Source: Polynucleobacter sp. MG-Unter2-18
Lineage (GTDB): Bacteria > Pseudomonadota > Gammaproteobacteria > Burkholderiales > Burkholderiaceae
Direction of reading: 5' to 3'
NCBI RefSeq assembly: GCF_018687675.1
Contig: NZ_CP061302.1
Coordinates: 1,934,192 to 1,998,191 of the forward strand
Length of the DNA: 64,000 nucleotides
The notes below the pieces were generated by a model. That model ran no database searches. It saw only the letters and a list, made by a program, of their open reading frames with translations, and was not told the origin of the DNA. Positions 1 to 64,000 of the stretch are shown here, in pieces. Position numbers and translations under genes: made by a program. Positions within the stretch are counted from its first letter, which is position 1. Each line of letters begins with the position of its first letter.

Positions 1-611
1 TGACGCAAATAGAACGCGCCCATATCCGCAGTAAAACGGGACTCGTCTTTGCTTGCCAGTAAAAGCACTGCGGGTGATTGCGCCATACCGATACTTTTGC
101 CCAATGGCAGGCCAATAGCCACCATGCTTTGCCACGCAGGATCGATACTCACTTGAGTTGCCAACAAATCGACACTCGCTGCAGCCAGCTCTTTGGCAGA
201 GCCGCAAAGCGGTGTATCAATCCAAGGTCCGAATGCTGTATTGGGCGACAAGAGTTGGGCCGACTCGACTTCAAATACCTCTGCCAAACCCGAAGTCACC
301 GCAGACTCTACTTCCGCCTTTGTATTAGCGCTCATCAGACGCAACAGCCAAGCGACTAAACTTTGCTGAGTCTTATCATTCCGACTTCCAAAGTGAAGCA
401 TCTCACTCAGACGACGATTGAGCTCTTGGTTTTGTGTGCGCAACAAAGTCATCTGGCGCTCTTGCAAGGAGATTGCACGATCCTCATGGGGATGCTTCAA
501 GCGAATTTCATTTAAAAGATTGGCGTAACGCTCAAAGAAGCCGGGGGTTGCGCGCAACCACTCTGCTACCAATTCTTCTTGCTCGGCTTGCTTAGGATCG
601 ATTGCGCTCAT
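1..611 (-). CDS. DUF484 family protein, C-terminus cut by window edge
   Basis: Reads leftward from an ATG at 611 and runs off the left edge, so about 203 N-terminal residues are visible. The N-terminus (EWLRATPGFFERYANLL, then HPHEDRAISLQERQ) is the typical opening of DUF484, a family of about 220 residues with a GAF-like fold. A short helical stretch (residues 50-70) precedes the GAF-like part. In proteobacteria the gene usually sits next to xerC, which would lie outside the window. No enzymatic role is established for the family. The start follows a purine-rich stretch and is the only sensible one. Confidence 0.8.
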   Translation of the reverse strand, partial: MSAIDPKQAEQEELVAEWLRATPGFFERYANLLNEIRLKHPHEDRAISLQERQMTLLRTQNQELNRRLSEMLHFGSRNDKTQQSLVAWLLRLMSANTKAEVESAVTSGLAEVFEVESAQLLSPNTAFGPWIDTPLCGSAKELAAASVDLLATQVSIDPAWQSMVAIGLPLGKSIGMAQSPAVLLLASKDESRFTADMGAFYLR

Positions 612-646
612 CTATCTCTTTCTTGCTTATGTTCTGATTTCATTTT

Positions 647-2115
647 TTAACTCAGCTTTTTACGTAGCAGCTCATTCACTTGACCTGGATTCGCCTTGCC
701 TTGCGAAGCTTTCATAATCTGGCCTACCAAAGCATTGAATGCCTTTTCTTTGCCAGAACGGAATTCTTCAACCGACTTCTCGTTGGCTGCCAACACCTGA
801 TCAATCATGACCTCAAGCTCACCACTATCGCTAATCTGCTTCAAGCCTTTAGCATCAATCACTTGATCAACGGTACTGATGGCTTTACCTGCTACAGCCT
901 CTTCCCACAAGATTGCAAAGATATCTTTTGCAATCTTGTTAGAGATCGTGCCATCTGCTACACGAGTTAATAGCGGTGCTAAATGTTTAGCTTTTAATGG
1001 TGCATCCGCAGTAGCAATTCCTGCGCGATTCAGTGATGAAGCAAACTCACCTGCAATGAGGTTAGCCGCAGCTTTTGCCAAAGTATTACCAACAATCGCT
1101 AGTAGCTCTACAAATATCTTTGCAGTGTCGCGATCTTGCGTGAGTAGTTGTGTGTCGTAGACACTTAAGCCAAATTCACTTTGCCATTGCTCACGAAGCT
1201 GTGCTGGTAAAGCTGGCATTTGGCTACGCACATCGGCAATCCAGGCATCATCAATTACTACCGGCAACAAATCTGGATCTGGGAAATAGCGATAGTCATT
1301 AGCGTCCTCTTTACTGCGCATACTTCGAGTTTCTTGACGATCGGGATCGTATAGCCGAGTTTCTTGGACAACTTTGCCACCATCCTCAATTAATTCAATT
1401 TGTCTACGCACTTCGTATTGAATTGCCTCTTCTAAAAAGCGGAAGGAATTTAAGTTCTTAATTTCGCAGCGGGTACCAAATTCTTTTTGGCCTACAGGTC
1501 GAACAGATACGTTAGCATCGCAACGGAAAGAGCCCTCTTGCATATTGCCATCGCACACACCCAACCACACTACCAATGAATGTAATGCTTTTGCATATGC
1601 CACAGCTTCAGCTGCACTGCGCATCACTGGCTCGGTCACAATTTCCAATAATGGTGTACCAGCACGATTTAAGTCGATGCCGCTCGATGCCTCGCCATGT
1701 GGACCTAAGAATCCTTCTTCATGAACTGACTTACCAGCATCCTCTTCCATGTGGGCGCGCGTGAGCTCTACCACTTTGACTTGATCACCAACCAATATTT
1801 CGAGATGGCCGCCAACCACTATGGGGAGGTCCATCTGGCTAATCTGGTAACCCTTTGGTAAGTCAGGATAGAAATAATTCTTACGAGCAAAAATACTTGC
1901 TGGCGAAATCTTGGCATTGACCGCCAAACCAAAACGAATGGCGTGCTCAACCGCTTGACGATTTAATACTGGCAGTACCCCAGGTAAAGCCAAGTCAACA
2001 GCACAGGCTTGGGTATTTGGGTCAGCACCAAAACGCGTACTAGCACCGCTAAAAATTTTAGACTGCGTTTGTAACTGTGCGTGGGTCTCAAGACCAATAA
2101 CGATTTCCCATTGCA

Positions 2116-2119
<4 letters not shown>
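647..2119 (-). CDS. gatB: Aspartyl/glutamyl-tRNA(Asn/Gln) amidotransferase subunit B
   Basis: GatB is the kinase/tRNA-binding subunit of GatCAB, which converts Glu-tRNA(Gln) and Asp-tRNA(Asn) to the amidated forms in the cytoplasm. The N-terminus ([13 protein letters not shown]), a [10 protein letters not shown] motif in the middle and a C-terminal YqeY-like helical domain (about residue 340 on) match the family; 490 residues is the normal length. I chose the ATG at 2119 because it overlaps the gatA stop by four bases (ATGA) and follows a GAGGGGG ribosome-binding site; ATG 2116 is a near-equal choice. It is the last gene of a gatC-gatA-gatB operon. Confidence 0.97.
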
Positions 2120-5029
<2,910 letters not shown>

Positions 5030-5053
5030 TTGACTTAAGCGTCGATTAGGGAA

Positions 5054-5983
5054 TTGCAACATAGCGCTCCACCTCTTTTTAGACAAGGCGTTCCGGCTTT
5101 AGTCAAACTGATTGTCTGTCTTTCGATTAGCATCGCATTGATGTTGATCGACTTTCGCTACAAAGCACTCGATCCCATTCGCAATAACGTCAATTGGTTA
5201 TTGCGTCCGCTAGAGTATGTGATGATGATGCCGCGCAATCTATTTGAGGCGACATCAGAATACTTCACCAGCCGCGGAACTCTAGAAAAAGAAAATCGAG
5301 AAATGAAGGTGCGGCAAGCGGAGCTCTCTTTGCTTGCAAATCAATCCGAGTTTCTGCTGATAGAGAACCAAAATCTACGTCAGCTAATGGATTTGCAAAA
5401 GCAAGTTCCATTCGAAACATTACCAGTTGAAATTCTGTTCAATCCACCCAATCCAATTTCTCAACGCATTGTGATTAATCGTGGACGTAATGACGGTCTT
5501 AAGCTGGGCAATCCCATTGCAAGTGATTCAGGTATCTTAGGTCAAGTAATCCGTGTCTACGATCACTCCGCAGAAGTCTCTCTATTAGAAGATCGTGACT
5601 TTGCGGTACCCGTACAAGTTGCACGTAACGGCTTAAGAGCGGCTGTTTTTGGAACTGGGCGCGCTAACCCGCTTGAGCTGCGCTACCTTCCTGTGGCTAG
5701 CGACTTAGAAGTAGGCGATGTGTTGATTACCTCAGGTATTGATGGCGTTTATCCGCCTGGCTTTGCAGTTGCTGTGATTAGTCGCATTGAACGAAATGCT
5801 GATAAAAATTCTTCTAACGTCTTTTGTGTGCCAGTTGCACCGGCAAACCGCTACCGACAAGCTCTAGCGTTACTTTACGATCCGCAATGGGATGCCAAAG
5901 CATCTACCGCAAACAGTAAGCCTGACGCGTCGCTGACGAATACTCCAGGGCGTCGCCAAACCCGTGCGCGAGGCATGCAATGA
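5054..5983 (+). CDS. mreC: Rod shape-determining protein MreC
   Basis: Periplasmic scaffold of the elongasome that links MreB/MreD to PBP2. It has an N-terminal membrane segment (about residues 17-35), a coiled coil (about 75-115) and the beta-barrel MreC domain (FNPPNPISQRIVINRGRNDG onward). Only a TTG at 5054 fits as start: the upstream in-frame TAA is at 5036-5038, no ATG occurs before the membrane segment, and MQHSAPPLF matches the usual beginning of the family. An AGGGA stretch lies unusually close to the TTG. Confidence 0.93.
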   Translation: MQHSAPPLFRQGVPALVKLIVCLSISIALMLIDFRYKALDPIRNNVNWLLRPLEYVMMMPRNLFEATSEYFTSRGTLEKENREMKVRQAELSLLANQSEFLLIENQNLRQLMDLQKQVPFETLPVEILFNPPNPISQRIVINRGRNDGLKLGNPIASDSGILGQVIRVYDHSAEVSLLEDRDFAVPVQVARNGLRAAVFGTGRANPLELRYLPVASDLEVGDVLITSGIDGVYPPGFAVAVISRIERNADKNSSNVFCVPVAPANRYRQALALLYDPQWDAKASTANSKPDASLTNTPGRRQTRARGMQ

Positions 5984-6504
5984 TCGACTTTCAAAGCGGC
6001 TATATTCTTCGCCCGGTAAGTGCAGTCTTTATTTACTTCAGCTTGTTTTGCGCACTACTACTCAATCTTTTACCAATTGGTAATTACGGCTGGGTACCAG
6101 ACTGGCTAATTATTTGCATCATATTTTGGAACATCCACCAGCATCGCTACGTTGGCGTAATCATCGCATTTATTCTTGGCTTGTTGATGGATGTTCATAA
6201 CTCTGACTTGTTAGGTCTCAACGCTTTTAGCTACTCATTGGTGGCTTATCTCGCCATCTCCTGGCATCGACGGATCGTCGCTTTAACTGCTTTCACCCAA
6301 GCGATGCATTTACTGCCAATCTTCTTACTCGTTTCATTATTCCCAGTACTCGCCCATTGGTTCTTAAGTGGTGAAGTCTATTGGTGGGCGCTTACTGGCG
6401 CCATTCAAGCGCTAATTGAGGCAATGCTGTGGCCCTTAGCAACACGCATCTTGCTATCGCCTCAACGTCGTCCTATTGATGTTGATCATAATCGTCCGCT
6501 TTAA
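5980..6504 (+). CDS. mreD: Rod shape-determining protein MreD
   Basis: Polytopic inner-membrane protein of the elongasome, 174 aa, with about five or six hydrophobic segments. The FILGLLMDVHNSDLLGLNAF stretch is the MreD signature (GLLxDxxxxxxLG). Its ATG overlaps the mreC stop by four bases, so translation is coupled. The position between mreC and the PBP2 gene is the standard order. Confidence 0.93.
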   Translation: MIDFQSGYILRPVSAVFIYFSLFCALLLNLLPIGNYGWVPDWLIICIIFWNIHQHRYVGVIIAFILGLLMDVHNSDLLGLNAFSYSLVAYLAISWHRRIVALTAFTQAMHLLPIFLLVSLFPVLAHWFLSGEVYWWALTGAIQALIEAMLWPLATRILLSPQRRPIDVDHNRPL

Positions 6505-6512
6505 AACGCCAT

Positions 6513-8420
6513 ATGGTTTCTTTTAAAAAACCAGATCTAGACTCGTTTCAAGAGCGCATTCATATTGCGACCCTGTTTGTCACCGTCTGTTTCTTATTAT
6601 TAGTGACGAGATTGGTGTGGCTGCAAATAGTAAGTCATACCAAATACGCTCTACTAGCAGAAAGCAATAGAATCGCTTTAGTTCCCGCACCAGCCAATCG
6701 CGGCCTCTTAATAGACCGCAATGGAATCGTGATTGGCAGAAACTATTCGGCACTGACCTTAGATGTCAATGCCGAAGAAGTTAAAGGCAATGTTGATGAG
6801 TTGATCGACGAGCTCTCTCAAATTGTGTTGATTTCCCCCAGAGATCGAAGAAATTTCAAGCGCTCACTTGAAGATTCTCGCAAAATGGGCACCTTTCCCC
6901 TCCGATCGATGCTCACCGAAGTCGAAACAGCCCGCTTTATGGTTAATCGCTACCGCTTTCCGGGTGTCGAGATACGCGCCCGAAGCTTTCGAGAGTACCC
7001 CTACAACGAGCTTGCCTCGCATCTGATTGGCTATATTGGACGAGCTTCTAAGCAAGACATCGAGCGCATGCAAACTGAAATTGATAACTCCAAAGCGAGT
7101 GATCCTGATGCGCTACAAACTTCATTTTTACCGGGCATTCAGTATGTGGGAAAAATTGGTATAGAGCAAAGTTACGAAACGGTATTACGTGGCAGACCAG
7201 GATATGATGAAGTGGAGATTACTGCAGGCGGCAAACCCGTGCGCACACTTTCTAGCTCACCATCGGTACCAGGGAAAAATGTGGTCCTTTCGGTTGATAT
7301 CAAGCTGCAATACTTAGTTGAGCAGCTCTATGGAAATTTTAGAGGTGCATTTGTTGCGATTGAGCCTGAGACTGGCGATATCTTGGCATTTGTTTCTAAG
7401 CCCAACTTTAATCCCAATGACTTTGTTGAAGGTATCGACTCAGTAACGTGGAAAGAGCTGAATGAGTCGCCACAAAAGCCGCTGTATAACCGGCCGCTTA
7501 AAGGTATTTATCCGCCGGGCTCCACCTACAAACCATTTATGGCGCTAGCAGCTTTAGAAACTAAAAAGCGGACACCATCACAAACCATATCTGATCCAGG
7601 TTATTTTGATTTTGGCAACCATACCTTCCGTGACGATAAAAAAGGTGGGCACGGCATTGTTGATATGCAAAAGTCGATCGTTGAGTCTTGTGATACCTAC
7701 TACTACCATTTGGCGCGCGATATGGGAGTCAACATGATGCATGACTTCATGAAGCCATTTGGCTTTGGTCAAATTACTGGCATTGACCTACAAGGTGAAT
7801 CAAAAGGTGTGCTGCCATCCACCGAGTGGAAGAAAAATACCTTCAAAAAGCCAGAGCAGCAAAAATGGTATGAAGGCGAAACCATTTCCCTGGGAATTGG
7901 TCAGGGCTATAACGCGTTTACTATTTTGCAGCTAGCACATGGCATGGCCAATTTAGCCAATAACGGCATTGTGATGAAGCCGCATTTAGTCAAGGCGATT
8001 GAAGATCCCTTCACGAGAAATCGCACCCTGACTACGCCTAAAGAAAGTTATCGAATCGATCTCGTACCCGAGAATATTGAGATGATTAAGAAAGCAATGG
8101 TCGAAGTAAATAATTCTGGAACGTCTGCATCTGTTTTCAAAGGTACCGGATACCAAGTTGGTGGTAAGACTGGAACAGCGCAGGTATTCAGCTTGAATTC
8201 GAAAGAATATCACCACGGATCTACAGCAGAATTTTTACGTGATCATGCTTTATATGTTGCTTTTGCCCCTGCAGAAAAGCCGACAATCGTCCTTGCGATG
8301 GTTGTAGAGAATGCAGGATTTGGTGCACAGCATGCTGCACCGATTGCGCGTAAAGCACTAGATTTTTATCTTGAAGGTAAATGGCCAAAGGAGATTCCTG
8401 AATGGAAAAGAGCGCCATAA
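6513..8420 (+). CDS. mrdA: Penicillin-binding protein 2 (elongation transpeptidase)
   Basis: Class B PBP that cross-links lateral-wall peptidoglycan together with RodA. One N-terminal membrane segment (about residues 18-40) precedes the dimerisation domain and the transpeptidase domain. Active-site motifs are present: SxxK with Ser337 (PPGSTYKPF), the SxN-like SCD in VESCDTYYY, and KTGTAQ with Lys552. 635 aa is normal. Its 3' end overlaps the rodA start by 19 bases. Confidence 0.96.
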   Translation: MVSFKKPDLDSFQERIHIATLFVTVCFLLLVTRLVWLQIVSHTKYALLAESNRIALVPAPANRGLLIDRNGIVIGRNYSALTLDVNAEEVKGNVDELIDELSQIVLISPRDRRNFKRSLEDSRKMGTFPLRSMLTEVETARFMVNRYRFPGVEIRARSFREYPYNELASHLIGYIGRASKQDIERMQTEIDNSKASDPDALQTSFLPGIQYVGKIGIEQSYETVLRGRPGYDEVEITAGGKPVRTLSSSPSVPGKNVVLSVDIKLQYLVEQLYGNFRGAFVAIEPETGDILAFVSKPNFNPNDFVEGIDSVTWKELNESPQKPLYNRPLKGIYPPGSTYKPFMALAALETKKRTPSQTISDPGYFDFGNHTFRDDKKGGHGIVDMQKSIVESCDTYYYHLARDMGVNMMHDFMKPFGFGQITGIDLQGESKGVLPSTEWKKNTFKKPEQQKWYEGETISLGIGQGYNAFTILQLAHGMANLANNGIVMKPHLVKAIEDPFTRNRTLTTPKESYRIDLVPENIEMIKKAMVEVNNSGTSASVFKGTGYQVGGKTGTAQVFSLNSKEYHHGSTAEFLRDHALYVAFAPAEKPTIVLAMVVENAGFGAQHAAPIARKALDFYLEGKWPKEIPEWKRAP

Positions 8421-9553
8421 ATAAAGCAAAGAAAATATTCTTCAGTATTTTCAGCGGACTCGATCGCCAGCTTGGCCTTATTCTACTTGGCTTGGCGGGT
8501 ATTGGATTTATTACCTTCTTATCTGCAAGTCAAAATACGCCAGTCCGTTTTGAAGATGAACTACGCAATTTAGCGCTTTCTTTTGCAGTCATGTGGATTG
8601 TTTCTCGCATTCCACCAAAGTGGTTAGAGATGGCTGCAGTATGGATTTATGGAATCGGCGTTGCACTGCTGATTGCAGTCGCCATATTTGGGTTAATAAA
8701 AAAAGGTGCAAGACGTTGGCTCAATATTGGTTTTGTAATTCAACCATCTGAGCTCATGAAGATTGCTATGCCACTTATGCTGGCTTGGTACTTCCAAAAA
8801 CGCGAAGGCATACAAAAATCCTGGGACTATGGGGTGGCAGCAGTCATTCTTGGGATTCCAGTGCTGCTCATTGCGCGTCAACCTGACTTGGGCACCGCGC
8901 TCTTGGTGTTTGCTGCAGGTATGTATGCAATTATTCTGGCCGGATTGCCGTGGAAATGGATCCTACCGTTTGTAGGTATTGGCGCCCTTGGCATCATCTT
9001 GATCATTATTTTTGGCAGCACGATTTGTGCGCATGATGTTGTCTGGCCATTAGTTCATAACTACCAAAAAAATCGAGTGTGCACGTTGCTCGACCCGAGT
9101 AGCGACCCCCTTGGAAAAGGCTTTCATACAATTCAATCGATGATCGCAATTGGCTCAGGTGGATTTTTTGGTAAAGGCTGGTTCCAGGGCACGCAAGCGC
9201 ATCTCGAATTTATTCCTGAAAAGCATACCGACTTTGTCTTTGCTGTTTTCTCAGAAGAGTTTGGCTTGCTGGGCAACTTAGTTATGTTGGCGCTTTTCTT
9301 CGCTTTAATTAAACGAGGTTTAGCTATCTCTGCCAGTGCACCCAATCTATTCACTCGCCTACTAGGCGGATCTGTCACGCTGATTTTCTTCACCTACGCC
9401 TTTGTCAATATCGGCATGGTAAGCGGTTTATTGCCTGTAGTTGGAGTCCCGCTACCCTTTATCAGCTATGGAGGAACTGCTTTGGTGACTCTGGGGTTTG
9501 GTGCCGGTATTTTGATGAGCATTCATCGCCATCGACGCCTGGTTCAAAGTTAA
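8402..9553 (+). CDS. mrdB: Peptidoglycan glycosyltransferase RodA (SEDS family)
   Basis: SEDS polymerase partner of PBP2, 383 aa with about ten membrane segments. The family motifs GARRWLNIG, QPDLGTALL, the Asp-containing loop near LEFIPEKHTDFVF and the C-terminal PFISYGGT are all present. The start at 8402 lies inside the end of mrdA and follows AAAGGAG at the right spacing. Last gene of the mre-mrd operon; a hairpin terminator follows. Confidence 0.96.
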   Translation: MEKSAINKAKKIFFSIFSGLDRQLGLILLGLAGIGFITFLSASQNTPVRFEDELRNLALSFAVMWIVSRIPPKWLEMAAVWIYGIGVALLIAVAIFGLIKKGARRWLNIGFVIQPSELMKIAMPLMLAWYFQKREGIQKSWDYGVAAVILGIPVLLIARQPDLGTALLVFAAGMYAIILAGLPWKWILPFVGIGALGIILIIIFGSTICAHDVVWPLVHNYQKNRVCTLLDPSSDPLGKGFHTIQSMIAIGSGGFFGKGWFQGTQAHLEFIPEKHTDFVFAVFSEEFGLLGNLVMLALFFALIKRGLAISASAPNLFTRLLGGSVTLIFFTYAFVNIGMVSGLLPVVGVPLPFISYGGTALVTLGFGAGILMSIHRHRRLVQS

Positions 9554-9603
9554 GTATTTAGCTTGGGCATGCGTATGAAACTTTTTTACAGCGCCTGAAA
9601 ACA

Positions 9604-9629
9604 AAAAAGCCCGGCATGCCGGGCTTTTT
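9604..9629. terminator. Bidirectional terminator between rodA and HU gene
   Basis: Perfect inverted repeat AAGCCCGGCATGCCGGGCTT with A-tract on the left and T-tract on the right. It lies between two converging genes, so it can end transcripts from both sides. Confidence 0.85.
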
Positions 9630-9646
9630 CATCAACAAAGCAAGAA

Positions 9647-9931
9647 TTACTTCTTACGCTTGTTAACTGAATCTTTAAATGCTTTACCAGCAGAAAACTT
9701 AACAGTTTTAGCAGCAGCAATTTTGAGTGGCTCACCAGTTTTTGGGTTACGACCCATACGTGCAGCGCGCTTACCAGAAGAGAAAGTACCAAAACCGATC
9801 AGCTGAACTGAGTCGCCTTTAGTAACAGCTTTAATGATTTGCTCAATAGCAGAATTCAATGCAAATTCAGCTTTGGCTTTTGAGATCTCAGCGTCGTCAG
9901 CAATCGCTGCGATTAGTTCTGCTTTGTTCAA
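9647..9931 (-). CDS. hupB: DNA-binding protein HU
   Basis: Histone-like nucleoid protein of 94 aa. [33 protein letters not shown] and [20 protein letters not shown] are the standard HU helices and DNA-binding arm. The start codon is TTG at 9931, placed seven bases after a strong AAGGAG; no ATG fits the conserved N-terminus. The lysine-rich tail (DSVNKRKK) is common in betaproteobacterial HU. Monocistronic, converging on rodA. Confidence 0.95.
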
Positions 9932-10044
9932 GTGAAGCTCCTTATAGATATTGATATCGGCGCACCTTGCGCTTACATGATTTTAACCACAAAAAATTAC
10001 AAAAATAAAGCTGTGGCACAGCAAATTTTGTTATTGCCTATTTT

Positions 10045-10410
10045 TTACTCTACTATAACTATCACATCGGACACAAAATACTCAGTATCGCCAAAACAGC
10101 TTGTAGGCAATCCGATATGCTGTTCATATTTAAGGGCAACTTTTTTACCTAGATTAGCGTTAATTTTTTGTGCCACAGCATCTTCACGGACCGTAAAGAG
10201 GAATTTTTCTGACATGGTTCCAGGCATTGAAACCATAGCTAGCTCACCTTCCCAGGTTTTACATACATAACCTCGGTTAGAAAACTTTTGCACATAGCCA
10301 GCACGCTCACCGCTCCCGTAGCTCCAATTAAGCATAATCCAGGTATAAGCCACTAAGCCAATTAAGCCAATTAATATCAGGCTTGAAAGCCATTTAACGA
10401 ATCTATTCAT
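10045..10410 (-). CDS. Conserved membrane-anchored protein, function unknown
   Basis: 121 residues with one N-terminal membrane segment (about residues 7-29, LSSLILIGLIGLVAYTWIML), followed by a small soluble domain with YVCKTWEGELAMVSMPGT and IGLPTSCFGDTEYFVSDV. I recognise the pattern from other proteobacteria, where such proteins carry uninformative names, but no function follows from the sequence. The two cysteines could form a disulfide if the domain is periplasmic. Start chosen by an AAGGAAA site eight bases upstream. Confidence 0.75.
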   Translation of the reverse strand: MNRFVKWLSSLILIGLIGLVAYTWIMLNWSYGSGERAGYVQKFSNRGYVCKTWEGELAMVSMPGTMSEKFLFTVREDAVAQKINANLGKKVALKYEQHIGLPTSCFGDTEYFVSDVIVIVE

Positions 10411-10571
10411 GTGAATTTCCTTAACAAATCATCTTTGCAGCACTGATTAGGTGCGTTTTTGTGGCCTATTAGGCCTTAATTAACATTGGAGCATACTCAT
10501 TGCAAAAATAGGGATGAAATGGTGCTCCGTACAAATTAAAATGTAAGTGTTAACGCTTATTGGTACATTTA

Positions 10572-11474
10572 ATGGAACTACGTCACGTCATTTTTCTGAT
10601 CTTTGCTGTATCAGCCATCTATGTTTACTTTAGGGGTACGGTTCGATTTGGCTTAGTTCGCTCTCTAACAGACTACCAAGTACTTTTAGCGCCGATTAAC
10701 AGCCTGCTCTACTTGTTTTCAAAAACCAAGGCTGTGGCATTTATTCCAGTATCAGACTTTCCTGAAATGAAGCCCCTGCAAGATCATTGGCAGATCATCC
10801 GTGATGAAGCACTCGCTTTGAACGCAGATGGCGCCATAGCAGCTGCTACGGGATACAACGATATTGGATTTAACTCCTTTTTTCGGACCGGCTGGAAACG
10901 TTTTCACCTCTATTGGTATGGCAAAGAAATGCCGTCAGCGCAACTGCAATGCCCAAAAACTGTTGCCCTCCTCAAATCAATCCCCTCGATCAAGGCAGCG
11001 ATGTTTGCCTCACTACCCCCCGGAGCAACGCTGGTAAGGCACCGAGACCCTTATGCAGGCTCTTTACGCTATCACATCGGCCTTGTGACCCCAAATGATC
11101 CCAAGTGCTTTATTAATGTGGATGGAGAGCGGTATTACTGGAAAGATGGTGAGCCAGTGATGTTTGATGAAACCTACATCCACTATGCAGCCAACGAAAC
11201 AGATCACCAACGAATTGTCTTATTTTGCGATGTAGAGCGGCCGGTTCACACTAAAGTGGTGCAACTGCTAAATCACTGGTTTGGGCGTTACGTCATGAGC
11301 GCAGCCTCTTCCCAGAACGTTGAAGGAGAGAAAGTGGGATTTGTAAACGTTCTCTTTAAGTATTTTTACCACCTCCGGGCCCAGGCCAAAAAGCTCAAAG
11401 CAAAACATCGCAGCGTGTATTACATCGGAAAATGGGTTTTGATTTTAGGGATTTTGTACGCACTATTTTGGTAA
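10572..11474 (+). CDS. lpxO: LpxO-type lipid A 2-hydroxylase (Asp/Asn beta-hydroxylase family)
   Basis: Fe(II)/2-oxoglutarate-dependent dioxygenase that 2-hydroxylates a secondary acyl chain of lipid A at the inner membrane. 300 aa from the ATG at 10572; an N-terminal membrane segment (about 6-22) and a C-terminal hydrophobic tail flank the catalytic domain. Very close to Salmonella LpxO as I recall it: NSFFRTGWKRF, LPPGATLVRHRDPYAGSLR with His157, and FDETYIHYAANET with His204 as likely iron ligands. Four codons further upstream there is a TTG, less likely as start. Confidence 0.9.
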   Translation: MELRHVIFLIFAVSAIYVYFRGTVRFGLVRSLTDYQVLLAPINSLLYLFSKTKAVAFIPVSDFPEMKPLQDHWQIIRDEALALNADGAIAAATGYNDIGFNSFFRTGWKRFHLYWYGKEMPSAQLQCPKTVALLKSIPSIKAAMFASLPPGATLVRHRDPYAGSLRYHIGLVTPNDPKCFINVDGERYYWKDGEPVMFDETYIHYAANETDHQRIVLFCDVERPVHTKVVQLLNHWFGRYVMSAASSQNVEGEKVGFVNVLFKYFYHLRAQAKKLKAKHRSVYYIGKWVLILGILYALFW

Positions 11475-11477
11475 GTC

Positions 11478-11774
11478 CTAAGGGCTTAATGCTTGAGTAA
11501 TCTGCTCTGGGGTGATTGAGCCCCAGATTTCCACTCGCTTTATGCGGCTGCTTTGTCCCGATAAAAGTTGAATTTGTTTTTGTGGCACCCTCAATTGCTT
11601 AGAAAGCCAAGACAGCAGCATTTCATTTGCTTTATTTTCCAGAGCAGGAGCCTGCAGAGATATCTTGAGACAGCCGTCATGCAGACCAACCACCTTAGTC
11701 AGCTTGGCGCCAGGCTGGCAATGTAGATGAAGAACAATGCCGGTAGGGGTTTGCTTTAACCAAATAGGCATCAA
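11478..11774 (-). CDS. DUF167 (YggU-like) family protein
   Basis: 98 residues with the YggU/DUF167 pattern: a beta strand near GIVLHLHCQPGAKLTKVVG, KISLQAPALENKANEMLLSW and a C-terminal QIQLLSGQSSRIKRVEIWG. Family structures are known but the biochemical role is not. It converges on lpxO with only three bases between the stop codons. Confidence 0.85.
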   Translation of the reverse strand: MMPIWLKQTPTGIVLHLHCQPGAKLTKVVGLHDGCLKISLQAPALENKANEMLLSWLSKQLRVPQKQIQLLSGQSSRIKRVEIWGSITPEQITQALSP

Positions 11775-11796
11775 TAAAGTACTTTAAACTTAAACC

Positions 11797-12462
11797 ATGA
11801 TTATGAAGAACTCCAACGCCTTAGACCAGCTATTTGCCAATAATCGCGAATGGGCAGAAGCCATGGTCGCCAAAGATGCTAATTTTTTTAAGCGCCTAGT
11901 TTCACAGCAGGCGCCCGAATATTTATGGATTGGCTGCTCAGACAGTCGCGTACCCGCAAATGACATTGTGAATCTTCTGCCCGGCGAACTTTTTGTACAT
12001 CGCAATGTTGCCAACGTGGTGGTTCATACTGACCTGAACTGCTTATCCGTGATTCAGTTTGCCATCGACCTATTGAAGGTCAAGCATATTCTAGTAGTAG
12101 GGCATTACGGTTGCTCAGGCGTACATGCCGCCCTAACCGATAAACGGGTTGGCCTTGCTGACAATTGGCTGCGTCATGTGAAGGATGTACATCAAAAACA
12201 TGAGCGCTATCTCGGTGAAATGATTCCATCTCCAAAACGTCAAGATCGCTTATGCGAGCTCAATGTTATTGAGCAAGTAGTCAATGTTTGTGAAACTACT
12301 ATTGTTCAGGATGCATGGGCTAGAGGACAAGAGCTCACAGTACATGGATGGACTTACCGTCTGGAGACCGGCCTAGTCAATGATTTAGGCATGTCCATTA
12401 GCTCTACCGAAGAAATGAATCTTCGCTACGCTAAATCTTTATCTCGCTATGACACTGAATAA
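11797..12462 (+). CDS. can: Beta-class carbonic anhydrase
   Basis: Zinc enzyme interconverting CO2 and bicarbonate. The zinc-binding set is complete: Cys47 and Asp49 in IGCSDSRVPA, His103 and Cys106 in VGHYGCSGV. 221 aa is typical of the type I beta class. Start at 11797 (MIMKNSN); ATG 11803 is possible and gives two residues fewer. The acyltransferase gene follows after eight bases on the same strand. Confidence 0.95.
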   Translation: MIMKNSNALDQLFANNREWAEAMVAKDANFFKRLVSQQAPEYLWIGCSDSRVPANDIVNLLPGELFVHRNVANVVVHTDLNCLSVIQFAIDLLKVKHILVVGHYGCSGVHAALTDKRVGLADNWLRHVKDVHQKHERYLGEMIPSPKRQDRLCELNVIEQVVNVCETTIVQDAWARGQELTVHGWTYRLETGLVNDLGMSISSTEEMNLRYAKSLSRYDTE

Positions 12463-12470
12463 ATTGAGTT

Positions 12471-13358
12471 TTGTTTAAAAACTTTTCAAACTATTCTGGG
12501 GTAGCACTTCTAAGATTTCTGGTTTCGCTTCCCTATAAGACTTTGGTCTCTATTGGCTATGGCTTAGGCTATCTGGCAGCTAACATTCCCAATGATCGTA
12601 ATCGCGTAGTTCAAAAAAACTTGGAACTCTGTTTCCCCGAGCTAAGCGCAACAGAAGTTGACCAACTTAGAAGGCAACATTGGCGACTACTGGGTCGTAG
12701 CTTGGTTGAAAAAAGCATTATTTGGCTGGGCAGCAAAAAACAGCTTGCCGACATGATTGAGGTTCGCTCGGAGGTTGATCTAAATGATAGGCAGCCTCGT
12801 ATTTTAGTAAATATGCATTTTATTGGTATTGAAGGCAGCATTATTTTGAGTGCACTTGCCAAGGAAAAGGGTTGGCCACGCACCTCTGGCTTTTTTCAAA
12901 GAATGAAAAGCCCTTTCTTCAACAAAAAAATTGTTGAATGGCGCAATCGTTTCGGTGGAAATTCAATTGATCGCCAAGGAAACTCGCTTGAGCTCATTCG
13001 AGAAATCCGCAAAGGAAGCTTCATCATTATTGCTCCCGATATTGATTTAGGACTTAAAGACTCCGCCTTCGTACCCTTCTTTAATATTCAAACCAATACG
13101 ATCACAGCTGTATCGCGTCTAGCCAAAATCACAGGGGCACAAGTCTGCATGATGGTTACTACTCTGAAAAAAGATGAGGCTGGCTATATTTGCACTATTA
13201 GCAAACCCCTTGAAAATTTCCCAACCGAAAATCCTGAAGCTGATACAGCCCGGCTCAACACCATTTTTGAAAAAGAAATTAGGCTCAGACCAGCCGAATA
13301 CTATTGGGTTCATAAGCGCTTCAAAAACAGGCCGCATAATGAAGCGAGCCCCTATTAG
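12471..13358 (+). CDS. LpxL/HtrB-family lipid A acyltransferase
   Basis: Inner-membrane acyltransferase that adds a secondary acyl chain to Kdo-lipid A or a related precursor. 295 aa with the family features: RVVQKNLELCFPELSATE, the HX4D-like stretch around LVNMHFIGIEGS, RQGNSLELIREIRKGSF and FVPFFNIQTNTITAVSRLA. The start codon is TTG at 12471, eight bases after carbonic anhydrase; no ATG fits. Whether it transfers laurate, myristate or another chain cannot be told. The LpxO-type gene nearby works on the same molecule. Confidence 0.85.
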   Translation: MFKNFSNYSGVALLRFLVSLPYKTLVSIGYGLGYLAANIPNDRNRVVQKNLELCFPELSATEVDQLRRQHWRLLGRSLVEKSIIWLGSKKQLADMIEVRSEVDLNDRQPRILVNMHFIGIEGSIILSALAKEKGWPRTSGFFQRMKSPFFNKKIVEWRNRFGGNSIDRQGNSLELIREIRKGSFIIIAPDIDLGLKDSAFVPFFNIQTNTITAVSRLAKITGAQVCMMVTTLKKDEAGYICTISKPLENFPTENPEADTARLNTIFEKEIRLRPAEYYWVHKRFKNRPHNEASPY

Positions 13359-13396
13359 CGCTTCTGCTAGAACTACTTTTGTCCTATCATTACCAA

Positions 13397-14149
13397 ATGA
13401 CTGAACGCATTGGCTTATTCGCTGATCTACATAGCAATTTAGAGGCTTTTGAGGCCTGCATGGAGCGAGCTGAAGAACTAGGTGTTACTCGCATGGTTTT
13501 CTTGGGTGATATTGTTGGTTATAACGCCGACCCCGGTATTGTGATTGATCGTATTGGTGAAATGGTCGCCAATAAAAAAGCAATTGCTGTTTTGGGAAAT
13601 CATGATCAGGCAATCTTTGAAGACCGCAGCAGGCAAATGAATGCAAGCGCAAATGCAGCAATAGAATGGACTAAGGCTCAGCTCAGCTCTCAGCAAATTC
13701 GATTTCTAAAAGAATTACCGCTAATAGTTCAAGAGGAAGCGATGTGTTTTGTTCACGCATCAGCCCACAATCCTGCTGACTGGAATTACATTACCGACAG
13801 CATGAGTGCCTGGCGTTGTCTACAAAGCTCAGGAAAGACATATACCTTTGTCGGCCATGCTCATGAGCAAGCACTTTTCTATCAAAGCGCTGTTGGTAAG
13901 TTGATTCGTTTTACGCCACATCCTGGAGATGGCATTCCAGTAATGCATCATCGTCAGTGGGTTAGCGTGGTTGGATCACTTGGTCAGCCACGAGATGGAA
14001 ATCCAGAAGCCTGCTTTGCTGTGTTTGAACCAGCATTAGAAGTGCTTACCTTTCATCGGACTCCATACGATCAATTTACGGCAGCTGAAAAAGTGCGTCG
14101 TGCAGGGTTGCCAGAAGACCTAGCCAATCGCCTCATCACCGGTAAATAA
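13397..14149 (+). CDS. Metallophosphoesterase of the YfcE/MJ0912-like group
   Basis: 250 aa from the ATG at 13397. The metal-binding motifs of calcineurin-like phosphoesterases are present: FADLHSNLEAF (D-x-H), VFLGDIVGYNADP (GD), LGNHDQAIF (GNHD), FVHASAHNP and FVGHAHEQALF (GHxH). The substrate is unknown. The gene is followed seven bases later by a Ser/Thr kinase, so a protein-phosphatase role is thinkable but not shown. Confidence 0.85.
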   Translation: MTERIGLFADLHSNLEAFEACMERAEELGVTRMVFLGDIVGYNADPGIVIDRIGEMVANKKAIAVLGNHDQAIFEDRSRQMNASANAAIEWTKAQLSSQQIRFLKELPLIVQEEAMCFVHASAHNPADWNYITDSMSAWRCLQSSGKTYTFVGHAHEQALFYQSAVGKLIRFTPHPGDGIPVMHHRQWVSVVGSLGQPRDGNPEACFAVFEPALEVLTFHRTPYDQFTAAEKVRRAGLPEDLANRLITGK

Positions 14150-14156
14150 TTTAACC

Positions 14157-15575
14157 ATGTCGATTAATACTGACATTAAAGCAGTTGATGAGATTTTCCA
14201 AGAAGGCAAAGTAGTTGATGGATTTCGATTGGGAGCAGAGGTACATCGCGGCGGTATGGCCAGCCTTTATTCCGCCAGCAAAGAAGGAATCGATGTCCCC
14301 ATTCTCTTGAAGATTCCTCGGGTAGGTCGTGATCAACCTGTTGAAAGCCTCATTGGCTTTGAGACTGAGCTCACTATCCTGCGCTCACTGAAGAGCCCTT
14401 ACGTCCCCAAGTATCTCGGCTCCGGGAACATGGCAACACGACCTTATATTGCAATGGAGCGCGTGACAGGAAGACCGCTTGAGGACTTTATTAAAGAAGG
14501 TAAAGTTTTTACCATCGATGAGGTGGTGAAGATTGGCGCTGATTTAGCGCAAGCGGTGCAATCGCTACATGCACAAGATGCTATTCATTTAGATATCAAG
14601 CCCGATAATATTCTGATTGATGATCATGGCAAGATCACATTAATTGACTTTGGCTTATCGCATCATGCGCGCTTTCCAGACTTGCTCGCAGAAGAGATGC
14701 GCAAGGGGGTTGGCTCGGCACCCTACATTGCTCCGGAGCAAGTGATCGGCATTCGCTCAGACTACCGTAGCGATATTTTTTCTATCGGCGTCATCTTGTA
14801 TGAGTTACTCACGGGTGAACTTCCCTTTGGTAACCCTCAGTCGCTGAGCGGCTTACGGAACAGAATGTGGGCGCAAGCATTTCCTCCGCGTGCCATTCGA
14901 AAAGAAATCCCCCGCTGGCTACAAGAAGTTGTTTTGCGCTGTCTAGAGCCTCGTGCAGCAGATCGCTATCAGAGCGCTACTCGTTTACGTCAAGTCTTAC
15001 GCGATCATGAGAGCGTCACCCTAACTGAGCGCGCTGATCGAGTGGATCCCCTGAGCTTTTGGGAGAACCTCAAGCGCATGTTCCGCGCGGCGGGTTACGA
15101 GCCATCACTTAGTCCTCGCCCCAGCATTGGCAATGATGATGCGCCTCTAATGATTGCGGCGATTGATACACGCCAATCTGATGAGGACTTGCGTGTACGC
15201 ATGCAAACAACTGCAAAGAACTTACTTCAGGCCTACCCCGAAAGTAGACTTGTTTGTATTAGTACGATTGCGAGCACTCCAACTTTTGAGGGTAATCAAG
15301 AAAGTGAGACTGCGAGCGGTATTGTGCGAGGACACCTTGTACAGCTGATGGAATGGGCAAAGCCTTTGAAATTACCGCCAGAGCGAATTTCGTATCACGT
15401 CCTAGAAGCGCTTGATCCAGCAAGTCGGATCGTAGAGTTTGCCAAAGACAACGATGCCTCGCTAATCCTGATTGGAGCATCCCATAAGCCAGCAAACAAA
15501 ATAACGCCTTGGCGAACCTCGATGACAAAGATTGTTGAAGAGGCCCCTTGCAGCGTTCATATTGTCAGAACCTAG
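14157..15575 (+). CDS. Ser/Thr protein kinase fused to a universal stress protein domain
   Basis: Residues about 20-280 form a Hanks-type kinase: glycine loop LGAEVHRGGMASLYSA, ATP-binding Lys52 (ILLKIP), catalytic loop HLDIKPDN with Asp146, DFG at 164-166 and the APEQ motif near 192. Residues about 330-472 form a UspA domain (LMIAAIDTRQ at the start, ILIGASHK and APCSVHIVRT at the end). No membrane segment, so cytoplasmic. It sits seven bases after a phosphoesterase gene, which suggests an operon. The nucleotide-binding loop of the USP part is not obvious. Confidence 0.9.
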   Translation: MSINTDIKAVDEIFQEGKVVDGFRLGAEVHRGGMASLYSASKEGIDVPILLKIPRVGRDQPVESLIGFETELTILRSLKSPYVPKYLGSGNMATRPYIAMERVTGRPLEDFIKEGKVFTIDEVVKIGADLAQAVQSLHAQDAIHLDIKPDNILIDDHGKITLIDFGLSHHARFPDLLAEEMRKGVGSAPYIAPEQVIGIRSDYRSDIFSIGVILYELLTGELPFGNPQSLSGLRNRMWAQAFPPRAIRKEIPRWLQEVVLRCLEPRAADRYQSATRLRQVLRDHESVTLTERADRVDPLSFWENLKRMFRAAGYEPSLSPRPSIGNDDAPLMIAAIDTRQSDEDLRVRMQTTAKNLLQAYPESRLVCISTIASTPTFEGNQESETASGIVRGHLVQLMEWAKPLKLPPERISYHVLEALDPASRIVEFAKDNDASLILIGASHKPANKITPWRTSMTKIVEEAPCSVHIVRT

Positions 15576-15608
15576 TCTTTACTGGGGCAATTGCCCGATA
15601 ATATAATC

Positions 15609-16346
15609 ATGGAAGAAAAAATACGTGTATCTAAGCTACTATCTGAACTAGGTCTTTGCTCACGACGTGAGGCAGACTCCTATATTGAGCAAGGCTTGGT
15701 TACTGTTGATGGTGAAGTGGTCAATGAGTTAGGCTCTCGAGCTTTTCGCCATCAGAAGATTGAGCTCCAGTCTGGCGCCAAAGCACAACAGGCATCGCGT
15801 ATTACAGTTATTTTGAATAAGCCAGTCGGCTTCATCTCTCACTACGATGACGAGCAAGAGTATCAACCCGCAGCCTCGCTCATCACTCCCGAGAATTACT
15901 TTGCAAGCCCCTTAGACAAGGGTCGTAATCCACGCTTTAATACCCGCGGCTTAGCGCCTGCCGGTCGCCTTGATATTGACTCCACTGGCATGCTGGTCTT
16001 AACTCAAGATGGTCGCGTCGCAAAACTCCTCATTGGCGAAAATAGCCCCATCGAAAAAGAGTACTTAGTCCGAGTTGAAGGCGCACTCTCTTTTGAAGAT
16101 TTAGATCGCCTAAAACATGGCCTGGAATTGGATGGTGTCGTTTTGAAGCCAGCTCAAGTCAGCTGGCAGAACGAAGATCAACTACGCTTTGTTCTACGCG
16201 AGGGCCGCAAGCGTCAAATTCGTCGTATGTGTGAATTGGTTGGCCTCAGGGTTTTAGGTCTCAAGCGCGTGCGTATGGGTCGAATTTCTCTGGGCGCCCT
16301 ACCCCCTGGGAAATGGCGCTTTGTAAGGCCCGAAGAGCAATTCTAA
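15609..16346 (+). CDS. RsuA/RluB/E/F-family pseudouridine synthase
   Basis: Isomerises uridine to pseudouridine in ribosomal RNA. 245 aa: N-terminal S4 domain (RVSKLLSELGLCSRREADSY, about residues 6-50) and catalytic domain with GRLDIDSTGMLVLTQDG, where the Asp of RLD is the nucleophile, then KEYLVRVEG and GRKRQIRRMCELVG. Size and order suit RluF or RluB-like enzymes better than RluA. Start taken at ATG 15609; the earlier TTG at 15591 lacks family support. Confidence 0.87.
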   Translation: MEEKIRVSKLLSELGLCSRREADSYIEQGLVTVDGEVVNELGSRAFRHQKIELQSGAKAQQASRITVILNKPVGFISHYDDEQEYQPAASLITPENYFASPLDKGRNPRFNTRGLAPAGRLDIDSTGMLVLTQDGRVAKLLIGENSPIEKEYLVRVEGALSFEDLDRLKHGLELDGVVLKPAQVSWQNEDQLRFVLREGRKRQIRRMCELVGLRVLGLKRVRMGRISLGALPPGKWRFVRPEEQF

Positions 16347-16361
16347 GAAGCTCTGCCCGTC

Positions 16362-16367
16362 TATAAT
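16362..16367 (+). promoter_or_regulatory. Probable -10 box of the prfC promoter
   Basis: Perfect TATAAT about 25-30 bases before the earliest prfC codons. No good -35 hexamer is visible at 16-18 bp upstream. If used, transcription would start near 16374, giving a leader of fewer than 25 bases. Confidence 0.45.
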
Positions 16368-16391
16368 TCTGTCAATTAGATTAAGCGCAGA

Positions 16392-18026
16392 ATTACCATC
16401 GATACCATCACCTCCAGCACTCCCGGCGCAGAAGTTTTAAGGCGCCGTAGCTTTGCCATCATCTCCCACCCAGATGCTGGCAAGACCACGCTTACTGAAA
16501 AACTCTTGCTATACGCGGGGGCGATTCAGATTGCGGGTAGCGTAAAAGCCCGCAAGGCTAGCCGACATGCGACCTCAGACTGGATGGAAATTGAGAAACA
16601 GCGCGGCATTTCTGTGGCCAGCTCTGTAATGCAAATGGAATATCGTGATTGCATTATTAATCTTCTCGATACCCCGGGTCACCAAGACTTCTCTGAAGAC
16701 ACTTATCGCGTATTGACTGCAGTAGATTCTGCACTCATGGTGATTGATGCCGCAAATGGTGTTGAATCACAGACCTTACGTTTGCTTGAAGTCTGTCGTG
16801 CGCGCAATACGCCCATTGTGACTTTCATCAATAAAATGGATCGCGAAGTAAAGCCACCCATGGAACTCATGGATGAGATTGAAACTGCACTAGGTATTGA
16901 AGTAGTTCCTTTTACTTGGCCAGTAGGCATGGGTAAATCCTTCGCCGGCGTGATTGATATTGCTAACTCTCAAATGCGCATGTTCAAGGCGGGCGAGGAT
17001 CGCGTTACCGAGGATTCTCATGCAATCGTTGATATTAATGATCCCGCCCTAAAAGAGCGCCTCGGCACTGATCTTGAAAATGCGCTTGCTGAAGTAGATT
17101 TAATTAAAAATGCGATGCCTGCCTTTGATCGAGAAGCCTTTTTAGCAGGTCGTCAGTCACCGGTATTCTTTGGTTCAGCAATTAATAATTTTGGTGTACG
17201 TGAAATTCTCAACACCCTAGTTGAACTTGCACCATCACCGGGATCACGCAAAGCATTACAACGCGAAGTTAGTCCAGCAGAGAATAAATTCTCTGCAGTG
17301 GTGTTTAAGATTCAAGCAAACATGGATCCAGCACATCGAGATCGCGTTGCATTCTTGCGTATTTGCTCGGGGCATTTTCAGCGTGGCATGAAATTGAAGA
17401 TTTGTCGTAACGGTAAAGAAGTGCGTACTAATAATGCGCTATCTTTCTTATCGCAACGACGCGATATCTTGGATGAAGCTTTCCCCGGAGATATTATTGG
17501 ATTGCCAAATCATGGCCTACTTCGATTGGGCGATACGCTCACCGAGGGCGAGCAATTGCAATTTACAGGCTTACCATTTTTCGCCCCAGAAATTTTCCGT
17601 ATGGTCGAGTCTGCAGATCCATTGCGCTCCAAGCAATTACGCACGGGCCTAATGCAGCTTGGCGAAGAGGGCGCGATTCAAGTATTTCGCCCTATGACTG
17701 GTGGCACCATGTTGCTTGGGGCATTTGGACAGCTGCAGTTCGAAGTAGTAAGCCATCGCCTACAAACGGAATACGGGGCGGAAGTGCGCCTACTACCGGC
17801 ACGCTATAACCTGGCTCGCTGGGTAAGCTCAGAAGATCCTATAGCACTCAAGAAATTCATACTAGAAAATATTCACCGTATGGCAGAGGATGTAGTGGGT
17901 GCTTCCGTATTTTTAGCTAGCCATAAATCTGAACTAGATGTTGCTCAACAGCGCTGGGAATCTATTCAGTTCCATGCCCTAAGAGAACATGCAGGTCTGA
18001 TCTATCAATCAGACCTCGCTGGCTAA
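16392..18026 (+). CDS. prfC: Peptide chain release factor 3 with a non-canonical start codon
   Basis: Translational GTPase that recycles RF1/RF2 after termination. The G1 motif SHPDAGKTT, switch II DTPGHQDFSEDTYR, NKMD and the RF3 domains II-III are all intact; from 16392 the protein has 544 aa, slightly above the E. coli length. The frame is open from the TAG at 16377-16379 to the P-loop, but has no ATG, GTG, TTG or CTG before SFAIISHPDAG. The first possible initiators are ATT (16380, 16392) or ATC codons. I set the start at ATT 16392 because 16 residues before the RRRSFAII core resembles other RF3s; this position is uncertain. Confidence 0.85.
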   Translation: MTIDTITSSTPGAEVLRRRSFAIISHPDAGKTTLTEKLLLYAGAIQIAGSVKARKASRHATSDWMEIEKQRGISVASSVMQMEYRDCIINLLDTPGHQDFSEDTYRVLTAVDSALMVIDAANGVESQTLRLLEVCRARNTPIVTFINKMDREVKPPMELMDEIETALGIEVVPFTWPVGMGKSFAGVIDIANSQMRMFKAGEDRVTEDSHAIVDINDPALKERLGTDLENALAEVDLIKNAMPAFDREAFLAGRQSPVFFGSAINNFGVREILNTLVELAPSPGSRKALQREVSPAENKFSAVVFKIQANMDPAHRDRVAFLRICSGHFQRGMKLKICRNGKEVRTNNALSFLSQRRDILDEAFPGDIIGLPNHGLLRLGDTLTEGEQLQFTGLPFFAPEIFRMVESADPLRSKQLRTGLMQLGEEGAIQVFRPMTGGTMLLGAFGQLQFEVVSHRLQTEYGAEVRLLPARYNLARWVSSEDPIALKKFILENIHRMAEDVVGASVFLASHKSELDVAQQRWESIQFHALREHAGLIYQSDLAG

Positions 18027-18028
18027 AT

Positions 18029-18277
18029 CTAGCGTGGGCTCGATTGCGGCCAATTGCAATCAAATACCGCAAGTAACTGAGTATCGTTTTTTCTAAACGA
18101 TGCAGTCTTGCCATATTGTGCGCAATACGCATTGGCCTTTGGTGTAAGTGAGGCAATAGATTCGCCGTCACTAATTAGAAAGGTCACATGATTCGAATCT
18201 GATGCGTCGGTATAAACCGCGGCGCAAGCACTTAAGCCAACTATGCTGAGCAATACAATATATTTGAAATGGGTCAT
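18029..18277 (-). CDS. Small lipoprotein, function unknown
   Basis: 82 aa from ATG 18277, chosen because it gives a normal lipoprotein signal (MTHFKYIVLLSIVGLSAC, lipobox LSAC) and follows AAAGAGAA. The mature part is short, with one cysteine pair (YCAQYGK and VFDCNW). No family recognised. It ends three bases from prfC and converges on it. Confidence 0.65.
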   Translation of the reverse strand: MTHFKYIVLLSIVGLSACAAVYTDASDSNHVTFLISDGESIASLTPKANAYCAQYGKTASFRKNDTQLLAVFDCNWPQSSPR

Positions 18278-18312
18278 AAAAATTCTCTTTTTCAATAAAG
18301 ACATTCGCCTAC

Positions 18313-18537
18313 TCATCGCTCCAGCATCTTGACCAAACTGGCAGTGAGCTTGCTAGCAAATGGGCGATAGATCAAAATACAAATCATCGCCACTGGGTAA
18401 GCAACCGCCCAAACCTCCAGCCACACCCAAAAGAAATCCTGTGCAAAACCTACCCGTACCAAAGTGGTGGCCAAAGTAATGCTTATTGACATGAGCCCAC
18501 CCATAATGGCGGCAAAAATAAGATTAGGAATATTCAT
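18313..18537 (-). CDS. DUF2798 family two-TM protein
   Basis: 74 aa with two hydrophobic segments (about residues 5-27 and 37-58) and the DUF2798-type pattern of a small inner-membrane protein (GGLMSISITLATT, then WAVAYPVAMICILIYRPFASKL). Function unknown. Upstream of the small lipoprotein on the same strand. Confidence 0.65.
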   Translation of the reverse strand: MNIPNLIFAAIMGGLMSISITLATTLVRVGFAQDFFWVWLEVWAVAYPVAMICILIYRPFASKLTASLVKMLER

Positions 18538-18666
18538 CAGGATCTAATCATAGCGCCTTGACTGCTTAGCTGTTATTCTGATTTGTGATCACTATTCTGC
18601 GCCCTACTTAGGGGAGTCTGCTGAGCAAGCTCAGAGGTTCATCATTCCAAGACTCTAGGAAAATAT

Positions 18667-18873
18667 ATGGCTGTTGGCCAAAATCAAAGAAATAGAAAAA
18701 ACGACCCCATGGTGAGCAAAACTGGCAAGGCTAAATTGGGGCCACTTACTGTTACTCAACTCAATAAATTGCTCGAATCCAGCACCAAGCCTAAAGAAAA
18801 GGCAAAGATACAGAGGGCTCTTAATAAGCGCCCTCCGGTCGCGGCGCCCACTGCAACAGCAGTCGCAGTATAA
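18667..18873 (+). CDS. Small basic protein, function unknown
   Basis: 68 aa, rich in Lys and Arg, with a low-complexity tail (PPVAAPTATAVAV). No family recognised. It has a rho-independent terminator right after it, which supports a real transcript. The stretch LGPLTVTQLNKLLESSTKPKE may form one helix pair. Confidence 0.55.
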   Translation: MAVGQNQRNRKNDPMVSKTGKAKLGPLTVTQLNKLLESSTKPKEKAKIQRALNKRPPVAAPTATAVAV

Positions 18874-18878
18874 GTACT

Positions 18879-18905
18879 AAGCCCCGAAATTACCGGGGCT
18901 TTTTC
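18879..18905 (+). terminator. Rho-independent terminator
   Basis: AAGCCCCG and CGGGGCTT stem followed by a T-run, directly after the small basic gene. Confidence 0.8.
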
Positions 18906-18925
18906 TTATGTAATATGCTGTCACT

Positions 18926-19432
18926 ATGAAAGCATTTCCCCAAATTCACTCCATTTATATTGCAGCTAGAGCAGGTGATTTGATGATGCAGCTTGCGCGA
19001 GCTGAAATTATTGCCGAAGAGGGAATTGTGGGAGATCGCTATGCACTAGGTCTAGGTGCATTCTCTAAAACTAAGCCAAAAATACGCCATGTTTCCCTCA
19101 TTGCCCTCTCAGCCATAGAAAACGCTAATGACCAATTGCGCACTAAACAGCAAGCTTTATTTGGCGAGGGCGATACCAGAAGAAATCTTGTGATTCAGGG
19201 AATTTCTGAGAGTGAGCTAAATGATCTAGTTGGACAGATTTTCTATTTAGGAGGTCTCGCATTTAAAGGCACTGAATTATGCGAGCCTTGTCAGCGACCG
19301 GCCAATTTACTGAAAAGACCAAACTTCATGAACGCTTTTGAGAATAGGGGCGGTCTCAGAGCGGAAGCGCTAGACTCTGGGACTATTAGCAATGGGGATT
19401 CGCTCACATACTCATCAGACCAAAAAAAATGA
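18926..19432 (+). CDS. MOSC domain protein
   Basis: 168 aa with MOSC-domain features: EEGIVGDRYALG at the start, GDTRRNLVIQGI, and the conserved cysteine in GTELCEPCQRPANLL. MOSC proteins bind or transfer sulfur or molybdenum-cofactor-linked groups; the substrate here is unknown. Its stop overlaps the next start by four bases. Confidence 0.8.
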   Translation: MKAFPQIHSIYIAARAGDLMMQLARAEIIAEEGIVGDRYALGLGAFSKTKPKIRHVSLIALSAIENANDQLRTKQQALFGEGDTRRNLVIQGISESELNDLVGQIFYLGGLAFKGTELCEPCQRPANLLKRPNFMNAFENRGGLRAEALDSGTISNGDSLTYSSDQKK

Positions 19433-19824
19433 TTACCTATACCGAGCACGCAAGTATTAGTCCTGAACAGGCGATTGACCTCTATATCCGATCCAATCTC
19501 GGTGAGCGCCGCCCAATCGATAGTATTGAAACCTTTGCGGCGATGCTTGCCAATGCAAATCTCACCATTTCCGCATGGGATAGTGAAAAACTAATTGGGA
19601 TCAGCCGTAGCCTGACAGACTTCGCCTATGTGGCATATTTGGCTGACCTTGCAGTAGATGAACATTACCAGCGACAGGGAATAGGAAAGCGACTCATTGA
19701 AGAAACTCAGGAGCGCTTAAAGCCTGGCTGCATGATTGTGTTGCTTGCAGCTCCAAAAGCAAATACCTACTATGAGCATTTGGGCTTTGAGCACAATCCT
19801 CGTGCTTGGATCATGAAAAAATAA
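19429..19824 (+). CDS. GNAT family N-acetyltransferase
   Basis: 131 aa. The acetyl-CoA binding motif is visible as VDEHYQRQGIGKRLIEETQ, followed by YYEHLGFEHNPRAWIM. Substrate unknown. Starts inside the end of the MOSC gene (ATGA overlap), so the two are coupled. Confidence 0.85.
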   Translation: MITYTEHASISPEQAIDLYIRSNLGERRPIDSIETFAAMLANANLTISAWDSEKLIGISRSLTDFAYVAYLADLAVDEHYQRQGIGKRLIEETQERLKPGCMIVLLAAPKANTYYEHLGFEHNPRAWIMKK

Positions 19825-19843
19825 TTAAACTAAATATTGCAAT

Positions 19844-20491
19844 ATGTCGACCACAAAACTCTGCCTCATTCGCCATGGTGAAACCAACTGGAATGCTGAA
19901 AGACGCCTTCAAGGACATACCGACATCCCCCTGAATGAAAAAGGCGTCCTGCAGGCTCGCCAAATGGCGCAGGGCATTAAAAACTCAAAACTCTTGTTCG
20001 ATGTTTTATATACCAGCGACCTTAAAAGAGCAGCCGACACTGCAAATGCTATTGTTGAGTTGTTTGGCGTAGAGGCAAGGGTGGATAGCGCTTTACGAGA
20101 GCGCCACTTTGGCGCACTTCAGGGGCTCACGATTCAAGAGGCTCCATTACTACAGCCTATGATTTGGCAAGCGCATATTACTCGTGACTTAGAGCATGAG
20201 CTCGAAGGCGGTGAGAGTATTCAGCAATTTGCATTGCGCGTTCATGCTACTTTAGACAAAATACAAGAACAGCATTCAGGCAAAACAATTTTGCTTGTTA
20301 GTCATGGCGGCACTCTCGATATGATGTATCGAATTGCTAGCAAGCAAGATTTGAGTACTGAGCGGGTTGCCTCAGTGCCAAATGCCTCGTTAAATTGGAT
20401 TACACATCAGCCAGATGATGGCTGGTCAATCGAGAAATGGGCCGATACTCGCCACCTTGAAGGTATTAGCCTGGATGGCGTTGATCTCTAA
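19844..20491 (+). CDS. Histidine phosphatase family protein
   Basis: 215 aa with the phosphoglycerate mutase-like signature: LIRHGETNWNAERRLQGHTD (catalytic His in RHG), YTSDLKRAADTA, the acid Glu in RERHFG and the second His in LVSHGG. Could be a phosphatase such as GpmB/CobC-like; substrate not evident. Third gene in a row on the plus strand, closed by a terminator. Confidence 0.85.
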   Translation: MSTTKLCLIRHGETNWNAERRLQGHTDIPLNEKGVLQARQMAQGIKNSKLLFDVLYTSDLKRAADTANAIVELFGVEARVDSALRERHFGALQGLTIQEAPLLQPMIWQAHITRDLEHELEGGESIQQFALRVHATLDKIQEQHSGKTILLVSHGGTLDMMYRIASKQDLSTERVASVPNASLNWITHQPDDGWSIEKWADTRHLEGISLDGVDL

Positions 20492-20493
20492 GC

Positions 20494-20521
20494 AAAAAGT
20501 CACCCATAGGTGGCTTTTTGT
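20494..20521 (+). terminator. Rho-independent terminator
   Basis: Stem AAAAAGTCACC / GGTGGCTTTTT with a four-base loop, after the phosphatase gene. A-tract and T-tract on both sides allow two-way function against the converging gene at 20537. Confidence 0.75.
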
Positions 20522-20536
20522 ATTTTTAAAGAAGAT

Positions 20537-20776
20537 TTACTTTCTAATATGGGCGTGGCGAGCAGCATCTTGTGACATGCCCTCACCCTTTGGCTTTCCT
20601 TCAAGGGCTTCTTTCTCGGCGGTAATTTCTTTACGGCGCTCTTTACACGAACCAGCTATCTCTTGCAAAGCTTTACGGGCTCTCGCTGCAGAAGCTTTAA
20701 CCCCTTTTCCGTGAAACTTTTCATTCTCTGACTGGTACACCTCAAAAGCAGCCATTAGCTTGTCATGATGGGACAT
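20537..20776 (-). CDS. Small charged helical protein, function unknown
   Basis: 79 aa, lysine- and glutamate-rich, predicted almost fully helical (ARARKALQEIAGSCKERRKEITAEK). Starts eight bases after AAGGAAA. No family recognised; histone H1-like or coiled-coil roles cannot be separated from sequence. Confidence 0.55.
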   Translation of the reverse strand: MSHHDKLMAAFEVYQSENEKFHGKGVKASAARARKALQEIAGSCKERRKEITAEKEALEGKPKGEGMSQDAARHAHIRK

Positions 20777-20849
20777 GTTTTTCCTTATAAATTATTGAAA
20801 TAATCGACCTCAGAAACACTTTAACCTAATCTATGCGAACCACTTCAAT

Positions 20850-21602
20850 TTATTGTGTCCAGCGATTAATAATGGCTTTTAACTTTTCTGGTCCGAGCTC
20901 AGCAAGGTACAGGTTAAAGTCATCGCGCAGCTTAGAATCTTTTTTGAAAGCAAACCCGAGATTATCAAACCCAACAACTTGGTAGCTACTACTAACCGGG
21001 AGATTTAGGGTTTTTTGGTAATTAACCAGCATCACGTTATCAACAAATACCAAATCTACGCTTCCATTTTGTAATGCAATCAAGGCTTCGGTTGGCGATG
21101 GGAATAGCTTTATCTGCTCAAGTGAGTAATAGCCTTTTGGCTGTAATACATTTTTCACATAATCATCAAATACGCTTCCTGTTGGATAGGCAATAGTGTA
21201 TTTACTTAGCTGTGATAAGTCCGTTATTTTGATGTCACGGTTTTTTAAACCAATCAACTGCCAAGTGCTTGTGAAATATGGATTGGAAAAATCCATTACT
21301 TCTTTGCGCTTGTCTGTAATAGAGATTCCTGAAAATGCGACATCAGCCTGGCCACTAGTCACCGCCCCCAGCATTCCAAGCCAGTCATAGGCAGTTACCT
21401 TAAATGTACAGCCTCGTGACTTGCAGTAGCCCTCAAATATTTCTAAATCTATGCCTGAATATTTCCCATCTTTTTCAAAGAGCATTGGCGGGATCGCGGG
21501 CGATACGGCAACCTTAATGAGATTAGATGGCTCTTCTTTAGAGCATCCACCTAGAAGAAGTAGGCCAATCAAGAGGATAGAAAGGATGCGTTCAAGTCTC
21601 AT
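20850..21602 (-). CDS. Amino acid-type ABC transporter substrate-binding lipoprotein
   Basis: Family 3 solute-binding protein, 250 aa from ATG 21602. The start gives a lipoprotein signal with lipobox LLGGC. KYSGIDLEIFEGYCKSRG, AFSGISITDKRKEVMDFS and ALQNGSVDLVFVDN are typical of the periplasmic binding fold. No permease or ATPase gene is next to it, so it may serve a distant transporter or work as an orphan sensor. Confidence 0.82.
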   Translation of the reverse strand: MRLERILSILLIGLLLLGGCSKEEPSNLIKVAVSPAIPPMLFEKDGKYSGIDLEIFEGYCKSRGCTFKVTAYDWLGMLGAVTSGQADVAFSGISITDKRKEVMDFSNPYFTSTWQLIGLKNRDIKITDLSQLSKYTIAYPTGSVFDDYVKNVLQPKGYYSLEQIKLFPSPTEALIALQNGSVDLVFVDNVMLVNYQKTLNLPVSSSYQVVGFDNLGFAFKKDSKLRDDFNLYLAELGPEKLKAIINRWTQ

Positions 21603-21721
21603 AGTGTTTTCAAGTTTTATTTGATTGAATGATCTTATCAAGAATTGAATCTAACAATACCATCAGGGTAATACTTTTTAACCCCGGCATTTTTCTCATC
21701 CAGCTGGGCAATGATGCCAAT

Positions 21722-21750
21722 AAAAAACCCCGCTTATACGGGGCTTTTTA
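21722..21750. terminator. Rho-independent terminator
   Basis: AAAAACCCCGC / GGGGCTTTTT hairpin placed after the phasin gene on the minus strand; the A-tract on the left serves as its T-run. Confidence 0.75.
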
Positions 21751-21769
21751 TCTGACTGCGATATACCAA

Positions 21770-22327
21770 TTACTTAGTACGACTTTTTGCCGCTTTAGGA
21801 GTCTGACTAAATTGACCCTGCGCACCCTTCATTGCAGTTTCTACACTTTTTTCAAAGTTGGCAAAAGCATCTTGAGTGCTTGAACGTACTTGGTCAAAGT
21901 TTTGCATTGTCGTATTGAATGCAGATGTAAAGGCGCTGACATAAGCCTCTGACCCAGCAGGCGCCTTTGATGTAGCAGCAGCAACAAAGCTCTTTAGGTC
22001 ATCCTGCGATTGATCGATAGCAGCCTCTACAGCCTCAACTAATTCTTGATTACCGCGGCGCAATACTGCAGCAACTTTTTTCTGATAATCAGCAACTTCA
22101 GCAACAGCCTCTTGTACTTCTGGGCTTTGCAGAAGGTCTAATGCTGCTTTTGCATCTTTGCCTTTCATTAACTCAGCTGCCTTAGCTTGTGCATTTGCAA
22201 CAGCCTGTTGAGCAGCTTGGTAATTGATTTCCGCTAACTCTTGAGCATTTTCAAGTGCCGTTTGGCCCAGGGCACGTGCACTTTCTACGGATTTAGTTTG
22301 GTTTTCTGCAAATTGATTTTTGAACAT
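21770..22327 (-). CDS. Phasin family protein
   Basis: 185 aa, alanine-, glutamine- and lysine-rich and fully helical, the usual pattern of PHA granule-coating phasins (ALGQTALENAQELAEINYQA, later FANFEKSVETAMKGAQGQ). Phasins cover the surface of polyhydroxyalkanoate granules. A PHA depolymerase and a broken phasin-like gene occur further along at 34.5-36.2 kb, which suits a PHA-storing cell. Confidence 0.82.
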   Translation of the reverse strand: MFKNQFAENQTKSVESARALGQTALENAQELAEINYQAAQQAVANAQAKAAELMKGKDAKAALDLLQSPEVQEAVAEVADYQKKVAAVLRRGNQELVEAVEAAIDQSQDDLKSFVAAATSKAPAGSEAYVSAFTSAFNTTMQNFDQVRSSTQDAFANFEKSVETAMKGAQGQFSQTPKAAKSRTK

Positions 22328-22521
22328 GATTTTTCCATTAATTGGTTATTTGTTGCACTGCACCATATTAATGGCATATTTGAGGCTTAGCAAGGAAATT
22401 TTGCTGCAAAGCAACATTTTATTTCTGAGAGCGCTCTCTATGGCCTCAATTGACCGTAAGAATCTGCGTTTTCAGGCTGCATGTTTGTCTAGCGGGTAAA
22501 AATGCATTTACCCAAAAACAA

Positions 22522-23082
22522 TTAAGCAGCTTTATTTTTTAAATAGTCAATCACCCAAGCCGGATCACTGTCGCTTGGAAAGATGGGGTAGTGAACAGCC
22601 TCGATCACACCATCATTTGCTATCAGGGTGATGCGCTTTAATAAGGTCATTCCAGCCGCAACAAAGGTGGGCAAGCGCAAAGCTTGCTGAAATCGATAAT
22701 CTGCATCACTTAGCACTGGGAATGGCAAATGCAAACGATCCGCCATTTCTTGTTGATATTCAGTAGATTGCACACTCAGTCCTACAACATCGGCACCAAG
22801 TAACCGAAGATCTTGATAGTAATCCCTAAATGAGCAGCTTTGTGGGGTACATCCCCTTGCTCCCGGAATTTGGTCCCATCCATCTGGCAATGGAACATTG
22901 GGCTGACCTGTCATTGGGTAACAGTAAATCACGATACGCCCCTGAGTCTGACCGAGATTAAATTGGCTATGGGTCGTTGTTTCTAGTGAGATGGCTGGCA
23001 AGCGCATGCCCACTAAGTGATCGGCGGCTCCATCATCTTGAGGGATAGGTAGGTCACCAGGTAATTGATTGAGATTTGTCAT
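22522..23082 (-). CDS. Peroxiredoxin (AhpC/TSA family)
   Basis: 186 aa thioredoxin-fold protein with CTPQSC: Cys78 is the likely peroxidatic residue and Cys83 a possible resolving one, as in some atypical 2-Cys/BCP-like enzymes. LGADVVGLSVQSTEYQQEMA and FPVLSDADYRFQQAL follow the family. It would reduce hydrogen peroxide or organic peroxides in the cytoplasm; no signal peptide is seen. Confidence 0.82.
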   Translation of the reverse strand: MTNLNQLPGDLPIPQDDGAADHLVGMRLPAISLETTTHSQFNLGQTQGRIVIYCYPMTGQPNVPLPDGWDQIPGARGCTPQSCSFRDYYQDLRLLGADVVGLSVQSTEYQQEMADRLHLPFPVLSDADYRFQQALRLPTFVAAGMTLLKRITLIANDGVIEAVHYPIFPSDSDPAWVIDYLKNKAA

Positions 23083-23112
23083 AAATGTAATCTTAGCCTA
23101 CTAAGTCAGGAT

Positions 23113-23679
23113 CTATCTACAAGTCTTTGGCGGCACCGACCTCTTAAGTAATGCGGCCTCGGCCATTGACTCAAACTGTCGACGTAATATATTTTTAATG
23201 AAGAATTCAATCACTACTGATGGCACTAAAGAATTCGGCTCAATTTTGGCGTCGTACTTAAAGGCAGTAAACTCCTTTTCAGAAAATAGTCGCCAACTTC
23301 CCTTGTAATACTTTGTATCTCCACTTAATTGCTCAAAAAGTAATGCTCTGTTGGGGATCTCTACATACTCCAACTCAGAACGCATCTCAAATGGAATGAA
23401 TAGAATTCTTTCCTCAAGTGAACGAGCGACCTTCACTTTATTGCCAGATCTAGAAAGCACTTTTGAGTCGACCACTCCGGGTAGATTTTTAGCGCCCTCA
23501 TAGTCAGTAATGAAAGCAAAAGCTTCACATATAGTGATCGGTACCTCATAACTTGCATTCACCTGAAAGCGATCGCCGGCTCTCGTGACCGCTACTTTTA
23601 AGTCATATGCATTGGATGACTCTTGCGCCAAGGCAATGCCGCACGATGCAATCAGAAAAAAGTAAAGGAGCTGCTTCAT
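23113..23679 (-). CDS. Exported SRPBCC (START/polyketide cyclase-like) protein
   Basis: 188 aa with a signal peptide (KQLLYFFLIASCGIALAQ). The mature part has a START-like pattern (ICEAFAFITDYEGAKNLPGV, VARSLEERILFIPFEMRS, YYKGSWRLFSE), suggesting a lipid- or ligand-binding cup in the periplasm. No partner gene points to a ligand. Confidence 0.7.
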   Translation of the reverse strand: MKQLLYFFLIASCGIALAQESSNAYDLKVAVTRAGDRFQVNASYEVPITICEAFAFITDYEGAKNLPGVVDSKVLSRSGNKVKVARSLEERILFIPFEMRSELEYVEIPNRALLFEQLSGDTKYYKGSWRLFSEKEFTAFKYDAKIEPNSLVPSVVIEFFIKNILRRQFESMAEAALLKRSVPPKTCR

Positions 23680-23754
23680 GCTGGTAATTTAGCAGTATTA
23701 AAGTGATCCGCTTACGAATGCCATCGCAAAAGATTATGGCTCGGCATCCGAAGA

Positions 23755-24438
23755 TTAAATTACTTCCAAGACTTTGGTTAAGTAGCTACCTTCATAATTT
23801 GGTCTCTCACCAATTTCTTCAAAGGGGTGACCTAGGCGATTGACCCAAAATACATCAAAACCGAACCACTTGGCAGCTAGCGCATCCCAAGCATTACTCG
23901 ATACAAAAAGAACCTCTTCTTTTTTAATTGGAAATGCTTTTAAAAGAAGCTCATAGGCTTGCGGAGCAGTTTTAAATAAATGGATGTCTTCTACTGTCAC
24001 CACTTTATCTAAATAAGGCTTCAGGCCGTTACTGTCCACTACAGTAGCGAGCATATCTTTGCTGCCGTTAGACAATATAGCCGTAGAAATAGCTTTTTCT
24101 TTAATGGTCTTAAGAACACTCAAGCTATCTTCAAAACCAGTTAGCTTGGCATATTGATCCATCAGTTGCTTTTCATATTCTGGTGTGAGATTCAAATTCA
24201 TCCGCTTGCAAACATAACGCAATGAACGAATGGTTAGCTCCCAAAATGGGAGATAGTACTTGCTCCCATTTGGGTTGGGGTCGCTCATCGTCACTAAGCG
24301 GGTGTACTCAATTTGACGATCGCGCCACATCAAAGCAAGTGCTTGGCCATGCCCTGGAAATAATTCTTCAGCCAACTGACCCATGGAGTAAACGTCGAAC
24401 AATGTTCCATAGGCGTCAAAGGCAATTAACTTGTACAT
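23755..24438 (-). CDS. Haloacid dehalogenase type II (HAD superfamily)
   Basis: 227 aa. The HAD motifs are present: nucleophile Asp8 in AFDAYGTLFD, TAILSNGSKDML (motif II), the Lys in FKTAPQAY and VSSNAWDALAAKWFG (motif IV). This matches (S)-2-haloacid dehalogenases, though many such proteins act on other substrates. It is the last ordinary gene before the tRNA-Phe repeat region begins. Confidence 0.85.
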   Translation of the reverse strand: MYKLIAFDAYGTLFDVYSMGQLAEELFPGHGQALALMWRDRQIEYTRLVTMSDPNPNGSKYYLPFWELTIRSLRYVCKRMNLNLTPEYEKQLMDQYAKLTGFEDSLSVLKTIKEKAISTAILSNGSKDMLATVVDSNGLKPYLDKVVTVEDIHLFKTAPQAYELLLKAFPIKKEEVLFVSSNAWDALAAKWFGFDVFWVNRLGHPFEEIGERPNYEGSYLTKVLEVI

Positions 24439-24501
24439 AATTTGTCCTATATTTTTTATTATGAATTTCTATTGTCGTTTAAAAAAATATCTTCAGTCCG
24501 C

Positions 24502-24586
24502 AGATAAGAAAACCACCCGAAGGTGGTTTTCTTATCTCTTAGTGGCCCATGGCGGAATCGACCAAAGGGCCTAAGATGTCAAATCC
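24502..24586 (-). repeat. tRNA-Phe 3' fragment with hairpin, leftmost copy
   Basis: 24502-24537 is a perfect 16-bp stem with CGAA loop containing the core AAAACCACC/GGTGGTTTT, the terminator type found next to the intact tRNA-Phe. 24538-24586 is a decayed copy of the 3' half of tRNA-Phe (GGCGGAATCGACCA, then AAGATGTCAAATCC). The stop of the lipoprotein gene lies eight bases further right. It marks the left limit of the array. Confidence 0.75.
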
Positions 24587-24593
24587 TTATTAA

Positions 24594-24989
24594 TCACATC
24601 TTGATAATCTGCCACGCACCTTCTGAGCGACCATCACCAATCTTATCACCGGGCTTGGCATCTTTAGCATAGAAATACAATGGCATGCCATTGAAGGCTA
24701 ACTGCTTTTTGCCATCATCACGGGTAATAACTGAATAGCCGCTAGAGACTGCAGGGCTTCCTTCAACTAATAGTGGCGGCCAGTTCGTTGCGCACATACC
24801 ATTACAAACCGACTTACCCGAACCTCGCGCATCCTTGCTGTAGGTATATAGGGTCATATTATTATTGCCGGCCATTACGCCATCGTTAGCTTTAGTAAAT
24901 GGTGCTAATGCCACGCCAGTCATTGAAGCACAAGCGGCAAGAGTAGCTGTGGCGACTAAGGCAGCCAATAGACTTTTGATTCGATTCAT
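24594..24989 (-). CDS. Secreted lipoprotein-repeat (COG4315-like) lipoprotein
   Basis: 131 aa with lipobox LAAC at residues 17-20 (LVATATLAAC). The mature part has two copies of the COG4315-type repeat (NMTLYTYSKDARGSGKSVCN, then QLAFNGMPLYFYAKDAKPGD), with CNGMCATNWPPLL between. The family is exported and of unknown function. Good AAAGGGG site before ATG. Single-gene segment between two tRNA-Phe fragments. Confidence 0.8.
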   Translation of the reverse strand: MNRIKSLLAALVATATLAACASMTGVALAPFTKANDGVMAGNNNMTLYTYSKDARGSGKSVCNGMCATNWPPLLVEGSPAVSSGYSVITRDDGKKQLAFNGMPLYFYAKDAKPGDKIGDGRSEGAWQIIKM

Positions 24990-25108
24990 GTTTACCCCTT
25001 TGTTAGTTGATTTTGTACTTTAACTCTAATTTATGTCTTTTGCTTTACACGAAATCTATTAATAAGGGCGCCATCCTAATTAACGGAGTCTCATTCGCTG
25101 GCCCAAAT

Positions 25109-25181
25109 GAAAAAGCCATTCGAAGGTCGTTTTAGTGCTTCTTGGTGACCCGAGGTGGAATTGAAAAGGGCCGAGGATGCC
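25109..25181 (-). repeat. tRNA-Phe 3' fragment with decayed hairpin
   Basis: Decayed hairpin at 25109-25133 followed by CTTGGTGACCCGAGGTGGAA and GGGCCGAGGATGCC, a mutated form of the shared fragment. The hydrolase stop codon is 12 bases to its right. The stretch GGAGTCTCAT before it (25085-25094) recurs before the copy at 41.8 kb. Confidence 0.7.
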
Positions 25182-25192
25182 GGATCTGGAAC

Positions 25193-26035
25193 CTATTCCC
25201 CAACAATGAATTGAATTTGACCCGTTTTTATCCACTGAATGACCGCCCTTGAGGTAGCCTCTTCCCTGCCGCCCATTGAATGCAGGTGAGTTCCACCACA
25301 AACATCTCCCGTACCTTCACCACCTTTTACTGTTACTAGATTATTCTTTGAATATGCTGCCACTGTTGCGTAAGGAGTATGAACGCATTGGTCATCTTGG
25401 TGATGAACATTTAGTGCGGATGCCTTTAATGCACCCATATCAAATGACTCTACAGAGTATCCATATGCTCGATTTCGAGAATTTGCATGCGTCATGGCTG
25501 CTGAATGAATGCTTCCCTGAATTTCATTTCCTAAATTTTTAGCGAGCCATTTTGATGAGATAGTTCCATAGCTATGGCCCATGACAAAAAACTTAGTAAT
25601 TCCATATTTTTCCTTTAAGACGGCCATTATTTTTCTAACATCGTCGGCATGCTTTGTGGAAGATCGATAATCATCATTACAAGCTAGTGGAGTGTTGCCT
25701 GGGGCTATTTTATTTTCATCGCTTGGGCAATCCATCACAACAATGGCTATACCTGCTTGAGCAAACAGATCAGTATTATTTTGTAAGTAATTTAAGTTTC
25801 TTTTCCAATCATGTTCTGTCTTGATATTGGCAATACCAGACCAGCCGCGATAAAAAAGTAATGCTGTATCTGATGGTATTGAGGGTTTCAGAAGAATTGC
25901 TCTTTGAACAACCGGAGATTTTGAAAAAACTCCAGACTCCCTACCAACATCGGCCTCTATGAGAATAGGGGTTATTGTTTGGGCTGTCGCAAAGTTAAAA
26001 CAAGCTAAGGCACAAATACTAAATAGCCATTTCAT
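25193..26035 (-). CDS. Exported alpha/beta hydrolase
   Basis: 280 aa with a signal peptide (KWLFSICALACFNFATAQ). Nucleophile elbow GHSYG with Ser155; later HHQDDQCVHTP and GTHLHSMGG give probable acid and His region. It is related to the hydrolase at 47281: both share the HHQ..xCxxTP block and a late GG...C.G...H block. Substrate unknown; the conserved cysteines suggest a periplasmic disulfide. Low-GC third positions compared with neighbours outside the region. Confidence 0.75.
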   Translation of the reverse strand: MKWLFSICALACFNFATAQTITPILIEADVGRESGVFSKSPVVQRAILLKPSIPSDTALLFYRGWSGIANIKTEHDWKRNLNYLQNNTDLFAQAGIAIVVMDCPSDENKIAPGNTPLACNDDYRSSTKHADDVRKIMAVLKEKYGITKFFVMGHSYGTISSKWLAKNLGNEIQGSIHSAAMTHANSRNRAYGYSVESFDMGALKASALNVHHQDDQCVHTPYATVAAYSKNNLVTVKGGEGTGDVCGGTHLHSMGGREEATSRAVIQWIKTGQIQFIVGE

Positions 26036-26125
26036 TTCATAACCCCAGAGTTATATAGGTGAGCAGATTTGCTGACTATGAAACTCTACTCTATTAGTAA
26101 AACATTCAAGGAAACCCGCACATGA

Positions 26126-26176
26126 AAAAGCCACCCGAAGGTGGCGCAAGCCGGCAATGACTAAAACCAAAGATCC
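26126..26176 (-). repeat. Possible strongly decayed tRNA-Phe fragment
   Basis: A short GCCACCCGAAGGTGGC hairpin (26130-26145) of the same type as the others, followed by a sequence that keeps only CCAAAGATCCTAAC of the fragment. The position, a few bases past the stop of the patatin-like gene, fits the pattern, but sequence support is weak. Confidence 0.4.
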
Positions 26177-26181
26177 TAACT

Positions 26182-27288
26182 CTATGCCCAGAATTCTTTT
26201 ATTTTTGGCGCCTCAATTTTTGATCGATCGTAGCCGTTACGCAAAGCACCAGCAATTTGTTTTGGGTCAAGCAAGTCAACACCCTTAGGGGTGCCGGCAA
26301 CTATCCACTTTACTTTTGTACCGGTCGCCTTAATGTCTTCAATATTTTGAGCAACGGGATGAGGAATGGTAGTGAGAATTGCACCCGTCACCCCATCAGT
26401 CAAGGTAATGACCAGAGCTCTTTTTGAGCCAGCAACCAAATCCACATGGGCTGGATTTGAGCAAATTCCCCCATCCATAACGTAACGTTGGCCCAATAAT
26501 GTTGGTCCTGCTACCCCTGGCAAGGAGCTACTTGCTGCTGCACCATGCGCCAAGGGAATGCCATTTTTTCTAGCAACTTGTTGCCCTACAACAATGCGTT
26601 CGCCTGTATAGCAATCAATACCTGTTGTGAACATCCGACCTGTAGGCCAATCTTTTTTACTATCGCCTGTTAATAATGCAACTAGTCTTTCAACGTGATC
26701 GCCGTTTAATTTATTGTTAGCCGCTAAAGCCGCATTGCCGATTATTTTGCGCGTCTCTATGCTCCCATCGGTTGCACTCATATTAATTAGGTCAGCCCTC
26801 ATCTGACTTATATTGGGCTTAGTTAAAGGTGCAATCTTGGCAAAAATATCGGGGAACTTCCCAAAGAAATCAAACTCGGTTCGTAGGCGTGTAAATTCGC
26901 CCGAGAGTAGTGATGAGCCCATATAAGATCCAGCAGAGGTGCCCACTACCATTTCAGGAAGTTGGGTCATATCTAGCCCGGCCTCAATAAGGCCATGAAA
27001 GAATCCGCAATACCAAGCAATGTAATATTCTCCGCCGCCACCGAGCACCATTGTTCGATCGAGGCCTTTTGCTAATTTTGAAACCGTTGGTTTGGTCGCT
27101 ATTGGCAATGACAAGCCATCATCGGCAAATAATTTATTAGATATTTCATCGGCCTTAATTTGAATATTTGACTTTGGGTGCGTTGACTGCGCTTTAGCTG
27201 CATCAGCCATGACTCCTGAAGCACTACTAATGGCCACAGCACCAACAGCGGAAGTTTTTAAAAAATTACGGCGTGAAGATTGCGTCAT
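26182..27288 (-). CDS. Patatin-like phospholipase with Tat signal
   Basis: 368 aa. The N-terminus has a twin-arginine signal (SRRNFLKTSAVGAVAISSA). The patatin domain shows the oxyanion GGGGEY, the nucleophile Ser118 in GTSAG and the catalytic Asp in MDGG. This implies a folded lipid acyl hydrolase exported to the periplasm, unlike RssA-type cytoplasmic patatins. Ribosome-binding site GGAGCC. One-gene segment between tRNA-Phe fragments. Confidence 0.85.
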   Translation of the reverse strand: MTQSSRRNFLKTSAVGAVAISSASGVMADAAKAQSTHPKSNIQIKADEISNKLFADDGLSLPIATKPTVSKLAKGLDRTMVLGGGGEYYIAWYCGFFHGLIEAGLDMTQLPEMVVGTSAGSYMGSSLLSGEFTRLRTEFDFFGKFPDIFAKIAPLTKPNISQMRADLINMSATDGSIETRKIIGNAALAANNKLNGDHVERLVALLTGDSKKDWPTGRMFTTGIDCYTGERIVVGQQVARKNGIPLAHGAAASSSLPGVAGPTLLGQRYVMDGGICSNPAHVDLVAGSKRALVITLTDGVTGAILTTIPHPVAQNIEDIKATGTKVKWIVAGTPKGVDLLDPKQIAGALRNGYDRSKIEAPKIKEFWA

Positions 27289-27336
27289 ATCGGCTCCATT
27301 GATAATTAATCAATTTATAGCAGATCCGCAAATGAG

Positions 27337-27407
27337 AAAACCACCCGAAGGTGGTTTTGGTATTTCTTCGTGGCCCGAGGTGGAATCAACTAGGGCTGAG
27401 GATGCCT
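27337..27407 (-). repeat. tRNA-Phe 3' fragment with hairpin
   Basis: Perfect hairpin AAAACCACC-CGAA-GGTGGTTTT at 27337-27358, identical to the one beside the real tRNA-Phe, then a fragment from TTCTTCGTGGCCCGAGG to GGATGCC. The next cargo stop codon is 14 bases away. Confidence 0.8.
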
Positions 27408-27420
27408 GATCTTTAAGGCA

Positions 27421-28026
27421 TTAGTGATTATGGCCCTTATTATTCATTGGCATCTGACCGTCGATCATTTTCTGATGTTGTTTCATCATGTCGCCATGCC
27501 CATCAGGATGGCAAAACTCATGATCCGAGTTGCCACCCATTTGATGAGGGTTAGCGCTTTTGTATCCCAGAATACTTGGATCAAGCATGCCGGCGATCAT
27601 GGCGATGTGTCCAAATACCAAGAACAAGGCAACGCATATCGCATGAATCTTTAACTTACCCATTTGATCTAGCGCTCGATTAACTAAACCAAACTCTTGT
27701 AGGGCAATCCAGATCAGCGGCAATCCTGCGATGACATAAGTACTAACAGCGATTACATCAATCACTGTTCTCCACTCGCCTGCCTGTGTAATGGGAATAA
27801 TGGCGTTAGTCACAATGTAGTAAATGATTCCAACAAAATAAACGCCCACAGCAATCCCAGAAAAGCGATTGAGGTAATAAACAGCACCATCGAACTTGCG
27901 AGTAAAGAGTAGATATAGCTCAGTGATAGCTAAAGTCTCTGCCAAGATGATTGGGATGGCCATAAAGATAATTAAATTCCAAGGCTGATTAACAGCCAAT
28001 AACTCCATGTAGTGGGTCATGTTCAT
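27421..28026 (-). CDS. Multi-pass membrane protein with His-rich tail (DUF6803-like)
   Basis: 201 aa with four membrane segments (about residues 17-40, 53-77, 88-110, 125-147) and a C-terminal tail rich in His, Met and Asp (DHEFCHPDGHGDMMKQHQ, ending NNKGHNH). It resembles the DUF6803 permease-like group as I recall it. The tail suggests binding of a metal such as copper or nickel; that is inference. GGAGA precedes the ATG. Confidence 0.6.
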   Translation of the reverse strand: MNMTHYMELLAVNQPWNLIIFMAIPIILAETLAITELYLLFTRKFDGAVYYLNRFSGIAVGVYFVGIIYYIVTNAIIPITQAGEWRTVIDVIAVSTYVIAGLPLIWIALQEFGLVNRALDQMGKLKIHAICVALFLVFGHIAMIAGMLDPSILGYKSANPHQMGGNSDHEFCHPDGHGDMMKQHQKMIDGQMPMNNKGHNH

Positions 28027-28094
28027 TGTGTTTCTCCAAAATAAAGGCGTGACTGAGTGTCACAAATCAAACTAACTTGCATTACAAAATTAGC

Positions 28095-28433
28095 TTAGGC
28101 TTTTGGAGGTTTATAGATAAAGTTGATCATTGGCTGGAGAACCAATAATGAGCCTGTTGAAGGCGGAGCTTGGGTTGAGGCTATCGATAACTCAATACTC
28201 AATATTGGAATAACGACTAAACCTAAACAGCACTGATAACTGTCGGCATGGCAAGGTTGATTGGTATTTGTATCTTGAGAGTTGCTCACCAGCTCATCAC
28301 AATGATGGTCTGAGTTATCAGTAACGGCAACTTGATGCTGAGGCTGATGTGCCGATAAATCAATGGGCATCACTGCCGCATGAATCAAGCTGGCGAACAG
28401 ACTAAAGCAAAGAGCGACACATATCCTTCTCAT
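28095..28433 (-). CDS. Exported Cys/His-rich small protein
   Basis: 112 aa with a signal peptide ending near ASLIHA. The mature region has NSDHHCDELV and CHADSYQCC, then a second hydrophobic stretch (VVIPILSIELSIAS) and a FIYKPPKA end. The layout recalls DUF2946-type or other metal-linked exported proteins, but I do not recognise it firmly. It lies just upstream of the His-rich membrane protein on the same strand. Confidence 0.5.
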   Translation of the reverse strand: MRRICVALCFSLFASLIHAAVMPIDLSAHQPQHQVAVTDNSDHHCDELVSNSQDTNTNQPCHADSYQCCLGLVVIPILSIELSIASTQAPPSTGSLLVLQPMINFIYKPPKA

Positions 28434-28463
28434 AATTCCATTTTATGCCCATTTGCTAGATTT

Positions 28464-28478
28464 GTCGTTTTAAACGAC
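28464..28478. repeat. Single 15-bp palindrome GTCGTTTTAAACGAC
   Basis: Same palindrome as the left end of the 61-bp elements, here alone and about 40 bases before the DUF3147 start codon, between two divergent genes. The position would suit an operator. Confidence 0.6.
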
Positions 28479-28516
28479 ATTCCTATAATGGGGCAAGCAA
28501 AAAATTTAAGGCATCT

Positions 28517-28867
28517 ATGGCTTGGATTATTACTAAGTATCTCCTAACAGCAGGAATGGTTGTGTTCATCTCTGAGGCAGCTAAACGCAGTGATAGGTTA
28601 GGCGGCTTTATTGCGGCATTGCCATTAATGACTCTTCTAACACTTGTATGGCTGTATGTAGAAAACCAACCCGAAGAGAAGATAGCTAATCACGCTTATT
28701 ACACCTTCTGGTATGTGATTCCAACATTGCCAATGTTTCTGCTGTTCCCATATTTACTTCCAAGGCTGGGGTTTTGGATGGCTATGGGGACATGCGTAAT
28801 GGCGACAGTTATCTTTTTTGGCTTATTCGCTTTGCTGATGAAAAACTTTGGAATTGATTTGCTCTAA
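28517..28867 (+). CDS. DUF3147 family membrane protein
   Basis: 116 aa with four hydrophobic segments, matching DUF3147 (KYLLTAGMVVFISEAAKRSD, RLGGFIAALPLMTLLTL, YVIPTLPMFLLFPYLLPRLG). Function unknown. Plus strand, against the direction of most cargo genes here. Confidence 0.75.
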   Translation: MAWIITKYLLTAGMVVFISEAAKRSDRLGGFIAALPLMTLLTLVWLYVENQPEEKIANHAYYTFWYVIPTLPMFLLFPYLLPRLGFWMAMGTCVMATVIFFGLFALLMKNFGIDLL

Positions 28868-28872
28868 GAATT

Positions 28873-28933
28873 GTCGTTTTAAACAATATCGACTTACGCA
28901 GGGGTGAATAATTGACTCGTCTTTTTAAGGGAC
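28873..28933. repeat. 61-bp two-palindrome element, decayed copy
   Basis: Begins GTCGTTTTAAACAAT and ends GTCTTTTTAAGGGAC, each a mutated palindrome, with CTTACGCAGGGGTGAATAAT between. Same length as the copies at 30682, 31983 and 48060. A decayed form of the following stretch (GCCGGGGATAGCC) and of the hairpin continues to about 29010. It starts five bases after the DUF3147 stop. Confidence 0.75.
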
Positions 28934-29096
28934 ATTTTATGCCGGGGATAGCCAAGACTAATGGCTTATATCCCTGTAAAGCTAAAAAAAATAGCATAAC
29001 AAGCAGCTTAACAACATCATATCTTTTGGACACAAAATGGCGCATGATAGTCAGATAAGTTCACAAAAAAATGCAACTAAAAAGCAGAGGTATCAA

Positions 29097-29573
29097 ATGA
29101 GCACAAAAATAGATATTGGCATTAACGAAAAAGATCGAAAAGCCATTGCCAAAGGACTATCAGAGCTTTTAGCTGACAGCTACTCCTTATATTTGATGAC
29201 ACATAACTTCCATTGGAATGTGAAGGGCCAGATGTTCAACACCCTTCACACGATGTTCATGGCTCAATATACGGAGCAGTGGGCGGCGCTCGATTTAATC
29301 GCAGAGCGCATCAGAGCACTCGGGGAGCCAGCACCTGGCACTTATAAAGAGTTCTCAAAACTGACCTCAATCAAAGAAGTTGAAGGGGTGCCAAAGGCAA
29401 TGGATATGGTGAGGCATCTTGTTAAGGCTCAAGAAGCTACAGCAAAAACTGCTCGTAAACTTTTTCCCTTGGTTGATAAAGCAAATGATCAACCCTCAGC
29501 AGATCTTCTGACTCAACGACAAGATATCCATGAGAAAACTGCCTGGATGCTAAGAAGTCTATTGGAGGAGTAA
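29097..29573 (+). CDS. dps: Dps family DNA-binding ferritin-like protein
   Basis: 158 aa from ATG 29097 (AGAGG site). The ferroxidase motif HNFHWNVKGQMFNTLHTMF and DLIAERIRALGE places the iron ligands at about His39, His51, Asp66 and Glu70. Dps stores iron, consumes peroxide and protects DNA in stationary phase. It is the only cytoplasmic stress protein with a clear function in the array besides SodC, which is exported. Confidence 0.93.
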   Translation: MSTKIDIGINEKDRKAIAKGLSELLADSYSLYLMTHNFHWNVKGQMFNTLHTMFMAQYTEQWAALDLIAERIRALGEPAPGTYKEFSKLTSIKEVEGVPKAMDMVRHLVKAQEATAKTARKLFPLVDKANDQPSADLLTQRQDIHEKTAWMLRSLLEE

Positions 29574-29588
29574 ATCCCGTATAAATGA

Positions 29589-29656
29589 AAAAACCACCCA
29601 AGGTGGTTTTGGTATTTCTTGGTTGCCCGGGGCGGAATCGGCCAGGACCGAGGACA
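29589..29656 (-). repeat. tRNA-Phe 3' fragment with hairpin
   Basis: Hairpin AAAACCACC/GGTGGTTTT (29589-29610) with a short CA loop, then TTCTTGGTTGCCCGGGGCGG and GGACCGAGGACATG. The lipoprotein stop is 24 bases right. Confidence 0.75.
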
Positions 29657-29679
29657 TGAATCCCTCAAGAGTATGCCGT

Positions 29680-30000
29680 CTATCTATAACCCAGAACATC
29701 GTCCTGAGTTCTTTTTTGACCCTCTAAGAATCTTTTACTACATATTCCCGAACCACTTTGATTTGCGAGCTTTTTTGCGTCTACCTGCATTTGATACATT
29801 GTTTCAAAACAATCTCTTCTATTCACAAACTCAAATGCTTTTGTATGGGTTTGCTTACCCTTATGAAAATAGAAAAAATCTAAAGTCCAGTACTTATCGC
29901 CTGTAATGCTAACGCTCATAGGCGCTGAGTCTAGTGGCGGAGGTTGACTCGCACAGGAAATCAAAAACACCACAATGCAAAGAATAGAAAACTTGTTCAC
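29680..30000 (-). CDS. Small lipoprotein, function unknown
   Basis: 106 aa, start codon GTG at 30000, lipobox LISC at residues 13-16 (FSILCIVVFLISC). The mature part ends in a basic stretch and has two cysteines (RRDCFETMYQ and GICSKRF). No family recognised. One-gene segment. Confidence 0.6.
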   Translation of the reverse strand: MNKFSILCIVVFLISCASQPPPLDSAPMSVSITGDKYWTLDFFYFHKGKQTHTKAFEFVNRRDCFETMYQMQVDAKKLANQSGSGICSKRFLEGQKRTQDDVLGYR

Positions 30001-30084
30001 GTTTGGCTTACTGTCTATAAATCCTCAATTTCCAAGAATTCTATACTTTTTTAACAAGTAAATTCCTGACATCCCAAAATAAAA

Positions 30085-30126
30085 AAAACACCCGAAGGTG
30101 GTTTTGGTGTTTCTTGGTGGCCGGGT
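30085..30126 (-). repeat. Truncated tRNA-Phe 3' fragment with hairpin
   Basis: Hairpin ACACCCGAAGGTGGT followed by TTCTTGGTGGCCGGGTC; only the CCA end and part of the acceptor strand remain. The DM13 gene stop is about ten bases right. Confidence 0.65.
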
Positions 30127-30135
30127 CAAATTTAC

Positions 30136-30630
30136 TTACTTTGCTGGGCGTAAATCAGCCGATCCGATGTACTCTTTAAATTGTTTACACCAAATCAGCA
30201 TGCTGTTTATATCTTCTGAATTTTGTGTTTTTAAAAGATAGAATGCGGCGCCATTGGGCTTTTTAATGCGACTGACTTCAATCTGTTGAGAGCTAAACTC
30301 ATCATTATCTTTAATGGCAGGCTTGCTACTGATATAGATGTGATAGTCCGGCCCAGGACTAGACTTAAAGTCATCACTGGATTGTAAAAACAATTGATTA
30401 CCAACTTTAACTAACGACCACTCACCAGAAGAGTTGTGGATCAAATCTTGTCCCTTAGCGTTTTTATCAATTTGTCCTCGCTTGAGGATTTCGCCTTCAA
30501 CTTTTTGATTGTCTTCAAAACGTGACTTAATATCTTGTGCGTGACCACGGATTGCGTCGAGAAGCTGGGCGCTTGCTGAAATTGGAAGTAGCAAGAAAAC
30601 GCTTAAAAAGAGGATATTTAATTTATTCAT
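30136..30630 (-). CDS. Exported DM13-domain protein
   Basis: 164 aa from ATG 30630, chosen for GAGG at six bases and a clean signal peptide (NILFLSVFLLLPISASA). The rest is a DM13 domain: HNSSGEWSLVKVGNQLFLQ, GPDYHIYISSKPAIKD and SMLIWCKQFKEYIGSADLRP. DM13 domains are thought to bind redox cofactors or act in electron transfer; bacterial roles are unclear. Confidence 0.75.
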   Translation of the reverse strand: MNKLNILFLSVFLLLPISASAQLLDAIRGHAQDIKSRFEDNQKVEGEILKRGQIDKNAKGQDLIHNSSGEWSLVKVGNQLFLQSSDDFKSSPGPDYHIYISSKPAIKDNDEFSSQQIEVSRIKKPNGAAFYLLKTQNSEDINSMLIWCKQFKEYIGSADLRPAK

Positions 30631-30681
30631 CCAAAGCCTCATAAAGTAACTAGCATCAATATAGATCCTTTCACAATATTT

Positions 30682-30742
30682 GTCGTTTTAAACGACATCG
30701 ACTGACGCAGGGATGAATAATTGACGTGTCCTTTTAAAGGAC
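30682..30742. repeat. 61-bp two-palindrome element, intact copy
   Basis: GTCGTTTTAAACGAC at 30682-30696 and GTCCTTTTAAAGGAC at 30728-30742, with 31 bases between that contain GACGCAGGGATGAATAATTG. It continues without break to a hairpin and tRNA-Phe fragment at 30802-30880, forming a unit of about 200 bp. Confidence 0.85.
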
Positions 30743-30801
30743 AGTTCTTGATGGGGATATCCGAGACTAATGGCGTCAAACCCTGCCAAGCCATAAAAGA
30801 A

Positions 30802-30880
30802 AATAGCCCAACAAGTGGGCTATTGAGATTCTTGGTGGCCCGGGGCGGAATCGAACCAAGGCCGAGGATGTCAATCCTAC
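30802..30880 (-). repeat. tRNA-Phe 3' fragment with GCCCA-type hairpin
   Basis: Hairpin AATAGCCCA-ACAAG-TGGGCTATT (30802-30824), then a fragment that is identical to the intact tRNA-Phe over CCA, acceptor strand and T-arm (30832-30857), followed by GGCCGAGGATGTCAATCCT. The sodC stop codon TAG (30877-30879) falls inside the end of this match. Confidence 0.88.
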
Positions 30881-31401
30881 TTAATCAAGCCACATGCGAT
30901 TCTTGGTCCTGAATTTCCAGCTGGTTGAGATTTATAGTCATCAGGATCGCGATGAACAACAACGGATCTTCCTAATATTCCAGTCGGTCCATTATTAACA
31001 GCAAATCCACTTAACTTTGCCGAATAAACCGCATTACCATTCGCATCTGATTTTATATTTGGCATATCGCCAGCATGACTTGAGCCACTTCCTGGCATAC
31101 CATGTGATTTTGTGTCTGGGTTGAAATGCCCGCCTGCGCTAGTGGCATCTGGCGAGGAACAATCCCCTTTTTCATGAACATGAAACCCTTGTTCAGCATT
31201 TGGTTTCAAACCAGAAAAATTTCCTGTAACCAGCACATCATGGCCTTGCCATACAAAATTAACCGTTCCTTTTGTATTTGAGCCTGAACGGGAATCCAGG
31301 GTAGCCGATGCTTTTTGACCAGTACCATGTTCCATGGACTGACAAGCCACCAACGACAAAATGGATACAGTGCCAATTAATAGAGCAGCTTTTTTAATCA
31401 T
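30877..31401 (-). CDS. sodC: Cu/Zn superoxide dismutase lipoprotein
   Basis: 174 aa, lipobox LVAC near residue 20. Copper and zinc ligands are visible in GFHVHEKGDCSS, GGHFNPDTKSHGMP, SSHAGDMPNI and VVVHRDPDDY; the disulfide cysteines are in KGDC and RIACGL. It removes superoxide in the periplasm or at the outer membrane. Its last codon overlaps the tRNA-derived repeat, so the gene and the repeat travel as one unit. Confidence 0.93.
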   Translation of the reverse strand: MIKKAALLIGTVSILSLVACQSMEHGTGQKASATLDSRSGSNTKGTVNFVWQGHDVLVTGNFSGLKPNAEQGFHVHEKGDCSSPDATSAGGHFNPDTKSHGMPGSGSSHAGDMPNIKSDANGNAVYSAKLSGFAVNNGPTGILGRSVVVHRDPDDYKSQPAGNSGPRIACGLIK

Positions 31402-31770
31402 TATTCATCTCCTGTCTTTATGTCGGATCAGAATAGACCTTTTGTTAATATTCTTCAATAAAAATAGGGGCCTTGCTCTAGGCAGCCTTATTGAAAGGCC
31501 TAAAACTGCATGGCAAATGAAAAAACCACCCTCGAGTGGTTTTGGTGATGCTTGGTGATAAAGAATCTAATGGTTCACCAGCCCAAAATGGTTATCCGCA
31601 GACCCACAAGCATTGGCAGCCTCTAGACGGGAGCGTTTCCAATCAAGTAATCTCTGCAAACTGAAATTTAGTTTGCTACTAGATTTTTTGATTGTCGAGA
31701 AATAGTTGATAGGGGTTTACCTTTATGTAAGTTGCTTGGGTAAACGCTGGGTTTAAAGCCTGTTAGCTTA
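31402..31770. other. Intergenic stretch with truncated repeat
   Basis: Contains the sodC leader and the truncated hairpin/tRNA fragment at 31520-31558. No coding frame of weight on either strand. The remainder, including CCGCAGACCCACAAGCATTG, shows no structure I can name. Confidence 0.5.
31520..31558 (-). repeat. Truncated tRNA-Phe fragment with hairpin
   Basis: Hairpin AAAAACCACCCTCGAGTGGTTTT, then GATGCTTGGTGA, i.e. only the CCA end remains. No cargo stop is close; the next gene starts 210 bases right. Confidence 0.55.
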
Positions 31771-31950
31771 TCAATCCCCCTTTGGTACATTGATGTATTC
31801 AAAGGGACAATGACGACAGCGGTTACCACAGCATGTACCCCGCTTTAAATGGGCTTGACTAGTAAGAACCAAATATCCTGAAGCTGGATCAATATAGGTA
31901 TCTTGTCTATTTTCACAGGCAAGGCGATGGAGCTCTTCTATGCTTAACAT
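31771..31950 (-). CDS. DUF5522-like small Cys-rich protein
   Basis: 59 aa read from ATG 31950 to TGA 31771. It carries RGTCCGNRCRHCPFEY, the CCxNxCRHCPY motif of the DUF5522 group, likely a metal or Fe-S binding knuckle, after YIDPASGYLVLTSQAHLKR. The family is widespread, short and of unknown function. It ends among stretches without repeats; the 61-bp element at 31983 lies 33 bases upstream of its start. Confidence 0.8.
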   Translation of the reverse strand: MLSIEELHRLACENRQDTYIDPASGYLVLTSQAHLKRGTCCGNRCRHCPFEYINVPKGD

Positions 31951-31982
31951 GATCTTATTTTATCTAGTCCTACCCTAAGACT

Positions 31983-32043
31983 GTCGTTTTAAACGACATC
32001 GACTGTCGCAGGGATGAATAATTGATTCGTCCTTTTAAAGGAC
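31983..32043. repeat. 61-bp two-palindrome element, intact copy
   Basis: GTCGTTTTAAACGAC at 31983-31997 and GTCCTTTTAAAGGAC at 32029-32043, spacing as at 30682. The stop codon of the next minus-strand gene begins one base later (32045). No tRNA fragment is attached. Confidence 0.85.
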
Positions 32044-32044
32044 A

Positions 32045-32260
32045 TTACTCATTAATAATGACAGCGGCTTTGGACTTGATGATTTGCTCTAATTCATGAC
32101 TTGTGAGATGGCAAACTGTCACGCTAGATTTAGCAACCTCATATTGTTCATCTTCAATTGCCCTAATTGGGTATTGACCCACCTTTAGTGGCGTAAGTCC
32201 AATTACATCATCGTCAAGAACTGTTTTAGCTAGGAAGATATCAATTACTTTTAATTGCAT
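32045..32260 (-). CDS. Small protein, function unknown
   Basis: 71 aa from ATG 32260, which follows GGAGG at five bases. The sequence (MQLKVIDIFLAKTVLDDDVI, then SHELEQIIKSKAAVIINE) has no recognised family. Its stop abuts the 61-bp repeat. Confidence 0.55.
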   Translation of the reverse strand: MQLKVIDIFLAKTVLDDDVIGLTPLKVGQYPIRAIEDEQYEVAKSSVTVCHLTSHELEQIIKSKAAVIINE

Positions 32261-32518
32261 ACCCTCCATTCTATAAAAAGCAATATGTCAGTCTCTTTAG
32301 ATGAATAAATTATTAAGCACTGGGAATTTCTGTCTTGTAAATTATTACTCACCCGCCAAGCTAATTAACCGATAGCTTTTATGGCGTTGCACCAAATTAA
32401 AGCTAATTTTTGTCACAAAAGTGCCATTGAAAGTTCATGTGGCAGCTGTTAAATGAATCCCCCAAGGACAGTTTCCTTGGAACTCAACACTTTCAATCAT
32501 TCACCAAGGAGATTGACC

Positions 32519-32704
32519 ATGCCACTTAACGAAAACAATGCTGAGCCGTATGAGCTCAAAAAATTCAGTAGAAAATTAGACCCAGTGAATCACTTAAAAG
32601 ATCGACTTATCATCAGACATCTGCGGAGACGTAAAAATAATTTCTTATTGGATTTTGATGAGCCTATAAAAGCCCATAAGCAATTTAGGGGAAGCGATGA
32701 GTAG
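32519..32704 (+). CDS. Small basic protein, function unknown
   Basis: 61 aa from ATG 32519, preceded by AAGGAG at eight bases. Strongly charged (KDRLIIRHLRRRKNNF). The 60 bases before it contain an inverted repeat CCAAGGA-CAGTT-TCCTTGG (32462-32480), possibly regulatory. No family recognised. Confidence 0.55.
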   Translation: MPLNENNAEPYELKKFSRKLDPVNHLKDRLIIRHLRRRKNNFLLDFDEPIKAHKQFRGSDE

Positions 32705-32801
32705 AAACATTATTTTGTATGCTCCAGGTGTAGGCATGTATCTCACCCTATCGTGCGCCGCTTTAATAGCTTCCACCTTCATTATTTGCCTTAATACGTA
32801 A
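32697..32801 (+). CDS. Possible 34-residue single-pass membrane protein
   Basis: ATG 32697 overlaps the end of the preceding gene by eight bases and follows GGGGA. The product (MSRNIILYAPGVGMYLTL, then SCAALIASTFIICLNT) is almost wholly hydrophobic. Too short to assign. Followed by a hairpin AGCCATCC/GGTGGCT with T-run at 32822-32845. Confidence 0.4.
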   Translation: MSRNIILYAPGVGMYLTLSCAALIASTFIICLNT

Positions 32802-32821
32802 AACCTGATCTTCTGTTACAG

Positions 32822-32845
32822 AGCCATCCAAGAGGTGGCTTTTTC
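32822..32845 (+). terminator. Terminator before tRNA-Cys
   Basis: AGCCATCCAAGAGGTGGCT hairpin with a following T-run, closing the small genes at 32519-32801. Confidence 0.6.
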
Positions 32846-32850
32846 TTTGT

Positions 32851-32925
32851 GGCGGAATGGCAGAGTGGTAATGTATGAGATTGCAAATCTCAACACCCTA
32901 GTTCGATTCTAGGTTTCCGCCTCCA
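32851..32925 (+). tRNA. tRNA-Cys (GCA)
   Basis: 75 bases including an encoded CCA. Acceptor GGCGGAA pairs with TTCCGCC; anticodon arm GAGAT-TGCAAAT gives GCA; T-arm CCTAG-TTCGATT-CTAGG is perfect. The D-arm (GGCAGAGTGGTAATGTA) resembles other tRNA-Cys. Discriminator T, as in tRNA-Cys of other bacteria. Confidence 0.95.
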
Positions 32926-32930
32926 AGCTC

Positions 32931-33107
32931 TTAATGCTCTTTATGTTTCTTACCCAACTTCTCGGGTTTGCCGTTGCCATAAAGACACCACTGTTTGATT
33001 TCCTCAGTGAGCACTTCAAGATCTTTCATCTTCAAACTTCTAAAATCTTCCAAGCCAACAACGCCAGTCTGTCTTAATTTCCCTAGAACTTCTTTTAATA
33101 CGCTCAT
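32931..33107 (-). CDS. Small helical protein, function unknown
   Basis: 58 aa from ATG 33107 to TAA 32931. Charged and likely helical (MKDLEVLTEEIKQWCLY, ending KLGKKHKEH). Weak ribosome-binding site. It ends six bases from the 3' end of tRNA-Cys, which it faces. Confidence 0.45.
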   Translation of the reverse strand: MSVLKEVLGKLRQTGVVGLEDFRSLKMKDLEVLTEEIKQWCLYGNGKPEKLGKKHKEH

Positions 33108-33133
33108 CGTGATGTCTTTTTTGTTGAATTGAG

Positions 33134-33280
33134 TAGTTATTTTAATTTATGACTCATTTTTATCGCCGATTGATCTAACTTTGCTCCTTTCTGAGGTGAT
33201 ATTGGAGTTTTATGACCAATTGACGACAAATAGTTATTTTAGTCATTAACTTACGATCTTTTAATCTAAATAGTTATTTT
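33134..33280. promoter_or_regulatory. Three TAGTTATTTT boxes
   Basis: TAGTTATTTT occurs at 33134, 33231 and 33271 in the gap between two divergent small genes; the last two are 40 bp apart and share a longer AAATAGTTATTTT. This could be a regulator or promoter array. No function can be assigned. Confidence 0.35.
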
Positions 33281-33359
33281 GCTGTCATGCAATATTCATT
33301 AAGAAGGCTCATACTGTGTAGGTAGTAACCCTAGTATTTTTTAACTAAAGGAGCCTTAA

Positions 33360-33521
33360 ATGACAAAATTATTGAGTCTCTTAAATCAAGTCTTTGGTAA
33401 CCAGACCAAATGCAACGATTTAGAGCAGTACATCAATAGCCGCAACCCTAATAGCCATCAGCAAGTAGAGGAGCTTACTCGTGACTACCTCTACAGCTTC
33501 AACACTTCTAGGGGGCTATAA
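33360..33521 (+). CDS. Small protein, function unknown
   Basis: 53 aa from ATG 33360, preceded by AAAGGAG at a good distance. The sequence (CNDLEQYINSRNPNSHQQVE, then ELTRDYLYSFNTSRGL) slightly recalls short DUF3563-type proteins, but not enough to name it. Next gene starts after three bases. Confidence 0.5.
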   Translation: MTKLLSLLNQVFGNQTKCNDLEQYINSRNPNSHQQVEELTRDYLYSFNTSRGL

Positions 33522-33524
33522 ATC

Positions 33525-33626
33525 ATGGGAAAACTAAAACGACTGTTCATTAAAGCGGCTTTAGCGTGGGTTGAGACTCGCCAAGCCTACGCCAACCGTT
33601 ATAACAATCACCGTCTGGGTTCATGA
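33525..33626 (+). CDS. Possible 33-residue basic protein
   Basis: ATG 33525 to TGA 33624-33626, three bases after the preceding gene with AGGGGG upstream. MGKLKRLFIKAALAWVETRQ then AYANRYNNHRLGS; a basic amphipathic helix, loosely like the DUF1127 style of tiny proteins. Confidence 0.4.
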   Translation: MGKLKRLFIKAALAWVETRQAYANRYNNHRLGS

Positions 33627-33644
33627 GCTCTTTTGAGTGAATAA

Positions 33645-34214
33645 ATGCTAACGACCGAGTTTCTCTCTAGTGATCAGTATTCAAAATATGGATCTTGGTT
33701 AAAAGCCCAAGATCCACAAACTCTTCATGACTACTTTGGTCATTCAATGCGTAAGAAATCCATTGATAACCTAGTCAAACAGTTTGCAGGCGATCCTAAA
33801 AATAACCATTTTTTAGTCGCAAAGATCGATGGCAAGTGGGCGGGTACCATTCATATTGCTTCGCGCGGGACTGAAGTTGAGTTTGGTGTCATTGTGAGCC
33901 CCAAATATCGCAAGCAAGGTATTGCCGATACTATGATGGATGAAGCTATCACATGGGCTCGCAATCGCTACTATCAAGATCTTTTCATGCATTGCATCAG
34001 TTGGAATAGGCCCATTAAGAAACTATGCCAAAAACATGGCTTAGTACCTCGCAATATGATGGGTGATTCAGAGGCGAACTTACAACTAGAGCCGCCCACA
34101 CCGGCGACATTTTTCAAAGAACAAATGATTGTTGCCAAGCGCAATTGGCTATCGATGTTTCCATTTCAGCAGTTTGGCCTAGCTTTGAGGGGATGGCGGT
34201 ATGGACCGTCCTGA
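33645..34214 (+). CDS. GNAT family N-acetyltransferase
   Basis: 189 aa. Acetyl-CoA binding motif VSPKYRKQGIADTMMDEAI and a following MHCISWNRPIKKLCQKHGL. Substrate unknown. It is the third gene in a row on the plus strand after the two very small ones. Confidence 0.8.
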   Translation: MLTTEFLSSDQYSKYGSWLKAQDPQTLHDYFGHSMRKKSIDNLVKQFAGDPKNNHFLVAKIDGKWAGTIHIASRGTEVEFGVIVSPKYRKQGIADTMMDEAITWARNRYYQDLFMHCISWNRPIKKLCQKHGLVPRNMMGDSEANLQLEPPTPATFFKEQMIVAKRNWLSMFPFQQFGLALRGWRYGPS

Positions 34215-34303
34215 TTGCTCAAACAAGTGGCCAATGCTTTTGCAAGTCACCGCACAGATTATCACCTTAGATTATTCGCTTAATTAATTTAGGACTACAT
34301 TAA

Positions 34304-34498
34304 ATGAAGTTAACCGTCTTTCGTTACAAAGTTTGGGATCATCAAGATGATAATCATGTTCATATCGCCCCTTATTACGCGATTAGAGAATACATAGAGC
34401 ACCTGGAGGGTGCAACAGTCATTGAAGATGATCGCTTAGAAGTTGATGAGACCGATCTTGATACTCATGGACGAATTGCTGTAAGAGATGAGTTTTAG
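34304..34498 (+). CDS. Small acidic protein, paralogue of 37330
   Basis: 64 aa, acidic. Clearly related to the product at 37330: both have PYYA..EYIEHL.GA..I.D..(L/I)EVDE(T/S)DLD..GRIA. AGGACT precedes the ATG. No family recognised. The two copies in one region suggest duplication or repeated capture. Confidence 0.6.
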   Translation: MKLTVFRYKVWDHQDDNHVHIAPYYAIREYIEHLEGATVIEDDRLEVDETDLDTHGRIAVRDEF

Positions 34499-34541
34499 TA
34501 TGTCGTACCCCATAAGAACTAAAACTGTCCTGACAACTTTT

Positions 34542-34928
34542 TTATATCTGACTGGCATCTTTATAAATCTGCTGATGCCCTTTATCCATTAGCTGAAAGA
34601 AGCTGTCCATAAATTGATGATGTTGCTCAGCCATGGCGTTATAAATTGTTAGATTCGTTTGTCCAAATGCTTGACAGGCAATAGTCATGGCCGCCATAAA
34701 TTCATTAGGCTTACTATGATCAACCGCTTCAACTACTCTATCAGTAACCCGCTAATTGGCTTCTTGCATTAACTCAATTAATTCTACGTGTAATTTTTTA
34801 TGATTTTCAATAGAATTACTCGTCACAGCCCAAATAGGCATCAGCAAACTATAAAATCCCTCCATAGTTTTCATGGGGTTCATTTGTCCTGATGTCTGTC
34901 CTGATCCACCAAAATGGTTTAAGGTCAT
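34542..34928 (-). pseudogene. Phasin-like protein with internal amber codon
   Basis: The frame of 129 codons starts at ATG 34928, which overlaps the phaZ stop (ATGA). Codon 59 is TAG (34752-34754), after IELMQEAN; beyond it the frame continues RVTDRVVEAVDHSKPNEF and MAEQHHQFMDSFFQLMDKG to TAA at 34542. Helical, Met/Gln-rich phasin-like pattern. A single CAG-to-TAG change would explain it. Alternatives are a sequencing error or a shortened 58-residue product. Confidence 0.65.
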
Positions 34929-36202
34929 GATTGGTCTCCTGTTGTAGTTACTTGGGAAGGTGAAACTGTTACTTCATGGTGCTGATCAGCATCTTGAATA
35001 AATTGGGTAATCATTGGGGCAATCGTGCGACGAAACACTGCGCCATTAAAGGTTCCGTAATGCCCTACTCCTTGAATCAACTCGTAGCGTTTGTGTTTTT
35101 CAGGTAGGTTTGGCGTGATATCAAATGCCGCTTTCGTTTGACCAACACCACAAATATCATCCTCTTCACCTTCTATGACCATCAAATAGCTTTTGCGAAT
35201 ATGTTTAGTATCTACCTGATGCCAACGGCTCATCATCTTTCCTTGTGGTAAGGAATGTTCTTGAAAGACTTCTTTGATGGTTTGAAGATAAAACTCTTCG
35301 GTTAAATCCATCACTGAAAGATATTCATCATAAAAAGCTTTGCGCCGATGGGCTTCTTCTTCATTTCCCCGAACCAATGCCTCGTGCATGGCATCAATTG
35401 AGATGGCATGACGATCAGAATTCATAGCCATAAAACTGTTTAGCTGTAAAAAACCTGGATAAACCCTTCTGCCCATGCCTAAAAATGGTGGTGGCACAGG
35501 TTGAATCAAATTTTTCTCAAACCACTCTAGATCGTGAGATTTTGCAAACTCATTAACCTTGGTTGGATTTACTCGAGTATCAATCGGTCCAGCGATCAGC
35601 GTTAATGAGCATGGCTGACATCGATCACCCCAATCTGACATGATGGCAGTAGTTGCAAGGGCGGCTACGGTAGGCTGACACACTGCCAACACATGGGTCT
35701 TAGGGCCTAAGAAATGCAAGAAATCAATTAAGTAGTCTATGAAATCATTAAGATTAAAGCGATCTTGATTGGTGGGAATGTTCTTGCAATCTAACCAATC
35801 AGTAATGTAAACATCATGCTCCGGTAGCATTGCCTCAACGGTACCTCGCAAAAGGGTGGCAAAGTGCCCCGAATAGGGAGCAACAATGAGTAGTTTTGGT
35901 TGATGTAATTTTGTGGCTACTTTTTTGAAATGCACTAATTGGCAATAAGTTCGCTTGAGAACTATTTCATCTTGAATCTCAACTGCCCCTCCATTAACCT
36001 CAGTCTCATGAATACCCCACTCCGGCTTGAGATGAGCGCCTGACAATTGCTCTATGACATCTAGCCAAGCAAGATTAGATTTATGGAGTTCCGTATTAAT
36101 AAATGGGTTGGCCGCACTATTTAAAGTAGCCCGCACAATCCTGAGAGATTGACGCATTGGTCGAATACTGGAAGCAATTGTGTTTTGCAAAAGGTATAGC
36201 AT
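34925..36202 (-). CDS. phaZ: Intracellular PHA depolymerase (Cys-type)
   Basis: 425 aa from ATG 36202, chosen because AAGGGA lies five bases ahead; ATG 36208 would sit on that site. The catalytic Cys is in LAVCQPTVA (Cys175), as in Ralstonia PhaZ1-type enzymes where Cys replaces Ser. PYSGHFATLLRGTVEAML and the C-terminal QGVGHYGTFNGAVFR with the catalytic His also match. It hydrolyses native PHB granules in the cytoplasm. Coupled to the phasin-like pseudogene. Confidence 0.9.
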   Translation of the reverse strand: MLYLLQNTIASSIRPMRQSLRIVRATLNSAANPFINTELHKSNLAWLDVIEQLSGAHLKPEWGIHETEVNGGAVEIQDEIVLKRTYCQLVHFKKVATKLHQPKLLIVAPYSGHFATLLRGTVEAMLPEHDVYITDWLDCKNIPTNQDRFNLNDFIDYLIDFLHFLGPKTHVLAVCQPTVAALATTAIMSDWGDRCQPCSLTLIAGPIDTRVNPTKVNEFAKSHDLEWFEKNLIQPVPPPFLGMGRRVYPGFLQLNSFMAMNSDRHAISIDAMHEALVRGNEEEAHRRKAFYDEYLSVMDLTEEFYLQTIKEVFQEHSLPQGKMMSRWHQVDTKHIRKSYLMVIEGEEDDICGVGQTKAAFDITPNLPEKHKRYELIQGVGHYGTFNGAVFRRTIAPMITQFIQDADQHHEVTVSPSQVTTTGDQS

Positions 36203-36277
36203 GCCCATCCCTTAGCTAAGAGTTTGAACCCTGATAGTTATCCTTAGATATGACAACTTGATTACAAGCTGTTTAAT

Positions 36278-36382
36278 CTCGTTTTAAACGACATTACGAG
36301 CAGTGATGGTAAATAAGCGTCGCTTAAATCGACGGTTAACCAACGCAGGGATGACCATCATCTGATTCACCTATAGAGGTCC
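36278..36382. repeat. Long three-palindrome element, decayed
   Basis: CTCGTTTTAAACGAC (36278), GTCGCTTAAATCGAC (36319-36333) and a mutated third palindrome near 36368-36382, with AACGCAGGGATGACC between. About 105 bp. Placed between phaZ and the next minus-strand gene, whose stop region it touches. Confidence 0.6.
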
Positions 36383-36591
36383 TACTCATGTGACCATTCA
36401 TAGTCTATATCGATAATCTCTAAAACATAGCCATATTTGTTTAGACAATGCTGATTCCAGGCAATCACGAAGTCTTTGGTATTGACATCACAATGGTAAC
36501 GATTTAACAAATGAATCAAGCCATGGTCCTTCATTTCTATTTGTCCGTTAGTGGTCTTTACGATCACTGCTTTGGCATGCTTAAAGCTCAT
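36382..36591 (-). CDS. Small protein, function unknown
   Basis: 69 aa; GGAGG lies seven bases before ATG 36591. Sequence HAKAVIVKTTNGQIEMKDHG and KYGYVLEIIDIDYEWSHE has no recognised family. Its 3' end meets the long palindromic repeat. Confidence 0.55.
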   Translation of the reverse strand: MSFKHAKAVIVKTTNGQIEMKDHGLIHLLNRYHCDVNTKDFVIAWNQHCLNKYGYVLEIIDIDYEWSHE

Positions 36592-36623
36592 CCTGACCTC
36601 CGATAGATTTAGATTGTCAATAC

Positions 36624-36860
36624 CTAGAGGGAGAAGTGGGTGCCATCACATAGCGGCGCATTAGCTGATTGCTTGCATCCACAGAAATAGACAGTCATGG
36701 TCTCTGTGGCAATAAATTCCAACGGCGTCATATCCGTTCTTTGGTGTGATGCATCACAAAAGGGTTGGTTCTCACTCAGTCCACAAGTACACCAATAGTA
36801 AATCTGATCTTTGATGACTTCTACGGGATATGGCTCGTTCTTGGCAGTTTTTATTTCCAT
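36624..36860 (-). CDS. CDGSH iron-sulfur domain protein (two domains)
   Basis: 78 aa with two CDGSH-type motifs: CTCGLSENQPFCDASH (Cys24, Cys26, Cys35, His39) and CGCKQSANAPLCDGTH (Cys60, Cys62, Cys71, His75). Each should hold one 2Fe-2S cluster. Bacterial two-domain members are cytoplasmic and thought to act in electron or cluster transfer. Strong GGAGGAA site. Confidence 0.9.
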   Translation of the reverse strand: MEIKTAKNEPYPVEVIKDQIYYWCTCGLSENQPFCDASHQRTDMTPLEFIATETMTVYFCGCKQSANAPLCDGTHFSL

Positions 36861-37163
36861 AGCAATTCCTCCAGCATTTAACTCACCTAGATTTAATTTA
36901 ATCTCTATTCACCCCTTTAGCAATTGTTAACAATAAATTCATTTAAAAAGTAAGTAATTACTCATTACATTAAATTTTGGATGCAATGCAATAGATTTTC
37001 ACCAGATAAAAAATTTAAAAATTTATTAGACAGCCCCTTCATTTTGGAGCAGACTAAATTTCTGCTGATGAGTTGTTTGGGCACCCCATGGTCCTGTCTC
37101 GATACAGCGTGACCCAAGCAATTTATTGGCAACCAATTTTGATTTTGTCGAAAGGAGTAAGCT
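36861..37163. other. AT-rich intergenic stretch
   Basis: No coding frame. Holds the perfect palindrome ATTGTTAACAAT (36923-36934) and AT-rich runs, then AAAGGAG before the gene at 37164. Divergent genes flank it, so promoters for both are expected here. Confidence 0.4.
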
Positions 37164-37337
37164 ATGAACCATCAACAACTAGAGATCGAAGAAGATAGTC
37201 TTCCGGACAAATACTTTGAACTGCAAAGCAATGAATTGGTGCAAGAGCGATTAATCTGGCAACACTTAACCAAACGAAAAATTAATGAAATGAATCATAT
37301 TCCAGATGAAGACTATGCAGACTGGGGTGATGATTAA
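37164..37337 (+). CDS. Small acidic protein, function unknown
   Basis: 57 aa with AAAGGAG at six bases. Acidic (QLEIEEDSLPDKYFELQ, ending DEDYADWGDD). The next gene's ATG (37330) lies inside its last codons, so the two are translationally coupled. Confidence 0.6.
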   Translation: MNHQQLEIEEDSLPDKYFELQSNELVQERLIWQHLTKRKINEMNHIPDEDYADWGDD

Positions 37338-37563
37338 TTCGTTTGATATGAAGCTATTGGTCTATCGTTATCGGTATGGGAGTGATCAAGCGGCTAACCA
37401 CGCTCATATGCCCCCTTACTATGCAACTTTAGAATATATCGAGCATTTAATAGGTGCTAACGCTATTAAAGATCAAAGTATAGAAGTCGATGAGTCAGAC
37501 TTAGATAGCCTAGGTCGAATCGCCATTGACGAAAAAGTTAATAGCCGACCGTGCGCAGATTAA
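37330..37563 (+). CDS. Small acidic protein, paralogue of 34304
   Basis: 77 aa from ATG 37330 (overlap with the preceding stop); ATG 37348 would align better with the start of the 34304 paralogue but has no ribosome-binding site. Shared core: RYRYGSDQAANHAHMPPYYA, EYIEHLIGANAIKD and VDESDLDSLGRIAI. Function unknown. Confidence 0.6.
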   Translation: MINSFDMKLLVYRYRYGSDQAANHAHMPPYYATLEYIEHLIGANAIKDQSIEVDESDLDSLGRIAIDEKVNSRPCAD

Positions 37564-37752
37564 TGCGGCTAAAAATCCAGCTTAAGCGGCAAAAAGTACC
37601 AGTCTAATTTGCCTGTATCGCTAGAGCAAAACAGCACAGTATTAAAAATAGCCATAAAGAATCGGTATTTGACATAAGCGCTCCTCTAAAGGATTGACTC
37701 ATTTATTACTATGCATAATCTGTGCCATTTTGAATCCTAAAACTTGCCACTG

Positions 37753-38028
37753 TTACAGACCATTTTTATCCCGATAGTCTTTGACCATTTTGTTGGTGAC
37801 ATTAGAGGGATAGCAAAGAAGAGCGAGCCTGCCGGTTTTTGAGTAAGCGCTATTGAGGCCGCACTGACCACCGCTGGGCGATATACTATAGGGGCATGGG
37901 CAGGACTTTCCATACTCTTGGATCGACTGTTGGATCAAGCTCGTTTTAATTTCCTTATCTGAGATCCTGTCATCGGCCATGGACCATGTTGCGCCCAATA
38001 TAAAGGTCATGAATATCAGAAATTTCAT
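37753..38028 (-). CDS. Exported Cys-rich small protein (CPCPY type)
   Basis: 91 aa from ATG 38028, after AGGAGG. Signal peptide KFLIFMTFILGATWSMA. The mature part has KSCPCPYSISPSGGQCG, NSAYSKTGRLALLCYPSNVT; I recognise this Cys pattern from small exported proteins and from tails of nuclease-like proteins, without known function. Confidence 0.65.
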   Translation of the reverse strand: MKFLIFMTFILGATWSMADDRISDKEIKTSLIQQSIQEYGKSCPCPYSISPSGGQCGLNSAYSKTGRLALLCYPSNVTNKMVKDYRDKNGL

Positions 38029-38085
38029 AGGATCCTCCTGAGTTTTTACTCTACTATGAATTAACCTATCCAAGCATTTAAATTG

Positions 38086-38188
38086 GTCGTTTAAAACGAC
38101 ACGCCAAGCACTGACCCTAGGTAAGCGTCGCTTAAATGGACGCAGGACCAGCACAAAGATCTTTAATTGATCCGTCCTTTTAAGGGAC
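38086..38188. repeat. Long three-palindrome element
   Basis: GTCGTTTAAAACGAC (38086-38100), GTCGCTTAAATGGAC (38127-38141) and GTCCTTTTAAGGGAC (38174-38188); total 103 bp. The stretch after it begins AGTTCTTG as at 30743. It lies in the gap between two minus-strand genes. Confidence 0.75.
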
Positions 38189-38220
38189 AGTTCTTGAAAT
38201 ATTTAATTCATTGGAAGTGA

Positions 38221-38649
38221 TTATCTAGCCAACTTTTTAGTAAGCCCAAAGTTGATTACATCCGAACTGTTGATTTGAGCCTCATCTAAACCCTCACAAG
38301 ACAACAATCCATTAACTCTAGCATCCGGATGAATATCTAAAGTTTTATAGCGAATATTTCCCTCAATGATCGCTGTGGGATAAACCGTCATTTTTTCAGT
38401 AACAGTGATTGATCCTTTTACTGTTCCAGCAACAATTAAATTGCTGTAGTTCAGGTCACCCGTTAATACTCCAATCTTATCAATATAAAGCGTAGCATGA
38501 CTATCAGCCGCCTCAGTAATATCGCCAATAAGGTGCCCAGCTAAACAAACGTTACCATTACCCTCAAGACTGCCATGGACAGTAGAGCCCGCACCGATCT
38601 CATTGGTAAAGGTAAGATGATGATTGGTTGATTTATAAGATTCAAACAT
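38221..38649 (-). CDS. Bactofilin family protein
   Basis: 142 aa from ATG 38649 (AGGAG). Repeating beta-helix pattern typical of bactofilins: GAGSTVHGSLEGNGNVCLAG, LIVAGTVKGSITVTEKMTV, IIEGNIRYKTLDIHPDARVN. Bactofilins polymerise without nucleotides and place cell-envelope proteins. A second bactofilin lies at 39097, with a small HTH protein between. Confidence 0.85.
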   Translation of the reverse strand: MFESYKSTNHHLTFTNEIGAGSTVHGSLEGNGNVCLAGHLIGDITEAADSHATLYIDKIGVLTGDLNYSNLIVAGTVKGSITVTEKMTVYPTAIIEGNIRYKTLDIHPDARVNGLLSCEGLDEAQINSSDVINFGLTKKLAR

Positions 38650-38760
38650 CTTTGTCTCCTGCTTACGATCACAATCTAAATGCAACTATATGCCTGATTG
38701 AAGACTATTTAGATATTGGGGGCTTGTTTTGGTGCAGAAAATAGTAAAGTAAGCGAACAC

Positions 38761-39021
38761 TTAGCTTGGTAAGGTCTTTGTTTCTAGATAGTCAGACTCT
38801 TCTAAATTTAAATACTTCCCAACTCTTTTGGCCGCGTGTATCTTAATTACCATTGTGTAAAAGGTAAAAAAAGTGTCTGACTCTTCTAACTCTTTGATAT
38901 GCCACTTTCTAAGACAGACAACCTCTGCAAGTTCTTCATGGCTCAAACCCCGCCCCTCTCGGGCAGTTCTTAACACCCCTCCTATGATGCGTTGATCTAT
39001 CTTCAGTTTTTTCTTTAGCAT
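38761..39021 (-). CDS. RodZ-like helix-turn-helix protein
   Basis: 86 aa. Residues about 13-50 form an HTH of the RodZ N-terminal type (GGVLRTAREGRGLSHEELAE, VVCLRKWHIKELEESD). In RodZ this fold binds MreB; here there is no membrane segment. It lies divergent from the bactofilin at 39097, so regulation of that gene or a link to the cytoskeleton are both possible. Confidence 0.7.
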   Translation of the reverse strand: MLKKKLKIDQRIIGGVLRTAREGRGLSHEELAEVVCLRKWHIKELEESDTFFTFYTMVIKIHAAKRVGKYLNLEESDYLETKTLPS

Positions 39022-39096
39022 TATTTATTACTAAGGCTGTAATTTATATATGTTATGTTGAATTTGTGAATCATTTATTACCTAGGAACAAATTTA

Positions 39097-39516
39097 GTGT
39101 TTTTTAAAGACCCCTCCCCCACTCAACCAACAGAGACAGAAAATAAGCTGTTACAAAACATACCTATGGCTACATTACCAATCACTCAAAATCAAGCCTC
39201 CTTTAACAGCAATGACCTAGTCGTTGGGGAGGGCGTGGTTCTAAACGGAACCCTGGAAGTTCCCAAAACAGCTTTGGTCTCAGGAGTCATTAATGGGGAT
39301 TTGAAAGTTCGATCATTAATTGTCGGAAGCACAGGCAAAATTGAGGGCAAGGTCGATTGTCAGATAGCGGATATAGCTGGGCATGTAAAGGATGATCTTC
39401 TCGTTCATGAATTGCTCGTTGTTAGAGCAAGCTCGACCATTTCTGGCAATATCTTTTATAAAGATATTGACATTGAAAGAGGCGCCAAAATTACTGGTCA
39501 ACTATCTATGTTGTAA
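39097..39516 (+). CDS. Bactofilin family protein
   Basis: 139 aa with a GTG start at 39097 (AGGA upstream); an internal ATG at 39166 is the alternative. Beta-helix pattern: VVLNGTLEVPKTALVSGVIN, GSTGKIEGKVDCQIADIAG, ASSTISGNIFYKDIDIERGA. Paralogue of the gene at 38221. A long palindromic repeat begins six bases after the stop. Confidence 0.85.
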   Translation: MFFKDPSPTQPTETENKLLQNIPMATLPITQNQASFNSNDLVVGEGVVLNGTLEVPKTALVSGVINGDLKVRSLIVGSTGKIEGKVDCQIADIAGHVKDDLLVHELLVVRASSTISGNIFYKDIDIERGAKITGQLSML

Positions 39517-39521
39517 GTTTT

Positions 39522-39633
39522 GTCGTTTTAAACGACATTACAATCATCGACCCTGGATGAGCGTCGATTTAAGCGACACTTGACCGCTACAGGGATGAGA
39601 GATCCCTGTCACGCAATTGTCCTTTTAAAGGAC
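39522..39633. repeat. Long three-palindrome element, best copy
   Basis: GTCGTTTTAAACGAC (39522-39536), GTCGATTTAAGCGAC (39563-39577) and GTCCTTTTAAAGGAC (39619-39633); 112 bp. Between the last two is another inverted repeat CAGGGATGAGAGATCCCTG. It starts six bases after the bactofilin stop codon. Confidence 0.82.
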
Positions 39634-39730
39634 AACGCTTTCAGCAACATCTTCCCAAATCGTCACTTCATTGCCATATTAAAGATGTAACTTGTGTTTG
39701 TAGCATCCATTCAATAGTTAAGGGGGCAAT

Positions 39731-40177
39731 ATGAATCTCAAAGATCTACATACAACCGCTACAAATGTAACTTCCCTAACTGGACACTATGCTGTTTTGC
39801 AAGAAATTTTTAGTGAATTTCATTCCCATCTTGAAACTCAATTAGAGACCGAGCAGTATCAAGATTGGAATATTGAAGTTTCTGACTTAACCGAGCTAAA
39901 TGAATTTATTATCTTGATAGCCGGGCAAGAAATCATCTTTAGTTTTGACATAGAGTCTGATGATGCAGGATCCTACTTGGGGTTGGTAACAGCTTTTGTA
40001 ACAGATGATTATTTTGATGATCTTCCAAAAGTAATAGCGTCATTTACATTTGATGGAAGTGGTATTGCTAAGGATCTAACTGGTCTTGAAGATCCTGCAA
40101 ATCTTAAAGTAGCCGAGCATTGCCTCAACATAGCCTTACAAATCTGTCTTGGTGCTTTTGATGAAATTGAGGAGTAG
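39731..40177 (+). CDS. Acidic protein, function unknown
   Basis: 148 aa, acidic, no signal peptide. FSFDIESDDAGSYLGLVTAF and CLNIALQICLGAFDEIEE are its clearest stretches. No family recognised. Its stop codon TAG (40175-40177) is also the first bases of the 160-bp direct repeat, so the repeat was joined exactly at the gene end. Confidence 0.65.
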   Translation: MNLKDLHTTATNVTSLTGHYAVLQEIFSEFHSHLETQLETEQYQDWNIEVSDLTELNEFIILIAGQEIIFSFDIESDDAGSYLGLVTAFVTDDYFDDLPKVIASFTFDGSGIAKDLTGLEDPANLKVAEHCLNIALQICLGAFDEIEE

Positions 40178-40334
40178 TCCGAGCAGTCAATCAGGATTTG
40201 GCATCCTGAACCTAGATTTAGAGCTCTCAGAAAGATAGCCACGCTGGGCTATGGTGGTGTCACCGTCCGCTACTTTGGTGCCACTATAGATTCTTGGTGG
40301 CCCGGGGCGGAATCGAACCAGGGTCGAGGATGTC
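40175..40334. repeat. 160-bp direct repeat, copy 1 (with tRNA-Phe fragment)
   Basis: Near-identical to 47110-47268. It holds the inverted repeat TCAGGAT-TTGGC-ATCCTGA, an ATAGCC/GGCTAT hairpin, and at its right end the tRNA-Phe fragment from TTCTTGG (40291) to GGATGTC (40334). The lipoprotein stop lies five bases further. Confidence 0.85.
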
Positions 40335-40339
40335 TTACT

Positions 40340-40663
40340 CTATTTACAGTTTTTCTTGTCCATCAAGTCGGTTAGCCTTACCATTCTTGTATCAGCAGCC
40401 GCTATAGCTTCATTGGCATTGCTATAGGTAGCAATGATGCCTGGGAGCCAAAAAAGTGCGGCCAACGTATTTGTGCCAGTAACACCTTTTACATCCTCTG
40501 CGTCTTTTTTAGCTTTCTCGGCCTGCTTAAATTCATCCTTTAAAGATTCACAGGACAAATCTCGATCTGAAAGCTTTGTAGCATCAATCACTTTAGGTGT
40601 GGAGCAAGCACTTATGAGAGCCAGCATAAAAGCAATCAATGTAATGCGGCCAGCAGTATTCAT
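40340..40663 (-). CDS. Small lipoprotein, function unknown
   Basis: 107 aa from ATG 40663 (GGAGA). Lipobox ISAC near residue 20 (IAFMLALISAC). The mature part is helical and charged (SLKDEFKQAEKAKKDAEDV) with a hydrophobic stretch (NTLAALFWLPGIIATYS). One-gene segment between tRNA-Phe fragments. Confidence 0.65.
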   Translation of the reverse strand: MNTAGRITLIAFMLALISACSTPKVIDATKLSDRDLSCESLKDEFKQAEKAKKDAEDVKGVTGTNTLAALFWLPGIIATYSNANEAIAAADTRMVRLTDLMDKKNCK

Positions 40664-40751
40664 GTAATTCTCCAATGTAAATTTCAGACTAAGCCGCATC
40701 ACAACTTAAGTTAATGAGTGATTACCCTCGAATGGCCAAGCCCTAAAAGAA

Positions 40752-40822
40752 AATAGCCCAACAAGTGGGCTATTGTGATTCTTGGTGGCCCGGGGCGGAA
40801 TCGAACCAGGGCCTAGGATGTC
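40752..40822 (-). repeat. tRNA-Phe 3' fragment with GCCCA-type hairpin
   Basis: Hairpin AATAGCCCA-ACAAG-TGGGCTATT (40752-40774) preceded by CCAAGCCCTAAAAGAA; then the fragment with perfect CCA, acceptor and T-arm, and GGCCTAGGATGTC. The DUF4410 gene ends 27 bases right. Confidence 0.88.
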
Positions 40823-40848
40823 TAAATCCTTAACCCACCAATAATGAT

Positions 40849-41397
40849 TTATTTTTTTACAACAGCCTCGTTTTTAAGTTCTTTACGGATATCGTCCGCA
40901 AATGTTTCGTATATCCAGCTTAAAACATTGGTTGTGCCGACTGTATAACTTTCATAATGGTCCGTGGAAATTTGGAAGGCGTCCAAGGTTTTTCCTGACA
41001 CATCTTTTACAGTAACATTGCCCATTACATAATCTGCACCCGACATGAAGCCTAAAAACATCCTATTAGCTATTGATCTTACGCGTATGTTAGTCACTTC
41101 AACATAAAGAGTAGGTTTTTTAGGGTCTGTATTATCGGAAATTAATTTTGCGGCAGATAATGTTTTTTGAATCTGAAGTTTAAGATCTCTGTCGCTGAAG
41201 GCCGTGTTATCTGAAAGCTTTTTTCTAGCCTCTTCAGAATACGTAACAACAATATTGCCAAGGGGATTACTTGGGGTAATTATGGTCTGGGCTGGCCTAC
41301 TTTGACCATCTTGGCGACTCACTGTTGAAGAGCACCCGTTGATCACAAGTATCGCTGTGAAGCAAAGGCAAATTAACTTTAAAGAATTTTTTATCAT
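40849..41397 (-). CDS. DUF4410 lipoprotein
   Basis: 182 aa, lipobox INGC at residues 19-22. The rest fits DUF4410: KKPTLYVEVTNIRVRSIANR, FLGFMSGADYVMGNVTVKD, then SWIYETFADDIRKELK. These are outer-membrane-linked lipoproteins of unknown function. One-gene segment. Confidence 0.72.
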   Translation of the reverse strand: MIKNSLKLICLCFTAILVINGCSSTVSRQDGQSRPAQTIITPSNPLGNIVVTYSEEARKKLSDNTAFSDRDLKLQIQKTLSAAKLISDNTDPKKPTLYVEVTNIRVRSIANRMFLGFMSGADYVMGNVTVKDVSGKTLDAFQISTDHYESYTVGTTNVLSWIYETFADDIRKELKNEAVVKK

Positions 41398-41932
41398 GAT
41401 GTTCGCTTATTTAAAATAAAAAATAATTTAGCATATTTTGAATATTTGGTTTCGGCACAAAGTTGAGGAATAGATCTATTCGACTTAATTTCCTCAAGTA
41501 ACGCACCAAATGTGTGCCATACAATTCCTGTTATAGAGCCGCTTTTATAAAGGGCAGCTTATGATGAGGATATATGGTCCATTGGATTCATACGATCTCT
41601 TTCATCTGGCTTTGCTGGGTTTTAGATTAACTGCCAAATTTTTTTTTAACATACTATTTTGAAATTTATATGTATTGTTACTTGTCCCGTAGCAAATTAT
41701 TCAAATGGGGCGTTTTTAGGGGGATATTTTTGATGATGACTTCAGAGCAACGCCATCCAACCAAAGGAGTCTCATCTGCCAAGCCCGAAAAGAAAATAGC
41801 CCAGCAAGTGGGCTATTGACATTCTTGGTGGCCCGGGGCGGAATCGAACCAGGGCCGAGGATGCCTAATCCACCGCCACTACAAAATCAATTTCTACTGG
41901 GGCATTCCTTCCGCCTAAACTGTCGACTCTAC
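41398..41932. other. Intergenic stretch with decayed repeats
   Basis: Holds the upstream region of the DUF4410 gene, a decayed piece of the 61-bp element and its following stretch (GCCGCTTTTATAAAGGGC, then TTATGATGAGGATAT, 41538-41572), and the hairpin/tRNA-Phe fragment at 41795-41865. No coding frame seen. Confidence 0.55.
41795..41865 (-). repeat. tRNA-Phe 3' fragment with GCCCA-type hairpin
   Basis: Hairpin AATAGCCCA-GCAAG-TGGGCTATT, then a perfect CCA/acceptor/T-arm match and GGGCCGAGGATGCC. Preceded by GGAGTCTCAT (41767-41776) as at 25085. The channel-like gene ends 68 bases right. Confidence 0.88.
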
Positions 41933-42913
41933 TTATAAAGCTCCTGAAACTATTAACAAACTAAAGCCAATAAAGAAAGATGTCATCGTAATGAAGGAAA
42001 CCCTATCTAATTTAACGCTACTAAATGAAATAGACTCTTTTTGACTTAGAAATCTAGAAATAGATGTCAGGATCAAAAGAATCATAATTGTGAGCATTCC
42101 CAACATATGCAGCATATCAATTAGAGTTACTGCGGTTGTATCTCCTTGCTTTGCATCCACGAACTGCTGATTCACCACTACAGCAAGAAGCGTTCCCCCT
42201 AATAGCCCCATACGACCGCTAAATATATCCTCGCTAATCGTTGGCATAAAGCATGAGCATAGTGCCACAAAAACGGCAAGAAATAAGCCCATGGTTAATT
42301 TAAAAAAAATAAATGGGGCGTCCCTCTCGATAAGAATATCTAGTACCAATCGGGAATAGGATTCTTTGCTTGGAGCAGTAAAATTACCAAAATTAGAATC
42401 GTAAGTCTTTAGGTCCTTCCTCAAATTAACTGATTTAATTTTCCATCCATCAATAGAGATCGCGCTATCGAAGCCGCTAGTATTGTCAGGCTGGTATTCT
42501 AGAAGGGATGAATTAAGCAACCCGTCCTCAAAAGATATTTGCAAATTTTGTGTATCAAATGGAAACTTCTCTAAGTTGAAGTCATGCAAAAAAACACTCT
42601 GAACCTTTTTTTGTTGAAGGGTAATTTTTTGATTCAATATTTCAGTATTTTGATTAGAGAAAATTCTCGGAAATTCGCTACTTGAGTAATTAATCTCTAA
42701 AGAATCATTCATTTTATATTTGGCATGTTGGGAAGACAAAGTCCAAACCCAAAAATCAGCGCTAAAGGTTCCCTTATCGGCATTAATGTTATGTAAAGAA
42801 GTTACAAATGCGCCAAGTTTAATTTGCTCTGGCTGCGCTTTCTCCCCAGCAGCAAATGCCGAAGTTGATACTGTAAGCAGAAAAACTAGAAGGTGTCTAA
42901 CGACAAATTTCAT
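41933..42913 (-). CDS. Pentameric ligand-gated ion channel-like protein
   Basis: 326 aa. Signal peptide (LLVFLLTVSTSAFA), an extracellular beta domain with FPFDTQNLQISFE where Cys-loop receptors have their loop (Pro present, Cys pair absent), then four membrane segments (about residues 203-220, 233-250, 266-285, 306-324). Order and size match prokaryotic GLIC/ELIC-type channels. Last gene of a minus-strand operon with TPR, membrane and SPFH genes; ligand unknown. Confidence 0.65.
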   Translation of the reverse strand: MKFVVRHLLVFLLTVSTSAFAAGEKAQPEQIKLGAFVTSLHNINADKGTFSADFWVWTLSSQHAKYKMNDSLEINYSSSEFPRIFSNQNTEILNQKITLQQKKVQSVFLHDFNLEKFPFDTQNLQISFEDGLLNSSLLEYQPDNTSGFDSAISIDGWKIKSVNLRKDLKTYDSNFGNFTAPSKESYSRLVLDILIERDAPFIFFKLTMGLFLAVFVALCSCFMPTISEDIFSGRMGLLGGTLLAVVVNQQFVDAKQGDTTAVTLIDMLHMLGMLTIMILLILTSISRFLSQKESISFSSVKLDRVSFITMTSFFIGFSLLIVSGAL

Positions 42914-42923
42914 TTTTGACCTA

Positions 42924-44090
42924 CTAGTTACTTAATTGATTTAATGCTTTAGTTATAGCGAATCGCAAATTTTCATTCGGATCATCGCTTGCTGTATTTT
43001 TTAAGAATTGAAGTGCTTTTTCTTTATTTCCAGAAAACTGGAAGCCCACCAAGAAAGCGGCGGCGGCTGCATCCATTCGTAAGGTATAGGCATAAAGCTC
43101 GCCTAAATTGGCCCAGGCACTAGTTCTGCTTGGTGCATATGACAGCACAAGCCCTAATGCCTGTTCAGCCTGAGGGTAATTCCCAGATTTTAATAATGCA
43201 TATGCGTAATTATTAATGATTTCAACGTCCGCAGGATTTGCTTTACTAGCCTCATAAAATACTCTTGCCGCCTCAATATAATTCGCTTGCCTAAAAGCAA
43301 CTAAGCCATTTTCATTTAATGTTCTCGCTACTTTTACATCTCCCTTTTCTTGTTTCGGAAATTCTTCAATTTTTGATTTGGCGTCTGCCAATTTTATAAA
43401 GCTGGAGTTATTTAATAACATCTCAGTCAATAACCCAGCAGTTTGGGTTGGTGCAATTACAGTCTTAATGTTATCAAGGCTGATAGCTGTAGATACTGTT
43501 TCTGCTATTGGTGCTGGCTGTGGAGCCACTTCTACAGCACTCTGTGGTACGGCGGGCAGGGTGGTTTGACCGGCGTTGAAGTCGGCATGTTTATTAATAA
43601 TTGGCAATACAAAATACGCCACTGTAGCTAATGTAATTAAGCCTGCGCCACTAATCGCAAAGCGCACTAATTTTTTATTCTGCGCCGCACCTTCTACAGT
43701 TTTTTTTCCATACAAAATATCTTGGGGGTCACTTAATACCGATGAGGTTGGGCCCAAATTTTGTAATGCCTTAACAGCATTGTGTGTACCCAATTCACCG
43801 CTAATAATTTCACGGCAAATTCGTGCATCAGAGTCTTTAGGCTTAGCTAAAATACACCGATGAGCATATTCACTTGCGCTTTGAATATTGCGACTAACGC
43901 CCACGCCAATAAAGTAGATCAGCGCCGAAGCAAGCATGGCCTTTATGCATCCCAAGTCTGCAGCATCCAATAGTTTAGCGGCTGCCATGCCATCATCTTT
44001 TGGTTTGCCAATACCGGTATAAAAGGCCATACCATCCACAAATAACTCCTCTCCAGGAGAGCCCTGACTAGAGCTTGATTCATTTGCCAT
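42924..44090 (-). CDS. TPR/Sel1-like protein with one membrane segment
   Basis: 388 aa. Residues about 12-85 look like Sel1-type repeats (FVDGMAFYTGIGKPKDDGMA), a membrane segment lies near 143-165 (FAISGAGLITLATVAYFVLP), then a Pro/Ala-rich linker and TPR repeats (about 255-385; EAARVFYEASKANPADVEII, NYPQAEQALGLVLSYAP). Likely a scaffold whose TPR part is periplasmic. Ten bases separate it from the channel-like gene. Confidence 0.7.
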   Translation of the reverse strand: MANESSSSQGSPGEELFVDGMAFYTGIGKPKDDGMAAAKLLDAADLGCIKAMLASALIYFIGVGVSRNIQSASEYAHRCILAKPKDSDARICREIISGELGTHNAVKALQNLGPTSSVLSDPQDILYGKKTVEGAAQNKKLVRFAISGAGLITLATVAYFVLPIINKHADFNAGQTTLPAVPQSAVEVAPQPAPIAETVSTAISLDNIKTVIAPTQTAGLLTEMLLNNSSFIKLADAKSKIEEFPKQEKGDVKVARTLNENGLVAFRQANYIEAARVFYEASKANPADVEIINNYAYALLKSGNYPQAEQALGLVLSYAPSRTSAWANLGELYAYTLRMDAAAAAFLVGFQFSGNKEKALQFLKNTASDDPNENLRFAITKALNQLSN

Positions 44091-44113
44091 TTCAGTCTTT
44101 CATTAATTGAAAA

Positions 44114-44863
44114 TTAGTTTTTGGTTAAAGCTATTTTGTCTTTCATTACCTTTGTTTGTCTCTTGAAGTCATCCAAGACGAGTTTCTTCTGTTCTACATT
44201 TAAATATTGGTAATCTTTAATTAAGTCTTTTTGAGACTGAGCCCAGCTATTAGCAGCCTCAACCAATTTCTTGAATTGACTCTGCCCAGAATATACGGGG
44301 AGGTATCTTGCTTCTTCAATAAGCAAGTCAATGTGCTTTTTAGCATCCGCATCAAACTCAACCGTCCTCAACAAACCTTGAGATTGATTTTGTAGCAATT
44401 CTATAAGGTTTTCTTTTCTTGCAGACCCCACCTCAGCTATAGCGTTGAATGTAGTATTTGATGCGCTGACTTGTTTCGCACTCGCCCAAATAATCAGCAT
44501 GATTACATGCTGAGCAGCGATTAGACTCCAGTAGATTTTATATTCTGTAGATTTCCAAGCTAGTTGATAAAAATACAGTGTGACTAATAGTGAATTTAAA
44601 AATAAGAATACGATTAGATTAGCCCTAAAAAAACTTTCATTTTTTAGTGACTTCACAACATTTTTAGCCAACACCAAAAACACCCATAGTGGACTTAATA
44701 TCCAAGGCAGCATCGCAAGCGAATAATAAACACTTTCTTGCGAGGGTGCGACATCCAAAAAAACAGGTCTCCACAGTATCCCTAGTAACGCAAATAACAA
44801 TGAGACGCTAAAACCGACAGCAATTAACAAATATGGTGTCATATCTTCCTTAAGGTTAGCCAC
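44114..44863 (-). CDS. Four-TM membrane protein, function unknown
   Basis: 249 aa with four membrane segments in the first 130 residues, then a soluble charged, helical tail (about 140-249; VEQKKLVLDDFKRQTKVMKD). No family recognised. It overlaps the SPFH gene by eight bases, so the pair is coupled. Confidence 0.65.
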   Translation of the reverse strand: MANLKEDMTPYLLIAVGFSVSLLFALLGILWRPVFLDVAPSQESVYYSLAMLPWILSPLWVFLVLAKNVVKSLKNESFFRANLIVFLFLNSLLVTLYFYQLAWKSTEYKIYWSLIAAQHVIMLIIWASAKQVSASNTTFNAIAEVGSARKENLIELLQNQSQGLLRTVEFDADAKKHIDLLIEEARYLPVYSGQSQFKKLVEAANSWAQSQKDLIKDYQYLNVEQKKLVLDDFKRQTKVMKDKIALTKN

Positions 44864-45935
44864 CTAGAATTTTGGCTTTTTCTAAATTAAATTCTTCCTC
44901 ACTCAGAATTCCACTGGTTCTCAGCTCTCCTAATTCCTTTAGTAGCTTCATCTTTTGGCTTGGATCGGCAGCTACCGAGCCAATTGCACCCGATACTTGT
45001 TGCCCAAAGACTTGTCCCACCGGTATTCCTACGCCCAATCCAAGCCCCATATTTAGAGCGCCCCCGCCTTCAGCAGGCATATTTTGAAACCGATTATCAG
45101 CATTTCCTTTTGCTCCCGTAAATCCAGCAACTCCCTCCATCGCATTAAAACTTCTTTCTTGCTGGTAATTAAATCCAACAATATCCATTTGCGCTTTTTT
45201 TGCTAAAGCTTCTCTAAGGGTCCTAATTGAAGGATCATCCTCTTTAACATCGATGTGATTCACAAAAAAATTCACAAGCTTTAACCCAAACTCTTCAAGT
45301 TGTGATTGCAGCTCTTGTTTTATTGCGTCTGAAATTTCTGTTAATTGGGTGGCAATTTCTAAAACGGAAACCCCCTCAGATCCTGCCATTTTTTTCGCAA
45401 TAGTAGTTTTTGCTATTGTTAAGATCAACCCTCTAAAGTAATCCTTTAGCTTATCCTGAGTAAACTCGGTCATTGTCCCAACAAGCTTTACCAAAAACTT
45501 TCGCGAGTTTTCAATTTGCACCGCATATTGACCATGCGCTTGTATAGGAATGACAATTCGGTATTTTGAATCTTGAAGTCTGATAGGCTCACTTGTTCCC
45601 CAACGAACATCTAGCGGTATAGCCCTATTTAGGAACCAGACTTCAGCTGTAAAAGGTGATCTCCCAAAGGGTAGATTAAGAATTTTTCCAATGACGGGTA
45701 AATTCTCTGTTTTTAGAACATGTCTACCGGGCCCAAAAGGGCCGTCCATCGCACCACCACGAAATAAAACGGCCTCTTGCGATTCATGAACAATTAACTG
45801 TGTCCAGGTTGATAGTTCAGTACTCCCGAACTTCCAAGCATAAACTTGATCTATCGGCACGGCAATCTTGCCTGACCCTTGCTGGGAGTTTTTATTGGTT
45901 TCCTCGTCCCACTTAACGACATCAATAATTGCCAT
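44856..45935 (-). CDS. SPFH-domain protein with C-terminal SHOCT motif
   Basis: 359 aa. The N-terminal half is a YdjI/virion-core-like SPFH domain (QLIVHESQEAVLFRGGAMDG, FGPGRHVLKTENLPVIG); after a glycine-rich stretch (GGALNMGLGLGVGIPVG) comes a SHOCT motif (LLKELGELRTSGILSEEEFN). SPFH proteins organise membrane microdomains. AAGGATG precedes the ATG. First gene of the four-gene operon. Confidence 0.82.
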   Translation of the reverse strand: MAIIDVVKWDEETNKNSQQGSGKIAVPIDQVYAWKFGSTELSTWTQLIVHESQEAVLFRGGAMDGPFGPGRHVLKTENLPVIGKILNLPFGRSPFTAEVWFLNRAIPLDVRWGTSEPIRLQDSKYRIVIPIQAHGQYAVQIENSRKFLVKLVGTMTEFTQDKLKDYFRGLILTIAKTTIAKKMAGSEGVSVLEIATQLTEISDAIKQELQSQLEEFGLKLVNFFVNHIDVKEDDPSIRTLREALAKKAQMDIVGFNYQQERSFNAMEGVAGFTGAKGNADNRFQNMPAEGGGALNMGLGLGVGIPVGQVFGQQVSGAIGSVAADPSQKMKLLKELGELRTSGILSEEEFNLEKAKILGG

Positions 45936-46091
45936 AAATTCATCCTTAATTTAGATTTAAAGCAAAAGGAAGGGGCTTATGCTGTAATTTGCGCCATTTG
46001 TGTAAGAATCGTTACAATTTTTAATGGTTAAAGTGATTATACTAATCGAAACTAGATTTATCAGACTCTTTGAGCGAAAGACATATTATCT

Positions 46092-46583
46092 ATGCAATGC
46101 ATTACATGTGGCGGCCAAAACCAGGTTGAAACTAAAAAATGTGGGTATTGTGGGTCTGATATGCGCTCGTCTGATCAGACTCATCAGCCTAAAAATTCTG
46201 GCGCTTTATTGGGCATCTCTATAAACACGCCCAATACCGCAGCTGATGAAAAGTGGAGTGGCTTGACCATTAAGCCAGAACATGGGGAAAGCGAAGGCAG
46301 GGATATTACTGCTGGCCTAGACCAATATTACAAAGATGCTTTCAAGGTATTTGAAAGCACTTCTCCGCCTAAATTTGCGCCCAAATTTAACTGGGCGGCA
46401 TTTCTTTTTGGTCCATTTTGGTATTTTTATCATGGCATGTGGGCAAAGGGTCTTCTTTATTTAGTCTTCAATATTGTAGTAATTGAAGCTCCTTTTTTGT
46501 GGGTTATCCCTTGGATTTATGCGTCCCTGTTTGGAACGTATGATTTTTTTATTTTAAGAAAGTTTGATAAGCAGCTCTGGTAG
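46092..46583 (+). CDS. Zinc-ribbon DUF2628-like membrane protein
   Basis: 163 aa. An N-terminal zinc ribbon (MQCITCGGQ ... KKCGYCGSD), a linker, then a DUF2628-type domain (KFNWAAFLFGPFWYFYHGMW) with two membrane segments. Function unknown. Followed by a small gene with the same WTTFFFGFFPA style, so the two are probably functionally paired. Confidence 0.75.
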   Translation: MQCITCGGQNQVETKKCGYCGSDMRSSDQTHQPKNSGALLGISINTPNTAADEKWSGLTIKPEHGESEGRDITAGLDQYYKDAFKVFESTSPPKFAPKFNWAAFLFGPFWYFYHGMWAKGLLYLVFNIVVIEAPFLWVIPWIYASLFGTYDFFILRKFDKQLW

Positions 46584-46621
46584 TGGGTATGTTTTTTATA
46601 ATTAAACAAAAGGAATTAATT

Positions 46622-46939
46622 ATGGCATTCGATACATTAGTACTAAAAAATCCAAATACAGGTGAAATTAAAAATGCTCCTGTAGGCTTCTCTTGGACTA
46701 CGTTCTTTTTTGGCTTCTTCCCCGCAATTTTTAGGGGCGACTGGAAGTGGGCGGCAATAATTTTCGTTGTCGCGTTCTTCACCATCGGAGTAGGCAACAT
46801 TGTTTTTGCCTTTATTTACAATAAATTTTATATAAAAGAACAAATTTACAGCAATGGATTTAAGGTAGTTAGTAGCGCAAAAGGGAATTTGCAAAGAGTC
46901 TCTTCTAATCTTGGAATTGAACTCCCCGTCCTTCAGTAA
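46622..46939 (+). CDS. Small DUF2628/HrgC-like membrane protein
   Basis: 105 aa from ATG 46622 (AAAGGA). Sequence GFSWTTFFFGFFPAIFRGDW and IIFVVAFFTIGVGNIVFAF shows two membrane segments. It shares the FxW..FxFG.F motif with the preceding protein. Function unknown. Confidence 0.7.
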   Translation: MAFDTLVLKNPNTGEIKNAPVGFSWTTFFFGFFPAIFRGDWKWAAIIFVVAFFTIGVGNIVFAFIYNKFYIKEQIYSNGFKVVSSAKGNLQRVSSNLGIELPVLQ

Positions 46940-47056
46940 AGTTGCTGATATTTTAGTTCTGCTACGCGGAAGTTATTAAAGCTTTGAAGTAAGTCTCTAA
47001 TATCTAGATACTTACTCCCATTCCGCGTTTGATTTGGAAGGCCCCACCCATGATTC

Positions 47057-47071
47057 GTCCTTTTAAAGGAC
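47057..47071. repeat. Single palindrome GTCCTTTTAAAGGAC
   Basis: Right-end palindrome of the 61-bp family without its left partner. The sequence after it matches the inverted copy that ends at 48493. Confidence 0.65.
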
Positions 47072-47109
47072 ACTTCATATGTGGGGTACCCCTAGCATGA
47101 CCAATTGAA

Positions 47110-47268
47110 TAGTCCGAGCGGTCAATCAGGATTTGGCATCCTGAAACTAGATTTAGAGTTCTCAGAAAGATAGCCACGCTGGGCTAAGGTAGTCGCACCA
47201 TCTGCTACTTTGGCGCCACTATGGATTCTTGGTGGCCCGGGGCGGAATCTACCAGGGCCGAGGATGTC
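47110..47268. repeat. 160-bp direct repeat, copy 2 (with tRNA-Phe fragment)
   Basis: Matches 40175-40334 with a few substitutions and one indel. The tRNA-Phe part (47226-47268) has lost a few bases in the T-loop (GAATCTACCA). Hydrolase stop 13 bases right. Confidence 0.85.
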
Positions 47269-47280
47269 TGATCCACCCAG

Positions 47281-48015
47281 CTAATTTGCCAAAATAAATT
47301 TGGCGGCGGCATTGACCATCTGGTCTTCTACCTTATTGAACCCATGGTATGCCAATCCCATACATGGCAAGCCTACGTCTTCTCCCCCATCAATCATGAC
47401 TAATTCTGATTTAGTTTCTTTACTTCGCCCCTTAATGATTGATTCTGATGCGCTTATTGGTGTAGCGGCGCACGCTTCTTTTTGATGGTGGATTGCCATT
47501 ACCGGCTTACTAAAGTTATTGCCTAAAGTTTCCCCAATATGTGTCCCGGCAATAATGATCCCAGCTACTGCCCCAGACTTCTCGCTCTGATTCGCAAATT
47601 GAACTGCTGTTACCGTTCCCATGCTGTGTCCAAAAATCCAGACGGGTACATTGAATTTATTTCTGTAATATTTAACGACACTTTCAACTCGTGCTATGTG
47701 TTCAGATTTGCCGCGTACATTCCCACGCCTTGCGTCACCCAAATCATAGGGCGAATCCACCAATACTGAATTAATTCCATACTGCTGCCATAATCCTGCC
47801 GAACGATTTAGCGGATTTTGCTTGGTGGTTGACCCGTCAGACTTTAAATCTAATACCCCATCGCCACCAATGAATAGAAGAACAACTGCTTTTGGCTTGG
47901 CAGTCTCAATTAGAAATGTTTTTGTAGGTGTCTCACCAGTCTGTGGAACCTCTAGCAACTGTCCATAGACAAAAGCCGGCACGAAAAGCGATATCAGACA
48001 AATAATTATTTTCAT
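47281..48015 (-). CDS. Exported alpha/beta hydrolase, paralogue of 25193
   Basis: 244 aa from ATG 48015. Signal peptide (IIICLISLFVPAFVYG), nucleophile elbow GHSMG, then HHQKEACAATP and GLPCMGLAYHGF. The last blocks align with the hydrolase at 25193, so these are divergent members of one exported family held in two segments of the array. Substrate unknown. Confidence 0.75.
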   Translation of the reverse strand: MKIIICLISLFVPAFVYGQLLEVPQTGETPTKTFLIETAKPKAVVLLFIGGDGVLDLKSDGSTTKQNPLNRSAGLWQQYGINSVLVDSPYDLGDARRGNVRGKSEHIARVESVVKYYRNKFNVPVWIFGHSMGTVTAVQFANQSEKSGAVAGIIIAGTHIGETLGNNFSKPVMAIHHQKEACAATPISASESIIKGRSKETKSELVMIDGGEDVGLPCMGLAYHGFNKVEDQMVNAAAKFILAN

Positions 48016-48059
48016 TGAGCGTGTCTCCATTAGCTTTAAATATTAGCATCATCTACGTT

Positions 48060-48120
48060 GTCGTTTTAAACGACATCAACTGACGCAAGGATGTCTAATT
48101 GACGTGTCCTTTTAAAGGAC
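48060..48120. repeat. 61-bp two-palindrome element, intact copy
   Basis: GTCGTTTTAAACGAC (48060-48074) and GTCCTTTTAAAGGAC (48106-48120). It continues through GGGGGTATCCGAAAG and CCAAGCCCTAAATG into the hairpin and tRNA fragment, as at 30682-30880. Confidence 0.85.
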
Positions 48121-48179
48121 GGTTCATACTGGGGGTATCCGAAAGTAATGGTGGCTAACCATGCCAAGCCCTAAATGAA

Positions 48180-48262
48180 AATAGCCCAACTAGTGGGCTA
48201 TTGAGATTCTTGGTGGCCCGGGGCGGAATCGAACCACCGACACAAGGATTTTCAACTCTGCC
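48180..48262 (-). repeat. Longest tRNA-Phe 3' fragment, with hairpin
   Basis: Hairpin AATAGCCCA-ACTAG-TGGGCTATT, then 48211-48255 matches 53719-53763 of the intact tRNA-Phe base for base (45 bp, CCA end through variable loop into the anticodon loop), after which it diverges. Unlike the other copies it keeps CCGACACAAGG rather than GGGCCGAGG. Confidence 0.92.
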
Positions 48263-48498
48263 CCCCCAGACTAAACTCCCGCTAGATCTCAAAAGGTTCA
48301 CCCCACCCGAGTCTAACTTTGTGCACAAAACTTTGATGGAGTGATCTAAGAGACTGAATTGGTTGAGTTATTTTGACCCACGCAAGGAGTGAGGGAAAGT
48401 TTGGTGGCGTGATGGGGATTCGACTGACGCAGGGGAGATAACTCCTTGTTGTGATCGGGGATACCTCACACATGAAGTGTCCTTTAAAAGGACAAAAT

Positions 48499-48522
48499 AA
48501 AACCACCCCGAAGGGTGGTTTT
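48499..48522. terminator. CCACC-type hairpin without tRNA part
   Basis: AAAACCACCC-CGAA-GGGTGGTTTT, 19 bases left of the stop of the gene at 48541. Perfect ten-base stem with A- and T-runs, so it can end transcription either way. Confidence 0.75.
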
Positions 48523-48540
48523 ATCCAGAACAAGGGCCAA

Positions 48541-49983
48541 CTAATTTAGTTTGTACACATAACATGCTGTACGAACATTATTTTTGTATTTATTTTGTTC
48601 ACAATTTTGCAATGCATTTTGAGTTGCTTGTTGCGGTGTTGGGCTGTTATAGCTCATAGTGCAATAACTATTTGTACCGTCATAAGCTACAGCATAGGCC
48701 TTATTGTTTCCATAACCAGGCTTGTTATAATTTGCATTGAAGTGATTCGTGCACTGAGAAGGCAATACCTGAGGATTTGCTAGGGCACGTTTTCTCTCCT
48801 CCTCTTCCCTTGCCGCCTCTTGCTTCGCAAATTCCTGACGTTGAGCCTCTTCAGCTTTTGCAAGCTCCTCCTGTCTTAATGTTTCTTGCTTAGTCTCTTC
48901 TTGACGTTTTGCCTCTTCAGCTTTTGCAATTTCCTCTTGCTGGGTAATTTCAGCCTTACGATCAAGCTCTAGCTTATATTGCCAACCACCATATCCGATG
49001 CCGCCAATCACGGATGCCGCAACCAATCCAATCACAATTTTTTTTGCTACCTGGGGGTCAATTGAAATTGGGTTCTTAAAAACATCTGGGTTGCCCTGAC
49101 TAGAGCCTAAAGCCCCTGCCTGAAAAGGTTGCTGGTGAGGTGCTGAGTTATTTGTACCTGTTGAGCCGCCATGAATAACTCCACCCGATGAGATCGAGAG
49201 TATTGCTTTCATTAAGTCAATGGCTAAGTAAAAAATTACAAAAAATACATATGCTAAAAATGGGTAGGCTAGGCCTCCCAGTACCTGGGCTACGCCTTCT
49301 ATAGACTCTAACCCACCGGCATATATTTCAAAACCACTGCCTTTAATTAATCTGAATAATCCAAATATTAAATTTATAGTTCCAAAAATAGTAGCGGCAC
49401 CAAAAATTATTCCAGCCATTCTTACTGATGATTTGTAGCCAAAAGCCAAAATTGCTATTGCATCCTCACCTGCTGATGTATTTTTATCAACATTAGTAGA
49501 GACCAGGCTGGGGTGGAGACTAAAGCACACTGAAAATACCAGTGCCACCAGAATTAGCACAGTCCATTTAAGAATATCTGGAGAGCTCATCTTAATCGCT
49601 AAAACCATACCTCCAAGAGCCACGAAAATTATGCCGAGCACTCCTATGAGGCCAATAACATCTATATATTCTTTGCTACTGATTTTTGTTGGATTGTTAT
49701 GAACAACCGTCTTGCAACTAACCAAAAATTTTGAGCCAATGTAGTAACCCACTGCAATAGCAATCACCCACCCAATACCCGCTAAAAATGCAATGAAGGA
49801 ATCTGTCTTAATGGCCGCTGTTAAACCCATTAAGAGTCCCACTATTGCCGCAAGAGGAGCCGCATAAGATGCCGCCTGCTCTAGTCTTTGCTCACTTTTT
49901 ACAAAAAACTCGACGCTAATTGCTTTTCTAAAAAATTTAATCAGATTATCAATAATCTGATTGCTGTGGTCCATCGGGTTCAT
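48541..49983 (-). CDS. Multi-TM protein with coiled coil and DUF4189-like tail
   Basis: 480 aa from ATG 49983 (GGAGA). About seven membrane segments in the first 270 residues, one further segment near 315-335, a Glu/Lys/Gln-rich coiled coil (about 345-400) and a C-terminal domain with AYAVAYDGTNSYCTMSYNSP and QNALQNCEQNKYKNN, similar to DUF4189. The tail has three Cys and is probably periplasmic. Function unknown; no close family for the whole protein. Confidence 0.6.
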   Translation of the reverse strand: MNPMDHSNQIIDNLIKFFRKAISVEFFVKSEQRLEQAASYAAPLAAIVGLLMGLTAAIKTDSFIAFLAGIGWVIAIAVGYYIGSKFLVSCKTVVHNNPTKISSKEYIDVIGLIGVLGIIFVALGGMVLAIKMSSPDILKWTVLILVALVFSVCFSLHPSLVSTNVDKNTSAGEDAIAILAFGYKSSVRMAGIIFGAATIFGTINLIFGLFRLIKGSGFEIYAGGLESIEGVAQVLGGLAYPFLAYVFFVIFYLAIDLMKAILSISSGGVIHGGSTGTNNSAPHQQPFQAGALGSSQGNPDVFKNPISIDPQVAKKIVIGLVAASVIGGIGYGGWQYKLELDRKAEITQQEEIAKAEEAKRQEETKQETLRQEELAKAEEAQRQEFAKQEAAREEEERKRALANPQVLPSQCTNHFNANYNKPGYGNNKAYAVAYDGTNSYCTMSYNSPTPQQATQNALQNCEQNKYKNNVRTACYVYKLN

Positions 49984-50187
49984 TTTGTCTCCATTTTGGC
50001 TTTTTGGGATTTGTGAAATTTTTATTCGATTCGAATATATCAAACTATTCTGAAATTTTATGTATTTTTACTTTACCTTTAGGAAATTATTCAATAAGAG
50101 GTGCTTTTGCAGGGCATTTCAATTAATTCGGTTGTAAATTCATCTAATTATGTTAAAAATTAGAGTAATTAATTTTTATCTACATTT

Positions 50188-50832
50188 ATGAAAATCCTAT
50201 TTTTAGCCCTCTCCGCATCTTTCATTCTTGGGGCATGCTCCACTACCCCTAATAAATCTGCCGAAAGCGCTAATCTTAAAGATCGGGCTATTGCTACAGA
50301 CTTTACGGATGAGGGCATCAAAATCACCTATACCTTTACTGGAAAACTCGATTCCATCGAGGTGTATGGGCAAGCCGAAGCATGGAGAGGAAACGTAGAG
50401 GCTATCGCTGAAGCAGATGCCATGGCTAAATTAACTAAGTTTGTTAATGGCAGGAATGTGTCTACAGAGCGCCGCGTCAAGGTCATTGGTCGCTCAATTG
50501 AAGAGGCGCAAGACAACAAACTGGACAAATATAAGAGTCAGGATGGTACGATTAATGTCACAGACAAACAGGTAGATTACGAGCCCTATGTTGATAAAAA
50601 TCAACAGTCATCCCAAGATACCAGCGCCATGCGTAACGCTAAGGTCATTAACGAGACAATCGTCACTACAGTAACCAATATCACCTCCAAGGGTCGCCTT
50701 ACTGGCGTTCGTAAAATTCGCGACTTCCAGCGCAATGATGGAAAAACTTATGTTGCTGTCTATGTATGGAGCGATAAAGACCAGGCTACCTCTGAATACA
50801 TCCGTAATCGGATGCAAGGCAAATCACAGTAA
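50188..50832 (+). CDS. LPP20-like lipoprotein
   Basis: 214 aa, lipobox LGAC at residues 14-17. GQAEAWRGNVEAIAEADAMA and VKVIGRSIEEAQDNK fit the LPP20/FlgP style of outer-membrane lipoprotein. Two bases separate it from the next gene on the same strand. A flagellar role is not supported, since no flagellar genes are near. Confidence 0.55.
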   Translation: MKILFLALSASFILGACSTTPNKSAESANLKDRAIATDFTDEGIKITYTFTGKLDSIEVYGQAEAWRGNVEAIAEADAMAKLTKFVNGRNVSTERRVKVIGRSIEEAQDNKLDKYKSQDGTINVTDKQVDYEPYVDKNQQSSQDTSAMRNAKVINETIVTTVTNITSKGRLTGVRKIRDFQRNDGKTYVAVYVWSDKDQATSEYIRNRMQGKSQ

Positions 50833-50834
50833 TC

Positions 50835-51986
50835 ATGCGTTTTAAAGTAATTGCATTAGCTATTTGTCTATGCTGTGCAGTTACGGCTAAAGGCCAAATA
50901 CTTGGGGCCTTAGCCCCCAGCCCCCTGACTATTGCCCTAACTGTTGGGCAGTGGTTAGTAAAAGACTCTCAAAAAGCCTATTACGTTCAGGTTGAGTCTA
51001 CTGCGGCTACACCCGCCCAAGCGAGAGCTGAAGGCTTTAAATTAGCGGTTGGCCAAGCAGTTGGAACATTGGTAGTGGCTGAGAGTGAAGTGAAAAATCA
51101 ACAACTTGTTCGTAATGAAATCATTCAATACTCATCTGGCTATATTCAGGATTTTAAAATCTTAGGCGAGACTCACGTAGGCTCCATGACGAGAGTTGTG
51201 ATGGATGTCTGGGTGACTGAGAGCAAAATTGCTGACAGACTACTTAATGTAAGTAAAGCTGATGGTGCGGTGGATGGTGAAAAGTCTGCGGCTCAATATC
51301 GCTCTAACTTAAATCAAATGCAATCGGGTGATCGTTTGCTAGAGTTGATTTTGAATGACTTTCCTAGCAAATCATTTGATATCAAGGCTGGTAAGTCTAT
51401 TGTGACAATGCCCGCCAGAAGCATTCAAATTCAAATACCCATCAATATTTCTTGGAATAAGGAATACATCTCTAGCCTAACTGAGGTACTAGATAAAGTA
51501 CGCCAAGGCAGAACTGCAAATTACTATGGGGGACCAAACTGGGCCGCAGTTATCCGCTACAAAAATAAGTCGGATTGGAGTATGTCTACAGCCTCGTTTA
51601 GAGACACAATTAAATTAGAGCTCATAGAATCCAATCTGATTAAATCTGAACCACTTATTAAGTTAATCATCAAGGATGAAGCCGGATATCACCTTTTTGG
51701 GCAATGCTTTCGTTATCCCGGATTATCAGGGGCTTATTTGGGCGAGCCCGTTCCTCTCATTGGTTACGTTAAAGATCGTTATGGGAATACTGCGGGTCAA
51801 TTTTTCAGCTATGGGGGCGAATTTGGCGAAAGAACCAATTTGAAATCTGCTGACTTAAGTATTTTTGGGGACTTTAAAGATGAACCGGTCCTAATAATTG
51901 ATTTGCCGCCCAATATTGCGCTAGAGCGGCTAGGGGGGATGAGTAAAACTGAGATAACTGTAGTTCGTGGAAGTAGTTGCAGATAA
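50835..51986 (+). CDS. Exported protein with FlgT-N-like domain
   Basis: 383 aa with a signal peptide (ALAICLCCAVTAKG). Residues about 45-140 (TPAQARAEGFKLAVGQAVGT, SGYIQDFKILGETHV) recall the N-terminal domain of FlgT-type proteins. The rest is unassigned. Forms a pair with the LPP20-like gene, both likely envelope proteins working together. Confidence 0.5.
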   Translation: MRFKVIALAICLCCAVTAKGQILGALAPSPLTIALTVGQWLVKDSQKAYYVQVESTAATPAQARAEGFKLAVGQAVGTLVVAESEVKNQQLVRNEIIQYSSGYIQDFKILGETHVGSMTRVVMDVWVTESKIADRLLNVSKADGAVDGEKSAAQYRSNLNQMQSGDRLLELILNDFPSKSFDIKAGKSIVTMPARSIQIQIPINISWNKEYISSLTEVLDKVRQGRTANYYGGPNWAAVIRYKNKSDWSMSTASFRDTIKLELIESNLIKSEPLIKLIIKDEAGYHLFGQCFRYPGLSGAYLGEPVPLIGYVKDRYGNTAGQFFSYGGEFGERTNLKSADLSIFGDFKDEPVLIIDLPPNIALERLGGMSKTEITVVRGSSCR

Positions 51987-52009
51987 CTACAGTGCCAAGC
52001 CCAAAAGAA

Positions 52010-52080
52010 AATAGCCCAACAAGTGGGCTATTGAGATTCTTGGTGGCCCGGGGCGGAATCGAACTAGGGCCGAGGATGAC
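52010..52080 (-). repeat. tRNA-Phe 3' fragment with GCCCA-type hairpin
   Basis: Hairpin AATAGCCCA-ACAAG-TGGGCTATT preceded by GTGCCAAGCCCAAAAG, then a fragment with perfect acceptor and T-stem part, GAACTAGGGCCGAGGATGAC. Here the gene to the left is on the plus strand; the minus-strand gene to the right ends 90 bases away. Confidence 0.85.
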
Positions 52081-52169
52081 TGACTCTATCTCTGGACTGT
52101 CTCTTTAAACAACATATCAATCTAATCAAATAAATGATTTTACTTCGACTGGTCTGAAAAATAATTTAG

Positions 52170-53264
52170 CTAAATTTTATTTTTTCTAAGTTGATCATCA
52201 ATTGTTTTTTGTTTTAGCTCTTCTACTTTCTTTTTTTCAAGCTCAACCGCCTCAGAGAATTCTTTTTTATATTTTTTATTACTATCTATAATTGATTCAT
52301 AATTTTGTGGCTCTGCGAATTTACAGATAAAACTTGTTTTTCTAAGACAAGAATAAGGCCTAAAATTCGTTCCCCCAAAACATGTTGAGTATCTCACTAC
52401 TGAAACAGTTAGCGTATCTCTTTCAACTCTAATTGATTCAATTGTATCTTCATATTTGTCATCCAAGGGATATGATTCAACAACCTTAAATTGATGATAA
52501 TTATCAGGCTTATCACTTACATCTTTAATTAATTCATATTCTTTAAACGATGAATCCAATTTTGACTTTGCTGCTTCATATGAAGTGAACCTAGCAATAT
52601 CGTATCCGCTCTTAGAAAAGGATAAAAAATTAGCCGTGGCATTATTTGACTCCCCCGAACATGTCAAAGCATATTCAACTTTATCTGCCATTCTTTTTTC
52701 TTCATACCTTTCTTGCTCCCTATTCAAAGCAGAATTTACGAAGCTATGTGACTTGAGTGTTAATGCCTGTGCCTCCACGTTTGTGACAACTTTAATGAAA
52801 TCTGCTTGATTTACGTCAGGATGAATTATATTTAAGGGGCCAGCGACGCCTCTAAAAAGAAAAATGTTACCCGTTTTCAACTTTGAATTTTCAAAAGACC
52901 TCCACTGTATGTCTACCTTCTTGCCTCCCTCATACAGCCTGACTCTTTTACTATCTCCCTCATAAAATGCCAGCCATAGTATTTGTTTATTCTGACAATT
53001 TTTACGATAGAAATCTCCTCCGTTTTCCCTTTTAAATTCTCCAGCTGAAAAACAGTAGTTTGGGCCTCTGTATGCTACGTCTTCGAAATCTTTTTTTGTA
53101 TCAAAATTACCATAACTTTTTATTTCAGCCATTTCTTTGGCATCGGCAAATCCCAGCGATACCGCTAATTTATCTTCATTCTTTAGTATTTTTTCCGATT
53201 CATTGCCACAACCAGTCGCCAAGATTGTCGAAATTATGACTACATAAAATTTCAATATTTTCAT
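52170..53264 (-). CDS. Lipoprotein, function unknown
   Basis: 364 aa with lipobox ATGC at residues 16-19. Very AT-rich with high Lys/Asn/Ser, unlike genes outside the region, which suggests transfer. Charged C-terminal helix (FSEAVELEKKKVEELKQKT). Three cysteine-containing stretches (TCSGES, STCFGGT, TSFICKF). No family recognised. Nearest large cargo gene to tRNA-Phe, so possibly the latest arrival. Confidence 0.65.
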   Translation of the reverse strand: MKILKFYVVIISTILATGCGNESEKILKNEDKLAVSLGFADAKEMAEIKSYGNFDTKKDFEDVAYRGPNYCFSAGEFKRENGGDFYRKNCQNKQILWLAFYEGDSKRVRLYEGGKKVDIQWRSFENSKLKTGNIFLFRGVAGPLNIIHPDVNQADFIKVVTNVEAQALTLKSHSFVNSALNREQERYEEKRMADKVEYALTCSGESNNATANFLSFSKSGYDIARFTSYEAAKSKLDSSFKEYELIKDVSDKPDNYHQFKVVESYPLDDKYEDTIESIRVERDTLTVSVVRYSTCFGGTNFRPYSCLRKTSFICKFAEPQNYESIIDSNKKYKKEFSEAVELEKKKVEELKQKTIDDQLRKNKI

Positions 53265-53491
53265 AATTATTTTGTTTGGGTGTTGGATTAAATGAAAAAA
53301 TATTAATTGAATATTTAAAGAATATCAATTACCTATCAATTTATACTAGACCCCTATATTTTTCTATATACAATTTTTAATCTGGATTTCGACTACCCTC
53401 TTCATTCCCACAATAATCAAGCCAATAATTACATAGAAACACCGAGGGGTCGCAGGATAGCTGGCCCTGCGGTGGTGGCGATAATTGGACT

Positions 53492-53686
53492 ATGAGGAAT
53501 TATGAAGTTATCTCCATTGATCCTACCGACCAAATGAACCACTGGGTTATTACCTATCGAACAGCTAATGGCCTCACCGACAAGCAATCTGTCGTGGCAA
53601 TTGACTCCAACGATGCTTTTATTGTGTTTCGTAACCAAATGATTAAAGAAGCTAAGGCTAAAGTTAAGTTTATTAAACCTAAATGA
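53492..53686 (+). CDS. Small protein, function unknown
   Basis: 64 aa ([20 protein letters not shown], then [18 protein letters not shown]). Weak ribosome-binding site. It runs into the tRNA-Phe terminator, which may end its transcript as well. No family recognised. Confidence 0.5.
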
Positions 53687-53687
53687 A

Positions 53688-53709
53688 AAAACCACCCGAA
53701 GGTGGTTTT
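53688..53709. terminator. Terminator after tRNA-Phe
   Basis: AAAACCACC-CGAA-GGTGGTTTT, nine bases past the CCA end of tRNA-Phe on the minus strand. Same hairpin accompanies the fragments at 24.5, 27.3, 29.6 and 31.5 kb. Confidence 0.85.
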
Positions 53710-53718
53710 AGTGTTTCT

Positions 53719-53794
53719 TGGTGGCCCGGGGCGGAATCGAACCACCGACACAAGGATTTTCAATCCTCTGCTCTACCGACTGAGCTACCAGGCC
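53719..53794 (-). tRNA. tRNA-Phe (GAA), anchor of the fragment array
   Basis: 76 bases with encoded CCA. Acceptor GGCCTGG pairs with CCGGGCC (one G-U), D-arm TAGCTCAGTCGGTAGAGCA, anticodon loop TTGAAAA (GAA) and T-arm GGTTCGATTCC are standard. Its 3' half, from CCA through the T-arm, is the sequence repeated at least 13 times to the left. Confidence 0.97.
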
Positions 53795-53804
53795 AAGAGA
53801 TGGA

Positions 53805-53810
53805 ATTATA
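53805..53810 (-). promoter_or_regulatory. -10 box of tRNA-Phe
   Basis: TATAAT on the minus strand, ten bases before the first tRNA base; no clear -35. Supports the 53719-53794 copy as the working gene, since none of the fragments has a 5' half or promoter. Confidence 0.55.
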
Positions 53811-53955
53811 AATGAAACTGTGTTTTAGCTCGGAAAACGTTCAAACTGCGCTTATCCTGCTTCACTAGCAGAGAAATCCTATGGGGGCGTCCCCCTACGG
53901 CGGGTGAATGGGGATAAGGCAGGAGACTGAAGTTGCTCTTTATGGTGTCCGTCTA

Positions 53956-55287
53956 TTACTTAGATGTTATTTGAATCGATAACTGCTCGGCCTGTTTGGC
54001 AATTGAGCTTGCAGCTATCACGTCGCCTAGGCTGCCCATAGTTGCCGGCCCAATCATCCATAAATCATCCCATTCCCCACCCGATAACTTGGAAACCTTA
54101 TAGTCGCTAGTTACCGCAATCGATTTTCCAAGGGCATCCGGTCTTGCAATTTGATCTGCAATTAACTTACTAAGCAAAGGATCGCGCCCAACCCCAGTGC
54201 AATTGAATATCCGATCTCCCGACACCTTAGACCCATCGCCCAAAACTACCGTTACTGTTTGTGCAACCTCAATTCGTTTGGCGCGCCCCAATACAAATTG
54301 AATCTGCTTATTAGCCTCCAGCTTTCTATAGGCCTTAATTGTTTGGGGTGATGCCCTAAAGCGATATAAAGACCAAAGCCAGCCGAGCCGCTTAAAAAGA
54401 ATTCGACGCTGGAAATAAGAAAATTGCTGCCAAATCATATTTATATTTGGTCTGAGCTCTTCCCATGCGCTTTGCCACACCACGCTATCCGTTGGTGCGG
54501 AAGGAAGGTAGTTACGAATAAAGCGAACTAACTTAGCCGGAGTTAAGTTTTTTGGCCAATCGGGTTGACCCTCTCTCTTCCAGCCCGCTTGCATCGGCGG
54601 GAAGACTGCTCTTGGACCTATCACTTTAATCAAGCCTTGATGCCCTTGACCAACAAGCGCATTAATTGCATCTAGTGCAGTTAAGCCTCCGCCAAGCAAA
54701 ATAATTTCTTCATGAGAATGAATATTGCCGAGGTCCTGACCCACCCAAGGCCTCTCAATAAGCTGCGAAGGGCTCATAGCAGTCTGAATACTTTGAACGG
54801 CGCAGGGCCAAATAGGTGGCGGATTACCGGTTGCAATAATCACCCGCTGCGCAACAATCTTCTTGAGCGTATCTGTCTCAAGATACCAATACTCATTAGT
54901 CTTATATAGATTGCTTATTTTTGCATAAATTTGATCGATCTGATCTGAGCCAAGTTCTTTGCTTACAAGCTCAGAAATATAGCGACCAAAATCATGGCGT
55001 CGATAAAAGTAGCCCGCATCCGTTTGTGCTTCAGGGTCATCTATATGCACCTCAGCCCACCTTGCAAAATGCAATGGGTCCTCAGAAAAAACAGATGGAA
55101 GATCCTCGCGAACATTGAGGCGAAAAAAAGGGCTAATGCAGTTATATGCATTCCCTTTACCCAATAATCCAGGGCCAATTAATACAATCTTTGACCAATG
55201 TATTCCCCTGCGCAAGAGATGAATCAACGCAGCTGCGGCAGCAAAGCCATCCCCAATAATTGCAATTTCTTTTATATCTTGGGTCAT
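53956..55287 (-). CDS. FAD/NAD(P)-binding protein (NAD_binding_9 type)
   Basis: 443 aa with an N-terminal dinucleotide motif (IAIIGDGFAAAAALIHLL), a second one near VIIATGNPPP/LLGGGLTALDAI and a late FNCTGVGRDPLL. Resembles YdhS/HI0933-unrelated flavoproteins grouped as FAD-NAD(P)-binding; possible role in hydroxylation or siderophore-like chemistry is not supported by neighbours. First gene on the core side of tRNA-Phe. Confidence 0.75.
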   Translation of the reverse strand: MTQDIKEIAIIGDGFAAAAALIHLLRRGIHWSKIVLIGPGLLGKGNAYNCISPFFRLNVREDLPSVFSEDPLHFARWAEVHIDDPEAQTDAGYFYRRHDFGRYISELVSKELGSDQIDQIYAKISNLYKTNEYWYLETDTLKKIVAQRVIIATGNPPPIWPCAVQSIQTAMSPSQLIERPWVGQDLGNIHSHEEIILLGGGLTALDAINALVGQGHQGLIKVIGPRAVFPPMQAGWKREGQPDWPKNLTPAKLVRFIRNYLPSAPTDSVVWQSAWEELRPNINMIWQQFSYFQRRILFKRLGWLWSLYRFRASPQTIKAYRKLEANKQIQFVLGRAKRIEVAQTVTVVLGDGSKVSGDRIFNCTGVGRDPLLSKLIADQIARPDALGKSIAVTSDYKVSKLSGGEWDDLWMIGPATMGSLGDVIAASSIAKQAEQLSIQITSK

Positions 55288-55376
55288 CAGGAAATTATTA
55301 GAATGGAAATCAAAACCCGCATTTTTTCTTTGTCAGCCCCACTACGACATAAGTGCTTGCGCACTGAATAATGGGC

Positions 55377-55562
55377 TTACTCCTCCCACGGGAATCTTGC
55401 ACGACTTAATTCTTCCATCATTTCGCGCTTGCTTGGGGCCCTTCTTCTAGTGGTGCTATTGTCACTTTTAGGTGCATTTTGAAAATCATTAGCGCATCCT
55501 AGCTCTGAAAGTTCGCAAGGCGCCATAGATTCTTGATCGATTGGTTTTAGAGGTGTTGTCAA
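55377..55562 (-). CDS. Small protein, function unknown
   Basis: 61 aa with a TTG start at 55562, nine bases after the OsmC-YcaO stop, preceded by AGGA. Rich in Ser/Arg, ends REMMEELSRARFPWEE. No family recognised; likely cotranscribed with the gene before it. Confidence 0.5.
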   Translation of the reverse strand: MTTPLKPIDQESMAPCELSELGCANDFQNAPKSDNSTTRRRAPSKREMMEELSRARFPWEE

Positions 55563-55571
55563 TGCCCAATC

Positions 55572-57776
55572 CTAATTAGTCACAATTGCCATTTTTGCTC
55601 TAGCGGCATGTATTTTTCTATAGCTATCTATCAAACGGTGATGCCTATCGAGGCCCTCGAGTTTCATGCTTGTGGGGGTTAAACCATAGAAGCGAATAGT
55701 TCCATCTACGGACCCCACTACAGCATCCATTCTCTCGCTACCAAACATTCTACGAAAGTTAACTAGGTAGTCATCAAGCTCTAAGTCGTCATCTAGCACC
55801 GTCTCTAACACTGCATTTAAGGCCTGATAAAACAATTTACGCTCGACTGTATTGTCGTTATATTGAAGGAAAGAGCCGACAAGCTCATGGGCCTCTTCAT
55901 GCTGCTTCAAAGCAAGATGAATGAGTAGCTTTAACTCCAACACTGTTAACTGACCCCAGGGCGTATTTTCATCAAACTCGATACCAATCAGTGTGGCGAT
56001 ATCACCGTACTCATCTAGCTCATTATTTTCTAAGCGCTCAAGCAGCGCGTATAAGCTGGCATCATCTAAATTGGATATACTCAAAATATCGGCGCGGAAT
56101 AACAACGCTTTATTGGTGTTGTCCCAAACAAGGTCTTCAATTGGATAAACCTCAGAATAGCCAGGCACTAAGATTCGACACGCGATTGCTCCTAGCTGAT
56201 CATAGGTCGCAACGTAAGCTTCTTTGCCAATAGACTGAAGAATGCCGAACAAGGTGGCTACCTCTTCTTCATTCGAGTTTTCACCTTTGCCAGAAAAATC
56301 CCACTCAACAAAATCGTAGTCTGATCTTGCACTGAAGAAACGCCAAGAGACGATGCCGCTTGAATCAATAAAGTGTTCAACAAAGTTATTTGGCTCGGTG
56401 ACCGCTTCACTTATAAAGGTAGGCGGGGGCAAATCATTGAGGCCCTCCAAGCTTCGCCCCTGAAGTAGCTCTGTCAAACTCCGCTCCAATGCCACCTCTA
56501 AACTTGGATGCGCGCCGAATGAAGCAAACACGCCACCTGTTCTTGGGTTCATTAGAGTAACGCACATAACTGGATATACACCACCCAGTGAAGCGTCCTT
56601 TACCAATACTGGAAAGCCCTGCTCCTCAAGACTCTGAATGCCTGCCAAGATGCTAGGGTACTTTGCAAGCACTTCCTGCGGAACATCTGGCAAAGCAATT
56701 TCACGTTCAAGAATTTCACGCTTCAATGCTCGCTCAAATATCTCAGATAAGCATTGCACCTGAGCTTCAGCCAGCGTATTGCCAGCGCTCATACCATTGC
56801 TGACATAGAGATTTTCAATCAGGTTAGAAGGAAAATACACAGTCTCACCATCGGACTGGCGCATATAGGGCAATGAACAAATACCGCGCTCGCCATTACC
56901 AGAATTAGTGTCAATCAAATGTGACCCGCGCAACTCGCCATCAGCATTAAAAATATTGAGGCAGTACTCATCCAGTATTTCTTTAGGCAGGGTATCTTTA
57001 GGGCCCGGCTTAAACCAGAGCTCAGCGGGGTAATGAACAAAGGAAGCATTAGCGATCTCTTCACCCCAGAATGCGCCCGCATAGAAATGGTTGTTACTCA
57101 GTCGCTCGATATACTCACCCAAGGCTGAAGCAAGTGCACTCTCTTTCGTAGATCCCTTGCCATTAGTAAAGCACATTGGTGAGTGTGCATCGCGAATATG
57201 CAAAGACCATACATTCGGGATTAAATTGCGCCACGAAGCGATTTCAATCTTAATTCCTAGATTAGCCAACACACCAGACATATTGGCAATAGTTTGTTCT
57301 AGCGGTAAATCTTTGCCGGCAATGTAAGTGCTCAAATTTGAATCTGGCCTTAAAGCCAATAAAGTTTGGGCATCCGCATCTAAGTTTTTAACTTCTTCAA
57401 TAACAAACTCTGGGCCTTCTTGCACCACTTTCTTCACCGTACAACGCTCAATGGAGCGCAAAATACCCTGGCGATCGTTGGCAGAAATGTCTTCCGGAAG
57501 CTCTACTTGAATTTTGAAAATTTGTTGATACCGGTTTTCTGGATCGACAATATTATTTTGAGAAAGGCGAATATGCTCGGTTGAGATATTGCGTGCATCA
57601 CAATACAACTTCACAAAATAGGCAGCGCATAGGGCTGACGAGGCTAAGAAGTAATCAAAAGGCCCCGGGGCTGAACCGTCACCCTTATAGCGGATAGGCT
57701 GATCAGCAATCACCGTGAAGTCGTCAAACTTAGCTTCAAGGCGTAGCTTATCGAGAAAATTAACCTTTATTTCCAT
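55572..57776 (-). CDS. OsmC-YcaO fusion protein
   Basis: 734 aa. Residues about 1-130 are an OsmC-like domain (PIRYKGDGSAPGPFDYFLAS, with one Cys in SALCAAYF and one in ERCTVKKV, the usual redox pair). Residues about 150-560 are a YcaO domain (NGKGSTKESALASALGEYIE for ATP binding, SEIFERALKREILE). The last 170 residues resemble the helical tail of E. coli YcaO. YcaO enzymes use ATP to activate amides; E. coli YcaO aids RimO. OsmC-YcaO fusions are known as a family. Confidence 0.85.
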   Translation of the reverse strand: MEIKVNFLDKLRLEAKFDDFTVIADQPIRYKGDGSAPGPFDYFLASSALCAAYFVKLYCDARNISTEHIRLSQNNIVDPENRYQQIFKIQVELPEDISANDRQGILRSIERCTVKKVVQEGPEFVIEEVKNLDADAQTLLALRPDSNLSTYIAGKDLPLEQTIANMSGVLANLGIKIEIASWRNLIPNVWSLHIRDAHSPMCFTNGKGSTKESALASALGEYIERLSNNHFYAGAFWGEEIANASFVHYPAELWFKPGPKDTLPKEILDEYCLNIFNADGELRGSHLIDTNSGNGERGICSLPYMRQSDGETVYFPSNLIENLYVSNGMSAGNTLAEAQVQCLSEIFERALKREILEREIALPDVPQEVLAKYPSILAGIQSLEEQGFPVLVKDASLGGVYPVMCVTLMNPRTGGVFASFGAHPSLEVALERSLTELLQGRSLEGLNDLPPPTFISEAVTEPNNFVEHFIDSSGIVSWRFFSARSDYDFVEWDFSGKGENSNEEEVATLFGILQSIGKEAYVATYDQLGAIACRILVPGYSEVYPIEDLVWDNTNKALLFRADILSISNLDDASLYALLERLENNELDEYGDIATLIGIEFDENTPWGQLTVLELKLLIHLALKQHEEAHELVGSFLQYNDNTVERKLFYQALNAVLETVLDDDLELDDYLVNFRRMFGSERMDAVVGSVDGTIRFYGLTPTSMKLEGLDRHHRLIDSYRKIHAARAKMAIVTN

Positions 57777-57883
57777 GGGAATAATTCCGGAATGATATAG
57801 GCGCTATTATCCGTCGCAACGTTGATGCTGTGTGCCTTATTAAAAACCTCAGAATTAATAACAAGGACTAATGGCAAGGCGTC

Positions 57884-58564
57884 TTATTGCTCAGCTTTAT
57901 TGCGTGAAGTATCGATTCCCAAAGCTTTAAGCTTGCGATAGAGGTGAGTCCGCTCTAAGCCCGTGTATTCAGAAATTTTGGTCATGCTACCACCCATGAT
58001 GATCATTTGATGCTCAAAGTAGGCCTTTTCGAACAAGTCTCTAGCCTCACGAAGCGGCAAATCAAAATAGGTTTTTGCAATCCCGCTGATGTACTCCCCA
58101 CTCTGAACTTGCGAGGCCGGCTCGCTGACTACCGCTTTCGGGCTTGGACTTGATGAAGGCGCCACCGACAATTTTTCTTCAGCTAACTCAACATGCCTAG
58201 GCGAACTTTCTAAGGCCTTGGTAACCGTCTTGAGTAACTTTTGGAGTGCAATCGGTTTTTCCAAGAAATTGAGTGCGCCTATGCGAGTGGCTTCAACGGC
58301 CGTATCAATGGTGGCATGCCCTGACATCATCACCACGGGCATAGTGAGTTGCCCTGTTTTAGACCATTCTTTTAATAAGCTAATACCGTCAACATCGGGC
58401 ATCCAAATATCCAGCAAAACTAGGTCTGGGCGCATTTGTTCGCGAATTGTACGCGCCTGCATAGCGCTCTCAGCCGCATACACGGTGTGGCCCTCATCCG
58501 TCAGAATCTCATTGAGAAGCTCACGAATTCCCATCTCATCATCGACCACCAAAATACTTGCCAT
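57884..58564 (-). CDS. NtrX-like response regulator without AAA+ domain
   Basis: 226 aa: receiver domain (about 1-115) with phosphoacceptor Asp52 in LLDIWMPD, Ser81 and Lys103, a linker (Ser/Pro-rich), and a Fis-type HTH (about 180-220; KISEYTGLERTHLYRKLKAL). It lacks the sigma-54 AAA+ module of full NtrX. It follows the sensor kinase gene by two bases, so they form a two-component pair. Confidence 0.87.
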   Translation of the reverse strand: MASILVVDDEMGIRELLNEILTDEGHTVYAAESAMQARTIREQMRPDLVLLDIWMPDVDGISLLKEWSKTGQLTMPVVMMSGHATIDTAVEATRIGALNFLEKPIALQKLLKTVTKALESSPRHVELAEEKLSVAPSSSPSPKAVVSEPASQVQSGEYISGIAKTYFDLPLREARDLFEKAYFEHQMIIMGGSMTKISEYTGLERTHLYRKLKALGIDTSRNKAEQ

Positions 58565-58566
58565 TC

Positions 58567-60876
58567 TTATGCTGCCTCTTTTGCCAGATTCATAAACAAA
58601 ATTGATACTTGCGCACCGATCACCTCATCCGCCTGCATACGATTCCGGATTTCGATTTTGGCGCCGTGATCGTCTACTATTTTCTTCACCACCGCCAATC
58701 CCAATCCAGTGCCTTTACTTTTCGTTGTTACATAGGGCTCAAAGGCTCTTGCCAATATCTTAGCTGGAAAACCTGAACCACTATCACTTATTGTTAAACG
58801 CACCGCATTTTGTGGCACACCATGTGATTCTCCGTAAGGCACTAATTCTGTTTTTATCTCAACTGGCTCAGATTGATGGGTGCCCTCGAGAGTAGCATCT
58901 TGCGCATTTTGCAAAAGATTATGAATAATCTGTCTGAGTTGAGTTGAGTCTCCCATAATATTTGGGCAACGAGAATCCAACCGGGTTTTTATAGGGCTTC
59001 CTTCGTATAGCCCGAGGATCTCTTGTGTCAAAGTATTAATAGAGACCGCTTTTAGTTGCGGGCTTGGTGTCTTTGCGAAATCCCTGAAATCATTCACCAT
59101 TTCTTTCATGGCCTGAACTTGGCCGATGATCGTTTCTGTGCTGCGATTCATCATCTCCTCTTGCTCGGGACTCAGTTTGCCGGCTAACTTGTGCTGCAGT
59201 CTCTCTGCTGAGAGCTGTATGGGGGTTAGCGGATTCTTAATCTCATGCGCCAAGCGTCTTGCCACCTCACTCCAAGCAATGGAGCGCTGTGCACTAACTA
59301 CATCGGTAATATCATCAAAAACCACCATACGTAAATCGGCAGTTAGCTCGGTTCCACGAATAAATAAAGTAACACCGGGCTCATTCTCAAACTCATTTGT
59401 GCTGTGAAGCTGAATCTGTTTTTGCCAGACTGGCGCTAATTTATTTTTAGCTAACGGGGGCTGACTATCGTCTTCTCCAACCGACAACTTTAACGTAGCA
59501 AAGCCCTCTTTGATAGCCTTATCAAACTCAATGAGACTTGGGCTATCGCCTAAAGGACGTCCATCCATTTTGGTTAAGTCTTGACTAAAGATACGGTCAG
59601 CACCAGCATTACTAGAGACCATATTGAAATTTTTATCAAAGATACAAACACCAGCAGTTAAATTGCCCAAGACTGTTTCAAGAAATGCTTTAGATTCTTG
59701 AAGAGAGGTTCTTGTATCTGCAAGCTGACGAGTCATCACATTAAATTGACGCGTCAACATTCCCAATTCATCGCCAGTATCTAACTCCGGCTTTGGAGAT
59801 AAGTCACCCTGAGCAACGGCTTGGGTACCCTTTAATAACATCAATAAAGGCCTGGCCAACTGACGACCCAGAATCAAAGCTAAAGTCACCGCCACAAATA
59901 ATGCGAAAAATAACGTGAGCGTGAGCGTACCAACAAACATTTTTCTTAGGCCAGTTCTACCTAATGATTTCTCCTGATAGTCGCTGTAGGCAGACTCAAC
60001 CGCAACGATATTTTTGGCCAATGGGCTAGGAATGAAGCGCACTAGTTGCAAAAAATATTTATCCTCTACCTCTGAGCTAGCGCCCGATTTTCCCGAGATC
60101 TGTTTCTTTCGCACAATCGGCACAATCGCTCTAACCCGATAAGCACGCTGCCCCCCATCCACCTCTATTTGCTCAATAGAGGTGATGCCCTTCTTTTTAA
60201 ATGCCTCAGTAACGACATCGGGAGTAGGTGCGGGTAGGTATTTTTTTGGCCTAGACTCGCTAGTTAAGATTAGGTTGCGCTGGGCATTAAACAGGCTCAC
60301 CTCCTGGATACCAAATTGATTACGGATCTTCATTACCATGGCGCCAACCTGTTCAGAAGTCGCGCCCGAGGGGACCTGAACAATTTGCTCAGCAATGTAA
60401 TTGCCCTCCGCCAAAATCTCTTCTTGTGCAACGCGCAAGGTAACACGTCCCAGCTCAAGCCCAGCGTCTAGCGCAGACTCTACCTGAACGTCAAACCAAG
60501 TCTCAATACTGCGAGATACGAACTGCAAAGAAACGCCATATAAAATTAATCCTGGAACGACGCCAACCAAAGCAAAAATCATGGCTAATTTAGCAACTAA
60601 GCGCGTACCAAATCGGCCCTTACGCCAACGAATGGCAATTACGATGACTAAAGTCAGAATGACTAAAGTTAAACAAATTCCAACAATGACATTGGCCGCA
60701 TAAAGCCAAATAAAATAGTTATCAAAAAGCTCAGTATTGGATGTTGCAACCGATAGCAGCGCTAACAACAATAGCGCAAAAGCACCAGTTACTACCATGG
60801 CTAATGGTAGCGCTCGTCTTTTCCAAGCGTCTTTCTCAAACGCATTTGACCCAATGAAGTCTAAAGATATCTTCAT
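58567..60876 (-). CDS. NtrY-like sensor histidine kinase
   Basis: 769 aa. N-terminal membrane segments (about residues 22-45, 60-85, 97-120), a periplasmic or extracytoplasmic region, a further segment near 310-335, HAMP (QLARPLLMLLKGTQAVAQGD), PAS (VLGNLTAGVCIFDKNFNMVS), HisKA with His544 in RRLAHEIKNPLTP, and HATPase with GTGLGLAVVKKIV. Senses an unknown envelope or redox signal. Overlaps DUF4390 by four bases. Confidence 0.9.
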   Translation of the reverse strand: MKISLDFIGSNAFEKDAWKRRALPLAMVVTGAFALLLLALLSVATSNTELFDNYFIWLYAANVIVGICLTLVILTLVIVIAIRWRKGRFGTRLVAKLAMIFALVGVVPGLILYGVSLQFVSRSIETWFDVQVESALDAGLELGRVTLRVAQEEILAEGNYIAEQIVQVPSGATSEQVGAMVMKIRNQFGIQEVSLFNAQRNLILTSESRPKKYLPAPTPDVVTEAFKKKGITSIEQIEVDGGQRAYRVRAIVPIVRKKQISGKSGASSEVEDKYFLQLVRFIPSPLAKNIVAVESAYSDYQEKSLGRTGLRKMFVGTLTLTLFFALFVAVTLALILGRQLARPLLMLLKGTQAVAQGDLSPKPELDTGDELGMLTRQFNVMTRQLADTRTSLQESKAFLETVLGNLTAGVCIFDKNFNMVSSNAGADRIFSQDLTKMDGRPLGDSPSLIEFDKAIKEGFATLKLSVGEDDSQPPLAKNKLAPVWQKQIQLHSTNEFENEPGVTLFIRGTELTADLRMVVFDDITDVVSAQRSIAWSEVARRLAHEIKNPLTPIQLSAERLQHKLAGKLSPEQEEMMNRSTETIIGQVQAMKEMVNDFRDFAKTPSPQLKAVSINTLTQEILGLYEGSPIKTRLDSRCPNIMGDSTQLRQIIHNLLQNAQDATLEGTHQSEPVEIKTELVPYGESHGVPQNAVRLTISDSGSGFPAKILARAFEPYVTTKSKGTGLGLAVVKKIVDDHGAKIEIRNRMQADEVIGAQVSILFMNLAKEAA

Positions 60877-61454
60877 CGCTTAATGAGGTTGGGGCCGTTT
60901 TGTAAGAAAGGAAAGCGCACCCAATCACTGGTGACATTCCAGTCACGATTGTTAAGGGCATTTACCTGAAATGGTTTGGGTAGCCTGCTTAAATCCAGGG
61001 TCATTCTGAGTGCAGCAGTGTACGACTTGTTTGCGTCAATTTGGTCGCTATCAATAACCCGCCAACCTCCAACACTGCCCACGGTCTGCAAAGCCTCAAA
61101 TAGTGTTTTTGCAGAAAAGGTAAAACCCTCAGAAGCTATACGGTATTGCTGAGTCATTGGCTGATAAGAAAGGCGGGTCGATCTTTGAGCAATTGCAGGC
61201 TTTTCATCAAACCAATACCAACGCGAACGCGTTAAGTCAAACTCAGTTTGAAAATATAAAACAACCCCTTTTTGAACGGCATCTTCTAAGCCAGGCGTTA
61301 ACTCAATCTTAAATGTTGCATTCAGAAGCCAATCGTTATCCACCCGCTCCAGATCAGCAGTTTTGAGCTTGATTCCCTCTGCACTTGCAGCTACTGAAAA
61401 TAGGCTCAAGGACATCAAAACACAAAGAGTGAATTGTCTAACGCCTTGGTTCAT
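60873..61454 (-). CDS. DUF4390 domain protein
   Basis: 193 aa with a signal peptide (LCVLMSLSLFSVAASA). The mature part fits DUF4390 (FKIELTPGLEDAVQKGVVLY, RSRWYWFDEKPAI, ALRMTLDLSRLPKPFQVNAL). In Burkholderiales it stands between rsmB and an NtrY-like kinase, as here, and may be an accessory sensor part. Both ends overlap neighbours by four bases. Confidence 0.85.
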   Translation of the reverse strand: MNQGVRQFTLCVLMSLSLFSVAASAEGIKLKTADLERVDNDWLLNATFKIELTPGLEDAVQKGVVLYFQTEFDLTRSRWYWFDEKPAIAQRSTRLSYQPMTQQYRIASEGFTFSAKTLFEALQTVGSVGGWRVIDSDQIDANKSYTAALRMTLDLSRLPKPFQVNALNNRDWNVTSDWVRFPFLQNGPNLIKR

Positions 61455-62764
61455 GGCCCATTTTTCTTAAACAAAGCATAGTAAAAACCGTCGTTTAGCT
61501 CAGCAGGCAAAATTTGCCCAGGTGCGCTTAATCGTAATGCATCAGCATGCTTTGCAGCAAACCATGCCGCCTGCTCCTCACCCTCCTCTGGGAACACAGA
61601 ACAAGTTACATACAAAAGTGTGCCGCCGATCTTCAGGATCTTCCAAGCTTGCTCCAAAATGGCGCGCTGCCTAGTTTGCAAGGCCTTAATATCAGCCTCA
61701 CGCCGCAAAAAAGGTATGTCCGGGTGCCTTGCAACAATGCCCGATGCAGAGCAAGGCGCATCCAAAAGAATTTTGTCAAATAACTTGCCATCCCACCATG
61801 CAGTCTTTGAGGCATCCCCGCGCACTATGCGAACAGCATCAGACTGCAGGCGTAAACGGTCTAAATTGCCGCCAATTTTTCCAAGGCGCTCACCATCCAA
61901 CTCCAAAGCAGTCATCTCGCACTGCGCCAACTCTAGTAGGTGCGCTGTTTTTCCACCAGGTGCAGCACAGGCATCCAAGATGCGCTCACCCGGTTTTGGA
62001 TCCAGCAATATAGCTGCAATTTGTGCCCCCGCATCTTGAACAGAAACTGCACCACTATAAAAACCTGGTAAATCTGAGACTGGCACCGCCTCTTGTAATA
62101 ACAAAGCAGAATTTAATATGACCCCAGCAACACTATCAATTGGTTCAGCTGCAATACCAGCTTGATGTAATAGCTCTTGATATTCCTTGCGCGTATGTTG
62201 TTTCACATTCACACGCAAAATTAAGGGTGCCCGTTGAGCCTGCTGAATCAACATAGCTTGCCAAGCCTTGGAGTAATTTCTCTTTAAGCTAGCTCGCCAC
62301 CAGGGTGGGAAAAACATGGGGATAGGATCTGGAGGGTAAGGCTTTTCATTCTCAGCCTGAACCGCAAGGCTCACCTTACGAAGTACAGCATTTACAAGGC
62401 CCTTGGCATACGTTGTCGGCTCATATTCACTACAAGCTTTTACAGCTTGGTCAACGATTGTATGCACTGCATAACCCTTGCCGTCGGATCCACCCTGCAA
62501 AAACAAAGCAATCGCAACACTTAATAAGTACTCTACTTCTGGTGGAGGCGTCTTTGGAATAAATTGTTGAATGAATTCATGTGATCTCACCCATTTACGC
62601 AAAGCATCAAACGTGAGACTTTGAACAATCGGTCGCTCATGGGCATCTAGTTGATCTAACACTTCGGTTAGCGATCGGCCTACCATCACCTCACCAATTG
62701 CTTGCGCAGAAATGGTAATTGCCTCTGATAGCGGAAGACTGCGCGGTGTTTTTTGATCGGTCAA
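61451..62764 (-). CDS. rsmB: 16S rRNA (cytosine967-C5)-methyltransferase
   Basis: 437 aa. N-terminal NusB-like domain (to about 150), then a SAM-dependent methyltransferase with DACAAPGGKTAHLLE, LDAPCSASGIVARHPD (catalytic Cys in PCS) and LLYVTCSVFPEEGEEQ (second Cys in TCS). Methylates C967 of 16S rRNA. One base separates it from fmt. Confidence 0.93.
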   Translation of the reverse strand: MTDQKTPRSLPLSEAITISAQAIGEVMVGRSLTEVLDQLDAHERPIVQSLTFDALRKWVRSHEFIQQFIPKTPPPEVEYLLSVAIALFLQGGSDGKGYAVHTIVDQAVKACSEYEPTTYAKGLVNAVLRKVSLAVQAENEKPYPPDPIPMFFPPWWRASLKRNYSKAWQAMLIQQAQRAPLILRVNVKQHTRKEYQELLHQAGIAAEPIDSVAGVILNSALLLQEAVPVSDLPGFYSGAVSVQDAGAQIAAILLDPKPGERILDACAAPGGKTAHLLELAQCEMTALELDGERLGKIGGNLDRLRLQSDAVRIVRGDASKTAWWDGKLFDKILLDAPCSASGIVARHPDIPFLRREADIKALQTRQRAILEQAWKILKIGGTLLYVTCSVFPEEGEEQAAWFAAKHADALRLSAPGQILPAELNDGFYYALFKKNGP

Positions 62765-62765
62765 A

Positions 62766-63761
62766 TTAATCTTTCTTGAACTGCATTATTTTTTCCTGCG
62801 CACGATAGCTTTGTAAACAAGCGCTGGCTGCAATTTTTTTTCCGCCGGGCTTTTGCATTTCCAAAATTTCAATGATGCCTTCTCCGCACTGAACATACAC
62901 GCCACCTCCACTAAAGTCTAAGACCTGTCCTGGGATCGCATCTAGATGTATTTGCTCCTTGCTAGGCAAACAAGAATTCCAAAACTTCAATTGCTCGCCA
63001 TTCAAACTGCTGGTTGATCCAGGAAATGGATTGAACGCTCGAATGCGTCGATCAATTTCTCTAGCACTTAAATGCCAATCAATTTCTGCCTCACTCTTTA
63101 ATATTTTTTCTGCATAAGTAACTCCCTCTTTAGGTTGTGGAGTTCTTGAGATGGCGATACCTTCATCTAAATCATTGAGAGTCTTGACGATCAACTTGGC
63201 CCCTAGGGTTGCCAAATGCTCATGAAGTGATGCGCTAGTTTCTTGGGGTGTAATTTTTAGATCACCCACCAGAACGGTGTCACCGGTATCGAGGCCTGCA
63301 TCCATTTGCATGATGCTTACACCTGTATCAGCGTCACCGCTTTCTATGGCACGCTGTATCGGCGCTGCACCGCGCCACCTTGGCAGCACAGAGGCGTGAA
63401 TATTAAAGCAACCATGCCTCCCGCTCTGGGAAGCAAGATCAAGAATAGCCTGGGGAAGAATTAATCCATAAGCAACAACTACCATTGCATCAAATTCAAT
63501 ATCGGATAAATATTGAAAGGCCTCTTGCGCTGCTATTTTTTTCTGTAAGTCTGTATGGTTCTGCTTGAGCGTTTCAGGTTGCAGAACCGGAATACCTTTC
63601 TCTTGTGCAAATTCTTTTACAGGGCTCGCTTGAAGATGCATGCCTCGACCTGCACGACGATCTGGCTGTGTCAGCACTAAAACAATTTGATGGCCAGCCT
63701 TTTCTATTGCACGCATTGCTTGCGCAGCAAACTCTGGGGTACCAGCAAAGACAATTCTCAT
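62766..63761 (-). CDS. fmt: Methionyl-tRNA formyltransferase
   Basis: 331 aa. Formylates initiator Met-tRNA with 10-formyl-THF. Motifs: IVFAGTPEFAAQAM, NIHASVLPRWRGAAPIQRAI with the catalytic Asn/His region, MQMDAGLDTGD, and the C-terminal OB domain. Between def and rsmB, the common order. Confidence 0.95.
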   Translation of the reverse strand: MRIVFAGTPEFAAQAMRAIEKAGHQIVLVLTQPDRRAGRGMHLQASPVKEFAQEKGIPVLQPETLKQNHTDLQKKIAAQEAFQYLSDIEFDAMVVVAYGLILPQAILDLASQSGRHGCFNIHASVLPRWRGAAPIQRAIESGDADTGVSIMQMDAGLDTGDTVLVGDLKITPQETSASLHEHLATLGAKLIVKTLNDLDEGIAISRTPQPKEGVTYAEKILKSEAEIDWHLSAREIDRRIRAFNPFPGSTSSLNGEQLKFWNSCLPSKEQIHLDAIPGQVLDFSGGGVYVQCGEGIIEILEMQKPGGKKIAASACLQSYRAQEKIMQFKKD

Positions 63762-63768
63762 TGGGCGC

Positions 63769-64000
63769 TTAGCGCTCGCCTACTAATTCTTTTGCGCGCT
63801 TTTTCATTTTGAGAGAAATACGATTACGCTTCAACATAGATAGATACTCAACAAACACCTTGCCTTGCAAGTGATCCATCTCGTGCTGCAAACAAACTGA
63901 CAGTAAGCCGTCTGCCTCTATTTCAAATTCTTTACCGTTGATATCGAGCGCCTTTACTCGTATGACTGCTGGGCGGTCTACTTCGTCATAATATTCAGGC
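63769..64000 (-). CDS. def: Peptide deformylase, N-terminus cut by window edge
   Basis: The visible 76 C-terminal residues include [20 protein letters not shown], with the HEMDH metal-binding motif, and end [11 protein letters not shown]. Removes the formyl group of nascent proteins. Stop TAA at 63769-63771, seven bases before the fmt start. Upstream part lies outside the window. Confidence 0.93.

Follow-up and report, generated by a model that had tools for sequence, protein, structure and literature searches.

A tRNA-Phe gene as the anchor of a cassette array in Polynucleobacter, probably built by repeated site-specific recombination

Analysis of the window, by which we mean the whole stretch of 64,000 nucleotides under study, reveals a chromosomal cassette array, very probably the product of site-specific recombination that has recurred at the 3′ part of a single tRNA-Phe gene of Polynucleobacter. 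The anchor is the intact tRNA-Phe (gaa) at 53719–53794 on the minus strand, on which ARAGORN and Rfam agree; no second full-length copy was detected in this genome. Eleven partial copies of its 3′ end lie at 24.5–52.1 kb, all on the minus strand, with CCA ends at 24540, 25143, 27368, 29620, 30833, 40295, 40783, 41826, 47230, 48211 and 52041. When the 25-nt 3′ end is searched with up to 8 mismatches, 12 matches (the eleven partial copies and the gene) are obtained on the minus strand and none on the plus strand, the chance level being 0.125 per strand on average and 2 at most (200 mononucleotide shuffles); with up to 3 mismatches there are 8 occurrences, intact gene included, and none in 100 dinucleotide shuffles. 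The preliminary description had reported that all copies are oriented like the intact gene, which these counts bear out. It had also listed at least 13 copies and a weak trace: eleven strong copies stand, whereas those at 30.11, 31.55 and 26.13 kb (30077–30122, 31515–31557 and 26122–26144; blastn E values of 2.6e-14, 3.6e-4 and 2.3e-5, respectively) are weaker traces, made up mainly of the tRNA terminator and a few bases of the CCA end. The term 3′ half, used there for all of them, fits the copy at 48211 alone, which is 45 nt long and starts in the anticodon loop; the other strong copies comprise just 20–26 nt or so, from the T-loop to CCA. Distal copies are degenerate and often preceded by a conserved arm of non-tRNA sequence. 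The copies are tied to tRNA-Phe and not scattered genome-wide, as 10 of the 12 matches to a 24-mer (up to 3 mismatches) in this genome belong to this locus, the gene being one of them, and the other 2 are found at 1.32 Mb; the secondary arrays elsewhere are small and start with decayed tRNA-Phe-like copies. As for tRNA-integrating elements, the array has a distal tRNA 3′ fragment and a proximal intact tRNA. The Rfam scan for RNA families recovered two tRNAs and nothing else, and a tandem-repeat search gave nothing relevant.

The strong copies delimit eleven minus-strand units, numbered here from the tRNA outward and termed type a when the border site lies in the T-loop and type b when it is the 45-nt site of the anticodon loop. 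Unit 1 (52041–53718, 1678 bp, type a, tail copy 52041–52065) contains a gene for a 364-aa protein with no Pfam match (52170–53264). Unit 2 (48211–52040, 3830 bp) is of type b, with its anticodon-loop site at 48211–48255 and ORFs at 48541–50043, 50188–50832 and 50835–51986; its tail of about 284 bp, site included, is 84.7–88.4% identical to the tails of recombinase-bearing units in genomes G065, G078, G040 and G076. Unit 3 (47230–48210, 981 bp, type a), with an alpha/beta hydrolase-like gene at 47281–48030, recurs among different neighbours in G014 at 92% identity. Unit 4 (41826–47229, 5404 bp, type a) holds four minus-strand genes between 41933 and 45935 (weakly NnrS-like, TPR, unknown and SPFH/Band 7) and plus-strand ORFs, and is followed by two further type-a units, unit 5 (40783–41825, 1043 bp) with a DUF4410 gene (40849–41397) and unit 6 (40295–40782, 488 bp) with a 120-aa ORF (40340–40702). 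Unit 7 (30833–40294, 9462 bp from one strong copy to the next) is composite, and a decayed copy at 31515–31557 together with head palindromes at 31983 and 32029 suggests older internal borders; its genes encode a Cu/Zn superoxide dismutase (30877–31401), a PHB depolymerase-like protein (34925–36208), CDGSH and bactofilin proteins and others, and a tRNA-Cys lies within it (32851–32925). Unit 8 (29620–30832, 1213 bp; DM13 gene at 30136–30642, 106-aa ORF at 29680–30000) probably represents two cassettes because of the weak copy at 30077–30122 inside it. Unit 9 (27368–29619, 2252 bp) carries a DUF6803 gene (27421–28026), a ferritin-like gene on the plus strand (29037–29573) and others, and unit 10 (25143–27367, 2225 bp) a patatin-like (26182–27288) and an alpha/beta hydrolase-like gene (25193–26035), with the weak copy 26122–26144 inside; their counterparts in G017 are 98% and 99% identical, respectively. 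Unit 11 (24540–25142, 603 bp), the outermost, has a Lipoprotein_15 gene (24594–24989) and belongs to a family also found in G013, G014 (twice), G017 and G078. A defence island was considered and rejected, PADLOC giving one weak match (the TPR protein) among 10 proteins tested.

The array is not confined to this genome. A tRNA-Phe 20-mer is present in 174 of 186 congeneric genomes, in 1–13 copies each, and in 143 of the 144 near-complete ones, with at least three copies in 101 genomes; outside the genus, 135 sampled genomes from 24 other genera of the family have at most 2 copies, a partly informative comparison as 80 of the 135 lack the 20-mer. A detailed sample of 43 hand-picked stretches from 38 genomes, in which 35 tRNA-Phe loci were described, contains 262 copies (1 in the reversed control) and 218 delimited units, 177 of type a and 41 of type b. 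Type-a units have a median length of 1061 bp; in the small ones the longest ORF reads with the tRNA in 90 of 108 cases and its stop codon precedes the core by a median of 26.5 nt. The non-tRNA arm is conserved as GGCC(C)TGG, with at most one mismatch, in 70% of 141 arms (3.3% when shuffled). Thirty families common to several arrays account for 87 of the 218 units, one family occurring in 12 stretches, and some shared units are 97–98% identical between species. An ordinary series of unrelated prophages and islands that entered a hotspot tRNA gene and later decayed to short segments and leftover fragments would agree with the erosion of old copies and with the use of tRNA-Phe by other elements, the 45-nt site being found in six IMG/VR contigs. 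The compact type-a plan, the conserved arm and the presence of whole units in several species in new contexts all speak against this reading, which is disfavoured and in our estimate very improbable.

Most units start with a terminator, which then becomes the tRNA's own. The intrinsic terminator serving the present tRNA-Phe, of type 1, lies inside the head of the proximal unit (53686–53709, minus strand). Both hairpin types noticed at the outset are real and correspond to intrinsic terminators around AAACCACCTTCGGGTGGTTT and ATAGCCCACTTGTTGGGCTAT; the type-2 hairpin (ATAGCCCACTTGTTGGGCTAT) is found 3′ of a partial copy at 30803–30823 (minus strand) and also follows the copies at 40783, 41826, 48211 and 52041, and a third head type, beyond these two, occurs after those at 40295 and 47230. 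A unit head further contains the palindrome pair GTCGTTTTAAACGAC / GTCCTTTTAAAGGAC (30682–30742, strand not assigned), other pairs being located at 31983/32029, 39522/39619 and 48060/48106 and single palindromes at 28464, 38086, 47057 and 48479. In the multi-genome sample a terminator stands 3′ of the intact tRNA in 30 of 35 cases, with at least four unrelated stems, and follows 146 of 181 type-a copies. This last frequency, and the position of the copies, which in small type-a units come directly behind the stop codon, would be expected if the copies were functional RNA ends, that is, tRNA-like 3′ structures and terminators selected as mRNA 3′ ends and spread by duplication. We consider such an origin extremely improbable: the borders match whole-unit gain and loss, the terminators of the intact tRNA are unrelated across genomes, and the sites, which contain an inverted repeat GGCCC/GGGCC, fold weakly better than shuffles (median z of −1.4, 60 of 141 sites). 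The mobility of individual units refutes it as the only explanation.

Concerning the enzymes, no recombinase was detected in the window's array by Pfam analysis of 29 ORFs or by a six-frame PF00589 search of the genome, whose 6 hits lie elsewhere. In the detailed sample two recombinases, TRs and TRL, are found in 8 and 9 of the 41 type-b units, respectively, and in none of the 177 type-a units (Fisher test for TRL, 1.4e-7); both occur together in eight units from six genomes, one more unit has TRL only, and the remaining 209 of 218 have neither. At least one type-a unit is situated on the tRNA side of all eight two-recombinase units, the 9112-bp element of G065 having two. TRs matches PF00589 (tyrosine recombinase). 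TRL matches the phrog_1 integrase family (4.6e-32) and, weakly, NCBIfam XerA; the one TRL scanned against PF00589 gave no match at 0.01, nor did a PDB sequence search. Its invariant residues R264, K295, R378-H379 and Y411 are taken as the catalytic ones of a tyrosine recombinase. In other genera TRL adjoins tRNA-Phe, tRNA-Lys or tRNA-Met, with distal fragments running from nt 31–33 to the end (L208, L210, L212, L221 and L226), and 5′ tRNA fragments reaching nt 38 are seen elsewhere. The TRs/TRL island of the window's own genome has no tRNA within 45 kb. Genome G003 has a 5-copy array and just 2 PF00589 hits, of the XerC/XerD class by our reading, so an array can persist without a resident enzyme; the two top PF00589 hits are likewise of this class by our reading in 19 of 19 genomes, a result that argues neither for nor against XerC/XerD as the type-a enzyme. 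The exact type-a site pattern has no match in IMG/VR, and the examined stretches of the six contigs with the type-b site carry neither TRs nor TRL. Type-a units share their head with recombinase-bearing elements in 44 of 177 cases and their tail in 2 of 177; with shared heads and almost no shared tails, a single enzyme for both types can at most be inferred.

Whole units differ between the window and both G017 and G014, which agrees with the anticipated gain or loss of whole segments between fragments. Among the genomes compared first, G017 is the most similar one. It is collinear over 23339–30879, 30681–32044, 36331–40341 and 53718–57000; the six tRNA-proximal units (40295–53719) are unmatched there except for repeated heads, one private 681-bp unit being present at this position, and the stretch at 32.0–36.3 kb also differs. 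Two units adjacent in G014 are 17 kb apart in the window, and the Cu/Zn superoxide dismutase cassette, from the decayed border 31515–31557 to its own copy at 30833, is ectopic in G014 at 96% identity. Between species, one genome of each being compared, the locus is conserved and the number of cassettes varies. In the two pairs with four consecutive shared units (G000/G017 and G008/G079) every unit beyond the shared series lies toward the tRNA; among 9 collinear pairs sharing at least two families 33 private units are proximal, 30 between and 37 distal, and 3 further such pairs are not collinear. Dating by divergence, as had been proposed, places the older copies farther out: in 26 of 27 arrays copies diverge more the farther they lie from the tRNA (200 copies; within-array permutation p of 1e-4). 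Of 515 distinct alignment breakpoints, 34% fall within 50 bp of a copy (4.1% at random); two-thirds lie more than 50 bp from any detected copy, so other recombination also acts.

These distant breakpoints are among the arguments for the view that arrays exchange units chiefly through homologous recombination, for instance upon natural transformation, with no site-specific recombinase active now. The repeated core, the terminators and heads of about 150 bp offer homology (the head beside 48211 matches some 30 other unit heads over at least 120 bp at 77–88% identity), TRs and TRL are missing from G003 and others, and PMC5644125, in which the terms tRNA, cassette and integrase are absent, reports a recombination-to-mutation ratio of 7.4 for P. 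asymbioticus, counted for homologous recombination. However, homologous recombination alone would predict neither an age ordering of the copies from the tRNA nor the retention of tRNA 3′ sequence and terminator at the borders, it does not account for the two-recombinase elements with the same arms in these arrays, and the tRNA-side position of the additional units in the two pairs above also argues against it. We judge it unlikely. Serial site-specific insertion, largely in trans, is the best-supported explanation, unit-wise gain and loss and the divergence trend favouring both the serial insertion and the cassette array of the preliminary description.

In such a process an incoming circular unit would begin with the terminal segment of tRNA-Phe, joined usually by a terminator and often by a further head, and continue with the cargo and its site end. 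Insertion would restore a complete tRNA-Phe with the unit's terminator behind it, and the old 3′ end, moved outward, would become a border copy, so that units would stack with the youngest adjoining the tRNA; excision, like the circular intermediates, is presumed. The type-b crossover would take place in the anticodon loop, with the overlap TTGAAAA (tRNA nt 32–38), and would be used by elements of 8–18 kb encoding TRL (about 424 aa), the putative type-b enzyme, and TRs (about 190–225 aa), as well as by cargo-only relatives with the same arms, apparently mobilised in trans. The type-a crossover would lie near the T-loop and serve cassettes of about 1 kb, mostly single-gene and without TRL or TRs, for which a first guess is that the same elements supply the enzyme (TRs or TRL). 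We tentatively put forward that type-a cassettes may constitute a second integron-like gene capture in most species of the genus, with tRNA-Phe as attI and a mini-tRNA (acceptor-like strand and T-loop copy) as attC, most cassettes bringing a terminator so that tRNA-Phe is rebuilt and terminated, and the recombinase coming wholly in trans from transient elements.

The array bears on how streamlined freshwater plankton acquire single genes. It provides a genus-wide platform where one fixed position takes up small units, mostly in the same direction and usually with their own terminator, apparently at little cost to a single-copy tRNA gene; among the window's cargo genes are those for superoxide dismutase and for lipase-like, ferritin-like and DM13 proteins. 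A readable order of acquisition, two candidate enzymes and possible DNA sites are thereby at hand, and may help to explain the tRNA repeats of other freshwater bacteria.

Integron arrays are tandem, mostly single-gene and of one orientation, with the site just after the stop codon and the youngest cassette at the fixed end (in part PMC4119200). The Polynucleobacter array shares this tandem single-gene plan, orientation, post-stop site and youth at the fixed end. Unlike in an integron, a tRNA gene serves as the fixed site and a copy of the tRNA T-arm and acceptor as the cassette site, no integrase adjoins (IntI was not found beside the array, and 0 of the 6 PF00589 hits in the genome lie in it), most units have a terminator, and a head region of their own is seen in many. 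With regard to attC structure, the sites show the inverted repeat GGCCC/GGGCC and a weak folding signal. Tycheposons are characterised by a tRNA border, a tyrosine recombinase and mobilisation by vesicles or capsids. A tyrosine recombinase, a location at tRNA genes and cargo are common to them and the system described here, and the passages of PMC10872708, from which their size of 4–200 kb is taken second-hand, contain no tier of single-gene, recombinase-free cassettes. Additive islands, as described in parts of two papers, have in common with the Polynucleobacter array a conserved tRNA target at which cassettes add up: cassettes accumulate in the flexible genomic island fGI1 of Alteromonas (PMC4119200), where they are gene clusters, and 20-nt tRNA-Lys repeats recur in fGI-2 of Ca. 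Methylopumilus, with islands of 330 bp to 42 kb (PMC10872708). Those passages give neither an enzyme nor a site anatomy for the two islands, and neither terminator exchange nor a single-gene plan, whereas borders, two site types, arms and candidate enzymes are described for Polynucleobacter across 35 tRNA-Phe loci. Islander, according to the sections of PMC4383910 considered, recognises tRNA 3′ fragments as marks of island ends and subsites in the anticodon loop (A) and T-region (J), and requires of a tandem that every member bring an integrase and a fragment of its own, giving 125 tandems of at least two and 4 of at least three among 3919 islands; Polynucleobacter, by comparison, reaches 13 copies in a genome, and TRs and TRL are both missing from 209 of its 218 sampled units. 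A literature search found no description of the tRNA-Phe array, an earlier mention in the Polynucleobacter island paper PMC5244307 being possible. Additive islands anchored on a tRNA are already known, and what is new is the dense, mostly integrase-less, single-gene array.

Analysis of the tRNA-Phe(gaa) gene that anchors the array (53719-53794, minus strand) reveals that it is the sole full-length copy seen among 39 tRNA matches in the genome, a complete chromosome of 2,009,228 bp of which the window represents bases 1934192-1998191. Eleven partial copies lie downstream of it, all on the minus strand (≤8 mismatches; shuffle mean 0.125), and none was found at this threshold on the plus strand of the window, in agreement with the single orientation noted in the preliminary description. 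The thirteen copies and one trace counted there stand once terminator remains are included, the extra traces at 26.13, 30.11 and 31.55 kb being terminator sequence for the most part; as tRNA copies, eleven are retained. The 24-mer of the tRNA-Phe end occurs at 12 places in the genome (≤3 mismatches), ten in the window and two at 1.32 Mb, neither of the latter having a full-length tRNA-Phe among the 39 matches. A small secondary array at 1.324-1.325 Mb (locus L043, 8813-10285) holds a glycosyltransferase unit with a decayed tRNA-Phe-like copy at its start, and ectopic tRNA-Phe copies are also present in loci L051, L056, L059 and L060. Across the genus, the 20-mer used as search pattern (≤1 mismatch) was found in 174 of 186 congeneric genomes and in 143 of the 144 near-complete ones, with 1-13 copies per genome having it (median 3 over all 186; at least three in 101, at least five in 62); the reversed pattern gave none in the genomes listed. 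In other genera of the family, 55 of 135 genomes (24 genera) match it, with a maximum of two copies, and the other 80 are without it. Further comparisons used 43 stitched stretches, 35 with an intact tRNA-Phe, from 38 hand-chosen genomes (the relatives listed first, and after these genomes that had several copies and were mostly single-contig, some taken for their recombinase); these contain 262 copies at ≤7 mismatches, against one in the reversed control.

Every copy is the 3' border of one unit, a unit being the segment between successive copies. Read with the tRNA, a unit opens with a terminator and head immediately behind the preceding copy's CCA, followed by the cargo, an arm and the next copy. 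Two types of border are distinguished. Type a comprises approximately 20-26 nt of tRNA, spanning T-loop through CCA, with an arm such as GGATTAGACATCCTCGGCCCTGG in front; this arm repeats the acceptor 3' strand in inverted form and is similar to the tRNA's own 5' end, and GGCC(C)TGG (≤1 mismatch) is found in 70% of 141 distinct type-a arms (shuffled 3.3%). Type b is 45 nt long and begins within the anticodon loop; the window's one example lies at 48211. Intact tRNA-Phe genes are followed by a hairpin with a T-run in 30 of 35 cases, type-b copies in 34 of 45 and type-a copies in 146 of 181, against 7-9% in shuffled sequence. Since the 35 intact genes display at least four unrelated terminator stems, and 30 of them are followed by hairpins, the terminator of the tRNA seems to come from the adjacent unit; such an exchange would make repeated insertion at tRNA-Phe tolerable. 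The 177 type-a units have a median length of 1061 bp, the 41 type-b units one of 3830 bp. In 90 of 108 type-a units (<1300 bp, ORF ≥70 aa) the longest ORF runs in the tRNA direction (binomial 5e-13), its stop lying a median 26.5 nt ahead of the core; in many units of the window a minus-strand gene has its stop codon shortly before the copy. Cargo of the window identified with Pfam includes Cu/Zn SOD, DM13, patatin, alpha/beta hydrolases (weak), ferritin-like, DUF4410, DUF6803, SPFH, PHB depolymerase-like, CDGSH and bactofilin proteins and several unknowns. Unit 7 contains a tRNA-Cys(gca) gene (32851-32925, plus strand), possibly a cargo tRNA.

Comparison with other genomes shows gain and loss of whole segments at the fragments, as serial insertion had been proposed to produce. 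The genome G017 is collinear with the window except for six tRNA-proximal units, a 681-bp unit of its own adjoining its tRNA, and the stretch ~32.0-36.3 kb; the six units (40295-53719) have no match in G017 apart from repeated heads. In another genome, G014, the window units 29583-30125 and 47226-48236 are adjacent, and the Cu/Zn-SOD cassette occupies another chromosomal place, the alignment (96.3%) running border to border from the decayed copy 31515-31557 to copy 30833. Over all arrays, 34% of 515 distinct alignment ends (alignments ≥300 bp, ≥85% identity, between different genomes) lie no more than 50 bp from a copy, against 4.1% at random. Thirty unit families (≥80% mutual coverage), each found in more than one stretch, hold 87 of 218 units; one 645-bp cassette recurs across 12 stretches, with ranks from 1 to 6 in the tRNA arrays. 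The tRNA-side neighbour varies in 25 families, a generous figure in which neighbours outside any family are scored as different. G008 and G079 have four units in the same order, with three more on the tRNA side in G008. Among 12 pairs with two or more common families, three are not collinear; the nine collinear pairs together contain 33 proximal, 30 intervening and 37 distal private units, a distribution in keeping with separate acquisition by distant species but no proof of polarity. When the copies are dated by divergence, counted as mismatches over the 20 nt to the right of the crossover, 26 of the 27 variable arrays show an increase with growing distance from the tRNA, and two further arrays are constant (median rho 0.67 over 200 copies; within-array permutation p 1e-4).

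No recombinase was found among 30 ORFs of the window tested by Pfam (29 in the array), and none of the genome's PF00589 hits lies inside the array. On the other hand, eight units of 8.4-18.2 kb in the arrays of G006, G040, G065, G073, G076 and G078 contain two tyrosine recombinases, a short one (TRs, about 190-225 aa, PF00589, catalytic domain only) and a long one (TRL, about 424 aa, phrog_1 integrase match, E 4.6e-32); one further unit in G076 has TRL and no TRs. The annotated two-recombinase unit (G078) further encodes an AAA protein resembling clamp loaders as well as a DUF6641 protein; relatives of these are present in the other loci compared. All nine recombinase units are of type b, and TRs or TRL occur in none of 177 type-a units (Fisher for TRL 1.4e-7), this zero concerning these two families only; other recombinases were sought by PF00589 in 19 genomes. 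At ≥80% identity TRL is present in 15 genomes; the matches in G078 (two), G040, G065, G076, G123, G006 and G073 are within tRNA-Phe arrays of known coordinates, and that of G063 is outside. Genomes with TRL at this identity have a median of 7 copies (n=15) versus 3 (n=171; p 1e-6), a weak indication, as the element itself contributes copies. Of 79 loci with TRL relatives, 21, the majority of which are not named Polynucleobacter, have a tRNA-Phe, -Lys or -Met in the same orientation no more than 300 bp upstream. Five loci (L208, L210, L212, L221, L226) have an exact distal tRNA fragment that starts at nt 31-33 and reaches the end of the tRNA, and six (L046, L127, L139, L261, L272, L274) have 5' fragments stopping at nt 38 or 39. 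As fragments 1-38 and 32-76 share nt 32-38, the type-b overlap corresponds to the 7-nt anticodon loop and, judged from these sequences, TRL is likely the type-b integrase. In the same six loci, the elements lie 5' of tRNA-Phe and leave 5' and not 3' fragments (at 12699 in L046, 14715 in L127 and 17557 in L139). A XerD-class recombinase gene, as read from PF00589 scores, lies just left of the window (1933200-1933730) and ~18-70 kb beyond tRNA-Phe in genomes where positions were compared, probably reflecting conserved synteny. MAG contigs under the labels Nitrospira, Akkermansia and Cryomorphaceae also contain TRL loci (L206, L253, L203), probably as misbinned DNA of freshwater Burkholderiales. 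The IMG/VR contig L195 (13,065 bp), on which TRs and TRL were not found, has the 45-nt tRNA-Phe site plus six bases at both ends and is perhaps the circular form of another element with the same site.

A unit tail and palindromes link the window to these elements. The tail of unit 2 (48211-52040; ~284 bp including the 45-nt site) is 84.7-88.4% identical to five TRL-bearing unit tails (G065, G078, G040, G076) and up to 90.5% identical to cargo-only tails. Of ten exact genome 17-mers of the palindrome GTC(C/G)TTTnAAA(G/C)GAC, eight are in the window's array (binomial 9e-14, with non-independent pairs treated as independent). It occurs within the first 260 bp of 26/41 type-b and 55/177 type-a units, the C-type at 90-112 bp in 38 and the G-type at 135-160 bp in 25 of 218 units, with a density of 1.99 per kb in heads versus 0.18 inside units; 190-260 bp ahead of the core it is found in 25/41 type-b tails and 1/177 type-a tails. 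In seven loci whose TRL is of the array type it is also the commonest perfect palindrome. A different TRs/TRL pair lies in the window's own genome at 1.61-1.62 Mb (1612922, 1620080), in an island at 1588-1622 kb (L278, L123, L279) with no tRNA in 45 kb; a DUF6641-like gene is also present there. Because this pair goes with another palindrome, GTTACTTnAAGTAAC, all seven genome copies of which lie in the island, palindrome type seems to track recombinase lineage, imperfectly, L051 and L126 being of the same lineage without GTTACTTnAAGTAAC. With the first 45 bp omitted, heads resembling a TRL-unit head were found in 44/177 type-a and 15/33 TRL-less type-b units, and tails resembling a TRL-unit tail in 16/33 TRL-less type-b but only 2/177 type-a units; thus, one quarter of the type-a cassettes look like one-armed clients.

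Relatives of TRL were found in four loci labelled Methylopumilus or Methylophilaceae (L263, L264, L269, L273), so that a related integrase may be behind the tRNA-Lys repeats of Methylopumilus. The sequence GGGGGATTAGCTCAGCTGGT presumably resembles a tRNA 5' end. Its reverse complement is printed as the 'last 20 bp' of tRNA-Lys in the Methylopumilus report, which describes 20-nt tRNA-Lys repeats (PMC10872708). Alteromonas has additive tRNA-anchored islands with cassettes (PMC4119200), PFGI-1 uses a 45-bp tRNA-Lys site of class IA (PMC2647930), and Islander lists just four tandems of at least three members, an integrase being required for each (PMC4383910), whereas the Polynucleobacter tRNA-Phe array is mostly integrase-less. 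Given these differences from the precedents as described, the array is best regarded as a variant of known systems: tRNA-anchored additive islands are themselves known, and what is new here is an array that is many-fold, mostly integrase-less, largely single-gene and terminator-carrying.
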